A stretch of DNA of 64,000 nt from Spirosoma panaciterrae DSM 21099 (GTDB lineage: Bacteria > Bacteroidota > Bacteroidia > Cytophagales > Spirosomataceae), in assembly GCF_000374025.1 (NCBI RefSeq), contig NZ_KB893172.1:186001-250000 (forward strand), given 5' to 3'. A program made the translations under genes and the position numbers. Below are positions 1 through 64,000 of the stretch, piece by piece; within the stretch, counting starts at the first letter, position 1; each line of letters opens with the position of its first letter. Below the pieces are notes generated by a model. That model worked only from the letters and a program-made list of their open reading frames with translations. It ran no database searches and was not told where the DNA came from.

Positions 1-2973
1 CGGGCATTAGGATACGCCACAGCGATTGTCAACAACGATCAACTGGTGAAAACGGCTACGCCAAACTTTGCCACTGCGCTGTATGGTAAAGCGCCTGGAG
101 TAACGATCAACGCGACGCCGGGTGGGGCTACCAGTGCGGTAAACATCAATATTCGGGGGCTGTCGTCGATTACGGGGAATACGCAGCCACTGATCGTAAT
201 GGATGGTATCCCCATTCGGAACGGTGAAGCCCGGAACAACGATTACTGGGGCGACCAGCGGATTCGGGGAAATGGTATTCTGGACCTGAACCCGGCCGAT
301 ATCGAAAACCTGTCGATCCTGAAAGGGGCTTCGGCAGCCGCGCTTTATGGCTCTGAAGCGGTGAACGGGGTTATTCTGGTTACGACCAAAAGTGGTAAAG
401 GCCGGAAAGGGCTGGGGGTTGATTTCAGCGCCAGCTACAGCGTCGATAAAATTGCGTACCTGCCTCGTTACCAGAATGTTCGTGGCCCTGGTTACATGCT
501 GAACTACAACAATGGCGGTCAGGATGCCAATGGCTTCATTTATTACGATACCAATGGGGATGGCAAAGGCGATACGCGCGGACTGCTGAATGCTACGGTT
601 AACTTCGGACCTAAGTTCGATGGACAGCCTGTGATGGCATTCGATGGGGTTATTCGTCCCTACTCGGCATCGAACAACAGCTATGCTGACCTGTTCCAGA
701 GTGCCAACAGTGCCAACATTAACCTCTCGATTTCGAAAGCTACTGAGAATTCGGCGATTCGTTTTTCGTATACCCGCCAGGATAATGGCATGATTAGCTA
801 CAAAGCGAAAAACGAGAAGAACATCATGAACCTGAATGCCAGCTTCAATGAGAGCAAAAATCTGAAGACGGATCTGGTTGTGAACTACATTAATCAATAC
901 ACGCACAACCGCCCGTATAAAGTAGACCGGATGATCAACAACTTCTCCGGTATGATGAACCGCTTTGAATCGGCCGACTGGTATTTCAATAAGTATCAGA
1001 CCAGCCTTGGGTATAAGTATGTAACGGGTACGAACCAGAGCCTGACACCGAACGAAAACATTATTCGGAACGGATTCAAAACGGACATCGGCGATTACGT
1101 ATGGAGTACACGGGCGAATACCTACGATGAATACAGCAACCGGGTCATTGCCAGCATTACCCAGAACTGGGAAATCGTACCGAACCTGAACCTGCGTGGT
1201 CGTTTGGGTACCGATTTTACCTCTGAGCGTATTGAAGATAAGCAACGGAGTTCAATTCCGCTGGCGTTCGGCTACTCGGGTTCGTTTGGCCTGAGCAATA
1301 ACCTCTACAGCAACGTATACACCGACGTGCTGCTGTCGTATACCAAAAAGCTGAATGACGACATCACGCTGTCGGCTATGGGAGGTTATAACGCCTACAA
1401 ACAGTTGAATACGTTGATGACCCGGTCGACCAACGGTGGCTTGAGCACAGAGAATTTCTTCGACCTATCGGCATCGGTAAACACCGTAGGAGGAAGCAGC
1501 TCACGGGATCGCTGGGTTCGGGATGCCTTCCTGGGTACGTTGAATTTCAACTACAAAGACATTGTGTATGTAGAGGGAACCCTGCGCCGGGATAAAACCT
1601 CGACGCTGGCTCCGGGCAACAACGCGTTCGTTTACCCATCCGTAAACTCGTCGTTCATCATTAGCGACCTGTTCAAACTGCCCACCGCCATCAGCTACGC
1701 GAAACTGCGCGCATCGTATGGTATTGTGGGGAACTATCCCTCCATCTACCGGGCCAACAACGCATATACACAGGGCAACCTGAATGTACAGCAGTCGGGT
1801 GGTAGCTCTGTATTGTACACCAACATCAGCAGTGATTTTGGTAACGACAAAATTCGTCCTGAACAAAAGCGCGAGTTTGAGTTTGGTTTAGAAACCCGTC
1901 TGTTCAAAGATCGCTTACGGGTCGACCTGGCCTACTACAATGCTCAAATCGTAGATCAGATTCTGCCACTGACCATTGCCGCTTCGTCGGGTGCTAAATC
2001 GGTACTGGCCAACATTGGTACACTGCGCAACCAGGGTCTGGAAATGGCTTTGAACATTGCCCCCATCCGGACTGCTGATTTCCACTGGGATCTAACCCTG
2101 AACCTGGCCAAAAACACCAACAAAGTAGAGAAACTGGCCAATGGTTCTACCGAATTGCTACACGCTGATTACGACGGTAATGCTGCTCAGCTTCGGTCGG
2201 TAGTAGGCCAGCCGATGGGCGATATCTATGTGCACGGTATCCTGACCAATGCGCAGGGACAGAAAGTTGTAGGACCGAACGGGATTTATCAGTTGGACGG
2301 TAACAACTGGATCAAGGCTGGTAATGCCATGCCGAAGCTGACCGGCGGTTTGCTGAATAACTTCACCTACAAAGGGATTACCCTGGATGTGATTGCTGAC
2401 TTCCGTTTTGGCGGAGCCATTATGCCGACGGGTATTAACTGGATGACCTCGCGGGGTTTGACCGAAGAGAGCCTGACGGCTATGGATGCTGAGCATGGTG
2501 GGTTAGCTTACTATGTCGATGCCAATGGCAAAGGCGTACAGACAACGGGTGCGGCCGGACCGAACGGCGAAACCGTTTACCACGATGGTATGCTGATGGA
2601 TGGTGTGCTGGCTACTGGCGAAAAGAACACCAACATTGTGTCGCAGGCCGTTTACTACAACTCTACCTACAACTGGGGTGGCCCACAGTATGGTAGCGCA
2701 CGGTATGAGCTATACGTGAAGGATAACACCTACATTAAAATGCGGGAGATCTCGCTCGGCTACCGACTACCTGTTGCTCTTACCCGTAAAATCGGTACGC
2801 AGAACCTGACCTTGTCAGTATTCGGCCGGAACCTGTTCTTCATTTACAGAACCATCAAAGATATGGATGCTGAACAGGCCAACACCGGAACCCGCTGGAC
2901 CGACAACATCAGCAATGCAGGTAACAACCCATCTTTCCGTACAATGGGCGTCATGCTACGGGCTAGCTTCTAA
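1..2973 (+). CDS. SusC/RagA-family TonB-dependent outer-membrane transporter (5' truncated)
   Basis: Outer-membrane beta-barrel that, with a SusD lipoprotein lid, imports oligosaccharides using TonB energy. The reading frame is open from base 1, giving RALGYATAIVNNDQL before the first possible internal start (GTG at 46). It is therefore the 3' part of a longer gene, missing the signal peptide, the carboxypeptidase-like regulatory domain and the start of the plug. The plug is visible (APGVTINATPGG, then NIRGLSSITGNTQPLIVMDG, then ASAAALYGSEAVNGVILVTT), which is typical of SusC. The rest is a long barrel rich in aromatic and Asn residues, ending in MGVMLRASF with a C-terminal aromatic residue. 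susD follows after 14 bases, so the two are co-transcribed. The linked hydrolases suggest a GlcNAc-type glycan substrate, but specificity cannot be read from this protein. Confidence 0.95.
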   Translation, partial: RALGYATAIVNNDQLVKTATPNFATALYGKAPGVTINATPGGATSAVNINIRGLSSITGNTQPLIVMDGIPIRNGEARNNDYWGDQRIRGNGILDLNPADIENLSILKGASAAALYGSEAVNGVILVTTKSGKGRKGLGVDFSASYSVDKIAYLPRYQNVRGPGYMLNYNNGGQDANGFIYYDTNGDGKGDTRGLLNATVNFGPKFDGQPVMAFDGVIRPYSASNNSYADLFQSANSANINLSISKATENSAIRFSYTRQDNGMISYKAKNEKNIMNLNASFNESKNLKTDLVVNYINQYTHNRPYKVDRMINNFSGMMNRFESADWYFNKYQTSLGYKYVTGTNQSLTPNENIIRNGFKTDIGDYVWSTRANTYDEYSNRVIASITQNWEIVPNLNLRGRLGTDFTSERIEDKQRSSIPLAFGYSGSFGLSNNLYSNVYTDVLLSYTKKLNDDITLSAMGGYNAYKQLNTLMTRSTNGGLSTENFFDLSASVNTVGGSSSRDRWVRDAFLGTLNFNYKDIVYVEGTLRRDKTSTLAPGNNAFVYPSVNSSFIISDLFKLPTAISYAKLRASYGIVGNYPSIYRANNAYTQGNLNVQQSGGSSVLYTNISSDFGNDKIRPEQKREFEFGLETRLFKDRLRVDLAYYNAQIVDQILPLTIAASSGAKSVLANIGTLRNQGLEMALNIAPIRTADFHWDLTLNLAKNTNKVEKLANGSTELLHADYDGNAAQLRSVVGQPMGDIYVHGILTNAQGQKVVGPNGIYQLDGNNWIKAGNAMPKLTGGLLNNFTYKGITLDVIADFRFGGAIMPTGINWMTSRGLTEESLTAMDAEHGGLAYYVDANGKGVQTTGAAGPNGETVYHDGMLMDGVLATGEKNTNIVSQAVYYNSTYNWGGPQYGSARYELYVKDNTYIKMREISLGYRLPVALTRKIGTQNLTLSVFGRNLFFIYRTIKDMDAEQANTGTRWTDNISNAGNNPSFRTMGVMLRASF

Positions 2974-2987
2974 ATCTTAATGCAATC

Positions 2988-4592
2988 ATGAAAAAGAAAC
3001 ATATATCATTACTGCTTTTATCAGGACTGCTCCTGGCAAACGTAGCCTGTAAGGACTCAGAGTTTACAGAAGCCTATCCTGATCCTTCCAAAATTTCGAC
3101 CACTACGGTTGAAAAGCAATTCACCGGGGTTCTGTATGCCAGCCGCGATTATGTACTTCCGGGCTATCGGTTCTACTTCGTTACGCTGCGGACATCGCTG
3201 AACCGCTATAACCAGGCGGTAGGCTGGCCTAATGAATCGGGTCAGTATGTACCGGGGTCGTCGGGTGTAGAAGATGTCTGGTACAACTACTACAACGTAT
3301 TGGCGCAGTATCGCGAGCTACAGAAAGTCTACGCGGCAAAGCCGACCGATCAGCAGAAAGAGCTGCGCATATTCATGCTGAGCGCAGCGGTTTTTGTCTA
3401 CGATTACACGGCAAAACTGGTCGACCTGTTCGGGCCCATTCCGTTCAGCCAGGCGGGTTTGTTAAGTACAAACGGGGGCGATTACCAGGCGTCGAGTGCT
3501 AAGTTCGATACAGCGGATGGTATTTATACCTTCCTGCTGGACGATCTGAAAAGCATTGCTACCGAAATGAACGGAATCACGCTGAACGCTGGCTATCAGA
3601 AGTCGTTCCAGACCCAGGATTTCCTGAACAAGGGCGATCTGACGCTCTGGAAGCGGTACACCAACTCGCTGCGTTTGCGGTTGCTGAACCGAGTTTCGGA
3701 TGTGGATGCGTTTAAGTCGCGTTCAAACTCTGAAATCGCTGAGATCCTGGGCAACCCCAATACGTATCCGGTGGTTGAAACCAACGCGCAGAACATCCAG
3801 ATGAATGTCTATGATATCAACACAGACATTAACTCCAAAGGCTTTCAGAGTGGTATTGAAGGCGATGGCTGGTATGGTAATACGGCAGGTAAGGCAATTA
3901 TCGACAACATGAATACCAACAGTGACCCACGCTTGCCGCTGTTGTTTGAGCCAGGTGCCAATGCCGGTGGCAAATACGTAGGTGTAGACCCGCTGGCTAC
4001 GTCGGCTACCCAAACCGCCCAAATCAATGGCGGTCAGATTGCGATCTATAACCGCTACACGCTGAGCCGTAACCAGTTCTTCCCAGGTATCCTGATCAAT
4101 GCGGCCCAGGTTAATCTGATCAAGGCGGAATACTACCTGCGTGCCAACAACGATGCGGCTGCCAAAACGGCTTACGAAACGGCTATCACCCAGTCGGTTC
4201 AGTTCTATAACGGGCTTTTATCGCTTTCAAACGCAACGGGGATCACGGGTTCGGCTAAGCCTACACCTGCTACCGATGCGTCTATCGCTACCTACCTGGC
4301 AGGAAATGGGGTAAGCTGGGCCAAAGCGGCTACCAGTGCCGACAAACTGAAGCTGATTGCTACCCAGAAATGGCTGCACTATAACCTGGTTCAGCCTTAT
4401 GAGAACTGGTCAGATGTTCGTCGGCTGGATTATCCCGTACTGAGCTTCTGGACCGATAACTCGAACAACCAGACGTTGCCGCCGGTGAAGTGGACCATTC
4501 CTGGTAATGAAATCACGTACAACACCGCCAATTACGATGCCGTGCGTGCTTCTGATAAGTTGACCACTAAGGTTTTCTGGGATGTTAAATAA
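2988..4592 (+). CDS. SusD/RagB-like surface lipoprotein
   Basis: Glycan-binding lipoprotein that caps the SusC barrel. The N-terminus is a lipoprotein signal: KKK, a hydrophobic stretch LLLLSGLLLANVA, then Cys21, followed by KDSEF, an acidic start compatible with surface export in Bacteroidota. The body has the helical TPR-like SusD fold: AAVFVYDYTAKLVDLFGPIPF, a central segment NKGDLTLWKRYTNSLRLRLL and a late YENWSDVRRLDYP motif where SusD proteins contact the transporter. At 534 residues the length is normal. The sequence resembles the SusD-like_2 branch more than classic Bacteroides SusD. Start is the ATG 14 bases after susC. Confidence 0.93.
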   Translation: MKKKHISLLLLSGLLLANVACKDSEFTEAYPDPSKISTTTVEKQFTGVLYASRDYVLPGYRFYFVTLRTSLNRYNQAVGWPNESGQYVPGSSGVEDVWYNYYNVLAQYRELQKVYAAKPTDQQKELRIFMLSAAVFVYDYTAKLVDLFGPIPFSQAGLLSTNGGDYQASSAKFDTADGIYTFLLDDLKSIATEMNGITLNAGYQKSFQTQDFLNKGDLTLWKRYTNSLRLRLLNRVSDVDAFKSRSNSEIAEILGNPNTYPVVETNAQNIQMNVYDINTDINSKGFQSGIEGDGWYGNTAGKAIIDNMNTNSDPRLPLLFEPGANAGGKYVGVDPLATSATQTAQINGGQIAIYNRYTLSRNQFFPGILINAAQVNLIKAEYYLRANNDAAAKTAYETAITQSVQFYNGLLSLSNATGITGSAKPTPATDASIATYLAGNGVSWAKAATSADKLKLIATQKWLHYNLVQPYENWSDVRRLDYPVLSFWTDNSNNQTLPPVKWTIPGNEITYNTANYDAVRASDKLTTKVFWDVK

Positions 4593-4794
4593 TCCATTAT
4601 ACTGAATTTAACTGGCTTCTGCGTTTTACCCCCAACCCCTTTAAGGGGGCTTAGGTTGAGAATCGTCTGGCTTGGCTCCCTTTAGGGGGTTGGGGTAAAG
4701 TGAAAGAGTTATAATAAGCCCTTAAGACAGTAACAGAATAGTTAAGATTAGAGTAGGTTTGGTTAGTATAAAAATAGGTGGGCCATTGGCCTGC
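4593..4794. other. Spacer between convergent susD and FG-GAP genes
   Basis: Holds two inverted repeats (listed separately) and no convincing gene. A short plus-strand open frame around 4759-4953 runs through the terminator into the opposite gene and is not supported. Confidence 0.6.
4624..4700. repeat. Inverted repeat with C-rich/G-rich arms
   Basis: The left arm (4624-4649, TTTACCCCCAACCCC then TTTAAGGGGG) pairs imperfectly with the right arm (4676-4700, CTCCCTTTAGGGGG then TTGGGGTAAAG) around a ~26-base loop. Each arm also contains a small internal CCCTTTA/TAAGGG palindrome. Similar CCCCTAAAGGGG-type intergenic hairpins are common in Bacteroidota genomes. A role as terminator or RNA-stabilising hairpin for susCD is inferred. 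Confidence 0.75.
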
Positions 4795-4802
4795 CTATTT
4801 TT
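4770..4802. terminator. Bidirectional terminator hairpin
   Basis: AAAAATAGGTGGGCC (4770-4784) pairs with GGCCTGCCTATTTTT (4788-4802), 13 of 15 positions, around a 3-base loop. The stem is flanked by A- and T-runs, so it reads as an intrinsic terminator on both strands. It overlaps the TAG stop of the minus-strand FG-GAP gene (4795-4797). Confidence 0.75.
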
Positions 4803-6357
4803 GTTGATGCGTATTCTCGAGAACAAGAAGCTGTGGAAAAGTAGTAATGCCTTTATACAGGAGCTGGGTCATTTCGCCAACGGTATGAAAATAAGAACCC
4901 AGAACGATGTCGGTATCGCCATCCTGATCGACGTCGGCGGCTTCGAGGGTTAGCCATTTGCCATAAGCGGCTTCGGGCGTACTGAAGGGTTTGAAGTTTA
5001 ACTTGCCTTCGTTTGAGAAATAAAGGAAGCTCTGCTCAGGTTGCTCCAGAGCTGTATAAAAGGCTGTAGCCGCTATATCCATATCGCCATCCTGGTCGAA
5101 GTCGCGGGCAATGGCTTTGCTGGCTCCATAGATGGGGAAAAACCAGGCTTCTTTAAAGTTGTCTTTCCGGTCGTTGAGGTAGATGTGCACGCCGTGATAG
5201 TTCTTGTTGATGGCCGAATAATCCCAGTTATCGCCATTGGTCAGCAAAATGTCCTGAAACCCGTCTTTGTTGAAGTCGACAAGCTCAAAATAGCTGGAAC
5301 CAAACAAAGGCGAAAAACGCAGGACCGTTTTTTCGGAGAATCGACCGTTTCCCTGATTATAGAAAATCGTCACTTCTTCCCGCGCCTGGGCCATCAGAAC
5401 CATAATATCCGGCTTTTTGTCGTGGTTGAAATCCGCAATTTCTACGTTTCGGGCACCGGGGAGTGCTTTCAGAACATGCTCTTTAGCAAGGTCGAATCCA
5501 TCGTACCAGAAAAGCTTTCCGGCATTATTCCCAAAGCCGCAAACAAGGACATCCTGTCGGCCATCGCCATTCAGATCGCTGGCCACAAACCGAACGGGGC
5601 GGGGCAAGCCTTTGATATTGATCGGGGAGGAGCCCGACTTGGCCGATCGTTCCAGGGTCATAAGTCGGCCCAAGTGCTGATCGGATGGAGCGAATACACC
5701 AATGGTGAGCAGTCGGGGAGGAGCATTTTCCGGGAAATCGATGTCTGTCGGTGGGGTATCGATCCACCATGTATCGGCCAGTTGGAGATTTTTGTCCAGC
5801 ACATACAATGCATTTTGGGCATCACCCACATACAATTGACCCTTCCGGCTATCATATTTTAACAAGGTTGTTTGGGGGACCGACTTATCGCCAATGGACA
5901 GGGCTTTTACCGTAAACAACGGGAGCGTATTCGTTATAGGGGCATGGGACTTCTGGGGCAGCGGTTCTTCTGGGGCAGTGCGCTGGTAGTAGTCTACTAG
6001 TTTTTCCCAGTCGCTCAGCGATAGAGCGGGTGTATCCGGGTAAATATGTAGTGAGTTTATGGCGTTTTCTTCCTCGGGCGAAAGCGACTGTAAGGTATCC
6101 TGGCCGGGCAGTTTGAGCCCCAGTCGCATAGCCATGATGGGCAAAACACGGCTGGTCCAGGTTTTTTTATCCAACAACTCAGGTTCTGGAGCCAGGTGGC
6201 AGTTTCCGCAGTATCGCGATGCCAGTTGTTTTCCGGTTAAGACCGAATCCTTTATTACTGCGCCCTGACGCACCGGAGCAACAGTTGGGTCAATACTGGC
6301 AAAAGAAGCCATACCGACAGCCAGGAATAGTAGCAGGCCCGTTTTTGAGGAAAACAT
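4795..6357 (-). CDS. Secreted FG-GAP/VCBS-repeat protein with a c-type heme motif
   Basis: Exported protein of 520 residues. It has a hydrophobic signal segment (residues 6-20, GLLLFLAVGMASFAS), then one CXXCH heme-c site (C50-G-N-C-H54) in a short cytochrome-like domain. A beta-propeller-like region follows with at least five calcium-binding FG-GAP/VCBS motifs: DLNGDGRQDV, DFNHDKKPDIM, DFNKDGFQDILL, DFDQDGDMDIA and DVDQDGDTDIVLG. Secreted cytochrome plus VCBS architectures are frequent in Cytophagales and are usually uncharacterised; carbohydrate binding or redox partnering is possible but unproven. The gene is convergent with susCD and lies 34 bases downstream of the ROK regulator on the same strand, so it may share that transcript. 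Confidence 0.85.
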   Translation of the reverse strand: MFSSKTGLLLFLAVGMASFASIDPTVAPVRQGAVIKDSVLTGKQLASRYCGNCHLAPEPELLDKKTWTSRVLPIMAMRLGLKLPGQDTLQSLSPEEENAINSLHIYPDTPALSLSDWEKLVDYYQRTAPEEPLPQKSHAPITNTLPLFTVKALSIGDKSVPQTTLLKYDSRKGQLYVGDAQNALYVLDKNLQLADTWWIDTPPTDIDFPENAPPRLLTIGVFAPSDQHLGRLMTLERSAKSGSSPINIKGLPRPVRFVASDLNGDGRQDVLVCGFGNNAGKLFWYDGFDLAKEHVLKALPGARNVEIADFNHDKKPDIMVLMAQAREEVTIFYNQGNGRFSEKTVLRFSPLFGSSYFELVDFNKDGFQDILLTNGDNWDYSAINKNYHGVHIYLNDRKDNFKEAWFFPIYGASKAIARDFDQDGDMDIAATAFYTALEQPEQSFLYFSNEGKLNFKPFSTPEAAYGKWLTLEAADVDQDGDTDIVLGSYFHTVGEMTQLLYKGITTFPQLLVLENTHQQK

Positions 6358-6391
6358 CAGGCAATGGGTTTACGAAAAGTAAATAGAAACA

Positions 6392-7663
6392 TCAGGTATC
6401 GGCAAACAGGCTTTCGAGCACATGCGCATGCGTACCTAACCATTTGGCAGCCCCATTTAGTTGCGTAACCTCGACCAGTAAATCATTACGGAATCCACTC
6501 AGGCAATGTTTGTTGATGGCCAGCTTAATGGAGTTGGTGATAAACAGGGAGGCTTCGGCCAGAACGCCGTCGATCACAATGATTTCGGGATTGAACAACG
6601 TAACGGCAATCGCCAGTCCCTTACCAAGCTGATACCCGGTTTCGTGCAGTTGGTCGATGGCAAAGGTATCTCCCTGCGTAGCTGCCTGAATCACATGGCT
6701 GATGGTAATCTGGCTCGGATCGTCGTGGAAGACGGCTAGTTTGGTCGCCTGTCCGGCCTGTACTTCCCGCTGTACCCGTTTGACGAGCGACGAAGCGGAG
6801 GTCAGTGTATCCAGACAGCCTATTTTACCACAGTAGCATAACTCGCCCTGGGGGGCTACCTGAATATGCCCCAGTTCGCCCGCGAAGCCCGAAGCCCCAT
6901 GAAAAACCTCCCCGTTGATAATGATCCCTAAGCCCACACCCCAGTCGATATTGATGGTCAGCGCGTGTTGTTTTCCCACACTGCTCCCAAATCGATGCTC
7001 GCCTAAAGCCGTGGCTTTGGTATCGTTGATCATAAAAACCGGCAAACCCCATTGCTGTTCCAGCCAGGCTGTAAGTGACTGCTCGGGTAAAGCCAGATTC
7101 GCGTAGCTTAGGTTTAGCCCATGCTGTGAATCGATCAGGCCCGGTAACGACAACCCAACGCCAATGATGCTGGATTTATCAATATCCGATTGAGCTATGG
7201 CTTCGTTGACGAGCGATACCAGAAATTCTGAAAAACGAGGGGTGTCTTCCAGGGCCATATCGACACTCTGCTGGAAAATGATCTCCCGTAAGGGATTGAC
7301 GAGTAATACCGTTGTTCCATGCGTATTACTGTCCAGAATAACCGCGTAGTGGCCCGCTGGATTAAGGCTGAACAACACTGGGCGCCGACCGTTATTGCCT
7401 GATACCGTTCCGACGGTATTGACCCAGCCATCGTCCGTCAACTGGTCGATGATCTGAGTGGCCGACGGAATACTGGTGTTCAGTAATTCGGCTAGCTTGG
7501 CCAGCGTTAAAGAGCCTTCCTGATAGAGATGGAGAAGCGCCTTTTTTACCTGTTGGTTTTTTTTGAAAGCAACAATGGAGCGTTTGGTGGCAAGAAGATT
7601 TCCTTCCGGGGTGGCAGATGAGAGCATATACGTTAACGACTCCTTCTTAAAGCGGTCGTTCAA
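6392..7663 (-). CDS. ROK-family transcriptional regulator (NagC/XylR-like)
   Basis: Sugar-responsive repressor of 423 residues. An N-terminal winged helix-turn-helix (about residues 35-100: ALLHLYQEGSLTLAKLAELL, IPSATQIIDQLTDDGW) is followed by a ROK sugar-kinase-like domain. The ROK ligand/zinc site is present: ELGH (H266), then CYCGKIGC (C276, C278, C283). The family signature usually ends GCWE or GCLE; here it is GCLD. The ATP-type loop DSNTHGTTVLLV is near residue 111. ROK regulators of this layout (NagC, Mlc) respond to amino sugars or glucose. Position, divergent from the chitinase/hexosaminidase operon, makes a GlcNAc-type effector likely. Start assigned at ATG 7663; an internal Met13 is an alternative. 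Confidence 0.9.
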   Translation of the reverse strand: MNDRFKKESLTYMLSSATPEGNLLATKRSIVAFKKNQQVKKALLHLYQEGSLTLAKLAELLNTSIPSATQIIDQLTDDGWVNTVGTVSGNNGRRPVLFSLNPAGHYAVILDSNTHGTTVLLVNPLREIIFQQSVDMALEDTPRFSEFLVSLVNEAIAQSDIDKSSIIGVGLSLPGLIDSQHGLNLSYANLALPEQSLTAWLEQQWGLPVFMINDTKATALGEHRFGSSVGKQHALTINIDWGVGLGIIINGEVFHGASGFAGELGHIQVAPQGELCYCGKIGCLDTLTSASSLVKRVQREVQAGQATKLAVFHDDPSQITISHVIQAATQGDTFAIDQLHETGYQLGKGLAIAVTLFNPEIIVIDGVLAEASLFITNSIKLAINKHCLSGFRNDLLVEVTQLNGAAKWLGTHAHVLESLFADT

Positions 7664-7704
7664 TTAGAAGCGAACAAGTCCTGTGGTTTATAAGACATAA
7701 GCGT

Positions 7705-7781
7705 GCCATTTCTATTGATAAACTCCAAAAACTTACCAATTACATAACGTCGGGCAGCAATTATGGCATTTCTATAACATA
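7705..7781. promoter_or_regulatory. Candidate ROK operator: paired 12-bp direct repeats
   Basis: TGCCATTTCTAT near 7704 and TGGCATTTCTAT near 7764 are 11/12 identical and spaced exactly 60 bp apart, within the AT-rich divergent region between the ROK gene and the GH18 operon. NagC-type repressors commonly bind two spaced sites and loop DNA. That these are the sites is inference. Confidence 0.4.
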
Positions 7782-7837
7782 GTTAATAAATATTTTTCTT
7801 AATAAGGCTGTATTTTATAAAAAATTTAAAATCTCGG

Positions 7838-7845
7838 TATCTTTG
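7838..7845 (+). promoter_or_regulatory. Bacteroidota -7 promoter box for the GH18 operon
   Basis: TATCTTTG matches the TAnnTTTG -7 consensus exactly and sits 26 bases before the GTG start. A T-rich segment about 20 bases upstream (7811-7818) could serve as a weak -33 element; there is no clear TTG. Predicted transcript start is around 7852, giving a short A-rich leader. Confidence 0.55.
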
Positions 7846-7871
7846 TTCTATCTCATCTTGACCAAAAAAAA

Positions 7872-9029
7872 GTGAAGTTACGTTTTCAGATCCTAGTTAA
7901 TTCGTTGGCCGTTTGCCTGATCGGCCTATTTCTCGTCGGTTCTTCAGCGGTACTTGCTCAGACCAGTTCCAAACGATACGTGCTCATTGGGTATGTGAGT
8001 GGTAACGGATGGACCAAAGAGCAGATCGAAGCCCGTAAACTGACCCACATCAATTATGCCTTTGCTGTTCCGGCTCAAAACGGTGAATTGGCTCCCATCT
8101 CGCCCAAAGACTCGGCTAACCTGGTGGCTCTGACGTCGCTTCGGGCCATCAATAAGGATTTGAAACTATTGATTTCGGTTGGGGGCTGGGGCGGCTGCAA
8201 GTATTTTTCCGATGCCGCTTTGACCGACGCTTCCCGGCAGAAATTTGCGGCCAGTGCGGTGGCTTTCCTGAAAAAATATAAGCTCGATGGCGTTGATATC
8301 GACTGGGAGTATCCCGCTCAGATTGGCGCTGGAAACATTTTTCGTCCTGAAGACAAGGGCAATTTTACCCTGTTTCTCAAAGCGATTCGTGACCAGCTCG
8401 ACAAACAGGGCCAACGCGATCAGCGTACGGGAGCTAATCATTACCTGCTGACAGCCGCAACTGGGGGTGATACCGCTTTTGTGAATCACACCAACCTGGG
8501 CGAAGCACAGCGGTATCTGGATTACGTAAACATCATGACGTATGACCTCTATCACGGCAACGACAAAGTAACGGGGCACCACAGTCCACTGGCGCAGTCG
8601 AAAAAAGGGAATCAATCACGCAACAGTTCCATGTCGGCCGTAGAGGGGCATATCAAGGCGGGAGTTCCGGCCCGTAAAATCGTATTGGGTATCCCTTTTT
8701 ACGGACGCGGTTGGTCCGATGTACGGCCTGTTGATAATGGCCTGTACCAGCCATCGACGGGCAAACATTCGTTTATCAGCCACGATGAGCTGGTGGATAA
8801 GTACATCAACAAAAATGGCTTTGTGCGCTACTGGGATGCCGATGCCAAAGCACCGTATCTGTGGAATCCGACCTCGCGAAAGTTCATTTCATACGCCGAT
8901 ACCGAATCATTTATTCCTAAACTCAACTATGTGAAGCAGAAGGGATTAGGGGGTATCATGTTCTGGGAATACATTTACGATCTGAAACACAAAGCCCTGC
9001 TCGATACCGTTGTGAACGGCCTGAACTAA
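7872..9029 (+). CDS. Secreted GH18 chitinase
   Basis: Endo-acting chitinase or GlcNAc-glycan hydrolase of 385 residues. It has a signal peptide (residues 1-30, ending SSAVLAQ). The catalytic GH18 motif DGVDIDWEYP spans residues 139-148, with acid E146 and the DxxDxDxE aspartates intact. The substrate-shaping SVGGWGG motif is near 102-108 and YDLYHG lies in the second half. No chitin-binding module is visible, so this is a single-domain GH18. The start is GTG at 7872, preceded by an A-run (ACCAAAAAAAA) rather than a Shine-Dalgarno. It is first in a four-gene operon (23, 42 and 39 bases between genes). Endo-beta-N-acetylglucosaminidase on N-glycans is an alternative GH18 activity. Confidence 0.93.
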   Translation: MKLRFQILVNSLAVCLIGLFLVGSSAVLAQTSSKRYVLIGYVSGNGWTKEQIEARKLTHINYAFAVPAQNGELAPISPKDSANLVALTSLRAINKDLKLLISVGGWGGCKYFSDAALTDASRQKFAASAVAFLKKYKLDGVDIDWEYPAQIGAGNIFRPEDKGNFTLFLKAIRDQLDKQGQRDQRTGANHYLLTAATGGDTAFVNHTNLGEAQRYLDYVNIMTYDLYHGNDKVTGHHSPLAQSKKGNQSRNSSMSAVEGHIKAGVPARKIVLGIPFYGRGWSDVRPVDNGLYQPSTGKHSFISHDELVDKYINKNGFVRYWDADAKAPYLWNPTSRKFISYADTESFIPKLNYVKQKGLGGIMFWEYIYDLKHKALLDTVVNGLN

Positions 9030-9052
9030 CGCAATTCCTGGCAAACGATACT

Positions 9053-10513
9053 ATGAAGAAAAATCCGTTTTACACACAAAGGTACGGTTGGTTGCTGGTC
9101 ATTTGCCTGCTGCCCGGTATGTTGCTGGCTCAACAGCATTCCGAACAGAATCATACGCACTATGTACCCCCAAAAGATAGTCTGGTTCGTCAGAAACTTA
9201 CTCAGTGGCAGGGAATTAAGTTTGGACTCCTGATGCACTGGGGAACCTATAGCCAGTGGGGTGTTGTCGAATCCTGGTCGCTATGTCCCGAAGATGAGGG
9301 CTGGTGCGTACGGAGGGGACCATACGCAGCCAATTGGTACGACTACAAACGGGCCTACGAAAACCTTCAGACCACCTTCAACCCAACCGAGTTCAACCCT
9401 GAGCGCTGGGCTACGGCAGCTAAAGAGGCTGGTATGAAATACGTGGTGTTTACGACCAAGCACCACGATGGGTTTTGCATGTTCGATACCAAACAGACAG
9501 ACTACAAAATTACCGATCCGAAATCGCCTTTTTCATCGAATCCGCGTAGCAACGTGGCCAAAGAAGTGTTCAACGCGTTTCGGGCTCAGAACTTCATGGT
9601 AGGGGCTTATTTTTCGAAACCCGACTGGCATACGCCCTACTACTGGGACCCCTACTTCCCACCCAAAGACCGCAATGTATCGTATGCGCCTAAAAAATAC
9701 CCGGAGCGCTGGCAGCAATTCAAAGACTTTACCTACAATCAGATTCAGGAACTGATGACCGATTACGGTAAAATCGATATTCTCTGGCTCGATGGAGGTT
9801 GGGTACGCCCCGCTTCCACCATCGACTCAACCATTAGCTGGCAGCGTACCATTCCCTACGATCAGGACATCGATATGGCGCGTATTGCTCGTATGGGGCG
9901 TAGCCGTCAGCCGGGTTTGCTGGTGGTAGACCGTACCGTAACGGGTGAGTTCGAAAATTACGTAACCCCCGAACAGTCTATTCCTGATTCGTATATGCCT
10001 ATCGCGTGGGAGTCGTGTATGACCATGGGCGATTCGTGGTCGTACATTCCCAAAGAGAACTTTAAGCCGACCCGTAAGTTAATCCACACGCTGGTTGACA
10101 TTGTTGCCAAGAACGGCAACCTCCTGCTGAACATTGCGCCCAGCCCCAACGGCGACTGGCACCCGGAGGCCTACCAGCGTTTGCAGGAAATCGGGGCGTG
10201 GCTGCGCGTCAATGGTGAGTCGATTTATGATACCAAACCCGTTGCACCTTATCGGCAGAAACAATGGGCCTACACGGGGAATGGTTCAGCCATTTATCAG
10301 ACCTATCTACCCGCCGAGCAGGAAACACCACCCGCTACCCTGACACTCAACGCAATTGGTAAGGCCAGCAAACCCGCCATTAAACTGCTGGGGTACGCCA
10401 AACCGCTCAAATTCAGTAAATCGCCCGAAGGCTTTGTGGTTACGCTGCCTGAGGCCGCCCGGCAGTGGCTACAGTCACAACCCGCCTGGGTTTTCAAAGT
10501 ATCGGAGCGGTAA
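9053..10513 (+). CDS. Secreted GH29 alpha-L-fucosidase
   Basis: Exo-hydrolase removing alpha-linked fucose, 486 residues with signal peptide (ending LLPGMLLAQQ). GH29 landmarks are KFGLLMHWGTYS near residues 56-67, KHHDGFCMFDT (136-146), and ILWLDGGW, where D247 is the likely catalytic nucleophile. The catalytic barrel is followed by a short C-terminal beta domain. Gene order beside GH18 and GH20 suggests the target glycan carries fucose on GlcNAc. It could instead act on another fucosylated chain; linkage specificity is not visible. Confidence 0.93.
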   Translation: MKKNPFYTQRYGWLLVICLLPGMLLAQQHSEQNHTHYVPPKDSLVRQKLTQWQGIKFGLLMHWGTYSQWGVVESWSLCPEDEGWCVRRGPYAANWYDYKRAYENLQTTFNPTEFNPERWATAAKEAGMKYVVFTTKHHDGFCMFDTKQTDYKITDPKSPFSSNPRSNVAKEVFNAFRAQNFMVGAYFSKPDWHTPYYWDPYFPPKDRNVSYAPKKYPERWQQFKDFTYNQIQELMTDYGKIDILWLDGGWVRPASTIDSTISWQRTIPYDQDIDMARIARMGRSRQPGLLVVDRTVTGEFENYVTPEQSIPDSYMPIAWESCMTMGDSWSYIPKENFKPTRKLIHTLVDIVAKNGNLLLNIAPSPNGDWHPEAYQRLQEIGAWLRVNGESIYDTKPVAPYRQKQWAYTGNGSAIYQTYLPAEQETPPATLTLNAIGKASKPAIKLLGYAKPLKFSKSPEGFVVTLPEAARQWLQSQPAWVFKVSER

Positions 10514-10555
10514 CCTTATTATGATTCCCGGACCTCTCGTTTAGCTCAATTAACC

Positions 10556-13108
10556 ATGCAAAAACTACTTGCCAGACAGGCCCTTTTGTTCTTTTCAATC
10601 AGCCAAGTATGGGCCCAGACTGGTCCTGCGCTGACATCGCCCAACACGTACACATTTACCAAAGGGTTGGTAGCGCTGACAGGCAGCCGCTACGGACGGG
10701 AAGCGATTTACACCGATCCGCTAGCCTATCAATTGTATGCCGGCAACGTACAAACACCAAAGGAGGGGAGCGTATTTGGCCGCGATGACCAGGGTCGTGA
10801 GATTAAATGGATTGCTGTTGAGGCTGATAGCCTGAACCGGATTCGGCTGCGGGGCAACAACCGGGGTAATGGAGGAGCCCCGGCAGGACCGGGTGTGGTG
10901 GCGGGCAGCCTCCGGGGAGGAATCGGTGGCGGTGGCGGGTATACCTATCTGACCTATCCAGCCTCGCGCGAACAGGTAGCGTTGTTGACCATAAAGGGAA
11001 ACAGCAACGTCTATGTAAATGGCGAACTGCACATGGGCGATGCCTACAACATGGGGTATCTGCACATTCCGATAAAGCTTCGCAAAGGCCTAAATGAGTT
11101 TTATGTGCGGGGCATCATGCTCACGGCCACGCTGGATTTCCCAACGAAAGCTGCCTTGCTCAGCACCGATGACCCCACGTTACCCAGTATCCGGTTAGGC
11201 GAATCGAATGCAGCACTTCAGGGAGCTTTGGTCGTTATCAATACATCAGCCAAACCACTGACCGATCTGCAAATCACCAGTAAGCTGGCGGGGAAAACCC
11301 AAACGACCGCCCTGCCGACTATTCTGCCCTTATCGAGCCGGAAAGTGGCCTTTGGGTTCGATGGGAGTGGGGTTTCCGAAAAAGGAGCACAAGCCTGTGA
11401 GGTAAGCCTGGTTCAGAAAGGAAAGGTGCTTGATGCCGGGCGTATTTCGGTCGAGGCTGTGCCGCCCGGTGCGTCGTATAGTCAAACATTCGTCAGTCAC
11501 ATTGATGGGAGTCTGCAATATTATGCCGTAACGCCCCAATCGTCGGGAAATACGGCTTCATCCGCTTTGTTTTTGTCGGTGCATGGAGCTGGGGTTGAAG
11601 CCAGTGGGCAGGCGCGGGCGTATAAACCCAAAGACTGGGGGAATCTGGTGGCGGCTACCAATCGTCGGCCACGCGGATTTAACTGGGAAGACTGGGGGCG
11701 GCTCGATGCGCTGGAAGTGCTGACCATAGCGAAGAATCAGTTTAAACCCGACCCGCAACACATATACCTGACGGGCCATTCGATGGGTGGTCATGGTACC
11801 TGGTTTTTGGGGGCCACCTATCCCGACAAATGGGCCGCTATCGCTCCCTGCGCGGGCTACCCAACGCTGAAAGAATACGGCTCGGCCGATGGGGTCATTC
11901 CAGACTCCAGCAGCAACCCGCTGGAACAGGTATTGCTGCGGTCGGGCAATCAGAGCGATGTATTAAAACTAACCGCCAATTATAAACCACTGGGCGTTTA
12001 TGTATTTCATGGTGATGCCGACCGTACGGTGCCTGTTACCTATGCCCGTCAGATGCGTAAACTGTTAGGACAGTCGCAACCCGATCTGAGTTATTACGAA
12101 TACCCCGGTGGTAGCCACTGGTTCGGTGATCACAGTGTGGACTGGAAGCCCCTGTTCGATTTCTTCAAATGGCACCAGATTCCCGTTGACTCGGCCGTGA
12201 ACGCTATTGATTTCACAACCGCGAATCCCGGTATTTCCTCGGCTTACCGATGGGCGTCCATTGAACAGCAAACCCAACCCCTTCTCTACAGTCGCCTACA
12301 GTTGAATCGTCAGGGGAAGGCCATTACTGGCACAACGGCCAATGTTGCACTTCTCAAACTGGCTTTGAATGAATACGGAGCCCAAACACCGATAACGATT
12401 ACGCTGGACGGTACGCCAGCGATAGCCTACACCACAGCCAGTGCGCAGGATACCTTGTTCCTACGTCGGGAAAGTGGTCGGTGGGTTCAGGCGAAACAGC
12501 CGGATGCCTGGCAGAAAGGCCCACACCGGAATGGTACGTTTAAAGAGGCATTCAACAACCGGATGGTGTTTGTGTACGGCACAAAGGGTACCAGGGACGA
12601 AAATGACTGGAACATCCAGAAAGCCCGCTACGATGCCGAAACCTGGTTGTATCGGGGCAATGGGGCCATCGACATCATTGCCGATACCGATTATTCGCCC
12701 ACCAAATATGCGGATCGGGGGGTTATTCTGTTTGGCAATGCGACCAACAATTCAGCCTGGCAGTCGCTGTTGGCCGACTGCCCTATTCAGGTAGAGCGTA
12801 ACCAGATCCGGGCAGGAAGCCAGCAATGGCAGGGCGACGACCTGGGCACCTATTTCGTTTGGCCTATTAAGGGTTCGAAAAGGGCATCGGTAGCGGTTAT
12901 TGGCGGAACCGGACTAAAAGGGATGAAAGCCGCTTCGGCTAACCAGTATTTTGCCGGAGCCAGCGGTTTCCCTGACTTCATGATTTTCGGACTCGATATG
13001 GTTCGGGATGGCAGCAAGGGGGTTCGGATGGCCGGTTTTTACACAAACAACTGGGAGTTAACACCAGAACATTTCGTTGTCAATGGCCAGATGAGTGGAA
13101 GCAAATAG
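10556..13108 (+). CDS. Secreted alpha/beta-hydrolase (prolyl-oligopeptidase/esterase-like), 850 aa
   Basis: Exported serine hydrolase with signal peptide (ending SISQVWAQ). The N-terminal ~300 residues form beta-rich domains with a glycine-rich stretch near residues 101-126. The alpha/beta-hydrolase core carries nucleophile elbow G407-H-S409-M-G-G, an acidic residue in HGDADRTVP (D487 or D489) and H521 in GGSHWFGD, so the triad is complete. A C-terminal ~290-residue extension has no recognised catalytic motif. In this operon a carbohydrate-esterase role (for example removing acetyl or other acyl decorations before the hexosaminidases act) is plausible; a peptidase acting on the glycopeptide part is the other possibility. 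Confidence 0.75.
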   Translation: MQKLLARQALLFFSISQVWAQTGPALTSPNTYTFTKGLVALTGSRYGREAIYTDPLAYQLYAGNVQTPKEGSVFGRDDQGREIKWIAVEADSLNRIRLRGNNRGNGGAPAGPGVVAGSLRGGIGGGGGYTYLTYPASREQVALLTIKGNSNVYVNGELHMGDAYNMGYLHIPIKLRKGLNEFYVRGIMLTATLDFPTKAALLSTDDPTLPSIRLGESNAALQGALVVINTSAKPLTDLQITSKLAGKTQTTALPTILPLSSRKVAFGFDGSGVSEKGAQACEVSLVQKGKVLDAGRISVEAVPPGASYSQTFVSHIDGSLQYYAVTPQSSGNTASSALFLSVHGAGVEASGQARAYKPKDWGNLVAATNRRPRGFNWEDWGRLDALEVLTIAKNQFKPDPQHIYLTGHSMGGHGTWFLGATYPDKWAAIAPCAGYPTLKEYGSADGVIPDSSSNPLEQVLLRSGNQSDVLKLTANYKPLGVYVFHGDADRTVPVTYARQMRKLLGQSQPDLSYYEYPGGSHWFGDHSVDWKPLFDFFKWHQIPVDSAVNAIDFTTANPGISSAYRWASIEQQTQPLLYSRLQLNRQGKAITGTTANVALLKLALNEYGAQTPITITLDGTPAIAYTTASAQDTLFLRRESGRWVQAKQPDAWQKGPHRNGTFKEAFNNRMVFVYGTKGTRDENDWNIQKARYDAETWLYRGNGAIDIIADTDYSPTKYADRGVILFGNATNNSAWQSLLADCPIQVERNQIRAGSQQWQGDDLGTYFVWPIKGSKRASVAVIGGTGLKGMKAASANQYFAGASGFPDFMIFGLDMVRDGSKGVRMAGFYTNNWELTPEHFVVNGQMSGSK

Positions 13109-13147
13109 GCTAAGCCTCCTGACCAAATAACAGACACGTTTACCTAC

Positions 13148-15433
13148 ATGCTAATGATTCGATATTCTTTCCTGTGGTTTGCTTTGCTTATCACGTTACA
13201 TCTGCAAGCTCAGGAACTCACTCAGCGGTATCCGCTTATTCCGTATCCAACCTCGCTCACGCCCGCATCGGGGCAGTTTGTGATAACGGCCCAGACCGTA
13301 CTGCGTGTTCAGGATAACCGATTTGCTGCCGAAGCCAGCCAGTTGCAGGCGTTGATTCAGCAGGGTCTGGGTAAACGACTTTTAACCAATGGCAACGGCC
13401 CCCGAATGGTGATGCTGCATGACCCCGCCATTACAGCCGCCGAAGGGTATAGGTTGGTTATTACTCCACAGCAGGTTACGCTTAAAGCCAGTGAGCCAGC
13501 CGGTATGTTTCGGGCCGTTCAAACCATTCGCCAGTTGCTGCCCGTAGCTATTGAAGGGGCTGGAACGCCACAAAAGTCGCTTAGCCTTCCGGCGGTTCAG
13601 ATTCAGGACCAACCGGCGTATGGGTGGCGGGGAATGCACCTGGATGTATCGCGCCATTTCTATTCGATCGACTATTTACGCAAATTCATTGATCGGCTTG
13701 CGTTGTACAAGTTCAATACGTTTCACCTGCATCTGACCGACGATCAGGGCTGGCGGCTGGAAATCAAGGCATACCCTAAACTGACACGAGAAGGCGCCTG
13801 GCGAACCTTCAATAATCAGGATTCGGTCGTCCTGAAACGGGCTGTCTCCGATCCGGACTTTGATCTGCCGAAGCCGTTCATCCGTAACCAGAACGGACAG
13901 ACTCAGTATGGTGGGTTTTATACGCAGGCTCAAATGCGTGATTTGATCGCCTATGCGGCCGCCCGACACATCACGATCATTCCTGAAATCGACATGCCCG
14001 GCCACCTGACAGCCGCTATCAAAGCGTATCCGTTTCTGAGTTGCACTGGTCAGGAGGGGTGGGGTAAAACCTTTTCGGTGCCGATTTGCCCCTGCAACGA
14101 GCCGACCTATACGTTTATGGAAACAGTGCTGAGCGAAGTGATGGCCCTGTTTCCCAGCGAATACGTACATATCGGAGCCGATGAGGTTGAGAAATCAACC
14201 TGGGCGCAATTGCAGGCTTGTCAGGAACTGATGAAGCGGCAAGGTATTCGAAATGTGGAGGAGTTGCAGAGTTACTTTGTGCATCGGATCGAAACGTTTG
14301 TGCAGTCGAAGGGAAAGAAACTGATGGTGTGGGACGATGCGCTCGAAGGCGGCCTCAAGCCGTCGACGGCCGTTATGTACTGGCGCAGCTGGGTGAAGGA
14401 TGTGCCCCAGAAAGCCGCTCAAAACGGAAATGATGTGGTCATGACACCCGTTAGCACGCTCTATTTCGACAGCCCTCCCGGCATTCGGTCGGTGGAGAAT
14501 GTGTATAATCTGGCAGTAGTTCCTGCGGGGGTTACGTCTGGGCAGACAAAGCAGTTTCTGGGGGCACAGGCCAATATCTGGACGGAATATATTCCTACCG
14601 AAAACCGGGTCGATTACATGAGTATGCCCCGCATGACGGCGCTTTCGGAAGTGGTCTGGACAGGTAAAAAGGATTTTACGTCGTTTCAGCAACGGATTCT
14701 CCCACACTTCCTGCGGATGGAAAAAATGGGGATCCATTACCGATTGCCCGACCTGACGGGATTTGCGGAAGAGAACGTGTTTGTCGATCAGGCTACGCTT
14801 CGCATCAAAAAGCCACTGGACAGCTATACCCTACGGTATACGACCGACGGGTTGCTACCCCAGCCAACCTCACCGGAACTACCAGCGGAATTAATCATTA
14901 CCAAACCTCAAACCGTTAAGGTAGCGGCTTTTACACCATCGGGTGTACGTGGCGACGTATATGCACTGCGTTATCAACAGCAAGCCTATGCAACGCCTGT
15001 TCCGCTGGCTAATCCGAAATCTGGTTTGCAGTGCAGCTACTTCAAAGCGTATTTTAAGGAAACGAACTTGATGAAACAGCGAACGGCCGACAGTACTTAC
15101 ACGATCAGTAACGTGGTGGTTCCAAAATCGGTCAACGCACCTAGCTTTGGTATCCAGTTTCGCGGGTATTTGACGGTGCCTGAAACGGGTGTTTACAGTT
15201 TCTTTTATACCTGCGATGATGGAGGTATTCTGCGCATTGCCGACCGGATGGTGGTCGACAACGACGGGAACCATTTTCCCATTGAAAAAAGTGGACAGGT
15301 TGCCTTACAGAAAGGCAGCCACCCATTCGAAGCGGATTTCATCGAAGGCGGGGGCGGCTTTACGCTTAAGCTGAAGTACAGCCTGAACGGCTCCGAGCCA
15401 ATGGATATTCCCGATAGCTGGTTTGTACATTAA
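13148..15433 (+). CDS. Secreted GH20 beta-N-acetylhexosaminidase with C-terminal PA14 domain
   Basis: Exo-enzyme releasing terminal beta-GlcNAc/GalNAc, 761 residues. Signal peptide (ending LITLHLQAQ), GH20b N-terminal domain, then the catalytic barrel: GMHLDVSRHFY, HLHLTDDQGWRLEI, PEIDMPGH and the catalytic pair D345-E346 in HIGADEVEKSTW. The usual motif is HIGGDE; a Gly-to-Ala change is present at 344. A short CHB_HEX_C-like segment follows (TLRYTTDGLLP), then a PA14-type sugar-binding domain (QFRGYLTVPETGVYSFF, DDGGILRIADRMVVDN). Two in-frame ATGs (13148, 13154) are possible starts. Last gene of the operon, followed by a terminator. Confidence 0.94.
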   Translation: MLMIRYSFLWFALLITLHLQAQELTQRYPLIPYPTSLTPASGQFVITAQTVLRVQDNRFAAEASQLQALIQQGLGKRLLTNGNGPRMVMLHDPAITAAEGYRLVITPQQVTLKASEPAGMFRAVQTIRQLLPVAIEGAGTPQKSLSLPAVQIQDQPAYGWRGMHLDVSRHFYSIDYLRKFIDRLALYKFNTFHLHLTDDQGWRLEIKAYPKLTREGAWRTFNNQDSVVLKRAVSDPDFDLPKPFIRNQNGQTQYGGFYTQAQMRDLIAYAAARHITIIPEIDMPGHLTAAIKAYPFLSCTGQEGWGKTFSVPICPCNEPTYTFMETVLSEVMALFPSEYVHIGADEVEKSTWAQLQACQELMKRQGIRNVEELQSYFVHRIETFVQSKGKKLMVWDDALEGGLKPSTAVMYWRSWVKDVPQKAAQNGNDVVMTPVSTLYFDSPPGIRSVENVYNLAVVPAGVTSGQTKQFLGAQANIWTEYIPTENRVDYMSMPRMTALSEVVWTGKKDFTSFQQRILPHFLRMEKMGIHYRLPDLTGFAEENVFVDQATLRIKKPLDSYTLRYTTDGLLPQPTSPELPAELIITKPQTVKVAAFTPSGVRGDVYALRYQQQAYATPVPLANPKSGLQCSYFKAYFKETNLMKQRTADSTYTISNVVVPKSVNAPSFGIQFRGYLTVPETGVYSFFYTCDDGGILRIADRMVVDNDGNHFPIEKSGQVALQKGSHPFEADFIEGGGGFTLKLKYSLNGSEPMDIPDSWFVH

Positions 15434-15448
15434 ATCAAATTGGTATAT

Positions 15449-15482
15449 GCGTGTCGTCAGATGGAAACATCCGACGACACGC
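15449..15482. terminator. Terminator hairpin with GAAA loop
   Basis: GCGTGTCGTCAGATG (15449-15463) and CATCCGACGACACGC (15468-15482) form a 15-bp stem with one mismatch, closed by a GAAA tetraloop. It sits 16 bases after the GH20 stop, between convergent genes. Confidence 0.8.
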
Positions 15483-15508
15483 AGGTATTCTAAAAAAATC
15501 CTGATCGT

Positions 15509-18500
15509 TCATGACCGCTTAAAAGAGCTCTGGCCCCATTGATTGAAGAGGGGTATCAGGGATTCTTCGACAATCGGCTTCGATAAAAAATCATCCATCC
15601 CGACGTCAATACACCGCTGCTTTTCTTCCAGTGTACTACTGGCGGTCAATGCGATAATAGGAATATGAGATTCCTGCTCCAAAGCCCGGATTTGTCGGGT
15701 AGCGTCCACGCCATTCAGAACCGGCATTTGGATATCCATTAAAATAAGATCCGGTTTCTCCGTTTTGTAAAGCTCGACAGCCTCCTGACCGTTTAAAGCT
15801 TCCAGTATAGTGGCCTGCGGGACAATACGTTTTAAAATCGATCGGGTCAACAACTGATTGATTCGATTATCTTCGGCCACTAAAACTTTTATCGACAAGT
15901 CAGATGCAGACTGCGTTGGTGAGGGCTTGTCTCTGGGTGGAATAGTTTGATTTTCAGTGGGTTTTAGTCGGGCAAGGACATAATATAACTCCTGCATTTT
16001 GATGGGTTTCACCAGGCGGTGGCTAACCCCTAAACGCTCGCAACCTTTCAGGATCTCGTCATCATCGGATGAGCTGTGCAAAAGGATAATGGGTTGGTCG
16101 TTGGATGAGTTGCCAAAATGCCCCTGGATTTTCTCAATCGTTTCCAGACCGTTCAGGAAGGGCATATTGTAATCCATCAGGACAACGTCAACTTTGGGAT
16201 TATGGGCCAGAATTTTAAGCGCTTCAATGCCATTGCTGGCTTCTTCAACTGCAATTTGCTTGATCAATAGCATCTGGCGGAGAATGAGTCGGTTATTCTC
16301 GTTATCATCTACGATCAATACATTTTTTATGTTACTGACATCCTGCCAGATAATTGGGTCGCCTGCTTCAGCCTTGAGCAGGAGGTCAAAGTAGAAAGTA
16401 CTCCCTTTTCCGACCTCACTTTTCAGTTGTAAACGGCTACCCATCAAGCCCAGTAATCGGTTGGAAATGGTCAGGCCAAGCCCGGTTCCTCCATATCGTT
16501 TGGTCGTTGATGGGTCTTCCTGCGAAAACGCGTCAAAGATTTTGCTTTGCATGGAAGCCGTAATCCCAATGCCCGTGTCCCGTACTTCGAAATGAAACAG
16601 GGTGCCTTCGGGCCTTTCTTCATTGACCGTGATTTTTAATTCTATTTCGCCTTTCTCGGTAAATTTCACCGCGTTGCCCAGCAGGTTGACCAGCACTTGC
16701 TTTAACCGGACCGAATCGACATATACAAAGCGGGGTAAATTAGGCTGCAGATTAAGCAGCATTTCAAGCTTTTTGTGCTGAACCTGATAGGTAATGATAT
16801 CGGCCGCCTGGCTACTAATCTCGTATATATCAGTCTTTTCTGTGGCGAGTTCCAGCTTGCCTGCTTCTATTTTTGAGAAGTCCAGAATATCGTTGATGAT
16901 GCTGAGCAAGGTACTGGCCGACTGGTTGACGATGGCCAGGTACTGATGCTGGGTGGCATTCAGATCGGTTTTTAAAACCAGATCTGTAAAGCCGATAACG
17001 CCGTTCAACGGGGTTCGGATTTCATGACTCATATTGGCCAGAAATTCAGATTTCGCCTTGCTGGCGTTTTCGGCGATTCGCTTAGCGTTTGTCAATTCTT
17101 CACGCTGTAAACAAGTTTCGGTAATATCCTGGGTATACATCATAATGCCACCGATCGATCCATCGTATGTATACCAGGGTCTTACTTCCCACCGTAGATG
17201 CTGATTTTGGTGCCATCCCGGAGGAGTCCATATATCTTCTTCGCAGCGCTCTACCTGCCCTTGCAAACAGCGTTGGTGAATCTGTTTCCAGTCTTCTGTC
17301 AGGTTAGGAAATACCTCGTAATGGGAGCGGCCAATAATATTGCCCTCTATTCGGTATTCCTCAAGCCATCGTTTGCTGACGGCCAGGTACCGAACCTCTT
17401 TATCGAACATCGCTACAGCGGCCGGGGCGTGTTCGACAAAAGCGGCCAGCCGCATCTTTTCACTCAGTAATTCGGTTTCTGCTTTTTTTCGGTCATCAAT
17501 ATCCTGGAAAGCGCCAAATACTCGAACAATTCTACCATTCCTGCGTTCGGGTGTACCAATCACCCGCACCCACACCGAGCGGCCTAGGGCTGTATGGATC
17601 TGTAGTTCAGCGTCATAGCTTTCTCCTTCGTCGACGGCCCGGTTGAATAAGGCAACAATCTGATCATGATAAACGCCTTTAAAAAAAGAAATGGCTGTCG
17701 ATAATTCAGGCTGGTAATCGTCGGGTACGTCATGAATAGCTTTGGTTACGGTTGACCAATACACCTTGTCGTTGACTAAATCGACCTCCCAGGTTCCGAT
17801 CTTGGCCACCAGATTGGTCTGTTCAAGCATTTCGGACGTGTGTTTCAGGTCGATTTCAAGCTGGTGGCGTTCGGTAATGTCAATCGCATTCCCAATCACA
17901 TAAGGTTCATTGTCAGAGCCTATTTCAATGATGTTGTTGTAATACCAGATACGGCGTGCCCCATTCCGGTGGAGCACCCCCATCAAGCCATTGGCTTTCT
18001 TGTTCTTCTGAATCGTGAGCAAATAATCGCTGATCTCATCATGGAACTCAGTAGGGACAATATCAAATAGGTTCAGGTTGGCAAATTCTGCGGGCTCATA
18101 GCCCAGCGAGTTGGCACCCACCTGATTGACCGTCAGAAACTGGCCGGTCAGGTCATGAATACACATGAAGCCCTGTGAATTCTCAAAGAACGACCTAAAC
18201 CGGCTCTCTGACTGCCGCAGGGCAATTTCGATTTGCTTCTCTGACGTTACGTCACGGGCAATGGCATAGAGCAATCCGGTTGTGGTATCGGGTGTTGCGA
18301 CCCATTGAAGGTTCCGATAAAGACCATCTTTACATTGAAAACGATGCTCGAAATTGATGGTGTGCTGACCCTGGGCCAGTTTCTGGATTTCCTGCTGAGT
18401 AGCCTGCAGGTCGTCGGGATGAACCAGGCCCCAAAAAGATGTACTAAGCAAGCTATTCTTTTCCCACCCAAGAATCTTTTCAAAAGCCGGATTGACCCGT

Positions 18501-18574
18501 TTAAAATACCCATCGGTTCCCGCTATGCAGAGAAGGTCATTGGAAAGGTCAAAGAAATTTTGAAACTGCTCCAT
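15509..18574 (-). CDS. Soluble multi-PAS hybrid histidine kinase with two receiver domains
   Basis: Signal-transduction kinase of 1021 residues with no membrane segment. Four PAS/PAC modules occupy about residues 1-480 (for example FFDLSNDLLCIAGTDGYF, FFENSQGFMCIHDLTG, LVAKIGTWEVDLVND, FVEHAPAAVAMFDKE). A HisKA domain follows with H517 in MSHEIRTPLNG, then the ATPase domain (DTGIGI, GGTGLGLTIS). Two receiver domains come next, with phospho-acceptor Asp near 801 (LMDYNMP) and 947 (LMDIQMP). There is no HPt domain, so output needs a separate phosphotransfer protein or acts through the receivers. Neighbours give no clear target. Convergent with the GH20 operon. Confidence 0.93.
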   Translation of the reverse strand: MEQFQNFFDLSNDLLCIAGTDGYFKRVNPAFEKILGWEKNSLLSTSFWGLVHPDDLQATQQEIQKLAQGQHTINFEHRFQCKDGLYRNLQWVATPDTTTGLLYAIARDVTSEKQIEIALRQSESRFRSFFENSQGFMCIHDLTGQFLTVNQVGANSLGYEPAEFANLNLFDIVPTEFHDEISDYLLTIQKNKKANGLMGVLHRNGARRIWYYNNIIEIGSDNEPYVIGNAIDITERHQLEIDLKHTSEMLEQTNLVAKIGTWEVDLVNDKVYWSTVTKAIHDVPDDYQPELSTAISFFKGVYHDQIVALFNRAVDEGESYDAELQIHTALGRSVWVRVIGTPERRNGRIVRVFGAFQDIDDRKKAETELLSEKMRLAAFVEHAPAAVAMFDKEVRYLAVSKRWLEEYRIEGNIIGRSHYEVFPNLTEDWKQIHQRCLQGQVERCEEDIWTPPGWHQNQHLRWEVRPWYTYDGSIGGIMMYTQDITETCLQREELTNAKRIAENASKAKSEFLANMSHEIRTPLNGVIGFTDLVLKTDLNATQHQYLAIVNQSASTLLSIINDILDFSKIEAGKLELATEKTDIYEISSQAADIITYQVQHKKLEMLLNLQPNLPRFVYVDSVRLKQVLVNLLGNAVKFTEKGEIELKITVNEERPEGTLFHFEVRDTGIGITASMQSKIFDAFSQEDPSTTKRYGGTGLGLTISNRLLGLMGSRLQLKSEVGKGSTFYFDLLLKAEAGDPIIWQDVSNIKNVLIVDDNENNRLILRQMLLIKQIAVEEASNGIEALKILAHNPKVDVVLMDYNMPFLNGLETIEKIQGHFGNSSNDQPIILLHSSSDDDEILKGCERLGVSHRLVKPIKMQELYYVLARLKPTENQTIPPRDKPSPTQSASDLSIKVLVAEDNRINQLLTRSILKRIVPQATILEALNGQEAVELYKTEKPDLILMDIQMPVLNGVDATRQIRALEQESHIPIIALTASSTLEEKQRCIDVGMDDFLSKPIVEESLIPLFNQWGQSSFKRS

Positions 18575-18910
18575 TTAGTCTTTAGGTGTAGTGAATGATC
18601 CGTTAACGGCTGTAGGAATATGGCTGGTGATGACCGAAATGTCGATCCTATACACTGAAGATGCTTATTTAGGGCCTATGCTGCGTTCAGCCTAAGGGAA
18701 AAGGAATTTAGTGCAAAATATAGATAGGTATTTTTTAAAAGCACTATAAGTAACATTATGTTTCCAAAATAAGTAAATTAATAAATTAGTTTACCTGTAC
18801 AGGGTTGTCCTTTGCGTTGGATAAAACTAAGTACTTTATCAATTTATATCATTAACATTTATAGGGGGTGATGAGTTAGAGTAATTATTCACTATATATA
18901 TACTCTACGT
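18575..18910. other. AT-rich intergenic region between divergent genes
   Basis: Must contain the promoters of the hybrid kinase (leftward) and of the small membrane protein (rightward). TATATTTTG on the minus strand near 18715-18723 is close to a TAnnTTTG box. On the plus strand TTTG (18811-18814) and TACTTTAT (18832-18839) are a weak pair 17 bases apart. Nothing else was recognised. Confidence 0.35.
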
Positions 18911-19078
18911 ATGGGTAATCTTCTGTATACAATTGCTGTTATCCTGGTCATTATCTGGCTACTTGGGTTTCTGGGCGTTTTAGGCACTGGCCTTGCCAGT
19001 AGCGGTTTAATTCATATCCTGCTGGTCATTGCTGTGATTGCTATCCTCTTTCGCGTGATTCAGGGTAGGCGTGTTTAG
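18911..19078 (+). CDS. lmo0937-family small membrane protein, 55 aa
   Basis: Begins MGNLLYTIAVILVIIWLLGF, continues through a Gly-rich turn (LGVLGTGLASSGLIH) and a second hydrophobic helix (ILLVIAVIAILFRVI), and ends QGRRV. Two transmembrane helices with a basic tail match the short lmo0937/DUF5670-type membrane proteins found in many bacteria, whose function is unknown although they are often linked to envelope stress. It is followed by a strong terminator. Recognised from the pattern, not from a search. Confidence 0.8.
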   Translation: MGNLLYTIAVILVIIWLLGFLGVLGTGLASSGLIHILLVIAVIAILFRVIQGRRV

Positions 19079-19130
19079 TGGCCCGATCGAATTCCAGCCT
19101 GACAAAGGCCGTTTTGGGTCTAACGTAAAA

Positions 19131-19176
19131 TAACCAAACAGAGCGATGGGTAAGTACCTGTCGCTCTGTTTGGTTA
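19131..19176. terminator. Bidirectional terminator, perfect 16-bp stem
   Basis: TAACCAAACAGAGCGA (19131-19146) is perfectly complementary to TCGCTCTGTTTGGTTA (19161-19176) around a 14-base loop. It lies between the convergent small membrane protein gene and permease P1. Confidence 0.8.
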
Positions 19177-19228
19177 CTGCTCTATTTTGTCAGCGAATAG
19201 CAAGATGAGGGATCGATTATTCGTTCGC

Positions 19229-21628
19229 CTACTCTGACCGCAAGCTCTTCACCGGGTTCCTGAGAGCGGCTTTGATGCTTTGAAAACTGATGGTGAGTAA
19301 GGCAAGACATATGGCGAAAGTACCCGCCAGCACAAAGACCCACCAGGCAATGTCGATCTTGTAGGCAAAGCCGGATAACCATTCGTTCATAGCATACCAG
19401 GCCAGGGGCGAAGCCAGCAGAATAGCCACCAGCACCAGTTTCAGAAAATCTTTGGAGAGCAGGGTCACAATACTCGCAACGGATGCGCCCAGCACCTTCC
19501 GAATGCCGATTTCTTTGGTGCGCTGGCCAACTGTAAAGGCTACCAGTCCATACAGGCCAAGTCCACAAATGACCATCGCCATGAGCGCAAATGTATTGAC
19601 GAGTTTAGAAATGGTCGTTTCGGTTTCGTAGAACTGCGCCAGTTGGTCGGTCAGGAATTCGTATTCAAATACATCGTTCGGATACAGCCGTTGCCAGACC
19701 GTCCGAATGTGTGCCAGTGTCTGGACCGATGAAGGCCCGGATAGCCGAATAGCTGCCTGTTTGTACATATTGGGGTAGGTGGCAATAAAGCAGGGGGCAA
19801 TTACTTCGTGCAGCGATTTCATATGAAAATCCCTGACCACGCCTACAATCGGCAGGGGCACCGACGACAGGTAATACTGCATCCGTTTGCCCAGAATGGC
19901 CTGTGGATTGCGGAAACCGAGTTTATGGAGCAGGGTTTCGTTAATGACATACTCCCGGATGGAATCGCCCTCTGTAATGTTCCGACCCGCTACAAGCTGT
20001 AAATTGTAGGTGTTAAGGTAATCGGCATCGGCGAGTCGTTCCCGAATCGGGAAGTTAGTCCAGTCGTTCTTAGCACCGAATTTGACGGAGCCGCCGTTCA
20101 TAACCTTGGAGGAGGGCGGACGGTATTGCAACGTTACCGATTTAATGTCGGGATATTGATGCAGGTCGTTTTTGAAGGCTTCCCACGACTTCCTTTCCGA
20201 AAGTGGCAGATTCACAATCAGGATATTGTCCTGCCGATAGCCGAGGTCGGTTTGTCGAACGAAGTTCATTTGCTTCATGACCACCAGCGCACCTACCACT
20301 AGTGACTGACACACAATGAATTGCAGCACAACCAGGCCTTTCCGCAACGAATAGCCTCCCACCGAAGCCGCTGTGAGTTTACCTCGCAGGCTGGCCCAAG
20401 GGCTGAACCCCGACAGAACAAACGCCGGATACCCACCCGCCAGTACGATGACCAGCAGCGATAGCAGGCTAATAAACAACAGGATGGAAGCATCGGGTTT
20501 AACCGAAAGTTGAATGTGTACCCAGTTGTTGAATAAGGGCAAGCTCAGCCAGGCTACCAGCATAGCCAGTACAGTTGCTACCGTCACAATTAAACCTGTT
20601 TCGAGCAGAAACTGCCCGGCCAGTTGAAGGCGTGAACTGCCCAGGGTTTTCCGAACGCCCACCTCCTTGCCGCGTCGAAAAGCCTGTGCCGTTGCCAGAT
20701 TGACAAAGTTGATACAGGCGGTCAGCACCAGAAACAGGCCAATCAACTCCAGTGACCAGAGCAATGAAGGCCGAATAACGCCACCCACCCGGTCGACATC
20801 GAAATGGACATCGGCCAGTGGCTGAATATGAAATTGAAAAACGTGAGCTACATCACCGAAATGCTTTTTCGATAAGTCCGAAAAAGTAGCTTCAACCCGT
20901 TGCGCTGTAGCTGGTGTATTGTCTTTTAAGGTGCAATAGAGCCGATAGTTGCTGTTCAGTTGGCCCCACTCGGTCACATTAAACTCGGGGTCAAACTGCC
21001 GAATGGTCGGCATGGAAATATACAGGCCAATGTGCGTATCGGTCGGTTCAACAGGATCAGCAACAATACCTGTTACGGTGGCCGTAAGCTTGTGATCTAG
21101 TTCGAGGGTACGACCGATGGGATTACTTGTGCCAAAATAGCGTTTGGCCCATGATTCGGTCATGACCACCGTATTCGGTTCACGTAAGGCCGTTTTCGCA
21201 TCTCCGTTTAGCCATTGGTAATCGAAAATCTGAAACAGTTCACCCTCGGCCAGAGCCGTACCTTCATGCTCCAGAAACCGTTTGGGGGCCAGACCCGGCT
21301 GTGGAACGCTGACCGTTAAGGAGCGATTGACCATCAGGAAAGCCGCCTGCTCCACCTGTGGGTAATGGGTTCGGAGCACTTGGGCCATGGGCAACGGCGC
21401 TTCAGGATAATGCTCTACAGATCCATCGTCGAGGTGAAGATCCAGGACAATTCGGTAAATCCGGTCGAAGTTGGTATGGTGCCGGTCAGTGCTGATATGG
21501 TGCCGGACAAACAGAAAAATGAGCAGCCCGCCCGCCATGCCAATGGTCAGCCCTACCACGTTCAGAAGCGTATAGGTGCGTTGGGAGCGTAGGTTGCGAA
21601 GGGCGATTTTGAGGTAATTGCGAACCAT
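19229..21628 (-). CDS. Double-FtsX ABC permease, array member P1
   Basis: 799 residues and no ATPase domain. The layout, shared by all eleven array members, is: one N-terminal membrane helix (here 22-43), a MacB-type periplasmic domain, three helices with a cytoplasmic coupling motif (KEVGVRK, E322), one helix (424-448), a second periplasmic domain, and three helices with a second coupling motif (KEIGIRK, E706). In effect two MacB half-permeases are fused, so one chain could act as the membrane dimer, needing a separate ATPase. MacB-like proteins act as mechanotransducers for export or envelope processes rather than as classical pores. P1 is the most distal member; its C-terminus is NPVKSLRSE. 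The periplasmic region carries REYVINETLLHKLGF, a segment conserved in the family. Confidence 0.9.
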   Translation of the reverse strand: MVRNYLKIALRNLRSQRTYTLLNVVGLTIGMAGGLLIFLFVRHHISTDRHHTNFDRIYRIVLDLHLDDGSVEHYPEAPLPMAQVLRTHYPQVEQAAFLMVNRSLTVSVPQPGLAPKRFLEHEGTALAEGELFQIFDYQWLNGDAKTALREPNTVVMTESWAKRYFGTSNPIGRTLELDHKLTATVTGIVADPVEPTDTHIGLYISMPTIRQFDPEFNVTEWGQLNSNYRLYCTLKDNTPATAQRVEATFSDLSKKHFGDVAHVFQFHIQPLADVHFDVDRVGGVIRPSLLWSLELIGLFLVLTACINFVNLATAQAFRRGKEVGVRKTLGSSRLQLAGQFLLETGLIVTVATVLAMLVAWLSLPLFNNWVHIQLSVKPDASILLFISLLSLLVIVLAGGYPAFVLSGFSPWASLRGKLTAASVGGYSLRKGLVVLQFIVCQSLVVGALVVMKQMNFVRQTDLGYRQDNILIVNLPLSERKSWEAFKNDLHQYPDIKSVTLQYRPPSSKVMNGGSVKFGAKNDWTNFPIRERLADADYLNTYNLQLVAGRNITEGDSIREYVINETLLHKLGFRNPQAILGKRMQYYLSSVPLPIVGVVRDFHMKSLHEVIAPCFIATYPNMYKQAAIRLSGPSSVQTLAHIRTVWQRLYPNDVFEYEFLTDQLAQFYETETTISKLVNTFALMAMVICGLGLYGLVAFTVGQRTKEIGIRKVLGASVASIVTLLSKDFLKLVLVAILLASPLAWYAMNEWLSGFAYKIDIAWWVFVLAGTFAICLALLTISFQSIKAALRNPVKSLRSE

Positions 21629-21684
21629 AAACGGTTTGTATATTTTTGTCTATATATTTTTACAACTGCTTATTAATCAGTTGG

Positions 21685-21793
21685 TCTGAACCGGGATTTT
21701 TAGGATTTGATTGGTTTTTAGGATTAATTCGCTTCAAAGAAGAGCCTAGCAAAATCCTGCAAATCAGTTAAATCCTAAAAATCCCGGTTCAGA
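21685..21793. repeat. Perfect 24-bp inverted repeat between P1 and P2
   Basis: The left arm 21685-21708 (TCTGAACCGGGATTTTTAGG...) is exactly complementary to 21770-21793, separated by ~61 bases that themselves repeat GGATTT/AATCC motifs. The right arm ends one base before the P2 stop codon (21795-21797), so the hairpin starts as soon as P2 translation ends. Its GAACCnGGATTT start resembles the repeat at 51817-51919. Confidence 0.9.
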
Positions 21794-21794
21794 T

Positions 21795-24212
21795 TTATTC
21801 ACTCCGTAAACTTTTTACCGGATTGGCGAGGGCGGCCCGGATGGCTTGTGTACTGACGACCAGCGCGGTCAGCAAGGCCAGGGCAATCGCTACCAGCGCA
21901 AATGGCGACCAGGATAAGTTGATGCGGTAGGCGAAATGCGTCAGCCAGTTGTGCAAAAGATAATAAGCCAGCGGCCAGGCAATCAGGTTGGCAATCAGCA
22001 GAATCAGCACAAACTCCTTCATGAACAGATTGACGATGCCGATGGTGTTGGCACCCAGTACCTTCCGAATGCCAATCTCTTTGGTTCGGCGGGTTACATT
22101 GAGCGATACCAGCCCCAGTACACCCAGCAACACAATAATCAGAGCCAATGTCGTAGCTAATCGGGACGCTTTCTGTAATTGGAGTTCAGTCTGGTAAAGC
22201 TTCTGAAGCGTATCGTCCATGAACGAATACTCAAACGGCGCATCGGGAAATAAGCGAGCCCATTCCTGACCAATGGCGGCTACGGTTTCGGGTAGTTGAC
22301 CCGGCTTGAGCCGGAACGAAAAATAGCGGTAGACGGGGTTCGACCGAGCATTAAGGAAGATAAGGGGCTTGATCGTTTGGTGCAGCGAATTAAAATGAAA
22401 GTCTTTGAGTATGCCACCTATCCGTAACGGATTGCTTCCCCCATAAAACCGTACCAGTTGGCCGAGGGCTTTGGCGGGATCGTTCCAGCCCAGGGCTTTG
22501 ACCGCCGACTCGTTCAAGACTACTTCTGTTGAGTCATAGCCGCCACCGCTGGCATTGAAAAACTGGCCTGAGTGGAGTTTCAGCCCATACGTTTGAGCAA
22601 ATCGTTCGTCGGAGGTGAGGACTTCTATGGTTGCTGCTTTCGTACTGTCCTGCCCATGCCGAAATACCTGACCGCTGCCACTGCTTCGGCCATCGGGAAC
22701 GATGAATGAAAAACTGACATCGCTTACGCCCGGAATACGCGCCAACTGATTGCGGATGCCTTCCATACGTTGTACACCCGCTGGCGACCAGTCGCGCGGA
22801 ACCGAGGCCACCGTCAGGATCTGATCTTTGGTATAGCCCAGGTCTTTCTTGAAAAAATACGTCACCTGCCGACCGACGACCATCGCACCGACAAACACGA
22901 AAGTGGCTACCGTAAACTGAAAGACGATCAGAGCCCGGCGCAGGCCAATCCCTTTCTGGACCGATGCTGTCAGCTTGCCTTTCAGAGATTCGACTGAGGG
23001 AAGATTCGACAGGACAAAAGCTGGGTAACTACCTGCCAGTAGGGCAATGAACAGCACCAGCCCAACAAGTGTCCCATATGTCAATGGCGACCAGCTAATG
23101 AATGAGGAAATAGGTCGATCCAGAATGCTGGCAAACATCGGCCGGAAAATTTCGTGACAGCCCAGCGCCAGTATCGTTGCACCAGCGGTAAGTAAAAGCG
23201 ACTCGGTCAGAAACTGACCAATCAACTGGTTTTTCAGTCCACCCAGTGCCTTGCGGACGCCGATTTCACGGATGCGCGTAGCCGACATACCAATGGTGAT
23301 GTTTATGAAATTGACTACGGCCATCAGCAAAATAAATACGCCAATCAGGGTCAGGGTCAATACCATTTTCTCGACCAGCCCGTTGTTGGCTTTCAGGTAG
23401 TGGACAGTCAGTGGACTCAGATACGGATGAAGATTTTCCTTAAAACCTGCTGGGGCATAGTTGGCCAGTACATCCGTAAGGGGTTTTGTGAGCTGATCGG
23501 CAGTGACGCCCGGTTGGAGTTCCAGATAGTTTGGGATGTACTGGTTTTGCCAGGAGTCGATACCGGCTTTGGGCGTAAAATATCCCACATCGCGCATCGG
23601 AATGAAAATCTGATCACGATTGGGTAGTAAGTCCAGGACACTATTGCGGGGCGGTTCCTGCAACACACCCGTTACCGTAAAAATCTGTTTGCCGCCGATG
23701 GGCGTCTGAACGGTAAGCGGCTGCCGCAAAACGTTGGTTCGGCCAAACAGTTTTTGCGCCATAGCTTCCGTAATCACGATCGAATTAGGGGCCAGCATAG
23801 CGGTTTTCGAATCGCCATAGGCCAGTGGAAACCCAAACATCGATAGTAACGTCGAGTCGCCAACTTCAATACCCTCCCGGAAGTGCTTGTCGCCATTCGA
23901 CACAATCGCCGTGACGCCGTAGAAACGGTAATAATTCGCGACTAGATCGGGGTATTGCTGCTTGAGCGTCGGCCCCAGCAGCCCCAGACTGGTGATGTCC
24001 ATGCCCATCGTTTCCTCCTTCCAGCGACTCTTCACCAGATACTGCTGGTCCACATTCCGCAGGGTTTTATTGACGGCCAGTTCGCCCTGAATGTAGTTGC
24101 CGATCAGGAGCAGAAATGTTATACCAACCGTGAGGCCGAGGAGCGTAACCAGCGCGTAGAACCGACGCTGACGTAGATTGCGAAGGGCGATTTTAAGGTA
24201 ATTCTGGAGCAT
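21795..24212 (-). CDS. Double-FtsX ABC permease, array member P2
   Basis: 805 residues with the P1 layout. Coupling motifs are REIGVRKALGG (E316) and KEIGIRKVLGA (E712). It is one of the more divergent members: the second coupling helix continues NTIGIVNLFMKEFVLIL instead of the LLSKDFLKLV seen in most others, and the terminal helices have a run of changed residues (YYLLHNWLTHFAYRINLSW). C-terminus NPVKSLRSE. Start at ATG 24212 (MLQNYLKIALRNL, the usual family start). It lies downstream of mgtA but is separated from it by 273 bases of repeat-rich DNA, so it probably has its own promoter or depends on read-through. Confidence 0.9.
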   Translation of the reverse strand: MLQNYLKIALRNLRQRRFYALVTLLGLTVGITFLLLIGNYIQGELAVNKTLRNVDQQYLVKSRWKEETMGMDITSLGLLGPTLKQQYPDLVANYYRFYGVTAIVSNGDKHFREGIEVGDSTLLSMFGFPLAYGDSKTAMLAPNSIVITEAMAQKLFGRTNVLRQPLTVQTPIGGKQIFTVTGVLQEPPRNSVLDLLPNRDQIFIPMRDVGYFTPKAGIDSWQNQYIPNYLELQPGVTADQLTKPLTDVLANYAPAGFKENLHPYLSPLTVHYLKANNGLVEKMVLTLTLIGVFILLMAVVNFINITIGMSATRIREIGVRKALGGLKNQLIGQFLTESLLLTAGATILALGCHEIFRPMFASILDRPISSFISWSPLTYGTLVGLVLFIALLAGSYPAFVLSNLPSVESLKGKLTASVQKGIGLRRALIVFQFTVATFVFVGAMVVGRQVTYFFKKDLGYTKDQILTVASVPRDWSPAGVQRMEGIRNQLARIPGVSDVSFSFIVPDGRSSGSGQVFRHGQDSTKAATIEVLTSDERFAQTYGLKLHSGQFFNASGGGYDSTEVVLNESAVKALGWNDPAKALGQLVRFYGGSNPLRIGGILKDFHFNSLHQTIKPLIFLNARSNPVYRYFSFRLKPGQLPETVAAIGQEWARLFPDAPFEYSFMDDTLQKLYQTELQLQKASRLATTLALIIVLLGVLGLVSLNVTRRTKEIGIRKVLGANTIGIVNLFMKEFVLILLIANLIAWPLAYYLLHNWLTHFAYRINLSWSPFALVAIALALLTALVVSTQAIRAALANPVKSLRSE

Positions 24213-24315
24213 GAGACAAACGATTTGCGCGACATGGTATTTGATGCCGTGAAGGTATCGACTATCGTGTTTTGTTTGTCTTTTTATCTGATTGACAGGC
24301 TGTTAAAAAATGTTA

Positions 24316-24451
24316 AGGGGGGAGGAAGGGGAATAAAGGGAGGAGAGGGATGAGGGGAATAAAGGGAGGAGGGGGAGGAAGGGGAATAAAGGGAGGAGGG
24401 GGAGGAAGGGGAATAAAGGGAGGAGAGGGATGAGGAGGAATAAAGGGAAGA
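24316..24451. repeat. Purine-rich tandem repeat, five copies of a 26-27 bp unit
   Basis: The core GAATAAAGGG recurs at 24331, 24357, 24384, 24411 and 24438, embedded in GGAGGAAGGGGAATAAAGGG-type units. The plus strand has almost no pyrimidines over ~135 bases. A loosely complementary pyrimidine-rich stretch follows at 24455-24495, up to the mgtA stop. There are no unique spacers, so this is not a CRISPR array. Copy number is likely to vary between strains by slippage. Confidence 0.85.
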
Positions 24452-24485
24452 GTTACCGTCCCTGCCTTTCGTTCCTGTCCCCCCT

Positions 24486-27032
24486 TCATTCCCCCTTATA
24501 GCGTCGGAAAAACCAGACCTTCAGGATGTCGGCGGTAACTACATACCCTAAGATAATCAGCAGGATAGCTGCGAGCTGGTGCAAGGGGGGAGGAGTTAGG
24601 CCAAACGTGGCCGAAAAGGGCGAATAGGGGAGAAATACCGTTATCAGAATACATACTATACTAAGCACACTGATCCATCGGGCGGGTTGGCTCCTGAAGA
24701 AATTTTTGCGAGTACGGATGATAAAGAAAATGAGCAGCTCAGTCAGGATTGACTCGATGAACCAGCCCGATTGAAACCCCGATTCTTTTAAGTGGAATCC
24801 GAACAGAAGCGTACTGAACGTGATAACATCGAACAACGAACTATGAATTCCGAACACCAGCATGTAGCGTTTGATTAGTTGAATATTCCACTTGCCGGGT
24901 TTGGCAAGTTGCTCCTGGTCGACATTGTCGGATGGGATGCTCAGGAAGGGGAAGTCAGTCAGGAAGTTAGTGAGCAGAATCTGCTTGGGCAGCATCGGCA
25001 GGAAGGGCAGAAACAGCGAAGCCAGCGCCACACTGCACATATTGCCGAACGTGGAGCCTGTGCTGATGTAGATGTATTTCAACGTGTTTGCAAACGTTTT
25101 TCGACCTTCGCTGATGCCCGCGGCAATAACCGATAAGTCTTTTTCGAGCAGAATAAAATCGGCGGCATCGCGAGCCACATCGGTCGCATTGTCGACGCTT
25201 ATGCCTACATCAGCGGCATTGATGGCAGGTACGTCATTGATGCCATCGCCCATGTAGGCCACCGTGTACGAGTGCCGCAGTGCCTGAATAATGTGCTCTT
25301 TCTGTTGTGGTTCAACTTCCGAGAAAATATGCGCTGATTTGACTTTTTGGGGTAGTTCGGTAGCGTCGATACCGAGCAGTTCGTTACCCGTTATCACGAC
25401 CGGATTATCGATGCCGATCTGCCGACCGATGGCCTGGGCCACGATTCGGTTATCGCCCGAAATAATTTTAAAGTCGATGTTCAGTTGTTTTAACGCATCG
25501 ATGGCTTCCACAACGCCCGCTTTGATCGGGTCTTTCATCAGTACGAAACCCGCAAACGTCATATCCGTTTCGTCGGCTTTGGTAAAGATGGTCTGCTGGC
25601 TGTTTTTGTAGCACACCGCAATGGCTCGCATACCGTTTTGCCCAAACTGCTCGAACTGCTGCTCAATGGCTTGTCGGTAGTCGGTAATCGGTTTGGTGGA
25701 TCCGTTGGGCATTCGTACGGTTGTGCAGATGGCCAGGCATTCGGTAAAGGCACCTTTACTGATGAGCTGCTTTTCGGTGCCGATGTCGATGGCAATGCTT
25801 AACCGTTTGCGGGTAAAATCGTAGGGGATTTCGCCAAGTTTGGTCGGTTTCACAACGGGCGTATCGACGGCAATGGCGCGTATGGCTTCGTCGATGGGAT
25901 TGGAGTAACCTGTTTCGAACAGGGCATTGTAATGCACCCTCGTTTTGACAAACTCGCTGGACTGCCCCCACGCATCGACAATGCCGTTGATCTGAATCGC
26001 TCCTTCGGTAATGGTGCCTGTTTTGTCGGTACAGAGCAGGTTGATTTCGCCAAGATTCTGAATGGAGTTCAGTTTTTTGACGATCACTTTCTTATCCAGC
26101 AGGCGTTTGGCACCGGCACTCATCGCAATGGTGGTGATGGCCGGTAACAATTCGGGGGCCATGCCAACGGCCAGCGCCAGCGCAAACAGTGCCGATTCGA
26201 TCAGGCTCTTCTGATTGACCAGGTTAATGATCAGTATGAATCCACTCAACGCTAGGGTGATGCGCATGAGCATGAACCCAAAATCCGTCAAGCCTTTATC
26301 GAACGAGGTTTCGATTACCGAACTGGCGCTTTGAACGACGTTACCAAATACGGTATTCTGTCCGGTATGGATAACCATAGCTTTGCCACTGCCACTGACG
26401 ATACTACTGCCTTCCCACAGGCAATTCGGGCGTTGTGATAAAGCTGCGCTCGCTTCCGAAATACAGGGCTCTTTGCGTACCGGAAACGATTCGCCCGTCA
26501 GGCTGGCTTCGTTGGCTTGCAGTTCATTCGCCTGGATGAGCAGGCAATCGGCCGGAACCACATCCCCCGCATTGAACAGGAGGACATCGCCCGGTACCAG
26601 TTGCGAAGCGGGGACTTCTTGTTCCTGACCATCGCGAAGAACTGTACTTTTAATGGTGATCAGCGCTTGTAGTTTTTCCACGACCCGCCCTGCATTCCGT
26701 TCCTGAAAGAAACTAATCAATCCCGTCGATAGGAGGATGAACAGGATAATCAATACATCGGAGGTGTCGCCTAAAAAAGCAGACAGCAGAACGGCCCCAA
26801 TGAGCAGGAGCATCAGGGGGCTTTTGAACTGAGAAACAAACAGTCGAATGTCTTTTTGTAGAGCCGATTCGGGTTGTTTTCCTATCGCTGCTTTTAGCCG
26901 TTGTTGAGCGGCCTGTTCAGTTAACCCTTGTTCGGAACTGCTGAGTTGTTGCGACCAGTGAGCCGTTGTCTGCGTCCAGAAAGCATCTGTTTTTTCGACG
27001 GTATTCAAATCGGTAAACGTTAGATACGGCAA
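24486..27032 (-). CDS. mgtA: Magnesium-transporting P-type ATPase (MgtA/MgtB type)
   Basis: Inner-membrane P3B-type ATPase importing Mg2+, 848 residues (normal). Motifs: an N-terminal cytoplasmic cation-ATPase domain, LTGESFPV in the actuator domain, phosphorylation site D336 in LLCTDKTGTITEG, and hinge YMGDGINDVPAINAADVGISV. The Mg-type signature VGMAPELLPAITT in helix M4 is present, and a full set of C-terminal helices ends at KVWFFRRYKGE. The first membrane pair follows SQFKSPLMLLLIGAVLLS. No riboswitch was recognised in the 389-base upstream region, which holds two perfect inverted repeats. It sits between two permeases on the same strand; a functional link to them is not evident. Confidence 0.95.
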   Translation of the reverse strand: MPYLTFTDLNTVEKTDAFWTQTTAHWSQQLSSSEQGLTEQAAQQRLKAAIGKQPESALQKDIRLFVSQFKSPLMLLLIGAVLLSAFLGDTSDVLIILFILLSTGLISFFQERNAGRVVEKLQALITIKSTVLRDGQEQEVPASQLVPGDVLLFNAGDVVPADCLLIQANELQANEASLTGESFPVRKEPCISEASAALSQRPNCLWEGSSIVSGSGKAMVIHTGQNTVFGNVVQSASSVIETSFDKGLTDFGFMLMRITLALSGFILIINLVNQKSLIESALFALALAVGMAPELLPAITTIAMSAGAKRLLDKKVIVKKLNSIQNLGEINLLCTDKTGTITEGAIQINGIVDAWGQSSEFVKTRVHYNALFETGYSNPIDEAIRAIAVDTPVVKPTKLGEIPYDFTRKRLSIAIDIGTEKQLISKGAFTECLAICTTVRMPNGSTKPITDYRQAIEQQFEQFGQNGMRAIAVCYKNSQQTIFTKADETDMTFAGFVLMKDPIKAGVVEAIDALKQLNIDFKIISGDNRIVAQAIGRQIGIDNPVVITGNELLGIDATELPQKVKSAHIFSEVEPQQKEHIIQALRHSYTVAYMGDGINDVPAINAADVGISVDNATDVARDAADFILLEKDLSVIAAGISEGRKTFANTLKYIYISTGSTFGNMCSVALASLFLPFLPMLPKQILLTNFLTDFPFLSIPSDNVDQEQLAKPGKWNIQLIKRYMLVFGIHSSLFDVITFSTLLFGFHLKESGFQSGWFIESILTELLIFFIIRTRKNFFRSQPARWISVLSIVCILITVFLPYSPFSATFGLTPPPLHQLAAILLIILGYVVTADILKVWFFRRYKGE

Positions 27033-27041
27033 GTATTAAAT

Positions 27042-27104
27042 TGAACCGCAAGGACGCGAAGGCGCAAGGATTTTTAGACATAGGCCTCGCGTCCTTGCGG
27101 TTCA
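27042..27104. repeat. Perfect 18-bp inverted repeat upstream of mgtA
   Basis: TGAACCGCAAGGACGCGA (27042-27059) is exactly complementary to 27087-27104. The left half continues as AGGCGCAAGG, so GCAAGG and GACGCGAAGGCGC modules repeat inside the arm. GAACCGCAAGGACGC-type intergenic repeats of this flavour are widespread in bacterial genomes. It lies 9 bases upstream of the mgtA start, so its transcript would fold in the mgtA leader. Confidence 0.85.
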
Positions 27105-27273
27105 GCTAGTATGTGGCAATGATACGACGGATGATGGTCAGTGACCTATGATAAAAATCAGGCAAAAGGCTCGTATTGGTCGGCGACAGGCGTTGGCTTG
27201 ACTCCAAATACAATATGAGCCTGATTCTAAATCATGACCAGTTTTTTAAGATGATCAGGCCTAAGCGATATTT

Positions 27274-27359
27274 TTTTGTCATGGCGACGAAGGAGCCATC
27301 TTCAGAAACAGGCGGGAAACGCCCTCTACGAAGATGGCTCCTTCGTCGCCATGACAAAA
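27274..27359. repeat. Perfect 30-bp inverted repeat
   Basis: TTTTGTCATGGCGACGAAGG... (27274-27303) is exactly complementary to 27330-27359, with a 26-base loop. The arms (GTCATGGCGACGAAGGAGCC) resemble the dispersed GTCATnCTGAGCGAAG-type hairpins common in intergenic DNA of many phyla. T/A runs at the base make it a possible bidirectional terminator. It is 62 bases past the P3 stop. Confidence 0.9.
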
Positions 27360-27421
27360 TGAGGAATAGGCCAATGAATAGAATACGGTTTCGATGCTAA
27401 TCGTAGTCCTTCTAAAACGCG

Positions 27422-29842
27422 TTATTCGCTGCGTAAGCTTTTTACGGGGTTGGCCAGGGCGGCTTTGATACTTTGGAAACTGATGGTGAGCAGGGCTATT
27501 AGGATAGCCGCTAGCCCAGCCAGCGCAAACATCCACCATTCGAGGTTGATTTTGTAGGCGAAATCGACCAGCCAGTTGCTCATAACCCACCACGCCAGGG
27601 GCGAGGCAATCACAATGGCAATTAGCACCAGTTTCAGAAAGTCTTTGGAAAGCAGGGCGACGATGCCCGTAACCGACGAGCCGAGCACTTTCCGAACGCC
27701 AATTTCTTTGGTACGTTGCTGGGCACTGAAGGTGGCCAGGCCGAACAAACCCAGACAGGCGATAAATATGGCCAGTCCTGCAAACAGGCTGAACAGTAAT
27801 CCATATTGCTGATCGGCCTGATACTGACTGGCATAGAGTTCATCCAGAAAGAAATAATCCAGCGACGATTCGGGGAAGGTACTCTCCCAGATTCCCTTTA
27901 CCTGCTTCATTAATTCCGGGGTATTGGCCGTCTCAAACTTGATCGAATAGTACTCCGTCGGAATCCAGCGGAAGGCCGGGTCCATAAACAAAACGATGGG
28001 TGTAAAGGGCTGGTGGAGCGAGCGTTGGTGGTAATCCTTTATCACACCGATAATTTCGTTGGCGCGGTTAGGCGTTGTTTCCAAAGCTATTTTTTGGCCA
28101 ATGGCCTGCTCAGGCGAGGTGAACCCAAATTGCCTGACGGCCGATTCGTTCAGAACCAGTGCCGTTGAATCAGCAGGGCGGTTTTTATCGAAACCTCGTC
28201 CGGCGATCAACTGGAGCCCGTAGGTAGGCATGAAGTCGAAATCGACGGTCAGCATTTCGAACAGCCGATTGCTGGCTTCGGCTGCTTCGAACCGTCGATT
28301 TGCCAGAAACTGCCCCACTTCTTTGCCCGGAACGGCCCCCGAGCCCGTCACTCCCGATACATTGGCCAGGGCTTTGACCTGGTTTTTAAAGCGTTCTACT
28401 TTGTCGTAATAATTGGGGGCATTGACCGGGGCTTTAAGCACAATGACTTGTTCGGTAAGCACGCCCGGCCGCTGCTGCATCATATAGGCGGTTTGCCGAT
28501 ATACGACCACCGTACTCACCATCAGAATGACCGACACAACGAACTGAATTACCACCAGCGACTGCCGCATGGTTTGTTCGGCCCTGGAAAATCGGAAATG
28601 ACCTTTCAGTACCGAAACGGGCGAAAGCCGTAACAGAACAAAGCCCGGATAGATACCTGTAATCAGAACTCCTGCTACCCATAGGGCCAGAAGGCCAGCC
28701 CAAACGACGGGGGCCGCCCAGATAACCTGTGCTGTGTGCAGGTGGAGCGAATCGGGCAGGAGTTGTATCGCCAGCAGCAACATCGGAATGGCAACCAATA
28801 ACGCTATGCCGTGTACCAGCAATGATTCGACAATGAATTGGAACAGCAGCATTCGTTTGCTGGAGCCGATCAACCGCCGAACGCCCGCTTCTTTGGCACG
28901 ATACAGAATGCGGGCCGTGGTCAGGTTGCTGTAGTTGACCCAGCTAATCAGCAAAATAACCAGCGCGATGATCGACAGGAATCGGACCACCGTTCGGTTG
29001 CCTTTGGCTTCGATTTCGTTGGGTGTAGCCGGGTTAAGGTGCAGATCCTGAAGCGGAACCAGTTTGATACCCCAGGTCACATCTTTCATGGTCGGCTCGG
29101 TCTTGTACTTCTCAGCGAGGGCGGGGAATTTGGCTTCCAACCGGGTCGGATCGGCTTGTGGCTTAAGCTGAACAAACGTGTAGCTGGCGTGCTGATACCA
29201 GAAATTCCAGAATTTGGCCGAAGCTGTTCGGCCAGAGATCAGCATATCGAACTGCATCGTTGAGTTGATCGGCAGGTCGGCAAAAACACCCGTAACCTGA
29301 CAGGTTTGCTTGTTGGCCAGTGTGCTGATTTCGAGTGTCTTGCCAAGCGGATTCTGCGATCCAAAATATTTTCGAGCAGCCGATTCGGACAGGACCACCG
29401 TGTTCGGCTCGTTCAGAAAGGTTCGGCGGTCGCCCAGCAGAACGGGATAATCGAAGAAGGTAAAGAAATTGGAATCGACCAGGCATACGTGCGGTTCGCG
29501 GTATTTCTGATTTTCGTACCGAACCACGCGCTCCGAATTCCGCCAGAAAATACGGGTGTAGCCCTGCACCTCCGGAAAATTGGCTTTCATGGCGGGCGCA
29601 CAGCCGTTGGTGCTGGTTGCCCAGTGATCGGTTTTATGACCTGCCCCATAAAACAGGCTTTCTACCCGATAAACGGGCTTATCGGTAGCCAGGTTTCGGT
29701 CGTAACTCTGTTCAAATCGGATATATTGAATCAACAAGCCGCAGGTAGCCATACCGAGGGCCAGGCCAATGATGTTAAGGAGACTATACAGCCGGTGTTG
29801 ACGGATGGACCGCCAGGCAATTTTGACATAGTTGACGAACAT
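27422..29842 (-). CDS. Double-FtsX ABC permease, array member P3
   Basis: 806 residues. The first coupling motif is degenerate, KEAGVRRLIGSS (E318), whereas the second is canonical, KEIGVRKVLGSS (E713) followed by LLSKDFLKLV. This asymmetry suggests that the C-terminal half makes the main ATPase contact. The N-terminal helix lies near residues 20-42 (LLNIIGLALGMATCGLLIQYI). C-terminus NPVKSLRSE. It is divergent from a PAS kinase (233-base spacer), so unlike P4-P9 it has room for its own promoter. No palindrome like those at 36135 or 56981 is present there. Confidence 0.9.
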   Translation of the reverse strand: MFVNYVKIAWRSIRQHRLYSLLNIIGLALGMATCGLLIQYIRFEQSYDRNLATDKPVYRVESLFYGAGHKTDHWATSTNGCAPAMKANFPEVQGYTRIFWRNSERVVRYENQKYREPHVCLVDSNFFTFFDYPVLLGDRRTFLNEPNTVVLSESAARKYFGSQNPLGKTLEISTLANKQTCQVTGVFADLPINSTMQFDMLISGRTASAKFWNFWYQHASYTFVQLKPQADPTRLEAKFPALAEKYKTEPTMKDVTWGIKLVPLQDLHLNPATPNEIEAKGNRTVVRFLSIIALVILLISWVNYSNLTTARILYRAKEAGVRRLIGSSKRMLLFQFIVESLLVHGIALLVAIPMLLLAIQLLPDSLHLHTAQVIWAAPVVWAGLLALWVAGVLITGIYPGFVLLRLSPVSVLKGHFRFSRAEQTMRQSLVVIQFVVSVILMVSTVVVYRQTAYMMQQRPGVLTEQVIVLKAPVNAPNYYDKVERFKNQVKALANVSGVTGSGAVPGKEVGQFLANRRFEAAEASNRLFEMLTVDFDFMPTYGLQLIAGRGFDKNRPADSTALVLNESAVRQFGFTSPEQAIGQKIALETTPNRANEIIGVIKDYHQRSLHQPFTPIVLFMDPAFRWIPTEYYSIKFETANTPELMKQVKGIWESTFPESSLDYFFLDELYASQYQADQQYGLLFSLFAGLAIFIACLGLFGLATFSAQQRTKEIGVRKVLGSSVTGIVALLSKDFLKLVLIAIVIASPLAWWVMSNWLVDFAYKINLEWWMFALAGLAAILIALLTISFQSIKAALANPVKSLRSE

Positions 29843-30075
29843 GGATTGCAGAAATAATAAGGGTAGAGGTTGCTGCGTAAAAATAAACGGTGCTCAGGCC
29901 ATTCTATACGAACTCAGTTCCACTCCTCATAAAGTTTTCAAGGTTATAAGCCAAAAAGGTTAGATTTATACGGTGTTTTCTTTACGTGTGTAAGAAGTAG
30001 TGAGCCAGATAGCTATCCAATTTTCTGTCAACGCCAACCCTACGCTTTATCTGCCGTTAACTTGCTCTTTTTGAT

Positions 30076-32037
30076 ATGGAACCCTATTCTACACCGACTA
30101 ATCGGCCAACGGATCCTGATTTGAGTTCGTCGGCTACCTACGTAGAAATATATCGGACTCAGCGCGATGCCAATGGGCAACTTGTCGATTTTCAACTTGT
30201 TCGTGTAAGCGGTTCTGCGCCGGGGTTGTGGCAGCTTCCTCAATCCGAGTGCGTAGGTCAACTCATTAGCCGGTTGGCACCCGAAACGACTGGGCAATAC
30301 CTGATCCGGCAGTTTGGTCTGGTTGTTGATTTTGGACGTTCGGTTCGGTTCGAGCTGGAGAGCTATGCTCTTTGGGTCACGAAACAGGACGATGGCGTTC
30401 GGGTCACGTATGAAAGCACGACTACACAGCAGCCGCCATTTGTTGAGTCGGCAAGCATTGAAAACCTTTCGGCAGCAACCGCTTTAGACCAGGCTCAGCG
30501 GAGTTTGTTGCAATGGGATACCATTTACCAGCAGGTCGTCGACAATACGCAGGCAGGTTTATTACTGGCTCGACCTGTTCGAAATGAAAAGGCCGAAATT
30601 ATCGACTTTCAGTACATCCTGACCAACGAATACAATGCACGTACGACAGGTCGGTCGGTGGCCGAGATGACGGGAACGTTGGTTGGCGATTTATTTCCAG
30701 GCTGGCAGGAGTCAGATTTATTCCGATACTATGTCGAAGCGGTCGAAACCCAACAGCCCCAACGAATTGTTTTCTTTTATGAAGCGTATGGGATGAAGGG
30801 CTGGTTTGATGGGTCGTTCACCTGTATAGATGGCTGTATACTGTATACCTACACCGACGTAACGGCCTATAAGGAAGCTGAACTGGAACAGCAGCAGAAC
30901 GCGGCTCTGCTCGAGCAGGTGATGAATATGACGCCCGCAGCCATAGTACTGAATCGGAGTATTCGGAACGAAGCAGGTGAAATTATTGACCTGCGCATGA
31001 TGAAGCTAAATCAGATGGCGGCCGATATTCTTCAAAATCCGATTGACAAGATTCAATATCGGCGCGTATCCCGCTACATCCCTGGATCGGTAGAAACTCC
31101 TTTGTTTGAGCAATGCAGGCAGGTGATTGAAACGGGCGTACCCATTCGGATGGAAGTGCCCTGGGCTGATCGATGGTATGACTTTTCGGTGGTTAAGTTT
31201 GGCGATGGGGTCGTGCTGGCCGCCCAGGACATTACCCCCGCTCACCAGTATTGGGAGCAGCTCGAACAGGCCAATAGCGAACTGAAACGATCCAACGAAA
31301 ACCTGCAGTCGTTTGCGTTTGTGGCTTCGCACGACTTGCAGGAACCGCTACGAAAAATCATTTCCTTTTCCGATATGCTGGCTACGCAGTCTGCCAGTCA
31401 GTTTAGCGAAGAGACTGCTGATATTGTTCGACGGATCAATGTATCGGCTATCCGCATGCGCTTACTCATCCATGATCTGCTGGCGTATTCGCAGGTAGAT
31501 ACCCGGCAGGACTCATTTAAACCTGTAGACATAGCCGCTTTGATTCAGGAGTTGCAGGAACATGAGCTTTGGGAAATGATTTATCAGCGTAAAGCCGAGA
31601 TTCATCTGGGAGAATTGCCAATCGTTACGGCCGATCAGTTGCAGATGCGCCAGCTTTTCCAGAATCTGCTGTCAAATGCCATCAAATTCTGTTACTACGA
31701 CACCATGCCCCGTGTGCATATAAGCGGCCGCCTGGTTGAAGGAGCCGACATCCCCGTCGGATTGATACCTTCCGGGAAGGCTGTGAAAATGAAGAAAACG
31801 GATGCTCGATTCGTCGAGATTTCCATTGCCGACAACGGTATTGGCTTCGATGAAAAATATCTGGACCGGATTTTTCAGGTATTCCAGCGGCTGCATGGGC
31901 GTAGTGAGTTTACCGGATCGGGTATTGGGCTGGCTATCTGCCATAAAATTGTGGAACGGCACGGCGGCACGATCACGGCTAGCAGCCAACCCGGTAAGGG
32001 TAGCACTTTTCGGGTATATCTGCCCGTTCGGCGGTAG
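30076..32037 (+). CDS. Soluble PAS-domain histidine kinase
   Basis: 653 residues with no signal peptide or membrane helix. PAS-like modules lie in the first ~400 residues (two clearest: LLQWDTIYQQVVDNTQAGLL and ALLEQVMNMTPAAIVLNRS). A short coiled coil (LEQANSELKRSNENLQ) leads into a phytochrome-type HisKA domain with H419 in ASHDLQEPLRKI. The ATPase domain shows NLLSNAIKF, IADNGIGF and GSGIGLAICHKIVERHGG. There is no receiver domain, and no response regulator is adjacent. The gene is on the opposite strand to the surrounding permeases, divergent from P3 and convergent with P4. A weak -7 box TAGATTTA is at 29961-29968. Confidence 0.92.
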   Translation: MEPYSTPTNRPTDPDLSSSATYVEIYRTQRDANGQLVDFQLVRVSGSAPGLWQLPQSECVGQLISRLAPETTGQYLIRQFGLVVDFGRSVRFELESYALWVTKQDDGVRVTYESTTTQQPPFVESASIENLSAATALDQAQRSLLQWDTIYQQVVDNTQAGLLLARPVRNEKAEIIDFQYILTNEYNARTTGRSVAEMTGTLVGDLFPGWQESDLFRYYVEAVETQQPQRIVFFYEAYGMKGWFDGSFTCIDGCILYTYTDVTAYKEAELEQQQNAALLEQVMNMTPAAIVLNRSIRNEAGEIIDLRMMKLNQMAADILQNPIDKIQYRRVSRYIPGSVETPLFEQCRQVIETGVPIRMEVPWADRWYDFSVVKFGDGVVLAAQDITPAHQYWEQLEQANSELKRSNENLQSFAFVASHDLQEPLRKIISFSDMLATQSASQFSEETADIVRRINVSAIRMRLLIHDLLAYSQVDTRQDSFKPVDIAALIQELQEHELWEMIYQRKAEIHLGELPIVTADQLQMRQLFQNLLSNAIKFCYYDTMPRVHISGRLVEGADIPVGLIPSGKAVKMKKTDARFVEISIADNGIGFDEKYLDRIFQVFQRLHGRSEFTGSGIGLAICHKIVERHGGTITASSQPGKGSTFRVYLPVRR

Positions 32038-32062
32038 ATAGCCTGGGGGTATGGGGTATAGG

Positions 32063-32145
32063 GCAAAGGGTATGGGGTGAGGGGCATAGGGTAGCGAGAC
32101 GGAGTACTCCCCTTTACCCTATGCCCCTCACCCCATACCCTTTGC
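32063..32145. repeat. Perfect 31-bp inverted repeat, GGGTATGGGG family
   Basis: The left arm 32063-32093 (GCAAAGGGTATGGGGTGAGG...) is exactly complementary to 32115-32145. The arm is built from 7-8 base modules (GGGTATGG, GGGTGAG, GGGCATAG). It fills the 111-base space between the convergent PAS kinase and P4, ending 3 bases before the P4 stop. Preceding bases 32047-32062 add another partial copy (GGGTATGGGGTATAGG). Confidence 0.92.
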
Positions 32146-32148
32146 TAT

Positions 32149-34590
32149 TTATTCACTCCGCAAACTCTTCACTGGATTCATCAACGCAGCTTTGATCGAC
32201 TGAAAGCTGACGGTGAGCAGGGCAATACCGACGGCCAGTAGCCCGGCCAGGGCAAACATCCACCACTCGATGTTGATTTTATAGGCAAAATCGGCCAGCC
32301 ACTGATTCATGGCCCACCACGCAATGGGGCTGGCGATCAGAATGGCCACCAGCACCAGTTTCAGAAAATCTTTGGAGAGCAAACCGACAATGCTGGTGAC
32401 GCTGGCTCCCAGTACTTTCCGAACGCCAATTTCTTTCGTGCGTTGCTCGGCCATAAAAGCGGCTAGCCCAAACAGACCCAGACAGGCGATCAGAACGGCC
32501 AATGCCGCGAATGTTAGGGCGATGGTGCCAACACGCTGTTCGGCTCGGTACATTTCGTCGAAACTTAGATTCATAAATTGATAGCTGAATGGTTGACCCG
32601 GTGCCAACTGCTTCCATTTTGCTTCAATCTGACGAACCAGCGCCGGTACATTAGCCCCACTCAGCCGGAAGGATACCGCCCCCGAGTTTGAATCCAACAC
32701 CAGTGACAACGCCCCGATATTCCGACGAAGCGATTCGAAATGGAAGTTCTTAACAACCCCGATCACCGTGTACGTCTTCCGGGTTTTACCTTCACCATCA
32801 TTGAATCGCCAGACGCGCTTACCAATAGGATCTTTAAAGCCCAGGATTTTTATGGCCGCTTCGTTCAGAATAATGCCCGACGAATCCGAACCGAACTGCC
32901 GCGAAAATTCACGGCCTTTCACCAGTTGCATCCCCATCGTTTTGAGGTAATCGTGATCGACTCCCCAGGTTTGCATGCTAAACCCTTTGTTCATATCGGT
33001 CTGCCCTTCCGCAAAGTAGGCATTGTCGCTCCGGTTGGATGGCGTCGGCAAATAGCCTGATATACTCCCATTCAGTACGCCGGGCAGCCGCAACACCTCC
33101 TGCCGAAAGGTTTCGGCCTGTTTGCCAATCGCATAGGCATCGTTGACCGTCAAGACCTGTTCGCGGTTAAATCCTACGTTTTTTGTCTGGATAAAGGTGA
33201 TCTGCCGGTAAACGATGATGGTTCCGACAATCAGAATAACCGACATCATAAACTGGAATACGACCAGTCCGCTCCGTAAACTGGCACCACCAAAACCTGT
33301 TCCCGTTTTCAGGGCCGACAATCCGCCTTTCAGCACTCTGATAGGCTGAAACGACGACAGGAAAAAGGCAGGATAGCTCCCGGCAAAGAGACCTACTGCG
33401 AAGGGGAGCAGTATCAGTATAGGCAGCAGGTAGGACGAGGTCAGTTGATGAATGGTTAGTTCTTTAGCCGCAATCGTGTTGAAGCCGGGTAAAGCCAGGG
33501 CGACAATGCCGATCGCCAGCACCATCGCCAGCACCGATGTCAGTACCGATTCGGTCATAAATTGACTGACTAGTTGCTGGCGTTCCGATCCCATCACTTT
33601 CCGCACACCTACCTCACGCGCCCGCATGGCCGAGCGAGCCGTAGCCAGGTTCATGAAATTGATGCAGGCGATCAGCAGAATAAATAAGGCTACCGCCGAG
33701 AAAATATACACGTACTGGATATCGCCATTGGGAGCCAGCTCAATCTGTTGTTTTGAGTGCAGGTGAATGTCGGTCAGGGGCATCAGCCAGTACCGGACAC
33801 TATTACCTGCTTTCCGGAATTCGCCTAAACTCTTGCCAATCATCTGTTGTACCTGTGGGCCCACATATTTTTCGATAACGGCATCGAAATTCCTGTCAAC
33901 AGTTGCTGGATCGGTACCGGGTCGGAGCAGGATGTAGGTATGATGATTGTTACTCAACCATTGCCCCCACGGATACTCGTCGCTGAGCATGGTTGGGATG
34001 AGGTCGGCATGGAAATGGGCATTTTTCGGCATGTCGCGCATGACCCCCGATACTTTAAAGGTCAGCCGGTTGTCCAGCAGTAGCGTTTGGCCCATTGGGT
34101 TCTGATTGCCAAAGTGTCGTTTGGCCGCCGATTCGCTGATCACAATCGTATTGGGCTCTGCCAGTGCCCGTTTCGGATCGCCGGAAATAAGCGGCAGCGT
34201 AAACACATCGAATAACGTAGAATCGGCAAATGTGACGTTGTCTTCGCGCAGATTGGTGGTTTCGCCTGTTCGTTTTACCAGCCACGTACCCCGTTGGTGC
34301 AGCCGAACGTATTGTTCAACCTGTGGGTAATCTTTTTTGAGCGTGGGGCCTACCGGGTCGGGCGAAACCGCAAACCGCATGTCGTTGCCACCAAATTTGA
34401 TGTCGGACTGAATTCGGTAAATCCGGTCAGCTTTCTCATTGTAACGGTCGTAGCTAAGCTCATCCAGCACATAGAGGGTTATGAGCAGACAGCAGCCCAG
34501 CCCAACGGCCAATCCGAAGATGTTGATAAAGGCAAAGCCCCGCTGTTTGCGCAAGGTCCGCCAGGCGATTTTGAGATAGTTTGTTAACAT
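32149..34590 (-). CDS. Double-FtsX ABC permease, array member P4
   Basis: 813 residues. Coupling motifs REVGVRKVMGS (E326) and KEIGVRKVLGAS (E720), the latter followed by VTSIVGLLSKDFLKLV. C-terminus NPVKSLRSE. The region encoding ASHWQFMAHHA on the opposite strand (32294-32328) is identical over 35 bases to the equivalent part of P5, a sign of recent duplication or gene conversion. P4 is probably the last gene of an operon that starts with the small protein at 36036 and the DUF2911 gene, although a hairpin lies in the 109-base gap before it. Confidence 0.9.
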   Translation of the reverse strand: MLTNYLKIAWRTLRKQRGFAFINIFGLAVGLGCCLLITLYVLDELSYDRYNEKADRIYRIQSDIKFGGNDMRFAVSPDPVGPTLKKDYPQVEQYVRLHQRGTWLVKRTGETTNLREDNVTFADSTLFDVFTLPLISGDPKRALAEPNTIVISESAAKRHFGNQNPMGQTLLLDNRLTFKVSGVMRDMPKNAHFHADLIPTMLSDEYPWGQWLSNNHHTYILLRPGTDPATVDRNFDAVIEKYVGPQVQQMIGKSLGEFRKAGNSVRYWLMPLTDIHLHSKQQIELAPNGDIQYVYIFSAVALFILLIACINFMNLATARSAMRAREVGVRKVMGSERQQLVSQFMTESVLTSVLAMVLAIGIVALALPGFNTIAAKELTIHQLTSSYLLPILILLPFAVGLFAGSYPAFFLSSFQPIRVLKGGLSALKTGTGFGGASLRSGLVVFQFMMSVILIVGTIIVYRQITFIQTKNVGFNREQVLTVNDAYAIGKQAETFRQEVLRLPGVLNGSISGYLPTPSNRSDNAYFAEGQTDMNKGFSMQTWGVDHDYLKTMGMQLVKGREFSRQFGSDSSGIILNEAAIKILGFKDPIGKRVWRFNDGEGKTRKTYTVIGVVKNFHFESLRRNIGALSLVLDSNSGAVSFRLSGANVPALVRQIEAKWKQLAPGQPFSYQFMNLSFDEMYRAEQRVGTIALTFAALAVLIACLGLFGLAAFMAEQRTKEIGVRKVLGASVTSIVGLLSKDFLKLVLVAILIASPIAWWAMNQWLADFAYKINIEWWMFALAGLLAVGIALLTVSFQSIKAALMNPVKSLRSE

Positions 34591-34615
34591 AAGAAACAGA
34601 AGTAAGGGGAGGAGA

Positions 34616-34679
34616 GGGAGGAGAGGGACGAAGGGGAGAAAAAAGTTGCTTCAGCACCCCCTTTCGTCCCTCTCCTCCC
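34616..34679. repeat. Inverted repeat, GGGAGGAGAGGG family, upstream of P4
   Basis: GGGAGGAGAGGGACGAA plus GGGG (34616-34636) pairs with 34658-34679 with one bulged base and a ~21-base loop. It lies between the DUF2911 stop and the P4 start. On the transcribed strand P4 has a pyrimidine-rich leader. Confidence 0.85.
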
Positions 34680-34699
34680 TTTTCTCCCTCTGCTCCTTT

Positions 34700-35803
34700 T
34701 TAATTCGATTTGCCTTCGTTGATGGCCTTGATCATGGCTTCCACGTTTGTTTTGTTCAGGGCATTAGGAGCCTGAGGCAGAGCGGCCTGTAAATAGGGTA
34801 ACGCATCTTTCGGTTTTCCTAAAGCCACCAAAGCCCGGCTCATGCCCAGATTTGTGGTAAACTGATTTGGGTTTTTGTCGTAGTTGGTTTTAAAGACCGC
34901 ATAGGCTTCCTGATTTCGCTTTTGGGCCAATAAACTGCGTCCGTATTGGTGCAATTCATTGAGGGTGCCCAGCGGCATGGCTTCGGTCATGAGCACTTTG
35001 GCTTCGTCAGGTTTGTTAAGTGCCGTCAGCACAGCGGCTTTGGTGCTCAGTGTTTGAAAGTTTTTCTGGCCAATGTAGCGGGCGTTGATGGCCTGATCGG
35101 CCCAGATAAGGCCCTGATTCAGATCATGACTGGTTTCCAGACAGTAGGTTGCCGCCTGCACCAGTGATGGCCACGTAAAGCCCGGTTTCGATAGGAGTTC
35201 TTTTCGGAACGACGCCATTTGCTGACCCACCAGATCGACACTGATGGTAAAGGGAATCATCCGCTTTTCCCACGAAAGCGCTACGGCTGCCGAACTATCG
35301 GTCTGATTCACGAACGAATAGGTGAGTAATTCGACGGATCGGTCGAGCGACTGATTTTTGACCGTAACCTTAAGCACGTCCAGAGCCGGATCGTAGTAGA
35401 AACTTCCCCAGGAAACGACGATTTTGGAAAAGATAACCGTGGTTTCCTGCTCCCCCAGGTTCATAAACAGTCCATAGGTTCCGGCTGCGAGGGGTTTGCC
35501 TTCCACGTTTACATCGTCGGAAAACGTAATCGTTGTGGTTTCATTGGCACCTGCCCGCCAGGGAGCCGGTTTGCCGGGGCCATAACCCAGGTCCTGAAAA
35601 CCATAGTGTGCAATGGGCGTTCCCCAGATCTTCCCTTCGCGGCCTTTTACGCCAGGGCGATCATAATGGACCGTAACAGTCGTGAGGCCGATTTGCTCAG
35701 AAACCGATGCTTTTTTGTTGCCGCCGATCGGTGGCGTTGTGAGTTGTGCCCGACAAACCAGCGAGTATAGCAGAAAGCCGATGATGAATGTTACGTTACG
35801 CAT
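34700..35803 (-). CDS. Secreted DUF2911 protein with TPR-like C-terminus
   Basis: About 367 residues. A signal peptide (MRNVTFIIGFLLYSLVCRAQ) fixes the probable start at ATG 35803; ATGs at 35809 and 35848 would add residues in front of it. A DUF2911 domain follows (ASVSEQIGLTTVTVHYDRPGVKGR, IWGTPIAHYGFQDLGYG, WRAGANETTTITFSDDV), then helical repeats (AKVLMTEAMPLGTLNELHQYG, RNQEAYAVFKTNYDKNP, ALGKPKDALPYLQAAL) resembling TPRs. DUF2911 proteins are secreted and of unknown function, common in Bacteroidota. It is downstream of the small membrane protein and upstream of P4, and the three probably form one transcript. Confidence 0.85.
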   Translation of the reverse strand: MRNVTFIIGFLLYSLVCRAQLTTPPIGGNKKASVSEQIGLTTVTVHYDRPGVKGREGKIWGTPIAHYGFQDLGYGPGKPAPWRAGANETTTITFSDDVNVEGKPLAAGTYGLFMNLGEQETTVIFSKIVVSWGSFYYDPALDVLKVTVKNQSLDRSVELLTYSFVNQTDSSAAVALSWEKRMIPFTISVDLVGQQMASFRKELLSKPGFTWPSLVQAATYCLETSHDLNQGLIWADQAINARYIGQKNFQTLSTKAAVLTALNKPDEAKVLMTEAMPLGTLNELHQYGRSLLAQKRNQEAYAVFKTNYDKNPNQFTTNLGMSRALVALGKPKDALPYLQAALPQAPNALNKTNVEAMIKAINEGKSN

Positions 35804-35841
35804 ACCCATAAACAGTGGAGGAATGGTTGGTAGCGGATTGG

Positions 35842-36036
35842 CTAACATTTAATCTTCGTCGGGCCAGTGTGCTTTTGGGTATCTAAAGCCAGTGCACCCT
35901 TTTTAGGGCTTAAACAGGACTGTGCTTTTTGCGTATCATCTGCCTGAGGTGGTTTAACCAGATAGCAAAGTGCCGCAATCAACAGCATACATAATCCTTT
36001 TAGGAAGAGGCTAAGAAAGATTAGTTGTGCTTTCAT
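35842..36036 (-). CDS. Small membrane-anchored protein, 64 aa, function unknown
   Basis: Starts MKAQLIFLSLFLKGLCMLLI at ATG 36036: one strong membrane helix or signal anchor, then a polar tail (PPQADDTQKAQSCLSPKK...GPTKIKC) with Cys near the end. An upstream in-frame start at 36081 lies inside the predicted promoter and is less likely. No family was recognised. It is supported as a gene because it sits just downstream of the palindrome pair and promoter-like element, and its stop overlaps the most upstream possible DUF2911 start. Confidence 0.5.
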   Translation of the reverse strand: MKAQLIFLSLFLKGLCMLLIAALCYLVKPPQADDTQKAQSCLSPKKGALALDTQKHTGPTKIKC

Positions 36037-36077
36037 CGTTCGGTTGTCGTCAACAGGTAAGGCTGTAATACCTACTA

Positions 36078-36091
36078 CCAAGATTGTGCCA
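36078..36091 (-). promoter_or_regulatory. Candidate sigma-54-type promoter of the small-protein/DUF2911/P4 operon
   Basis: The minus strand reads TGGCACAATCTTGG. The -24 element TGGCAC is perfect; the -12 part is TTGG rather than TTGC and one base closer than canonical. It lies ~42 bases before the ATG at 36036 and 44 bases downstream of the first palindrome. A degenerate match, supported mainly by its parallel with the adaptor operon. Confidence 0.45.
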
Positions 36092-36134
36092 TCTAGTTAA
36101 GTTGCTGATTTGTAGTGTGTTAACCTGTTTGGGG

Positions 36135-36171
36135 TGTCCGCTATCGGACAGGTCTTGTACGGGGGTGGACA
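36135..36171. promoter_or_regulatory. Tandem palindromes, candidate activator binding sites (copy 2)
   Basis: TGTCCGCTATCGGACA (36135-36150) is a perfect TGTCCG-N4-CGGACA dyad. A second, imperfect dyad TGTACGGGGGTGGACA occupies 36156-36171. Their centres are 21 bp apart, two helical turns, as at 56981-57017. They lie upstream of the promoter-like element at 36078-36091, where an NtrC-type activator would bind. Confidence 0.65.
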
Positions 36172-36200
36172 GCAAGGTGGAGCATTGGGCGATGGGCCTG

Positions 36201-36257
36201 GGGCATAGGGTAAGGGGGTAGTTGTCGCAATGACCCTTTACCCTTACCCCCATGCCC
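36201..36257. repeat. Imperfect inverted repeat downstream of P5, GGGCATAGGG family
   Basis: GGGCATAGGGTAAGGG (36201-36216) pairs with CCCTTACCCCCATGCCC (36241-36257) with one bulge. It lies immediately past the P5 stop (36266-36268) and resembles the repeats at 32063, 46306 and 48850. Confidence 0.7.
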
Positions 36258-36265
36258 TATGCACT

Positions 36266-38665
36266 TCATTCCGTTTTAAGTGATTTTACGGGATTGACCA
36301 ACGCGGCTTTGATACTCTGGAAACTGACCGTTAAAAGGGCAATGCCAATGGCAAGTAACCCTGCCAGCACGAAGACCCACCACTGAATGTTGACCCGGTA
36401 GGCAAAATCTGCCAGCCACTGATTCATGGCCCACCACGCAATGGGACTGGCCAGCAGAATCGCGATTAGTACAGGCTTCAGGAAGTCTTTCGAGAGGAGG
36501 GTAACGATACTTGAAACGGATGCCCCCAGCACTTTCCGAACACCGATCTCTTTCGTCCGTTGTTCGGCCGTAAAAGCTGCCAGCCCAAACAGACCCAGGC
36601 AGGCAATCAGAATAGCCAGTGCCGAAAATACCAGTACCACCTGGGCTGTACGTTGCTCCGACCGATAGAGCGTATTCAGAAACTCATCGAGGAAGGTGTA
36701 TTCGAAAGCCGAATCGGGCATGTCTTTCTGGAAAACAGCTTCCAGCTGGCGCATGGTCTGGCTCAATTGGGCCGTACGGGTTTTAATCAGCAGATACGGA
36801 CGTGATTCGGTATCGGCATTATGGAAGGCGTAGGCACCAATCGGCGTATGCAGCGACTGAAAGTGAAAATCGTCGACAACACCGATGATTTCGGCCCGAT
36901 CCCAGCCAAATAGATTATGGGCTTTCTGGCCGATGGCTTTCTGTGGGGTAAGGCCCAGGTAGTCGACGGCTTTTTTGTTCAGAACAACCTGTACAGTGGT
37001 ATCTTTTTCATCTTTGATGGCTGGTAAGGTATGCCCGGCCAGAAGCTTTAGGCCCAGCACATCCATAAACTCCTTGCCAACCCGATTGGTCTGAATAGCC
37101 ATGCCTTCGCTGGAATTAGTCGAACTGCCGGACCGACTGAGAGTCCGGCCACTTGCCCCGCGTCCGGGAAAGGTTTGCGCCCGACAAACTTCGACCACGC
37201 TGCTCAGGCTTCGGTAATCGTTCATGAGGGCGTCGATCTGCGTTTTGTCCTTCGCGGCTGAGGTCATGACGGCCACAACCTGAGTTGGTTCATACCCCAG
37301 TTTCTGCGCCTGAATAAACTGCAACTGCTGATAGAAAATAAACGTACAAACCATCAGAATGACCGAGGCAGCAAACTGGATCACGACCAGCGACCGCCGG
37401 AACAAACCCGCGCCCGACTGGTTGCGGAAGGTGGTGCTGAGCAGGTATTTGGGCGAAAACGACGATAGGTAGAACGCGGGATACGAGCCCGCAATGAGCG
37501 TAATCAGTAAACCGATCAGCAACAGACCTACAATCACTTCGGGGGTCAGCAGGGCCGCGAAAGGGATTTGCTTGTCCGTCATCTGATTGAAAAGCGGAAG
37601 CCCCAGGGTAACCAGGCCAATCGCCAGGGTAAGTGCCAGGGTAACCATCAGGCCAGTTTCCAGATAAAAGCGTGTAATGAGATGTCCTGCCGATGCCCCA
37701 ACCGTTTTGATAACACCCACTTCCCGGAAACGAATCTGTGCTTTGGCCGTGGCCAGATTCATGTAGTTGATCGACGCAATCAGCAGAATGACGATGGCGA
37801 GAATAAGCAGAATTTTAACCTGCCGCAGGTCGCCGATGCGGGTGGTATTGGCATTGGTCATATCGGCCGAGTACAGGTGAACTTCGGTAAGCGGCTGGAG
37901 CCATATTTTGTACCATTGCTCGGCTTTGGGTACGTTTTTGTCCACAAGTCCCACCATCTGACCTTCGACCTGGGTTTCCTGGGCCTGCGGGCTGAGTAGC
38001 ACATAGGTTTCGAAACTGGCATTGCTCCAGCTTGGATTTTGAGCCCAGCGCACACTGCTGAACGAGCCGATCATGTCGGCATCCAGCGTCGAGGTGCCAG
38101 GAAAGTTTTTGTAGACCCCCGTTACTTCCAGCGTGTCTCGGTTATCGACGTACAGGATTTTTCCGACCGGGTTATCGCTGCCGAAATACCGTTCGGCCGT
38201 TGACTGGCTCAGCACCACCTTGTGCGGGCCGTCCAGCACCGTTTTGGGATTGCCTTTTGTCAGCTCAACGTCGAAGATATCGAACAGGCTTCCATCAGCC
38301 CAGTAAAAATTAGTTTCGGCAAATTTCTTATCGCCCGATTTGATGAAAGCCGTCTCACCGAAATTATGACGCAGCAAGCGGACCTGTTGCTCAACGGTGG
38401 GAATGTCGGCCTTAAGTGCCGGACCAACGGCATTGGGCGCGTTGGCCCAGTTCATGCTTTTGCCATCGAACGTGGCCGTTAATCCAACCCGGAAAATTCG
38501 GTCGGCTTTGCTGTGGTGTTTGTCGAACAGAAGTTCATCTTTCACATACAGCATAAGAAGCAGGGCAACGGCTAATCCGGTAGCCAGCCCAAGCAGGTTC
38601 AACGAAGTGAACAGGCGGTTTTTTAGTAATCCACGCCAGGCGATTTTGAGGTAGTTCTGGAGCAT
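36266..38665 (-). CDS. Double-FtsX ABC permease, array member P5
   Basis: 799 residues. The first coupling motif is altered, REVGVIKTVGAS (E315, with Ile where the others have Arg); the second is canonical, KEIGVRKVLGAS (E706). The following helix reads LLSKDFLKPV, with Pro replacing Leu. The last ~19 codons match P6 at 56 of 58 bases, suggesting recent conversion. C-terminus NPVKSLKTE. Start ATG 38665, in the shared leader context TTTGCCCTATG (minus strand) seen in slightly varied form for P5-P9. Confidence 0.9.
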   Translation of the reverse strand: MLQNYLKIAWRGLLKNRLFTSLNLLGLATGLAVALLLMLYVKDELLFDKHHSKADRIFRVGLTATFDGKSMNWANAPNAVGPALKADIPTVEQQVRLLRHNFGETAFIKSGDKKFAETNFYWADGSLFDIFDVELTKGNPKTVLDGPHKVVLSQSTAERYFGSDNPVGKILYVDNRDTLEVTGVYKNFPGTSTLDADMIGSFSSVRWAQNPSWSNASFETYVLLSPQAQETQVEGQMVGLVDKNVPKAEQWYKIWLQPLTEVHLYSADMTNANTTRIGDLRQVKILLILAIVILLIASINYMNLATAKAQIRFREVGVIKTVGASAGHLITRFYLETGLMVTLALTLAIGLVTLGLPLFNQMTDKQIPFAALLTPEVIVGLLLIGLLITLIAGSYPAFYLSSFSPKYLLSTTFRNQSGAGLFRRSLVVIQFAASVILMVCTFIFYQQLQFIQAQKLGYEPTQVVAVMTSAAKDKTQIDALMNDYRSLSSVVEVCRAQTFPGRGASGRTLSRSGSSTNSSEGMAIQTNRVGKEFMDVLGLKLLAGHTLPAIKDEKDTTVQVVLNKKAVDYLGLTPQKAIGQKAHNLFGWDRAEIIGVVDDFHFQSLHTPIGAYAFHNADTESRPYLLIKTRTAQLSQTMRQLEAVFQKDMPDSAFEYTFLDEFLNTLYRSEQRTAQVVLVFSALAILIACLGLFGLAAFTAEQRTKEIGVRKVLGASVSSIVTLLSKDFLKPVLIAILLASPIAWWAMNQWLADFAYRVNIQWWVFVLAGLLAIGIALLTVSFQSIKAALVNPVKSLKTE

Positions 38666-38701
38666 AGGGCAAAGAGGAAGGGGCAGAGAGCTTGGGGTAA
38701 G

Positions 38702-38763
38702 GGGAAGAAAGGGAGTAAGGGAAAAAAAGTTGGACCCGAAAATCCTTTCCTCCCTTTCTTCCC
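38702..38763. repeat. Inverted repeat between P5 and P6, GGGAAGAAAGGG family
   Basis: The left arm 38702-38722 (GGGAAGAAAGGGAGTAAGGG...) pairs with 38743-38763 at 19 of 21 positions around a 20-base loop. Together with flanking purine-rich DNA it fills the 108-base spacer. Confidence 0.85.
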
Positions 38764-38773
38764 GCTCCTCCCT

Positions 38774-41191
38774 CTATTCCGTTTTAAGTGATTTCACGGG
38801 ATTGACCAACGCAGCTTTGATACTCTGGAAACTTACAGTAAGTAACGCAATGAATAGCACTAAGGCAAATGGTAGGGCAAACAGCCACCACTGGATCGTT
38901 GTTCGGAACGCATACCCCTGGAGCCATTGACTGATCGCATACCAGGCCAACGGCGTTGCCACGACAAAGGCAATCAAAATCAAGATGGCAAATTCGCGGT
39001 AGAGCATCTGCACAATCTCAGCGACCGAAGCCCCCAGTACCTTCCGAATACCGATTTCTTTGGTGCGTTGCGCAGTAGTGAACGAAGCCAGTCCGAACAA
39101 TCCCAGGCAGGCTACCAGAATGGCCAGTCCCGTAAACAAGCCGAATACCTGCCCAAATCGCTGATCGGCTCGGTACTGTTCGTTAAAGCGTTCATCCAGA
39201 AACGAATATTCGAACGGATTGCCGGGGAAAAAGTGATTCCACTCGGTCCGAATGGTGGTGATGGTGCTGTTGAGTTCGCTGGAAGCCAGTTTGATGGAGA
39301 AATAGCCTCGCACATCGGGAATCAGGCGGAGAATGAGTGGTTCGTAGGCATCCCGTAACGACTGCTGATGAAAATTGTCCGTAACCCCGACCAGCGTAAA
39401 GGTTTCGCCCCAAAACTCAATCTGTTTGCCAATGGCATCCTCGGGCCGGTTGAAACCCAGTTGTTGCGCAGCTTTTTTGTTGAAGATGAGTGCCTTGGGG
39501 TCGCTGCCAAACTCTTTGGCGAAGTTGCGTCCGGCCAGTAATTTCAGATCGAACGTTTTCAGGAAATCATAGTCGACGCCAATAATCCGATATTGTTGAC
39601 TTTTGCTTTCGTCGGTTCCCTTGAGCCGGATACCGCCCGCATTCCAGTCGGAAGCCTGACCTGGTACTACCGTCGAAGCCGCAATGGACTGAATACCGGG
39701 ACGACGCAGGAGTTCATCTTTAAACGCCAGCATCTGTCGCATAAAGGTAGAGTCGGTTTTGACGATGGGTGGGTTAATGACCAGCGTCTGGTCGATGTTC
39801 AGGCCCAGGCTTTGCGCCCGCATGAATTGAATCTGATGAAAAACGGCCAGCGTACCGACCAGCAAAAACAGGGAAGCCGCAAACTGGAACACCACCAGCG
39901 ATTTACGCAGTAAAATACCCTGCGATGAGGTACTAACCTTCCCTTTCAGCACCGCCACGGGCTTAAATCCTGATAGCACAAACGCCGGATACAGTCCCGA
40001 AAGAAAAGCCCCGATGAGAAACAGTCCGATCAGAGGCAACCAGAAGGTGGGGCTCACTAATAGGGAGAACGACATCTGCTGGCCCGATACCTGATTGAAT
40101 AGCGGGATCGATACGGCAACAATCCCCAAAGCCAAAACCACCGCCAGGCCATTGAGTAAGACCGATTCGGTCATGAACTGCCGAATGAGCTGACCACGTA
40201 GCGACCCTACCGCTTTCCGAACCCCCACTTCTTTGGCCCGGTTGATAGCGCGTGCCGTGGCCAGATTGATGTAGTTGACCCAGGCAATGACAACGATGAA
40301 AAACGCAATGCCCAGCAGTAGATAGACCGTGTTGCCGTCGCCATTGGGTTCGGCTTCTTCCATAAAATGAGAATACAAATGGATGTCGCGCAGGGGCTGA
40401 AGTTTATAGACCGCATCGGCATCGTATTTCTTCAGTTCAGCCCCAATAGTTTTCTGAATATAGGGCGCAAATTTGGCTTCAAGGGCGTTGGGGTTAGTAT
40501 CGGGCCGAAGCAGCAGATACGATAGCGCACCGTCCCACATCCAGGCCTGGTCGGGGTTATTGTCCTTGCCAACCTCCTTGATGAAGGTAACGTGCGGAAT
40601 TAGCAGATCGGCATGGAGGTGTGTGTTGGCAGGCATATCCTGATACACACCCGTAACCTTAACGGCCCGCTCCTGATTGATGCGAATGGTTTTGCCCATC
40701 GGATTTTCGTTGCCGAACAACCGATGCGCGACCGATTCCGACAAAGCAACGGTATTCGGTTCGGCCAGTATGGTATTCACATCACCAGCAATCAGCGGAT
40801 AGGAAAAAATCTTGAAGAACGATTCGCTGGCAATAAAGACCCGCTCAACCTTCAGACTTTTCTCGCCATAGTCGGCAATGACTGCCCGACGTTTCAGCAC
40901 TTTTACATAATCCTCAACCTCCCCAAAGGCCGCCTTAAACGAGTTGCCAGCCGCCTGAGCACCACCCGCCCATTGCGTACTGAGTTTGCCCTTGTCGTAC
41001 CGATCCTGCAGAACACGGTAAATCCGGTTGCCCCTGGTATGAAAATCATCATAACTCAGTTCAAACGAGACATATTGCAGAATGAGCACACAGGCGGCAA
41101 TGCCGATGGCCAGTCCCAGAATATTGATAGCCGAAAAGGCTTTGTTGCGGACCAGATTCCGCCAGGCGATTTTGAAATAATTTTGAAGCAT
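38774..41191 (-). CDS. Double-FtsX ABC permease, array member P6
   Basis: 805 residues. Coupling motifs KEVGVRKAVGS (E321) and KEIGIRKVLGAS (E712). After the second motif it reads VAEIVQMLYREFAILILIAFVV instead of the LLSKDFLKLV helix of most members, so the C-terminal bundle has a distinct start. It nevertheless ends NPVKSLKTE with DNA nearly identical to P5. The first periplasmic domain is one of the least similar to the neighbours (KVLKRRAVIADYGEKSLKV). Start ATG 41191 (leader TTTGCCTTATG). Confidence 0.9.
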   Translation of the reverse strand: MLQNYFKIAWRNLVRNKAFSAINILGLAIGIAACVLILQYVSFELSYDDFHTRGNRIYRVLQDRYDKGKLSTQWAGGAQAAGNSFKAAFGEVEDYVKVLKRRAVIADYGEKSLKVERVFIASESFFKIFSYPLIAGDVNTILAEPNTVALSESVAHRLFGNENPMGKTIRINQERAVKVTGVYQDMPANTHLHADLLIPHVTFIKEVGKDNNPDQAWMWDGALSYLLLRPDTNPNALEAKFAPYIQKTIGAELKKYDADAVYKLQPLRDIHLYSHFMEEAEPNGDGNTVYLLLGIAFFIVVIAWVNYINLATARAINRAKEVGVRKAVGSLRGQLIRQFMTESVLLNGLAVVLALGIVAVSIPLFNQVSGQQMSFSLLVSPTFWLPLIGLFLIGAFLSGLYPAFVLSGFKPVAVLKGKVSTSSQGILLRKSLVVFQFAASLFLLVGTLAVFHQIQFMRAQSLGLNIDQTLVINPPIVKTDSTFMRQMLAFKDELLRRPGIQSIAASTVVPGQASDWNAGGIRLKGTDESKSQQYRIIGVDYDFLKTFDLKLLAGRNFAKEFGSDPKALIFNKKAAQQLGFNRPEDAIGKQIEFWGETFTLVGVTDNFHQQSLRDAYEPLILRLIPDVRGYFSIKLASSELNSTITTIRTEWNHFFPGNPFEYSFLDERFNEQYRADQRFGQVFGLFTGLAILVACLGLFGLASFTTAQRTKEIGIRKVLGASVAEIVQMLYREFAILILIAFVVATPLAWYAISQWLQGYAFRTTIQWWLFALPFALVLFIALLTVSFQSIKAALVNPVKSLKTE

Positions 41192-41200
41192 AAGGCAAAG

Positions 41201-41286
41201 GGAGGAGCGGGAGGAAGGGGAGAAGAGGGACGAAAGGGTATTTGGAAAATCCTTCCTCCCTTTTGCCCCATTCCTCCCGCTCCTCC
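41201..41286. repeat. Inverted repeat between P6 and P7, GGAGGAGCGGGAGG family
   Basis: GGAGGAGCGGGAGGAAGGGG (41201-41220) pairs with 41266-41286 with one bulge; the loop is 45 bases. The right arm ends 7 bases before the P7 stop, and the left arm starts 9 bases from the P6 start codon. Confidence 0.88.
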
Positions 41287-41293
41287 ATTATAT

Positions 41294-43732
41294 TTATTCA
41301 CTCCGCAAAGACGTAATCGGATTCGCCAACGCTGCTTTGATCGACTGAAAACTTACAGTAAGTACAGCAATACCTACGGCCAGCAGTCCGGCTACCACGA
41401 ACATCCACCATTCAACATCGATTTTGTAGGCAAACTCCTGGAGCCAGCGATTCATTACATACCAGGCAATGGGCGATGCTATCACAATGGCGATCAGGAC
41501 CAGTTTCAGGAAATCTTTCGAGAGTAAGGCAACCAGCCCTGGTGTTGACGCTCCCAGTGCTTTCCGAATGCCGATTTCTTTGGTCCGCAACCGGATTACG
41601 TACATCGCCAGCCCCAACAAGCCCATGCAGGCGATGAAAATGGCGAGCAGGGCAAACACCCCAAAAATCCGCTGGGCTACCTGTTCCGATTTATACAAGT
41701 CGCTCCAGTCGGCCGTTAGGTATGAGTAATGAAAAGGCTGATCGGGTAGGTAGTGTTTCCAGACCTGCTCAATCTGGCCAACAACGGTGCCTGGATTATC
41801 GGCCCGGACCCGGACGGCCATCTGATTGTCGGTTCGGCGGAAAATCCGGTTGTTCAGAATAAATAGCGGGCTAATGCGTTGGTGCAGTGATCCGAAGTGG
41901 AAATTGCGGACTACACCCACGATGGTATATGTGACGGGTGGGCCATTCTGCTGGGTGAAGTTGTCGGGGCTGGTAATCTGTTTGCCAATCGGGTCGAAAA
42001 GTCCCATCTGCCGGGCGGCTTCTTCATTGAGAATCACCGAAAGCGAATCGTCGAACTGTCGGCTGAATGGGCGTCCGGTCAGTAGGGTCATCTGCATGGT
42101 CTGGAGATACTGTTCATCCACCACACAACCTTTTCCGGTCACGGTCTCGTTGTCGCCATTCTTACGGAAGGTTATACCGAAAAAGCCTTCTTCGCCCGGA
42201 GCGCTGCTGGTACCGCCCACACTGGCCACGCCCGACAGTTTGGCAACTTCCTGTTTGAAGGCTTCGGTATTGTTGCCCAGAAAAAAGGCGCTTTTGATCG
42301 TAACGACGGATTCTTTGGTAAAGCCCAGCTCTTTCTGCTGAATAAAATTCAACTGGCTGAACACCACGATGGTGCTGACGATCAGGAGTACCGAAATGGC
42401 AAACTGAAATACGACCAGTCCATTTCGGAGCCAGTGTCCCTGTTTGGTTGATGAAAACCTGCCTTTCAGCACTTTGATTGGCTCAAACGCCGATAAAACT
42501 CCGGCCGGATAACTGCCAGCCAATAAGCCTACGGCAACAGCGCCCCCGATCAACAAGGGTAATGTTTCCCAGCGTACCAGCGAGCTTAACGTGAGTGACT
42601 TACTTGCTAAGGTATTAAATGGCGTAAGCAGGGCAGAAACCAGTAATCCGGCAATGATCAGACTAAATAAGCTCAGTAAAACGGATTCAGTCAGGAATTG
42701 GGCGGCCAGTTGTTGTTTAGTTGACCCCAACGATTTACGAATCCCGACTTCCCGCGCCCGCTCCGACGACCGAGCCGTGGCCAGATTCATGAAATTGATA
42801 CAGGCGATCAGCAGCACAAAAGCGGCAATGATCGAGAAAATAGACACCAGCGACCGACTGCCATTGGGCTGGTATTCGGCCTCCAGGTGTGAGTCGAGGT
42901 GAATGGAAGGAACAGGTTGCAGGAAATAATAATACCCGTTTCCAGCTTTCACGTAATCGCGATACGAAACCCCGAAAGTGCGTTCGATTTCGCCAGCCGC
43001 GTACTTCTCGACGACAGCAGGCAGCTTGGCCTGGACAACCTCCCGGCGTGTGTTTGGTCGCAGAAGCAGGTACGTATGGGCGGCAAAACTGATATGATTG
43101 GGCTGCTCGGCCAGTGGGAACCCGCGCGTCGACGACAGGAAATTATAGGAAAAATGGGCATTGTGCGTAGGATCTGGACAAATGCCCGTCACTTCGAGTT
43201 TCGGCCCTTGCACAATCTCAACTATCTTCCCGATGGGATTTGTTGAGCCAAACAACCGTTTGGCGGTGCTTTCGGTCAGCACAACCGTATTCGGTCGGCT
43301 TAGCGCCTTCCCGGCCTGCCCCCGCAGTAGCGGAATCTGGAAGACCTGAAAAAATGTAGAATCAACCGCTAGAAACCCTTTTTCTTCGAGTGTTCGCCCG
43401 TTCAGTTTGAGTAAGGTAGGCTGGTTGTTGCCGAAGGTAAATACCCGTGTCGTCTGCTCAATTTCCGGTATTTCCTTCTTCACCGACTGTGCGTAGGAAG
43501 GCGGAATGATCGCATATTTTGTGCTGCGGCCCGGATAGATCCGTTCCAGCGCCATGCGGTAGATACGGTTACCGTTGGGCCAGTGTCGGTCATAACTCAG
43601 TTCATCCGTCACATACAGAACGATCAGCAGGCAACAGGCCATGCCAATCGCTAAACCGGCCATATTAATGGCTGTGTTGACTTTGTGCTTCGCCAGATTG
43701 CGAAGAGCGATTTTGAGGTAGTTACGAAGCAT
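41294..43732 (-). CDS. Double-FtsX ABC permease, array member P7
   Basis: 812 residues. Coupling motifs REVGIRKSLGST (E328) and KEIGIRKALGAS (E719), the latter preceded by LRT instead of QRT and followed by TPGLVALLSKDFLKLV. The C-terminus differs, NPITSLRSE. N-terminal helix INMAGLAIGMACCLLIVLYV. Start ATG 43732 (leader TCTGCCCCATG). Both flanking spacers are inverted repeats. Confidence 0.9.
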   Translation of the reverse strand: MLRNYLKIALRNLAKHKVNTAINMAGLAIGMACCLLIVLYVTDELSYDRHWPNGNRIYRMALERIYPGRSTKYAIIPPSYAQSVKKEIPEIEQTTRVFTFGNNQPTLLKLNGRTLEEKGFLAVDSTFFQVFQIPLLRGQAGKALSRPNTVVLTESTAKRLFGSTNPIGKIVEIVQGPKLEVTGICPDPTHNAHFSYNFLSSTRGFPLAEQPNHISFAAHTYLLLRPNTRREVVQAKLPAVVEKYAAGEIERTFGVSYRDYVKAGNGYYYFLQPVPSIHLDSHLEAEYQPNGSRSLVSIFSIIAAFVLLIACINFMNLATARSSERAREVGIRKSLGSTKQQLAAQFLTESVLLSLFSLIIAGLLVSALLTPFNTLASKSLTLSSLVRWETLPLLIGGAVAVGLLAGSYPAGVLSAFEPIKVLKGRFSSTKQGHWLRNGLVVFQFAISVLLIVSTIVVFSQLNFIQQKELGFTKESVVTIKSAFFLGNNTEAFKQEVAKLSGVASVGGTSSAPGEEGFFGITFRKNGDNETVTGKGCVVDEQYLQTMQMTLLTGRPFSRQFDDSLSVILNEEAARQMGLFDPIGKQITSPDNFTQQNGPPVTYTIVGVVRNFHFGSLHQRISPLFILNNRIFRRTDNQMAVRVRADNPGTVVGQIEQVWKHYLPDQPFHYSYLTADWSDLYKSEQVAQRIFGVFALLAIFIACMGLLGLAMYVIRLRTKEIGIRKALGASTPGLVALLSKDFLKLVLIAIVIASPIAWYVMNRWLQEFAYKIDVEWWMFVVAGLLAVGIAVLTVSFQSIKAALANPITSLRSE

Positions 43733-43741
43733 GGGGCAGAG

Positions 43742-43886
43742 GGGAGGAGAGGGAGTAAGGGGAAGAAAGGGAGGAGGGGGAGTAAGGGGAAGAGAGGGAG
43801 TAAGGGGAAGAGAGGGAGGAAAGGATTTATGGGGTCCAACTTCTTTTCCCTTTCTTCCCCCTCCTCCCCTTACTCCCTCTCCTCCC
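43742..43886. repeat. Inverted repeat with shuffled purine-rich modules between P7 and P8
   Basis: The left arm 43742-43762 (GGGAGGAGAGGGAGTAAGGG...) is perfectly complementary to 43866-43886. The interior repeats the same modules in other orders: AGTAAGGGGAAGA three times, GGGAGGAGGGGG once, then the pyrimidine-rich mirror. The right arm ends 2 bases before the P8 stop. It is the longest of the spacer elements. Confidence 0.88.
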
Positions 43887-43888
43887 TC

Positions 43889-46309
43889 CTATTCCGTTTT
43901 CAGTGATTTAACCGGATTCATCAACGCAGCTTTGACACTTTGGAAACTGACCGTCAGGAGGGCAATGGCTACGGCCAGTACACCCGTCAGGGCAAACATC
44001 CACCATTCAATGTTGATCTTATAGGCGAAATCTTCCAGCCACTGGTTCATGGCGTACCAGGCAAGGGGTGAGGCAACGACCAGGGCTATCAGTACCAGCT
44101 TTAGAAAATCTTTTGACAGGAGCGTTACGACATTGGCCGTTGAGGCACCCAATACCTTTCGGATGCCGATTTCCTTGGTGCGTCGTTCGATGGTGAACGT
44201 AGCCAGACCCCACAGCCCCAGGCAGCATATAATCAGGGCCAGTCCCGCAAAGACCCGGAGCAGCGTAAACTGACGAGACTCTTCTTCATACAGCTTTTGC
44301 AGGCTCTGATCCAGGAATTCGGCTTCAAAGAGCGAGTTGGGGAAATACTGCTTGTAGACCCGTTCAATGGCTGCCAACGTCGTCGGGAGGTTGGTCGGTT
44401 GCAATTTCAGACCGGCAGTAAAATAATAATCCGGGAAGTTCAGCATGATGACTGGCTGAATGGTTTCGCGCAATGAGCTCGCGTGAAAATCGCGGGTAAC
44501 TCCCACAATTTCAGCCGTTATGTCGTTCAGGCCGATCTTTACCCGGCGACCCAGCAGTTTTTCGGGGCTTGCATACCCCAACGATTTAGCAAGCGCTTCG
44601 TTGGCTACAAAGACATACCGGCGTTGCTCAAATGGAATCTTTTTGGAGAAGCCCAGCGTATCGGCGTCGGTGAAGAATCGTCCGGCGGCCAGTTTTACCC
44701 CGTAGGTTTGCAGGTAATTGGCATCGACCACTTTTACGTTGACATTGATCCGCTGGGTCGGATTGGCCGGGTCGGGGTGCATACCCGTTGTGAAGTTGTT
44801 GCGCGAGGTGGGAGCACCAATGGCAAACGAAAGCTGCTCAACACCCGGAATTTCGCGGAGCGAATGCCGGAAGGCCGCCGTATTTTTATCCGTATCGGGT
44901 AGGGGAATGGTCACAACGGCATCCCGGCTGAAACCCAGATCTTTTTCCCGGAACAGTTTCATCTGCTGATAGATGACCAGTACGCCCACCGCCAGAATGA
45001 TCGAAACCGAAAACTGGAAAACCACCAGCCCCTGACGAATCCAGCGTTGGCTGCCCCGGCCTACCTCAGCGCGGGATTTCAGCACTTTTACGGGTTTTAG
45101 CCGGGCCATGAAAAAAGCAGGGTACGTACCCGCCGACAGGGTAGTCAGGAAAGCCAGTGTCAGGATGAAGCCAGCGATCATTGGTCCGTCGAATGCCATC
45201 TGCTTCTGTAAATAACTGTTGAGCGATGGTAGAATCAGGTACGCGAGGAATATAGCCAATCCGGCCGAAAGCATCGACAGCCAGAACGCTTCCCCCAAAA
45301 ATTGACCGACCAGTTGATTGAATGTAGCGCCAATCGCTTTCCGAACCCCTACTTCTTTGGCTCGTGTTGTAGCGCGTGCCGTGGCCATATTGACAAAATT
45401 GACGCAGGCAATCAGTAGTACAAACACACCAATGATACCAAAAACCCACAGGTAAGTGGGGGCAATGGGTGGCACATAGACCGTACCCTCAAAGTCGGGG
45501 TTCAGGTGAATATCTTCGAGCGACTGCAAGACCAGATGCCGTTGGCTACCCGTCTTGTTTTCGTCTGCAAAATACTTTTTCGATGCGGTTGCCAGTCGGC
45601 TCGCGTACTGTTCTGGCTGTCGGCCTTCGGGCAGAAGCGCATAGACGCTACCCGCTGATCGTAAGCCCCACTGCGTAATATCCCAGGACATATACGACTT
45701 CAGGGTCTTGTACGAGACGATCATGCTCGCGTTCAGGTGCGTTTGGGCGGGCATATCGGCCATAATGCCTGCTACCCGAAGCATGGTCGTTTGCCCCAGC
45801 TTAAAGGTTTTGCCAATGGCGGCCGTTGTACCAAAGAAATTACGGGCGGTGCTTTCGGTCAGGATCACCTGATTGGGTTGGTCCAGAATCGTGTGCGGAT
45901 TACCGACCCGCATGGTCAGGGCAAACAGGTCGAATACCTGTGGCTCAGCAAACAGCACCCGATCTTCCGACACAATTTTGTCGGGCGATAACACGACCGA
46001 GGTATTTTCTTCGGCGTGGATACTGGCGACAACGGGCCAGTCTCGGAAATCGGTGCGGATGGCCGCTCCAAGGGGGTAGGGCACAATACCCGATTTTTCG
46101 GTTTCATTCCCCGTTTTTGTGATTTCGTTAACGCGGTAAATCCGAGTACCCAATGGATGGAATCGGTCGAAATGCCATTCGTAGTGAATAAACAGGCCGA
46201 TGAGCAGACAGGTCGTCAGGCCCAGCGTGAGTCCGATCAGATTGATGCCTGTAGTAGTCGGGTATTTCGTCAGATTCCGCCAGGCGATTTTGAGGTAGTT
46301 CGTTAGCAT
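43889..46309 (-). CDS. Double-FtsX ABC permease, array member P8
   Basis: 806 residues from ATG 46309 (MLTNYLKIAWRNLTK, the family's standard start). An in-frame ATG at 46351 would add 14 residues encoded entirely by the spacer hairpin (SYAPYPLPLPLCP), which I reject. Coupling motifs KEVGVRKAIGAT (E319) and KEIGIRKVLGAS (E713, followed by TANVVTLLSKDFLKLV); an RRT precedes the second. C-terminus NPVKSLKTE. The start codon lies inside the stem of the inverted repeat at 46306-46393, so translation may depend on unfolding it. Confidence 0.9.
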   Translation of the reverse strand: MLTNYLKIAWRNLTKYPTTTGINLIGLTLGLTTCLLIGLFIHYEWHFDRFHPLGTRIYRVNEITKTGNETEKSGIVPYPLGAAIRTDFRDWPVVASIHAEENTSVVLSPDKIVSEDRVLFAEPQVFDLFALTMRVGNPHTILDQPNQVILTESTARNFFGTTAAIGKTFKLGQTTMLRVAGIMADMPAQTHLNASMIVSYKTLKSYMSWDITQWGLRSAGSVYALLPEGRQPEQYASRLATASKKYFADENKTGSQRHLVLQSLEDIHLNPDFEGTVYVPPIAPTYLWVFGIIGVFVLLIACVNFVNMATARATTRAKEVGVRKAIGATFNQLVGQFLGEAFWLSMLSAGLAIFLAYLILPSLNSYLQKQMAFDGPMIAGFILTLAFLTTLSAGTYPAFFMARLKPVKVLKSRAEVGRGSQRWIRQGLVVFQFSVSIILAVGVLVIYQQMKLFREKDLGFSRDAVVTIPLPDTDKNTAAFRHSLREIPGVEQLSFAIGAPTSRNNFTTGMHPDPANPTQRINVNVKVVDANYLQTYGVKLAAGRFFTDADTLGFSKKIPFEQRRYVFVANEALAKSLGYASPEKLLGRRVKIGLNDITAEIVGVTRDFHASSLRETIQPVIMLNFPDYYFTAGLKLQPTNLPTTLAAIERVYKQYFPNSLFEAEFLDQSLQKLYEEESRQFTLLRVFAGLALIICCLGLWGLATFTIERRTKEIGIRKVLGASTANVVTLLSKDFLKLVLIALVVASPLAWYAMNQWLEDFAYKINIEWWMFALTGVLAVAIALLTVSFQSVKAALMNPVKSLKTE

Positions 46310-46393
46310 GGGGCAAAGGGGTAAGGGCAGAGGGTAAGGGGCATAGGACAAAGGGGTAGGTTTCAGAGTGGCCCTTACCCCTTTGCCCTATGC
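46306..46393. repeat. Inverted repeat whose stem contains the P8 start codon
   Basis: GCATGGGGCAAAGGGGTAAG... (46306-46328) is complementary at 22 of 23 positions to 46371-46393. The CAT at 46307-46309 is the P8 start codon on the minus strand, so the RNA stem pairs AUG with CAU. The right arm lies 3 bases after the P9 stop (46397-46399). A further copy of the module (GGGGCATAGGACAAAGGGG) fills the loop. Confidence 0.88.
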
Positions 46394-46396
46394 CAT

Positions 46397-48835
46397 TTAT
46401 TCCGTTTTCAATGATTTAACTGGATTCACTAAAGCAGCTTTGATACTTTGGAAACTGACCGTGGCGAAGGCAATCAGAATCGCCAATAGGCCTGCCAGTG
46501 CAAAAATCCACCAGTCGACGGTGGTTCGGTAGGCAAAGTCTTCCAGCCATCGGTTGGCGGCATACCAGGCAATCGGGCAGGCAACCACGAACGCAATCAG
46601 TACTAACTTCAGGAAATCTTTCGAAAGCAGGACAACGAGGCTGTTTACGGACGCGCCCAGTACTTTCCGGACGCCAATTTCTTTGGTCCGTTGTTCGGCC
46701 ATAAACGTGGTCAGGCCAAATAAGCCCAGGCACGCAATCAGAATGGCCAGCGCTGCGGCCGTGATAAAGATCTGGCCGTACTGCTGCTCCGCTTTGTATT
46801 GTTTGTCGTAATGTTCATCGACAAAAAAGTACTCGAACGGATTGCCGGGAAACAGCTGTTTGTAGAGCTTTTCCAGTCCGCTGATTTTAGCCTGCATCTG
46901 ATCGGTGGCCAGGCGGAGCGTATAGTTGCTGGCAGGATAGCCGGGAAAAATAAGCAGGGGTTGAATCGCTTTCTGGAGTGATTCGTGGTGGTAGTCTTTC
47001 AGAACACCCACGATCTCGAACGCTTCACCGAATTTTACGTTCTGCCCCACGGCCGCCTTTGCTGAGCTGAATCCCAATGATTTAGCGGCCTTTTCATTGA
47101 TCAGCACCCGGAGGGCTTTCATCCCCTGGTCGCACATGTCGGGTGTGAAATTCTGACCAGCCGCCAGTTTGATGGCATAGGTTGGCAAATACCGATCGTC
47201 GGCATAGGTGATGGCGTAGCTTTTCTTTTCGTCGCCGGGTGCTGGATTCTGACGGGTAATGCCATCAGCGTTAAAGTTGTAGAAGGCTCCCGGCACACTG
47301 CCCGAGTTGCAATAGGTTTCGACATACGGTAAACGGGCAAGTTCATTACGGAACGCCGTTCGGCCAGCGCGTCGGGCTTCTTCGTCACCGACTTCAGCGC
47401 CTTTGATAACCAGTAACTGCTTCATGTTCATACCCAGGTCCTGATTCTGCATAAACGACAGTTGTCGATACAGGACAACCGTAGCCACAAGGAGCAGGAT
47501 CGAAATGGCAAACTGGAACACGACCAGCCCCTGGCGAACGGACGTGGTAAAGCTGAGTGACCCCCGACCCGATTTGCCCTTGCTACTCTTCAGCGCATTC
47601 AGAATCGAAAAACCCGATAACACAAAGGCCGCGTAGCTTCCCGACACCAAGGCGCCAATAACGACCGCCCCTAAGCCAACGACCCAGAACTGATTTTCCT
47701 GAAAAACACGAAGCGAAAGTTCCTTGCCGACCAGGGTATTAAAAGGTCGTTGCAGCAACATAATGAGTCCGAAAGCGACCAGCAGCGCCAGTAGGTTCAG
47801 CAGTACCGATTCACTCAGAAACTGGCTGATGATCTGCCCCCGGTTGGCGCCAACTACTTTGCGGACGCCCACCTCTTTCGAACGTTTCATAGCTCCCGCC
47901 GTCGACAGGTTGATGTAGTTCAGCCAGGCAATCGTCAGAATCAGTAACGCAATACCACCCAGCAGGTAAATGAATCCAAGTTTGGCTTCGGTGGGTCGAT
48001 TATCGCTAAGCCCGTCGCCCAGATGTACGTACTGGATGGGCTGTAAAGAGAAAAAAACCTTCAACTCGGGTCGGGCTTTCCGAAGCAGTTGCTGTGCGTT
48101 TTGAGCAAAAGAATCCTGATTGGCCTGTGGTTTGAGCTGCACGATCGTTTGTGAAAAAGCGCCCTGCCAGGCATCCAGTCTCGCCCAATCATTCCCATTC
48201 CGACCAGCGGGCGTTGCGAGGGTCGAGAGTGAGTACACCATGTCGAACTGTAGGTCGGAGTTGGCTGGTACATCGGCAAATACACCCGTAATGGTATACA
48301 GGGCTTTTCCGAACTGGTTGTTGAGTGTCAGCGTCTTGCCAACGGCATTGGCTTTTCCAAAATACGTTCGGGCTTTGGTTGCCGAAATCGCAACCGTATT
48401 GGGCTGGTTCAATGAGGCCGAACCGGCTACAATCGGAAAGGAAAACATTCGGAAGAAATCGCCGTCGGCTGTGAGGGCATTTTCTTCCTTGAAGGATCGA
48501 GTGCCATTGGCCTTGTCGGGGAAGGTGACAATACCTCTATGCACTTCAGCCAGTCGACATACGGCAGCGACATCGGCGAAGTTTTGTTTCAGAGCCGGGG
48601 CAACAGCCGACGGGACGTAGGATTCAGGGTTGCCCGACTCGCCATCCTGAAGCAGGACGCGATACAGGTGAGGAAGATTCGCGTGAAACTGGTTATAGCT
48701 TTTCTCGAAGCTAATGTATTCCAGAATCAGCACAAAGGCAGCGATCCCCATAGCGAGCCCGGCAACATTGATACCTGCGAAGACTTTGGCTTTCCACAGA
48801 TTACGCAGGGCGATTTTTACGTAGTTAAGAAGCAT
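46397..48835 (-). CDS. Double-FtsX ABC permease, array member P9
   Basis: 812 residues from ATG 48835 (MLLNYVKIALRNLWK); the in-frame ATG at 48856 adds only hairpin-derived MPLSLCP. Coupling motifs KEVGVRKVVGAN (E321) and KEIGVRKVLGAS (E719, followed by VNSLVVLLSKDFLKLV). A basic linker between the halves is longer than in the neighbours (ALKSSKGKSGRGSLSFTTS). C-terminus NPVKSLKTE. Leader TGTCCTATG. Confidence 0.9.
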   Translation of the reverse strand: MLLNYVKIALRNLWKAKVFAGINVAGLAMGIAAFVLILEYISFEKSYNQFHANLPHLYRVLLQDGESGNPESYVPSAVAPALKQNFADVAAVCRLAEVHRGIVTFPDKANGTRSFKEENALTADGDFFRMFSFPIVAGSASLNQPNTVAISATKARTYFGKANAVGKTLTLNNQFGKALYTITGVFADVPANSDLQFDMVYSLSTLATPAGRNGNDWARLDAWQGAFSQTIVQLKPQANQDSFAQNAQQLLRKARPELKVFFSLQPIQYVHLGDGLSDNRPTEAKLGFIYLLGGIALLILTIAWLNYINLSTAGAMKRSKEVGVRKVVGANRGQIISQFLSESVLLNLLALLVAFGLIMLLQRPFNTLVGKELSLRVFQENQFWVVGLGAVVIGALVSGSYAAFVLSGFSILNALKSSKGKSGRGSLSFTTSVRQGLVVFQFAISILLLVATVVLYRQLSFMQNQDLGMNMKQLLVIKGAEVGDEEARRAGRTAFRNELARLPYVETYCNSGSVPGAFYNFNADGITRQNPAPGDEKKSYAITYADDRYLPTYAIKLAAGQNFTPDMCDQGMKALRVLINEKAAKSLGFSSAKAAVGQNVKFGEAFEIVGVLKDYHHESLQKAIQPLLIFPGYPASNYTLRLATDQMQAKISGLEKLYKQLFPGNPFEYFFVDEHYDKQYKAEQQYGQIFITAAALAILIACLGLFGLTTFMAEQRTKEIGVRKVLGASVNSLVVLLSKDFLKLVLIAFVVACPIAWYAANRWLEDFAYRTTVDWWIFALAGLLAILIAFATVSFQSIKAALVNPVKSLKTE

Positions 48836-48849
48836 AGGACAGAGGGATA

Positions 48850-48922
48850 ATGGCATAGGGTTCGGGGCGTTGGGTATGGTGTCGGAGTAACCCCATGCCC
48901 AATGCCCCGAACCCTATGCCAT
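48850..48922. repeat. 30-bp inverted repeat between P9 and P10
   Basis: The left arm 48850-48879 (ATGGCATAGGGTTCGGGGCG...) pairs with 48893-48922 at 28 of 30 positions around a 13-base loop. The right arm directly abuts the P10 stop codon (48923-48925). Same GGCATAGGG family as 46306 and 36201, but with a GTTCGGGGC core. Confidence 0.92.
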
Positions 48923-51340
48923 TCATTCCGTTTTCAGTGATTTAACTGGATTCATCAAGGCGGCTTTAACACTCTGGAAACTAACGGTAGCAAAGGCAAT
49001 AATCACGGCAAGCAGCCCGGTCAGCGCAAAAACCCACCATTCGATATCGATTTTATACGCAAAGTCGGAAAGCCATTTATCCATCACCCACCAGGCAATT
49101 GGGCTGGCGATCAGGATGGAGGCAACAACCAGTTTCAGGAAATCTTTTGACAATAACGTGACGATGCTGGTGACGGAAGCCCCCAGCACTTTGCGAACGC
49201 CAATTTCTTTAGTCCGTTGCTGGATGGTCAGCAGGGCTATGGCAAACAGACCCATGCAGGACAGGAGAATGGCAATACCGGCCGCCGATGAGAAAATTGT
49301 GGCCAGCCGTTGCTCGCGTCGATACCAGCGTTGGGTGTTCTCGTCCAGAAACGACCCGATGAATTCCTGTTTGGGGGCAATGCTTTTCCAGGTAGCCTTG
49401 ATGGTTTCCATAGCCCCCGCCAGATTTTGCGGATTCACCCGGATCAGGATGTAGTGAATTGGGTTGTTGGCCTGCATCTGGAGCGTAATAGGCCGGGCTT
49501 CCTGGTGTAATGAATACAGATTAAAGTCCGACACCACGCCCACAATCTGGAATTCTTTATTATCGGGCTTGATAAACTTGCCTACCGGGTTTTTCTCGCC
49601 CAGAGCTTTGGCCATGCTTTGGGTGATCAGGATCGACGAACTTGAATCGGTGCTGAAACGGGTACTAAAGTCGCGACCTTGCAGAAGTTTGATGCCCATC
49701 GTTTTCAGATAGTCGGTATCGATTCGGAGCCAGTCGCAGGCTACATCCCGCTGCCCGTACCGGAAACCATAGACCATTCGCGACGAACCGCCATCCAGCC
49801 CGGCCCCAATGTTGACTCCCGAACCCGATACGGCTACGATATTGGGCTGATTGGCCAGCCGGGTTCGCATTGTTTTGAGTACATCGGTGCCATTTAATTC
49901 ATTGCCCACCGGAACGCTGATGACCTGCTCTTTATCCAGACCCATCGGTTTTTGCTGGAGGTAGCTGATTTGCTGACGGATAATGAGCGTACAAACAATG
50001 AGCAGGCAGGCAATCGTAAACTGGGTTACAATCAGTGAATTGCGCAACAAGCCCGGACGACTCACCTTCAGGGTTCCTTTCAGCACCTCTACGGCATTGA
50101 ACCGAGTAACGAACCAGGACGGGTAGCCACCGGCAATTAATGTGATCAATAAAAAGCTCAATCCGGTCACGGCCAAAATGGACGGTGTCAGGAAGTCGGC
50201 CAGAGTCAGGCTACTTTTGAACAATCGGTTGAAAGTAGGCAGTAGGCCGTATGCCATGCCTAATCCAATGAATAGGGCAATGGCGCATACCAATACCGTT
50301 TCGCCCCAGATCTGCCCAAACAGTTGCCCCCGTTTTGCCCCCAGCGATTTACGGACCCCTACTTCACGGGCTCGTGTGAGCGATTGGGCAATGGTCAGGT
50401 TGATAAAATTGATGCAGGCAATGGCCAGAATAAACAGACCGACCATCAGCAGCGTAACTACATACGTCCGACTAATACCCATACCCTGGGTGGTTTCGGT
50501 ATCGAAATGGACGTTGAGCAGCGGCTGAAACAGCAAACTTTGCTGAAAACCTAATTCGTTTTTGGGCCAACCCTGCTTTTGCCGCTCCTGAATATCGGAA
50601 GCAAAATATTTGTCCATAAACGCCTGTGTCCGTCGCTGAAGCGTTTGTGGATCAGTGCCGGGTTTGAGCTTGATATACACATGGTGGTTTCCGTGGTCCC
50701 AGCGGCTTTTAAACTCCTGATAATCGCCAGCGTTTTCACTACGAATCAGCGCATCGTATTCGAACGTCGAGTTTTTTGGGGCATCACTTAGCACACCTGT
50801 TACGGTGAAAGCCTGCCAGGCGTTGTTGAATCGTAGCTGGAGCGGTTTGCCGATGGGGTCTTCGTTGCCGAAAATCTCACGGGCCATTTTTTCGCTGATG
50901 ACAATGTCGCTCAGGTTGCTCATGGCCGTTTGTACATTGCCCTTCAGGAGTGGAAATGTAAACATCGTCAAAAAATCGGCGTCGGCCATCCGCACATCTT
51001 TGTTGTACGTCTGGTCGTTTCGCCGGACGCTGGCACTCCGATCAAACCAGCGGGTCACGCCTTCGATTTCAGGAAATTCGGCTTTGAGCGATGGCGCAAT
51101 TGGGTACGGCATTGTTGCCCCTTTGTCGGATGAGCCATCGCGGTTCGACGACAGGAAGTAAAGCCGGAAAATTCGGTTGGCATCGGCATGAAACCGATCG
51201 TACGATAGTTCAAAAGCCGCTGTCAGAAACAACAGCACGCCCGTACCAAACGCTACCGACAGGCCGATGATGTTGATGAAGGTATGCGTCCGGTTTTTCC
51301 AGAGGGTGCGGAAGGCGACTTTCAGGTAATTGCGGAACAT
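48923..51340 (-). CDS. Double-FtsX ABC permease, array member P10
   Basis: 805 residues. Coupling motifs REVGVRKSLGAK (E326) and KEIGVRKVLGAS (E712, followed by VTSIVTLLSKDFLKLV). The N-terminal helix is atypical, INIIGLSVAFGTGVLLFLTA. C-terminus NPVKSLKTE. Start ATG 51340. Its leader differs from P5-P9: it is AT-rich and shared with the divergent Uma2 gene only 34 bases away, so P10 either has a compact promoter there or is weakly expressed. Confidence 0.9.
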   Translation of the reverse strand: MFRNYLKVAFRTLWKNRTHTFINIIGLSVAFGTGVLLFLTAAFELSYDRFHADANRIFRLYFLSSNRDGSSDKGATMPYPIAPSLKAEFPEIEGVTRWFDRSASVRRNDQTYNKDVRMADADFLTMFTFPLLKGNVQTAMSNLSDIVISEKMAREIFGNEDPIGKPLQLRFNNAWQAFTVTGVLSDAPKNSTFEYDALIRSENAGDYQEFKSRWDHGNHHVYIKLKPGTDPQTLQRRTQAFMDKYFASDIQERQKQGWPKNELGFQQSLLFQPLLNVHFDTETTQGMGISRTYVVTLLMVGLFILAIACINFINLTIAQSLTRAREVGVRKSLGAKRGQLFGQIWGETVLVCAIALFIGLGMAYGLLPTFNRLFKSSLTLADFLTPSILAVTGLSFLLITLIAGGYPSWFVTRFNAVEVLKGTLKVSRPGLLRNSLIVTQFTIACLLIVCTLIIRQQISYLQQKPMGLDKEQVISVPVGNELNGTDVLKTMRTRLANQPNIVAVSGSGVNIGAGLDGGSSRMVYGFRYGQRDVACDWLRIDTDYLKTMGIKLLQGRDFSTRFSTDSSSSILITQSMAKALGEKNPVGKFIKPDNKEFQIVGVVSDFNLYSLHQEARPITLQMQANNPIHYILIRVNPQNLAGAMETIKATWKSIAPKQEFIGSFLDENTQRWYRREQRLATIFSSAAGIAILLSCMGLFAIALLTIQQRTKEIGVRKVLGASVTSIVTLLSKDFLKLVVASILIASPIAWWVMDKWLSDFAYKIDIEWWVFALTGLLAVIIAFATVSFQSVKAALMNPVKSLKTE

Positions 51341-51358
51341 AATTTTTTAGTAAATTTG
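51330..51358 (+). promoter_or_regulatory. Bacteroidota-type promoter for the Uma2-like gene
   Basis: TAAATTTG (51351-51358) matches TAnnTTTG exactly. TTG at 51330-51332, inside the start of the P10 coding region, gives an 18-base spacer. The ATG is 17 bases downstream of the box. Confidence 0.6.
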
Positions 51359-51374
51359 GTAAAAATCGTTACAT

Positions 51375-51818
51375 ATGTATTTTCCAACCACAAACCCACT
51401 GGTACTTGCTAACGAAGATCAGGGCGTATGGGCACCCGCCGATCATCAGCGTATTATCTCCAAGTTGACCATTGGTTTGGGTGTTCTATACCATCATAAA
51501 AAAGCAATCCAATTGGAACCCCTGCCAGAGACGATGCTTGATGATACGAAAGCGAGTCCGGTGCCCGATCTATCACTGGTTGATACTACAACTGATGAAA
51601 CACCAATCATTATTGAGGTCTGCAAAACGAATGGACAAAAGGGTGATATTCAAAAAATTGTACAACTTATTGATGATAACCTGTATGGCATTCGTGAAGG
51701 ATTTATCTATAACTACAAAACGCAGCAGTGGTACCGCTACCGCTTTGGCGATGGTGGCCTCATTGCTGAATCATCCTTCTCCGAAATCCTCCAACTGGAT
51801 CTGAACTCCTTTCTCTGA
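51375..51818 (+). CDS. Uma2-like (DUF820) PD-(D/E)XK-fold protein
   Basis: 147 residues. VPDLSLVD, then a short spacer and IIIEVCKTNGQKGDIQKI, match the PD...ExK pattern of the Uma2 restriction-endonuclease-like family: the Asp of PD, and Glu/Lys of EVCK. The C-terminus (QWYRYRFGDGG...) is also typical. Cellular role is unknown; the family is most abundant in cyanobacteria and found sporadically in Bacteroidota. It is an opposite-strand passenger between P10 and P11, with its own promoter and a 38-bp inverted repeat at its 3' end, consistent with insertion of a self-contained cassette. Confidence 0.75.
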   Translation: MYFPTTNPLVLANEDQGVWAPADHQRIISKLTIGLGVLYHHKKAIQLEPLPETMLDDTKASPVPDLSLVDTTTDETPIIIEVCKTNGQKGDIQKIVQLIDDNLYGIREGFIYNYKTQQWYRYRFGDGGLIAESSFSEILQLDLNSFL

Positions 51819-51919
51819 ACCTGGATTTATGTGATTTAACTGACCGACTTTGATGATGCCTTCTTCGAAGGCTGTTAAAAAATCAAAGTCGGTCAGTTAA
51901 ATCACATAAATCCAGGTTC
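51817..51919. repeat. Perfect 38-bp inverted repeat with nested hairpin
   Basis: The left arm 51817-51854 (GAACCTGGATTTATGTGATT...) is exactly complementary to 51882-51919. The loop has its own small hairpin, GCCTTCTTCGAAGGC (51858-51872). The left arm starts within the Uma2 stop codon and the right arm ends 3 bases before the P11 stop, so the whole convergent gap is the hairpin. Longest perfect stem in the window. Confidence 0.95.
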
Positions 51920-51922
51920 GGA

Positions 51923-54283
51923 TTACTCACTTCGCAAACTCGTTACCGGATTCATGGTGGCGGCCTTTATGCTTTGATAACTGACCGTCAGAAAGGCAAT
52001 TACAACAGCCAGTATACCCGCAGCCCCAAATAGCCACCAGCTTAGTGGCGTCTGGTAGGCAAAGGTATCGAGCCACGTACTCAACGCCCACCACGCCAGG
52101 GGCGAAGCCAGCACCAGCGCAATAACCACCAGTTTCAGAAAGTCTTTCGATAACAGCCCCACGATATTCGATACGCTGGCTCCCAACACTTTTCGAACAC
52201 CGATTTCCTTAGTCCGCTGCTCAGCCGTGAAGGCCGCCAGGGCAAACAGGCCCAGGCACGAAATCAGAATGGCCAGTGCGCCGAAGTAATTGATTAGCTT
52301 ATTGACGACCTGCTCAGACCGATAGAGACTCTCATATTCTTCGTCCAGGAAATGGTAGTTGAACGGATAGTTCGGGTTAAATTCTTTGGATAGTTGTTCC
52401 AGATCGGCAATAGCCTGCTGGGTTTGGCCAGCGTGTGTTTTCACCAGTAAGTAGCTGGTATTTCGGGTGTCGAAACAGAGGATCAGGGGGGTGATGGCCT
52501 GGTGCAGCGAATTGATATGGAAATCTTTCATCAGCCCAATTACCTGGCCTTTGCCCGGCCAGAAACTAACCTCTTTGCCTACCGGATTTTTAACCCCCAT
52601 CAGTTTGGCAGCTGCTTCGTTGACGAGGTAGCTTGTGGAATCGGCAAGGCTTCCGTTTCGGAAATCACGGCCATCCAGCAACTTGATGTTGAGTGTTTTG
52701 ATGAAGTCACTTCCTACAAACATGCAGGAAACATTGGTTTCCAGTTTAGGATCTTTTCCGGGCCAGGTCAGATCGCCCGATGAACTCTGTATATTCACGG
52801 GCAACGACATGGTGGTGGTAGCCGAGGCAACAGCCGGCTTTCGCATAACTTCCTGCCGGAACGCTTCTACCTTTTTGGGCTGAGCAATTTCGCCCTCCAG
52901 CGGTACGTAAACCACATTTTCGCGATCAAGACCCAGGTTTTTGGTGCGCAGATAATTCATTTGTTTCCCGATCGCCAGCATACCGACAATCAGGAAGATC
53001 GAAAGCGAGAACTGAAAAACAACAAGCACACGTCGGAAAAGGGCCGGGCCTGAGCCAAACTGTAAGCGCCCTTTTAGCGTCTTGATCGGCTGTAACGACG
53101 ACAGGAATAGGGCTGGATAACTGCCCGATAAAAAACCAGTGATCAGTACCAGCCCGATTAGGATAAGCCAAAGAGCGGGTTCGGCAATGTTGAGCGTCAA
53201 CTGTTTACTAAATACCTCGTTGAACGTCGATAATACACTCCAGACCATGCCTATTGCCAGGATAGCCGCCAGTAAACTGGTTAAAATTGACTCGCTCAGA
53301 AACTGACCGACGAGTGCCGAGCGCATGGCGCCCACTACTTTCCGAACCCCTACTTCCTTCGCTCGTGTGGCCGAGCGGGCCGTGGCCAGATTCATGAAAT
53401 TGATGCAGGCGATCAGCAGTATAAATAGCGCCACAATGGAGAAAACAGCGACGTACCCAATCCGACCCCCAACGCTCTTGCCATTTTTATATTCGCTGTA
53501 CAGGTGCAGGTCCGTGATGGGTTGCAAGGTAGGGCGGGCCGTTTCGAAGTTTTTTCCGGCAAAGCGCGGATAAATACGGGACAGGGCCGCCTGAGCTTGT
53601 GCAACAGTCGTATGAGGCTTCAGTCGGACGTATGTGTAGAAGGAATTGTTGCCCCACTTTTTCATCCAGTCCTGCTCCTGCACTTTCCAGTTCACCAACC
53701 AGTCGAATTGCAGGGTAGAATTGGCCGGGAGATTGTCAATGACAGCTCCGACGACGTAAAATTTGTCGTTGTCTAACTGCAATGTTTTACCAACTGCCTG
53801 GCCATTCGGGAAAAATTTCTCGGCTACCTTACGGGTAATGACAATCTGGTTGGTCTGATGCAGGGCAGCTTTGGGATTGCCATACAGGGTGGGTAAATCG
53901 AATACACCGAAGAAGTCGTCGGTGGCAAAGTGCCCTTTTTCCTTGGCCGCTTTTTCGCCGACTTTAATGAGCAGTTCCGGTCCGTAATTGATCTTGGTGA
54001 CCGAAGCTATTTCGGGGACATCCTGGGCAATCGCTTCCTGCAAAGGGCCGGGAGTCACCGAGTTGGTCACCGTGTCGCCTGCCTGGGTTGGAAAATTAAC
54101 TCGTACAAAATGGATGGCCTCTGCGTTGGGCAGGAAACGATCGTAACTCAGTTCGTCGCGGACCCACAGACCAATCAGCAGACTACAAGCCATGCCCAGC
54201 GCCAGCCCAAATACATTGATAGACGAGTAGAGTTTGTGTTTCAGCAAACTCCGAACGGCGATTTTTAGGTAATTGCGAAGCAT
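51923..54283 (-). CDS. Double-FtsX ABC permease, array member P11 (ATPase-proximal)
   Basis: 786 residues, the shortest member. Coupling motifs KEVGVRKVVGAM (E310) and KEIGVRKVLGAS (E693, followed by VSNIVGLLSKDFLKLV). C-terminus NPVTSLRSE. It lies 58 bases downstream of the ATPase gene on the same strand, the classic adaptor-ATPase-permease order of MacAB-type operons, and so is the best candidate for the cognate partner. A GC-rich hairpin in the short gap could lower its expression relative to the ATPase. Confidence 0.92.
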   Translation of the reverse strand: MLRNYLKIAVRSLLKHKLYSSINVFGLALGMACSLLIGLWVRDELSYDRFLPNAEAIHFVRVNFPTQAGDTVTNSVTPGPLQEAIAQDVPEIASVTKINYGPELLIKVGEKAAKEKGHFATDDFFGVFDLPTLYGNPKAALHQTNQIVITRKVAEKFFPNGQAVGKTLQLDNDKFYVVGAVIDNLPANSTLQFDWLVNWKVQEQDWMKKWGNNSFYTYVRLKPHTTVAQAQAALSRIYPRFAGKNFETARPTLQPITDLHLYSEYKNGKSVGGRIGYVAVFSIVALFILLIACINFMNLATARSATRAKEVGVRKVVGAMRSALVGQFLSESILTSLLAAILAIGMVWSVLSTFNEVFSKQLTLNIAEPALWLILIGLVLITGFLSGSYPALFLSSLQPIKTLKGRLQFGSGPALFRRVLVVFQFSLSIFLIVGMLAIGKQMNYLRTKNLGLDRENVVYVPLEGEIAQPKKVEAFRQEVMRKPAVASATTTMSLPVNIQSSSGDLTWPGKDPKLETNVSCMFVGSDFIKTLNIKLLDGRDFRNGSLADSTSYLVNEAAAKLMGVKNPVGKEVSFWPGKGQVIGLMKDFHINSLHQAITPLILCFDTRNTSYLLVKTHAGQTQQAIADLEQLSKEFNPNYPFNYHFLDEEYESLYRSEQVVNKLINYFGALAILISCLGLFALAAFTAEQRTKEIGVRKVLGASVSNIVGLLSKDFLKLVVIALVLASPLAWWALSTWLDTFAYQTPLSWWLFGAAGILAVVIAFLTVSYQSIKAATMNPVTSLRSE

Positions 54284-54306
54284 AGAAAGTCTGGGTGGCC
54301 TTTGTT

Positions 54307-54339
54307 TGAACCGCTCCGGCGGGCCACCGGAGCGGTTCA
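54307..54339. terminator. 13-bp GC-rich hairpin between ATPase and P11
   Basis: TGAACCGCTCCGG (54307-54319) and CCGGAGCGGTTCA (54327-54339) pair perfectly around a 7-base loop, 2 bases after the ATPase stop. On the transcribed strand no long U-run follows, so attenuation or RNA processing is as likely as full termination. Confidence 0.65.
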
Positions 54340-54341
54340 GA

Positions 54342-55019
54342 TTATACGTGGAAATTCTCCGTCACCACTTTACCATCGAAGAGGTTGACGATGCGATGGG
54401 CAAAACCAGCATCGTAAGGCGAGTGGGTTACCATGATGATGGTGGTGCCTTCTTCGTTCAGTTCGCCCAGAAGCTTCATGACCTCTTCGCCATTTTTCGA
54501 GTCGAGGTTCCCCGTCGGTTCATCGGCCAGGATCAGCTTGGGTTTGGCGACAACAGCGCGGGCAATGGCGGTACGTTGCTGCTGACCACCGGAGAGCTGC
54601 TGCGGAAAGTGGTTGCGCCGGTGCATGATGCTCATCCGTTCCAACGCTTCTTCTACGCGCTTTTTCCGTTCATCGGCCGGGGTTTTCAGGTACAACAGAG
54701 GGAGTTCGACGTTTTCATAAACGGTTAGTTCGTCGATCAGGTTAAAGCTCTGGAACACAAAGCCAATTGAGCCTTTTCGGAGCTGAGCCCGTTGACGTTC
54801 GGTCATTTTGGCAACCTCTGTGCCATAGAAGTTATACTCACCTTCGCTCGGATTGTCCAGTAAGCCGAGGATGTTGAGCAAGGTCGACTTGCCACAACCC
54901 GAAGGGCCCATGATGGCTACGAATTCGCCATCTTTAACTTCCATGTTTATCCCATTGAGGGCGGTGGTTTCTACTTCTTCGGTAGCGAAGAGTTTTTGAA
55001 GGTTAATTGTCTGGATCAT
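54342..55019 (-). CDS. MacB/LolD-type ABC transporter ATPase, stand-alone
   Basis: Cytoplasmic ATPase of 225 residues, the only ABC ATPase in the window. Walker A G38PSGCGKST46, Q-loop near FVFQ (Q90), signature LSGGQ (142-146), Walker B LILADE (162-167) and H-loop H199. All catalytic elements are intact. It is fused to no membrane domain, unlike E. coli MacB. With the adaptor gene upstream and P11 downstream it forms a complete MacAB-like set, and it is the natural energy source for the ten other permeases. The leader is pyrimidine-rich, like those of P4-P9. A four-helix-bundle gene on the other strand separates it from the adaptor. Confidence 0.95.
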   Translation of the reverse strand: MIQTINLQKLFATEEVETTALNGINMEVKDGEFVAIMGPSGCGKSTLLNILGLLDNPSEGEYNFYGTEVAKMTERQRAQLRKGSIGFVFQSFNLIDELTVYENVELPLLYLKTPADERKKRVEEALERMSIMHRRNHFPQQLSGGQQQRTAIARAVVAKPKLILADEPTGNLDSKNGEEVMKLLGELNEEGTTIIMVTHSPYDAGFAHRIVNLFDGKVVTENFHV

Positions 55020-55114
55020 TGTTTTTTAAGGAGGAAAGGGAGGAAAGGGAAGATGGGACAAAAGGGAAAAACAAATACATATATTTAGTCCGTACTTACC
55101 TAACTCCTGATTTC

Positions 55115-55477
55115 ATGGCTAAAGTTGAAAAGTTTGAAGACCTGTTAGTTTGGCAAAAGGGCTTAGCCCAGGCAATTGATGTATACAAATTACTTGCTGA
55201 TTGCAAAGATTATAGTTTACGTGACCAAATGCGTCGTTCATCCGTTTCTGTTCCTTCAAATGTGGCAGAAGGATTTGAGCGACATACGAACAAAGAGTTC
55301 ATTCGATTTCTACGTATTGCCAAAGGCTCTAATGGCGAATTACGAACGCAAATCCACTTAGCGATTGGGGTAGGTATACTCTCATCCAAATCTGGTGATG
55401 AACTGCTTGCAAAGAGTCGAATCATATCGTCGATGTTGCAAAATTTAATCAAAACGAGGATGGAGAAATTTAACTAG
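55115..55477 (+). CDS. Four-helix-bundle (23S rRNA intervening-sequence type) protein
   Basis: 120 residues from ATG 55115 (MAKVEKFEDLLVWQKGLAQA); an earlier in-frame start near 55007 lies in low-complexity DNA overlapping the ATPase start and is rejected. FEDLLVWQKG, RDQMRRSSVSVPSNVAEGF and FLRIAKGSNGELRTQ are diagnostic of the S23/IVP-like family, found both inside split 23S rRNA genes and as free-standing genes. Its function is unknown. A weak -7 box (TATATTTA, 55080-55087) precedes it. It sits between adaptor and ATPase on the opposite strand, so the adaptor transcript would cross it in antisense. Confidence 0.88.
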   Translation: MAKVEKFEDLLVWQKGLAQAIDVYKLLADCKDYSLRDQMRRSSVSVPSNVAEGFERHTNKEFIRFLRIAKGSNGELRTQIHLAIGVGILSSKSGDELLAKSRIISSMLQNLIKTRMEKFN

Positions 55478-55480
55478 AGT

Positions 55481-55580
55481 GGAAGAGGGGGAAATAAAGG
55501 GATGAGAGGGAGAAAGTATTTTTGTCAAAATCTTATATGCCTGTCTTCCCTCTCGTCCCTTTATTCCCCCTCCTCCCTTT
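55481..55580. repeat. Inverted repeat between the four-helix-bundle gene and adaptor
   Basis: The purine-rich left arm (55481-55514, GGAAGAGGGGGAAATAAAGG...) pairs imperfectly with the pyrimidine-rich 55545-55580. The AATAAAGGGA core is also the unit of the tandem repeat at 24316-24451. The right arm ends 5 bases before the adaptor stop. A second purine tract lies at 55028-55070 on the other side of the gene. Confidence 0.8.
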
Positions 55581-55585
55581 TCTCC

Positions 55586-56833
55586 TTAAAATTCCAACAC
55601 CTCATTATCACCAAAATTTTCATAAGAACTTGTAATGACTTGCTCGCCCGGTTCGAGGCCACTCAGCACTTCGTAGAACTCTGGATTTTTGCGACCCAGC
55701 GTGATTGATCGTTTAACGGCCCGTTTGCCCGACTTGTCGACGACATACACCCAGTTGCCCCCTGTGTCAGAAAAGAAACCGCCAACAGGCAGTAGTGTCG
55801 CCTTAGCGGCTTTACCTAACTCCAACTGAATCGGCGACGACTGACCCCGCTTGATCCCTTCTGGCGTGCCTTTCGGGAAAATCATATCGACTTCGAACCG
55901 ACCATTTTTTACTTCGGGATACACCCGGCTAATTTCCAGTTCATGGTTTTTGCCGTTGAATTCAAACGAACCTTTCAGACCCGAAAATACCCGGCTGATG
56001 TAGTGCTCATCAATACCCACCCGCATTTTAAAGCCATTCAGGTCATCGATCTGGCCAATATTCTGGCCACGGTTGATGTTCGACCCAACTTCTACATCGA
56101 TGCTTGACAACTGCCCCGAAACGGGCGCTTTCACGACGAGGTTATCCAGTGTCTGTTGCCAAAGAGCGACATTTCGCTGTGTACGTTGCAAGGTGCCTTC
56201 CAATTGTTTGATTTGCGCCTTGGCATTTTCTTCCTGATACTTCTGCGTTTCGATTTCAATAGTCCGCTGGCTCATCAGCCGATCATAGGCCCGCTTTGCT
56301 TTCAGATAATCTTCTTCCGAAACGACTTTATCTTTATATAGCTTCTCCTGGCGTTCGTAGGTGTCTTTGGCCTGAGCGATTTGGGCATCAACATCGGCCA
56401 GGGTTTTGCGCAGGGTAAACCGTTCGATCTGAATCCGCTGGCGGGTATTTTGCAGGTCGTTGACAAGTCGGTTGGCTTCCGTTTCTGATTGTAGGAAGCT
56501 CAGTTTGAGGCTCTGGTTTTCCAGTTTGAGCAGTACTTCGCCTTTCTGAACCATGTTGCCACCTTCAACCAGTTTCTGGGTCACATAGCCCCCTTCGATG
56601 GCATCGAGCCGGATGGTTTTCAGCGGTTGAACAACACCCGTAACAGCAATGAAATCCTCAAACGGGCCCGTAGTGACATCCGATACGGTTATTTTATCTT
56701 TTTCAACATTCAACTTCGAACGTCGGTCGGCAAAGAAAAACGTGTAGGCTAGCAAGCCTACCAGAAGGGCACCACCACCAAAAATGGCAATGCGTTGTGT
56801 TGTCCAAAATCGTTTAGGTAAGACGCGATCCAT
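55586..56833 (-). CDS. MacA/HlyD-family periplasmic adaptor
   Basis: 415 residues anchored by one N-terminal helix (about 16-36, FGGGALLVGLLAYTFFFA). Domain order: first membrane-proximal strand, half lipoyl domain (TGVVQPLKTIRLDAIEGGYV, VQKGEVLLKLEN), a long coiled-coil hairpin (about 105-235), the second half-lipoyl (VVKAPVSGQLSSIDVEVGSNI), beta-barrel (KMRVGIDEHYI), and a C-terminal membrane-proximal domain (VYVVDKSGKRAVKRSITLG). In MacAB systems such adaptors connect the permease to an outer-membrane TolC-type channel; no TolC gene is in the window. First gene of the array transcript, preceded by the palindrome pair and promoter-like element. Confidence 0.94.
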   Translation of the reverse strand: MDRVLPKRFWTTQRIAIFGGGALLVGLLAYTFFFADRRSKLNVEKDKITVSDVTTGPFEDFIAVTGVVQPLKTIRLDAIEGGYVTQKLVEGGNMVQKGEVLLKLENQSLKLSFLQSETEANRLVNDLQNTRQRIQIERFTLRKTLADVDAQIAQAKDTYERQEKLYKDKVVSEEDYLKAKRAYDRLMSQRTIEIETQKYQEENAKAQIKQLEGTLQRTQRNVALWQQTLDNLVVKAPVSGQLSSIDVEVGSNINRGQNIGQIDDLNGFKMRVGIDEHYISRVFSGLKGSFEFNGKNHELEISRVYPEVKNGRFEVDMIFPKGTPEGIKRGQSSPIQLELGKAAKATLLPVGGFFSDTGGNWVYVVDKSGKRAVKRSITLGRKNPEFYEVLSGLEPGEQVITSSYENFGDNEVLEF

Positions 56834-56908
56834 TGTTACTTAATTGTCAATGAGTGAATTAGTTAATGAGCGATTCAATTCGCCGATCCCATTGGCTACT
56901 ACATCCTG

Positions 56909-56925
56909 TGCCAATAGTCATGCCA
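56909..56925 (-). promoter_or_regulatory. Candidate sigma-54-type promoter of the adaptor operon
   Basis: The minus strand reads TGGCATGACTATTGGCA: -24 TGGCATG (one change from TGGCACG), 4-base spacer, -12 TTGG (consensus TTGC). Spacing from the -24 GG to the conserved -12 G is canonical. Transcript start would be near 56898, ~65 bases before the ATG. Confidence 0.5.
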
Positions 56926-56980
56926 GATGGAATGGGGTCTTGATAATCAATAGTTTAACTTTTGTAGAACATAGCCGCTT

Positions 56981-57017
56981 GTCCGCTTTCGGACGGGTTT
57001 TGTCCGCTTTTGGGAGC
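56981..57017. promoter_or_regulatory. Tandem palindromes, candidate activator binding sites (copy 1)
   Basis: TGTCCGCTTTCGGACG (56981-56996) and TGTCCGCTTTTGGGAG (57002-57017): the first is a nearly perfect TGTCCG-N4-CGGACA dyad, the second keeps the left half-site. Centres are 21 bp apart, identical to the pair at 36135-36171. They lie 56 bases upstream of the -24 element, a typical enhancer position for an NtrC-type activator. Confidence 0.7.
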
Positions 57018-57035
57018 GGTTAATCAGCCTGTCAG

Positions 57036-58727
57036 CTACTCGGTTGCTTCTGCCAGTATGTAGGGGGATAAAGTTTGCGAACGCGTAGCCGGATTCAGAA
57101 AATCGTACGTAAGCTGACTAACGTGAAAATACGGAAAAACAGCTAGTGTGCGAAGTGTAAATCCCCGTTTGCTGAGTGAGTCGGCATCTTCGGCTGTAAG
57201 GAATACCTGTTTTTTTCCTGAATGGAGCTGTTTTCGTAGTGTAGAGTCGGTACGGGCGTAGTGAGTGGGGGCGTCGGCGTAGAATTCGTATGACCAGAAG
57301 CTTCCCCCGCCTACGCCACTACCGGGTTCGTACAGAATGGTAGATTGTTTGGCTAGTAAGGGTTGTTCATTCGCGTAGCGGGCGGCTGTCATACCCGCCT
57401 GATACTGTAAAAATGTAGGATACAAGAATAGGTTTAGGGTAACGGCCAGGACCAGCATGGCTCCCGTCATACGACCCATGAGCGATTCGAGCGAATTCTG
57501 CCGGAAAAAATAGAACGTTGCCAGCGTAATAAGAACAACCCATACGATTGCACTAACCATCTGGGCGGGCTGCACAAGCAGCAACAAACCAATAGCCAGG
57601 ACCGTTATGAGTAGCCCAATGACCGTTTGCCCGATAGTCCACCGACGTGCCGCAATAGGAACCAGCCTGACCAGGTATTGAGCCGTCAGGATGGCATAGA
57701 ACGGGAACACAATGTTCAGATAATGGGGAAGTTGAAAGCCCGACAGCGAAAACAGAGCAAACGTAGCCAGCCCGGAACCTAGCGAAACGTATTCAGGCAA
57801 AGCGTTCTGTCGCTTGATTAACCGCGTAACGGCCTGACCAACGCTTACGTATAGGGGCAGCGACCAGGGTAAAAATGCCCAAAGCAGTGTATGCACGAAG
57901 AAGAATTTATCCCCTTCGCCTTTTATCGGCCCTGTATTGAAAAAACGCCCGAACTGACTGTCCCAGAAAAAGAACTTGACGCCCGATACGCCTGTCTTGC
58001 CAAAAACGACCTTTTCGGGATGAAGATCGAATTGCTGATACAGGCAATAGATTTCGGGTAAAGTGAAAACAACAGCCAGTACAACAGCCAGATACCAGCG
58101 CCCGTGGAGCAGTTCACGCCAGTGACCCGTCAGGAGCCAATGCAGAATCAGTCCTGCTCCAATTGGAATCAAAACAAAAACGCCTTTGGTCATCAGGGCA
58201 CAACCCGTAAGCAGTGAACCCAGTAGGAGATGATAAAACCGACCACCCAGAAATACCCGGTAAAAGTGGTAGACAGGGCCAATAATCAGCGGCATTAGAT
58301 AAGGCTCGGCCCGTACGTCGCTATTGGACAGCACACCATGGAAAGCCGTTAGCAGCACTAAGGTAGCCACCTGAGCCACTGCTTTTGAGTAGGTGAGTCG
58401 GGCAAAATGATAGGTATAGACAACGCTACTCAGGAAGGCAAGCAGGGCCGGGAACTTATAGCCAAAGGTATTTACGCCAAAGATCCGGTAACTTAAAGCC
58501 GCAATCCAGAACGGGAAATGGGGCTTGTCGAGCCAGTCCGTACCTACCGCATACAGGTTCACAAAATCGCCGGTTTGCGCCATCTGTTTGGCAATGCAGG
58601 CATACAGCGCCCCGTCGAGTTCCATAATGGGTGGGAAGAGGCCGGTAGCATTCAGGAAAGTGCCGACAGCCACCAGGGCATAAAAAAGTCGGTCATTTAT
58701 TGGCATTGGCTGGTCACTTTGGGTCAT
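57036..58727 (-). CDS. ArnT/PMT-like membrane glycosyltransferase
   Basis: 563 residues with ~11-12 predicted membrane helices. The N-terminal region matches the GT39/GT83 fold: a first periplasmic loop with acidic residues (PPIMELDGALYACIAKQMAQ) and the DWLDKPHFPFWI motif. Enzymes of this class move a sugar from a polyprenyl phosphate carrier to lipid A or another acceptor in the periplasm; donor and acceptor are not determinable here. Starts at ATG 58727, with Met8 as an alternative. The stop is 19 bases from the palindrome pair at 56981-57017, so the adaptor control region lies just downstream of this gene on the same strand. Confidence 0.85.
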   Translation of the reverse strand: MTQSDQPMPINDRLFYALVAVGTFLNATGLFPPIMELDGALYACIAKQMAQTGDFVNLYAVGTDWLDKPHFPFWIAALSYRIFGVNTFGYKFPALLAFLSSVVYTYHFARLTYSKAVAQVATLVLLTAFHGVLSNSDVRAEPYLMPLIIGPVYHFYRVFLGGRFYHLLLGSLLTGCALMTKGVFVLIPIGAGLILHWLLTGHWRELLHGRWYLAVVLAVVFTLPEIYCLYQQFDLHPEKVVFGKTGVSGVKFFFWDSQFGRFFNTGPIKGEGDKFFFVHTLLWAFLPWSLPLYVSVGQAVTRLIKRQNALPEYVSLGSGLATFALFSLSGFQLPHYLNIVFPFYAILTAQYLVRLVPIAARRWTIGQTVIGLLITVLAIGLLLLVQPAQMVSAIVWVVLITLATFYFFRQNSLESLMGRMTGAMLVLAVTLNLFLYPTFLQYQAGMTAARYANEQPLLAKQSTILYEPGSGVGGGSFWSYEFYADAPTHYARTDSTLRKQLHSGKKQVFLTAEDADSLSKRGFTLRTLAVFPYFHVSQLTYDFLNPATRSQTLSPYILAEATE

Positions 58728-58948
58728 TGATGAATATAAAATGAGAGTTCATGAATGCAATCGGCCATCACAGTGGTAATTTTGACCGTTCAGCGAGCCT
58801 GTGACCGCCTATTGACAATGAATGACCATTTAATGACCACAAACAACCATTCATGCAATTTGCTGGTCAAAGTACGGAAGAAATGCGAAATTCGCCCCTG
58901 AATCTGAACCGGTGTGCAACAAATCGGCTAATTCATTATCTTTAGTAT

Positions 58949-60340
58949 ATGCAAGATGCCAAACTCCTACTGGTCGACGATGACCCTGATGTGCTGCTGG
59001 CGGCCCGATTGCTGCTCAAACGCCATGTCGCATCGGTAGACATCGAGAAAAACCCCGAAAAATTACCTTTTCTGCTCAATAATAACCGCTACGACGCGAT
59101 TGTGCTTGATATGAATTTCCAGCGCGATGTCAGTAGTGGTCGGGAAGGATTTGCCTGGCTTGAGCGTATTCTGGACATCAATCCTAAAGCAAGGGTCGTG
59201 TTGTTTACGGCCTATGGGGATGTCGAAATGGCCGTTCGGGCCATCAAGGCCGGGGCTGTTGATTTTGTACTCAAACCCTGGCAAAACGACAAATTCCTGG
59301 ATACGATCCGAAATGCGGTTGAAGGAGGGCGGGAGTCTGGCGATGAGTTGGCAACGTTGAATGGCAAAAAAGAGAAAAATGGGAAGGAGGTAGCCGATAA
59401 GAAGTCGCCTAAGCACACGAATATTATCGGTGCGGCCATGCGCCCCGTGCTTGAGACCGTCGAACAGGTGGCCCCTACCGATGCCAACGTATTGATTCTG
59501 GGGGAGAATGGCACGGGTAAAGATTTGGTAGCTCGGGCTATTCATGAACATTCGGATCGGAGCGACAAACCCTTTGTCAGCGTCGACGTGGGAGCATTGA
59601 CCGAAAGCCTGTTCGAGAGTGAACTGTTTGGCCATGTGAAAGGCGCGTTTACCGACGCCCGCGATGACCGTGCCGGACGGTTTGAAGAAGCCAATGGCGG
59701 CACCATTTTCCTGGACGAGATTGGTAACTTAAGTCCTTCTCAGCAAGCCCGTTTACTTACCGTATTGCAGCAACGGCAGGTGACTCGCGTTGGCTCCAAT
59801 AAAGCTCGCTCGATCGACGTACGGCTGATTTGCGCAACCAACGCCGACCTGAATGAGCGTGTGGCCGAGCGGCAGTTTCGGCAGGACTTACTGTACCGGA
59901 TCAATACGATTGAACTGCATTTGCCTCCTCTCCGCGAGCGCCCGACCGATATAGGTCCACTGGCCGAATTCTTCCTGAAAAAGTACGCCAAACAATACAA
60001 TCGTTCTGTTTCGGGTTTAAGCCCAGCGTTACTGGCGGAGATGAAGCAGTACCGCTGGCCGGGTAATGTTCGGGAGTTGCAACATGCCGTGGAGCGGGCG
60101 GTCATTCTGGCTCGTCCTGAATTGGCGCAGGGAACGTTATTAGAGCCTACGAATTTTGTGTTTAAAAATGGATCGGCAGCCGCATCGCCTGTGAACGAAA
60201 CCCTCCAGTTAGAGGATATGGAGCGGCAACTGATTCAGCAGGCTATGCAAAAGCATCGGGGCAGCATTACCGACGTAGCGAGGGAGTTAGGCCTATCCCG
60301 GCAGGCATTATATCGACGACTGGAGAAGTTTGGACTTTAG
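58949..60340 (+). CDS. NtrC-family sigma-54-dependent response regulator
   Basis: 463 residues: receiver domain with D54 (IVLDMNF) and K109, linker with a charged stretch ([13 protein letters not shown]), AAA+ domain with Walker A GENGTGKD (185-192), Walker [12 protein letters not shown], and a Fis-type helix-turn-helix at the C-terminus ([19 protein letters not shown]). The sigma-54 contact loop reads GAFTDA (232-237) instead of GAFTGA; GAFTDA is common in Bacteroidota members. It activates sigma-54 promoters from upstream sites. The palindrome pairs at 56981 and 36135 are proposed targets. Likely partner is the NtrB-like kinase at 62830. A weak -7 box (TATCTTTA, 58937-58944) is close to the ATG. 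Confidence 0.95.
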
Positions 60341-60343
60341 ATA

Positions 60344-60685
60344 TCATTCTAAATTACCTTTGTTTCGACTAGTATGGTATACGTCCAGGAAAATAAGCCG
60401 TGCTGAATCAATCTGATAAATAATTGCATAGTTGCTTTTGAAAACGGCTCTTCTATAAGAAGCGTCTGGCGTTTTCATTACGTCATACTCAATAAAGGCG
60501 TATGGATTAAGCGGTATCCGCTCGACAATAAAATTCATGAGATCGGACGTCAACTGTCGCCCTCGCTTCTCAGAAAACTGAGCTATGTATTGCTGAATAA
60601 GGGCAACCTGTTCCAAAAAGAACTCAGTAAAGACTAATTCCCAGCGTTTGTATTCATAAGCCAAGTTTTGCTTTGGCTTCCTCAA
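60344..60685 (-). CDS. RelE/ParE-superfamily toxin
   Basis: 113 residues, type II toxin fold: helical start (FTEFFLEQVALIQQYIAQFSEK), then RRAVFKSNYAIIYQID and IFLDVYHTSRNKGNLE, where the basic and aromatic residues near the C-terminus fit a ParE/RelE active surface. Its 5' end overlaps the antitoxin gene by 32 bases, indicating translational coupling; a TTG at codon 8 is an alternative start. Its stop is 3 bases from the end of the convergent response-regulator gene. Whether it cleaves mRNA (RelE) or inhibits gyrase (ParE) is not visible. Confidence 0.85.
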   Translation of the reverse strand: MRKPKQNLAYEYKRWELVFTEFFLEQVALIQQYIAQFSEKRGRQLTSDLMNFIVERIPLNPYAFIEYDVMKTPDASYRRAVFKSNYAIIYQIDSARLIFLDVYHTSRNKGNLE

Positions 60686-60878
60686 AAGAATAGTGCTTAC
60701 TCTGTTCCGACTTAAGAATTCGTTCGTTTAATTCATCATGAGTCAAGATTGGTCCTTCGGCAGGGAATGAGTTTGTGCGATCAAACTCAATGATATGTTT
60801 CTGGGCTAAGGCATTAAGAATGTTTATGACAAAGTCCTGATCCTCGTCGGCTAAAACAGTTACTTCAATCGTTGTCAT
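60654..60878 (-). CDS. Antitoxin of the RelE/ParE pair
   Basis: 74 residues, acidic and helical: MTTIEVTVLADEDQDFVINI, then LTHDELNERILKSEQSKHYSFEEAKAKLGL. The N-terminal strand would form a ribbon dimer, and the C-terminal helix would bind the toxin. No DNA-binding family was recognised with certainty. It is upstream of and overlapping the toxin gene, the normal order. Confidence 0.8.
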   Translation of the reverse strand: MTTIEVTVLADEDQDFVINILNALAQKHIIEFDRTNSFPAEGPILTHDELNERILKSEQSKHYSFEEAKAKLGL

Positions 60879-60893
60879 ACCGCTGTTTTTTAT

Positions 60894-60924
60894 GAAATAT
60901 ACCAGTTAGTTAGAAAGAATTCAA
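60894..60924 (-). promoter_or_regulatory. Promoter of the toxin-antitoxin operon
   Basis: Minus strand: TTG (60924-60922), 20-base spacer, TATATTTC (60901-60894), one base off the TAnnTTTG box, 15 bases before the antitoxin ATG. Spacing fits the Bacteroidota -33/-7 arrangement. Confidence 0.55.
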
Positions 60925-60940
60925 GTGAAATGGAATAAGT

Positions 60941-61693
60941 CTAACTCGCAACGGCTAACCCCAATTCCTTCCCAATCGCTTCCTGTGAAAGCCGCACGAC
61001 TTCGTCCGGGGCTTTTCCGGCTGGTTCGATACCGGGCAATACTGTCCACGACATCTGGGTGAAAGATGTGAGTGGAAATAAACCTTTAGGATTGAATCGG
61101 CCCGTTCCCCGAATCGCAATCGGAACTACGAGGGCATTGGGGGCCCGTTTGAGCAACGTAATAACTCCTCCTGGCATGAATGGTTTCATCTCGCCAATGG
61201 CCGATCTGGAGCGAGTGCCTTCGGGAAAAATAACCGCCGAACGATTGGTTTGCTGAATCAGCTTACCCAGTCGTGCAATTTCGGAAAGGGCCTGTTTGGC
61301 ATCTTTGCGGTCGATAAGGGCGGCTCCGCTTTTGCGAAGGTTGTACGAAACACCGGGCGTACCTTTGGCCAGTTCGATTTTTGATACGAAAATGGGCGTA
61401 TGTCGACGCAGAAACCAGATGATCGGTGATATATCGAACATGCTCTGGTGATTGGCCACAAAAATAATCGGGCGGTCGGTGGGAAGATTAGGCTGGCCCT
61501 GGTAGTGAATACGACTGCCGGTCAGATACCAGCCATAGGCGATGGCGGCATTCATCCAGTCAACTACTTTTTTGTGGGCCTCTTTGCCAAATACATTGAA
61601 GGCTATAACCTGTAAAACGTGGAAAATACACAGTACTAACCCAAAGTACAGTAGGTACAGACAACTCAGCAGATAATCCAGGACTTTTTTCAT
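60941..61693 (-). CDS. plsC: 1-acyl-sn-glycerol-3-phosphate acyltransferase (PlsC type)
   Basis: 250 residues. Transfers an acyl group to lysophosphatidate to give phosphatidate, the second step in phospholipid synthesis, at the inner membrane. N-terminal membrane segments (LLSCLYLLYFGLVLCIFHVL) precede the HX4D catalytic motif NHQSMFD (H82, D87). The acceptor-binding FPEGTRSRS motif is intact, and a third motif, VVPIAIRGTGRF, follows. Divergent from the acyl-ACP desaturase with a 152-base spacer; a TAATTTTA box on the minus strand (61722-61729) may start its transcript. Confidence 0.92.
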   Translation of the reverse strand: MKKVLDYLLSCLYLLYFGLVLCIFHVLQVIAFNVFGKEAHKKVVDWMNAAIAYGWYLTGSRIHYQGQPNLPTDRPIIFVANHQSMFDISPIIWFLRRHTPIFVSKIELAKGTPGVSYNLRKSGAALIDRKDAKQALSEIARLGKLIQQTNRSAVIFPEGTRSRSAIGEMKPFMPGGVITLLKRAPNALVVPIAIRGTGRFNPKGLFPLTSFTQMSWTVLPGIEPAGKAPDEVVRLSQEAIGKELGLAVAS

Positions 61694-61845
61694 AGAGATC
61701 AGGGCGAAACCGTTCGCGCCCTAAAATTAACGATGAACTGATTTTTGTCAGGTAAAAAAACATCTACCAAGCGGATTCAATCGGTTATATTGCCGAACTT
61801 TACCCAGTCGTTAGGACAAATCATTCATTTTTTTGTTTATAGTTC

Positions 61846-62826
61846 ATGAGCTTATCAGGCACACGCATAGAGGTGATGCGTTACGTAGGAGAAACCATCG
61901 ATGCTTCCATCGACCAGTTTTTGAAACCAATAGAAAACTATTGGCAACCGGCTGATCTGCTGCCTGATACCACCAAAGAGTCGTTTCTGGACGAAGTGAA
62001 GCTCCTGCGCGAAAGCTGCCGGGAACTGTCGTACGACTATATTGCCGTTCTGGTAGGGGATACCATCACCGAAGAAGCGCTGCCTACCTACGAGTCGTGG
62101 CTGATGGATATGGAAGGGATCGATCAGGGTAATCCGAACAGTAGCTGGACCCGCTGGATTCGTAGCTGGACAGCCGAAGAAAACCGACATGGCGATTTGC
62201 TTAACAAATTCCTCTACCTGTCGGGGCGGGTAAATATGCACGCGATGGAAGTATCGACGCAATACCTGATTTCGGATGGCTTCGATATTGGTACCAGCCG
62301 TGACCCATACCGGAATTTTGTGTATACATCCTTTCAGGAACTAGCCACCAACATATCGCACCGCCGAACGGCAACGCTGGCCAAGCAGGCAGGTTGTAAT
62401 CAGTTGTCGAAGATCTGTGGGGTCATTGCATCCGACGAAATGCGCCATCATAAAGCCTACAAAGAATTCGTCAATAAAATTTTTGAGGTCGATCCTTCCG
62501 AAATGATGCTGGCCCTGGAGGATATGATGCGCAAAAAGATTGTGATGCCTGCGCACTTCCTGCGGGAAACGGGTGTGAAACTAGGCGAAACGTTTGCCCA
62601 TTTTTCCGATGCTGCCCAACGTCTGGGTGTCTATACCACCATGGATTATATCGAGATTGCCGAGTCGTTATTACTGGATTGGAAAATTGAATCCATTGGC
62701 GACCTGAACGACAAAGCCCAGCGTGCCCGCGATTATCTGATGGCTCTTCCCGCACGATTGCGCCGGGTGGCCGACCGGACGAAAATTCCAGCCCTGGAAT
62801 ATCCCTTTAGCTGGATTGCCGCTTAG
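61846..62826 (+). CDS. Acyl-ACP desaturase (stearoyl-ACP desaturase type)
   Basis: Soluble di-iron desaturase of 326 residues introducing a cis double bond in acyl-ACP using O2 and ferredoxin. The two iron-ligand motifs are present: E-E-N-R-H (111-115) and D-E-M-R-H-H (197-202), each an ExxH pair. The overall sequence (SSWTRWIRSWTAEENRHGD, FVYTSFQELATNISHRRT) matches the FA_desaturase_2 family. It is followed after only 3 bases by the NtrB-like kinase, so the two are very likely co-translated. Confidence 0.93.
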   Translation: MSLSGTRIEVMRYVGETIDASIDQFLKPIENYWQPADLLPDTTKESFLDEVKLLRESCRELSYDYIAVLVGDTITEEALPTYESWLMDMEGIDQGNPNSSWTRWIRSWTAEENRHGDLLNKFLYLSGRVNMHAMEVSTQYLISDGFDIGTSRDPYRNFVYTSFQELATNISHRRTATLAKQAGCNQLSKICGVIASDEMRHHKAYKEFVNKIFEVDPSEMMLALEDMMRKKIVMPAHFLRETGVKLGETFAHFSDAAQRLGVYTTMDYIEIAESLLLDWKIESIGDLNDKAQRARDYLMALPARLRRVADRTKIPALEYPFSWIAA

Positions 62827-62829
62827 CTT

Positions 62830-64000
62830 ATGAATCGGTTCGCGATAGGTATAGCCTGGCGTATTCTGGGCGTTGTGGTACTGACCAGTGCGATTACCTA
62901 CTTCTGGATTCAGGAAGCTAATGGAATGGTTATCTTTTCGTTAACCATTCTGGGGATCATTCTGACGGTCAATCTATACCGTTTCGTAACCAGTCTGAAC
63001 CGAAAACTGACCCGCTTTCTGGAGTCGGTTCGTTATTCCGATTTTGCCGTTGCTTTCCGGGCCGATAGCAACCTGGGGCCTTCCTTTTATGAACTGAACG
63101 ACCAGTTCAACGAAGTACTGGATGCATTCCGACAGGCACGGGCCGAAAAAGAAGCCAACCTGCATTACGTCAATACCATTGTGCAGCACGTTAGCGTGGG
63201 TTTGCTAACTTTCGATGCCGCCGGGCAGGTAGAGCTGGTCAATCAGACGGCTTTACGTTTGCTGGGTATTTACCGGCTTCGTACCCTGAATGATCTCATT
63301 CCGACGCATCCCGAACTCGCTCAATTACTGAAAACTACCACGGCCTCGCCCGTGCCGACATCCCACCAGCTAGGCGCCGATGGCGAACTGTCGGTGCGCT
63401 GTACCGCCGTTCGGCTGCGCGGACGTCTGGTAACCGTGGTATCGATGCAGAACATCCGTACCGAGTTGCAGCAGCGCGAACTCGATGCCTGGCAAAACCT
63501 GACAAAGGTGCTCCGCCATGAGATTATGAACTCCATTACGCCGATTGTGTCGCTGGCGGGCACCATGCGCGACATTGTCGAAGCCGATCTAATTCCCCTG
63601 GCCTCTGAGCAGCCGGGTGTTATTCCGAATTACGTAAACGAGTCGGTAACGGATCTGCACGATGCGTTGATGACGATTCAGCAACGGGGGGCGGGAATTA
63701 TGCAGTTTGTGGATGCCTACCGGAACTTTACGACCATTCCCCAGCCGATTTTTGCGGACGTGCTTGTCGAGCCACTACTCCGTAATGTGGTGCAGCTCGT
63801 GCAGCCTTATGCCCCCAAATGCCTGATTACGACAAATGTAGGCTCCGCAAACCTGGCCATTCGGGCCGATGTATCGCAGATTGAACAGGTATTGCTCAAC
63901 CTGATCAAAAATGCTATAGAAAGCATGGATGGAATGGACAATCCGCACGTTCAACTGGAAGCTATCTCGGAAGGGCCACAAGTTGTGATTCACGTGACCG
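62830..64000 (+). CDS. NtrB-like membrane sensor histidine kinase (3' truncated by window end)
   Basis: At least 390 residues; the frame is open to the last base. Two N-terminal membrane helices (residues 5-22 and 32-52) with almost no periplasmic loop, a HAMP-like/PAS linker (IVQHVSVGLLTFDAAGQVELVN), HisKA motif with H230 in LRHEIMNSITPI, and the start of the ATPase domain with the N-box NLIKNAIESM. The HEIMNSITPI H-box is the type typically paired with NtrC-like regulators in Bacteroidota. The very small periplasmic part suggests that it senses the membrane itself or a cytoplasmic/membrane partner. Start ATG overlaps the desaturase translation end (3-base gap). Likely partner is the regulator at 58949. 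Confidence 0.92.
   Translation, partial: MNRFAIGIAWRILGVVVLTSAITYFWIQEANGMVIFSLTILGIILTVNLYRFVTSLNRKLTRFLESVRYSDFAVAFRADSNLGPSFYELNDQFNEVLDAFRQARAEKEANLHYVNTIVQHVSVGLLTFDAAGQVELVNQTALRLLGIYRLRTLNDLIPTHPELAQLLKTTTASPVPTSHQLGADGELSVRCTAVRLRGRLVTVVSMQNIRTELQQRELDAWQNLTKVLRHEIMNSITPIVSLAGTMRDIVEADLIPLASEQPGVIPNYVNESVTDLHDALMTIQQRGAGIMQFVDAYRNFTTIPQPIFADVLVEPLLRNVVQLVQPYAPKCLITTNVGSANLAIRADVSQIEQVLLNLIKNAIESMDGMDNPHVQLEAISEGPQVVIHVT

Follow-up and report, generated by a model that had tools for sequence, protein, structure and literature searches.

Two promoter regions in the window, the whole 64-kb stretch of Spirosoma DNA analysed here, carry the same pair of dyads with starts 21 bp apart, and such pairs recur across the genome. 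Judging from sequence, and with a probability of about 0.87, we read the 21-bp dyad pair as the enhancer of the NtrC-type activator encoded at 58949-60340, which would drive a sigma-54 regulon genome-wide. The sites look like landing places for a single switch protein, which would activate dozens of dispersed membrane-pump genes jointly.

Dyad pairs in the window and in the genome

An earlier sequence-only reading had claimed two dyad pairs with 21-bp phasing, and both are present, at 36135-36171 and 56980-57016; the first had been placed exactly and the second one base off. Both lie upstream of minus-strand genes. Before the run encoding a small protein, a DUF2911 protein and a permease, the proximal dyad TGTCCGCTATCGGACA (36135-36150, minus strand, seen in the sequence and by the pair model described below) is followed 21 bp away by the distal dyad TGTACGGGGGTGGACA (36156-36171, minus strand, from the sequence). 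At the HlyD promoter the proximal dyad is TGTCCGCTTTCGGACG (56980-56995, minus strand, sequence and pair model), with a weak distal dyad TGTCCGCTTTTGGGAG, again 21 bp off (57001-57016, minus strand, from the sequence). A sigma-54 -24/-12 element, TGGCATGACTATTG, matches the strict pattern TGG[CT]N7TTG at 56912-56925 (minus strand), 54 nt from the HlyD pair, and a -24/-12-like element with a weaker -12, TGGCACAATCTTGG, lies at 36078-36091 (minus strand), 43 nt from the other pair as counted by eye; the 44-56 bases given earlier were thus about right. Of the two promoters, that at 36135 is the weaker, failing the strict pattern and agreeing with the sigma-54 -24/-12 pattern in part only, and its distance falls about one turn below the usual 53. 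Another genome of the genus (L094) has TGGCATGATCGTGG at 52 nt in this place, ahead of a gene that starts in the same way.

By itself the single dyad is not enriched, either in the window (10 matches with up to two mismatches against 8.76 expected) or genome-wide (24 places with up to one mismatch against 35 in a reversed-pattern control), and counting single dyads is therefore useless alone. The non-random feature is pairing together with position: a partner dyad stands at 20-22 bp in 22 of the 24 places, while C2:88432 has half a partner and C46:221137 none (these assignments were made partly by eye). A sequence-only pair model was trained on 22 pairs from these places, after dropping C46:221137, which has no partner and lies beside runs of N, and counting once two places that are halves of one pair. 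The two window sites, both in the training set, score E values of 1.7e-8 and 2.7e-7, and the model finds no further pair in the window up to E 10. In the 8.13-Mb genome at least 28 pair sites score E<0.2, a lower bound because 150 of 1685 first-look candidates were scored; C17:110501 (E 1.1, without element) was excluded from the 28. Six lie beyond the training set (C1:141262, C1:182090, C2:256091, C28:20367, C40:7510 and C40:14969), and each of the six is flanked on one side by TGG[CT]N7TTG, 52-64 nt away.

The genome-wide scan for pairs that the sequence-only reading had proposed thus gave at least 28 sites, many before permease genes and one before HlyD, which is not a random placement; its "local regulon" was too narrow, the sites being spread over the genome and the module recurring across many Bacteroidota. 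Adding to the 28 own sites the 29 best matches of relatives (two of them, L084 and L087, belonging to other genera), another 60 of the listed sites in the genus and 20 beyond it gives 137 distinct sites, with a dyad spacing of 21 bp in 115, 22 bp in 17 and 20 bp in 5. The search in relatives used stricter filters and scored 108 candidates per genome; from outside the genus, 20 of 23 loci were kept, L169, L170 and L172 being duplicates.

A sigma-54 element in two positions

The strict sigma-54 element, scored 40-68 nt off the pair, was found on exactly one side of 26/28 own sites, 20/29 of the best matches of relatives, 50/60 further sites of the genus and 12/20 outside it, and on both sides of none of the 137. 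Two of the out-of-genus misses, L171 and L184, are mis-centred yet were counted as misses, the others being L168, L173, L174, L176, L177 and L180. The pattern occurs 37 times in the 64 kb, both strands taken together, so that chance would supply it at about 1.7% per site. As it was read off the 22 training sites it is partly circular for those, and the independent test is provided by the six other own sites and the sites of relatives. A looser pattern, CGGACA-N42-72-TGGCN7TTG, was hardly above its reversed control over 59 genomes (own genome, 24 against 18).

Within 140 nt of the pair there are 114 strict matches; 61 start at 50-55 nt, 47 at 61-66, one at 43 and five elsewhere, and none at 56-60. 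These starts define two classes about one helical turn apart (called here 53 and 63), to which 26 of the 28 own sites belong, the 36135 site being among the two exceptions. No strict element was found at 29 of the 137 sites. Nine of these, all best matches, were read by eye: seven have TGGCAYGA at 52 nt, the -12 being TGG in six of them and TAG in one, L090 has TGGCACGAGCTTGG at 33 nt, and no element was found in L087.

Scoring with a generic sigma-54 consensus against shuffles missed several elements, because it expects TTGC at -12 whereas here TTTG prevails, ending the -12 in 95 of 109 strict elements; it was replaced by the strict pattern. An rpoN gene is present in the genome.

The two classes also differ in their spacers. 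Sites of class 63 (such as L017, L034:9353, L092, L110, L208 and L217) often hold a terminator-like hairpin between enhancer and -24, with an A-rich stem and a T-rich end, and spacers folding at -8 kcal/mol or below number 33/47 in this class (mean Z -2.2) against 19/61 in class 53 (mean Z -0.6). A palindrome resembling TGATTATCA with up to two mismatches, at offset 31 from the pair, occurs in 23/61 class-53 spacers against 1/47 of the other class; whether it might be the site of a bending protein or of a second regulator is a question the sequence raises. At L160:2948-3007 (G003) two overlapping model matches on opposite strands make three dyads in a row, with a -24-like element at just 33 nt.

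Genes behind the sites

Behind the 36135 promoter, all on the minus strand, come a 64-aa small protein (35842-36036, start chosen by eye), a DUF2911/TPR protein (34700-35848) and a long MacB_PCD permease (32149-34590). A relative of the small protein is the nearest recognised gene at 3 of the 60 further sites of relatives. The other promoter precedes a HlyD-type periplasmic adaptor (55586-56833) and a stand-alone ABC ATPase (54342-55019), which we call the hub, and behind these a single same-strand run comprises seven long MacB_PCD permeases (36266-54283; three recognised by Pfam, all seven by the genome search), again all on the minus strand.

Over the 28 own sites the nearest recognised gene is a permease or its PadR in 18, with PadR first in 11, and a DUF3244-like small exported protein in four. 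HlyD, an ABC-TolC-HlyD operon, DUF4097, the small protein/DUF2911 run and a 209-aa protein each occur once; the one site without a recognised gene is followed by a protein of the Pfam Beta-lactamase family. The genome encodes 53 long MacB_PCD permeases (frames of 788-1160 aa), most with two MacB_PCD matches, and of these 18 lie directly behind a site, 27 more in same-strand runs behind one and 8 in neither position. The resulting 45/53 comes from a same-strand chaining rule with steps of up to 4.5 kb and describes predicted, not mapped, operons. No ABC_tran domain is present in the seven long permeases scanned out of the 53. ATPases at least 40% like the hub ATPase are encoded at nine places, of which the hub and C2:87642 fall in the putative regulon. 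Per genome, the number of sites follows that of MacB first-look candidates, used here because scoring stopped at 42, with rho 0.94 over 36 genomes of the genus, or 0.72 after genome size. Not every local permease seems to belong: the upstream gaps of three MacB-type permeases in the window (19229-21628, 21795-24212 and 27422-29842) contain neither a convincing pair nor a strict sigma-54 element.

The likely activator, a partner kinase and their conserved neighbourhood

The regulator is most likely the NtrC-type response regulator at 58949-60340 (plus strand; REC, sigma-54 AAA+ and Fis-type HTH by Pfam), together with a sensor kinase with PAS and HATPase domains that starts at 62830 on the plus strand and runs off the window at 63999 (450 aa in all). 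The activator is the one the sequence-only reading had pointed to next door; of the window's two kinases, it is the one starting at 62830, not that at 30076, that is conserved as its partner. This kinase matches PAS_8 and HATPase_c with no HisKA match, and lies 2.5 kb from the regulator. The loop of the activator reads GAFTDA, not GAFTGA, as it does in nearly all relatives matched by the loop pattern (one has GSFTDA); the pattern found no match in L142, L145 and L149. HlyD and the activator are separated by a glycosyltransferase-like gene, and the activator and the kinase by other genes, including, before an acyltransferase, two small ORFs at 60344-60878, the one of 113 aa looking by eye like a RelE/ParE-type toxin and the one of 74 aa like its partner.

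Up to 4 kb on either side of activator relatives was analysed in 80 named loci (the best 80 of 578, with 49-89% identity). A kinase relative lies within 4 kb in 71, HlyD in 52, ABC in 49 and FtsX in 46, and 64 loci have at least one of these three transporter genes; in each of the 52, HlyD diverges from the activator. The pair model matches 29 of these best 80 loci (692,824 bases), every match scoring E<0.1 and the range from 0.1 to 1 being empty. Each of the 29 sites lies upstream of the divergent HlyD by less than 300 bp, in a space that makes up 2.3% of the bases. A best-pair search in 51 of the 52 divergent-HlyD loci beat at least 95% of 60 shuffles in 41 and did not in 10. The half-site drifts among groups (TGTCC, TGTTC, TGAAC, GTATC) with the spacing constant over the 20-22 bp tried, and by eye the recognition helix SRxALYRR tends to go with TGTCC and TRASLYRR with TGTTC or TGAAC, L261 being one of the exceptions. 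Transporter genes accompany the activator-kinase pair in many Bacteroidota genera; alone or with HlyD, the pair also occurs in MAG contigs labelled KSB1 (one, with HlyD), Latescibacterota (three) and Calditrichia (one).

Sites at E<=0.01 occur in all 36 Spirosoma genomes and in 7 of 23 others, and an activator orthologue of at least 54% identity in all 36 plus G037, G039, G040, G045, G052, G054 and G058 (in G008 and G012 it is split by contig ends). Sites are thus found in 42/43 genomes with the orthologue against 1/16 without (Fisher 6e-12) or, by genus, in 6/7 against 1/16 (p=4.6e-4), counts that are not independent, as many of the compared sites are orthologous. G037 has the orthologue with no site found, and G036 a site with just a 52% partial relative; in G047 (51%) and G055 (47%) an activator sits in the same gene neighbourhood with no pair-model match up to E 0.1. 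The 54% line is our choice: with G036, G047 and G055 counted as orthologues, the figures become 43/46 with and 0/13 without. The sigma-54/NtrC interpretation already given by the sequence-only reading is supported by the sites beyond the training set, the spacing, this co-occurrence over 59 genomes and the position in the 80 loci.

Alternative explanations

The genome has eight strong PF00158 genes (8 of 12 matches), so that another activator might bind the pair, above all the one compared individually as a rival, a 45%-identical paralogue at C15:132346 that has the same GAFTDA loop and a similar recognition helix and adjoins a cluster of short MacB-type and ABC genes. This paralogue is, however, unnecessary, since G008, G024, G039, G045, G052, G054 and G058 all have sites and no orthologue of it (best matches of 40-47%, or none in G008), and insufficient, since G047 has a 61% orthologue and no site and G036 a 72% orthologue and one site. 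We regard this explanation as improbable, though less so than those that follow. PadR proteins bind dyads with TGT/ACA ends, and the dyads might be operators of the PadR repressors whose genes come first at 11 of the 28 own sites; the other 17 have something else first, HlyD, DUF3244, DUF4097, ABC-TolC-HlyD and lone permeases among them, genera in which the conserved neighbouring gene is that of the activator also have the pair at HlyD, and a repressor site would need no fixed helical distance to the -24, all of which makes this very unlikely.

The TTTG that so often ends the -12 would also suit sigma-A promoters of the TAnnTTTG type, the dyads then belonging to an ordinary activator. Against this, TAnn precedes TTTG in just 2 of the 109 strict elements, the TGG of the -24, itself invariant by selection, is followed by C in 80% and A in 77%, and the regulator carries a sigma-54 AAA+ domain; we give this idea slightly less credit still. 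That the two window sites resemble each other by chance would fit the background level of single dyads, but the 28 pairs with phased sigma-54 elements, six of them beyond the training set, and the position conserved across genera leave it hardly any probability and bear out the earlier judgement on this point.

Proposed mechanism

In our preferred reading, an enhancer for the activator at 58949-60340, two activator dimers would bind the two dyads, which lie two helical turns apart, so that both would face the same side of the DNA. Kinase 62830 would phosphorylate the activator, and the phosphorylated protein would assemble at the pair and contact RNA polymerase-sigma-54 at the -24/-12 element, which as a rule occupies either of two positions separated by about one helical turn. 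According to PMC7057263, enhancer-binding proteins attach 100-150 bp upstream, form oligomers and use the GAFTGA loop to remodel the closed complex of sigma-54; the present enhancer lies unusually close to its promoter, and the helical phasing could stem from that. The regulon would switch on the HlyD-ABC hub and about 45 long MacB/FtsX permeases without their own ATPase, along with the ABC-TolC-HlyD operon and small exported proteins, as an envelope or efflux response, and, to judge by its targets, the signal may be envelope damage or antimicrobials. From gene content, we infer that the permeases may share an ATPase. More speculatively, and with considerable doubt, the whole could be a hub-and-spoke efflux array in which one sigma-54 two-component switch makes a shared ATPase/adaptor hub and some 45 exchangeable double-size permeases together, from promoters set in helical-turn steps (about 43/53/63), class 63, mostly PadR operons, often having a hairpin against read-through across which the activator would loop.

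Relation to known systems

The kind of system, a sigma-54 two-component regulon, is known; the member appears to be new. Enhancer-binding regulons of the NtrBC, ZraSR and NifA type likewise have a REC-AAA+-Fis HTH activator, paired upstream dyads, a -24/-12 promoter and a kinase, and the TGT-N10-ACA dyad is as in the NifA site. The present system differs from them in its targets (a large permease family), its GAFTDA loop and its gap between pair and promoter, which is as a rule 50-66 nt in two quantised classes. In F. psychrophilum a sigma-54 (SM4) regulon has been mapped, with Bacteroidota -24/-12 promoters and an envelope stress theme; the selection of targets printed in the accessible part of that work comprises chaperones, gliding, lipoproteins and others, with no FtsX permease and no activator assigned (PMC9723704). 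Sigma-54 promoters at COG0577 FtsX-type permeases of Bacteroidia were predicted earlier, statistically and by COG, and the accessible text gives no activator, enhancer or gene module for those permeases (PMC12316311). In the portions available of the open-access literature searched we found no description of the activator, enhancer, spacing rule, permease scale or conserved module, and no role for the 53-copy permease family. That family now has a candidate regulator, kinase, binding motif and target list, and its function becomes testable with one mutant. The recurrence of the activator-kinase pair in many Bacteroidota genera and in the KSB1, Latescibacterota and Calditrichia contigs suggests that it may be a widespread envelope-response switch.

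MacAB-TolC efflux shares with the predicted regulon a HlyD adaptor, MacB-type permease domains and a TolC-type channel, whereas the permeases scanned here are twice as large and have no ATPase domain, and the few ATPases are encoded separately. The duplicated orphan permeases of acidobacteria, another phylum, resemble them by description only: many double-FtsX permeases without ATPase, with PadR neighbours. Two further arrangements were seen. The paralogous activator at G000:C15:132346-137115 has short permeases of the MacB type and an ABC ATPase with 53% likeness to that of the hub as neighbours, and perhaps belongs to another system built on the same plan. At L068:4718-8161 an 1148-aa protein, with its own site, combines a double MacB/FtsX permease with an AraC-type HTH.
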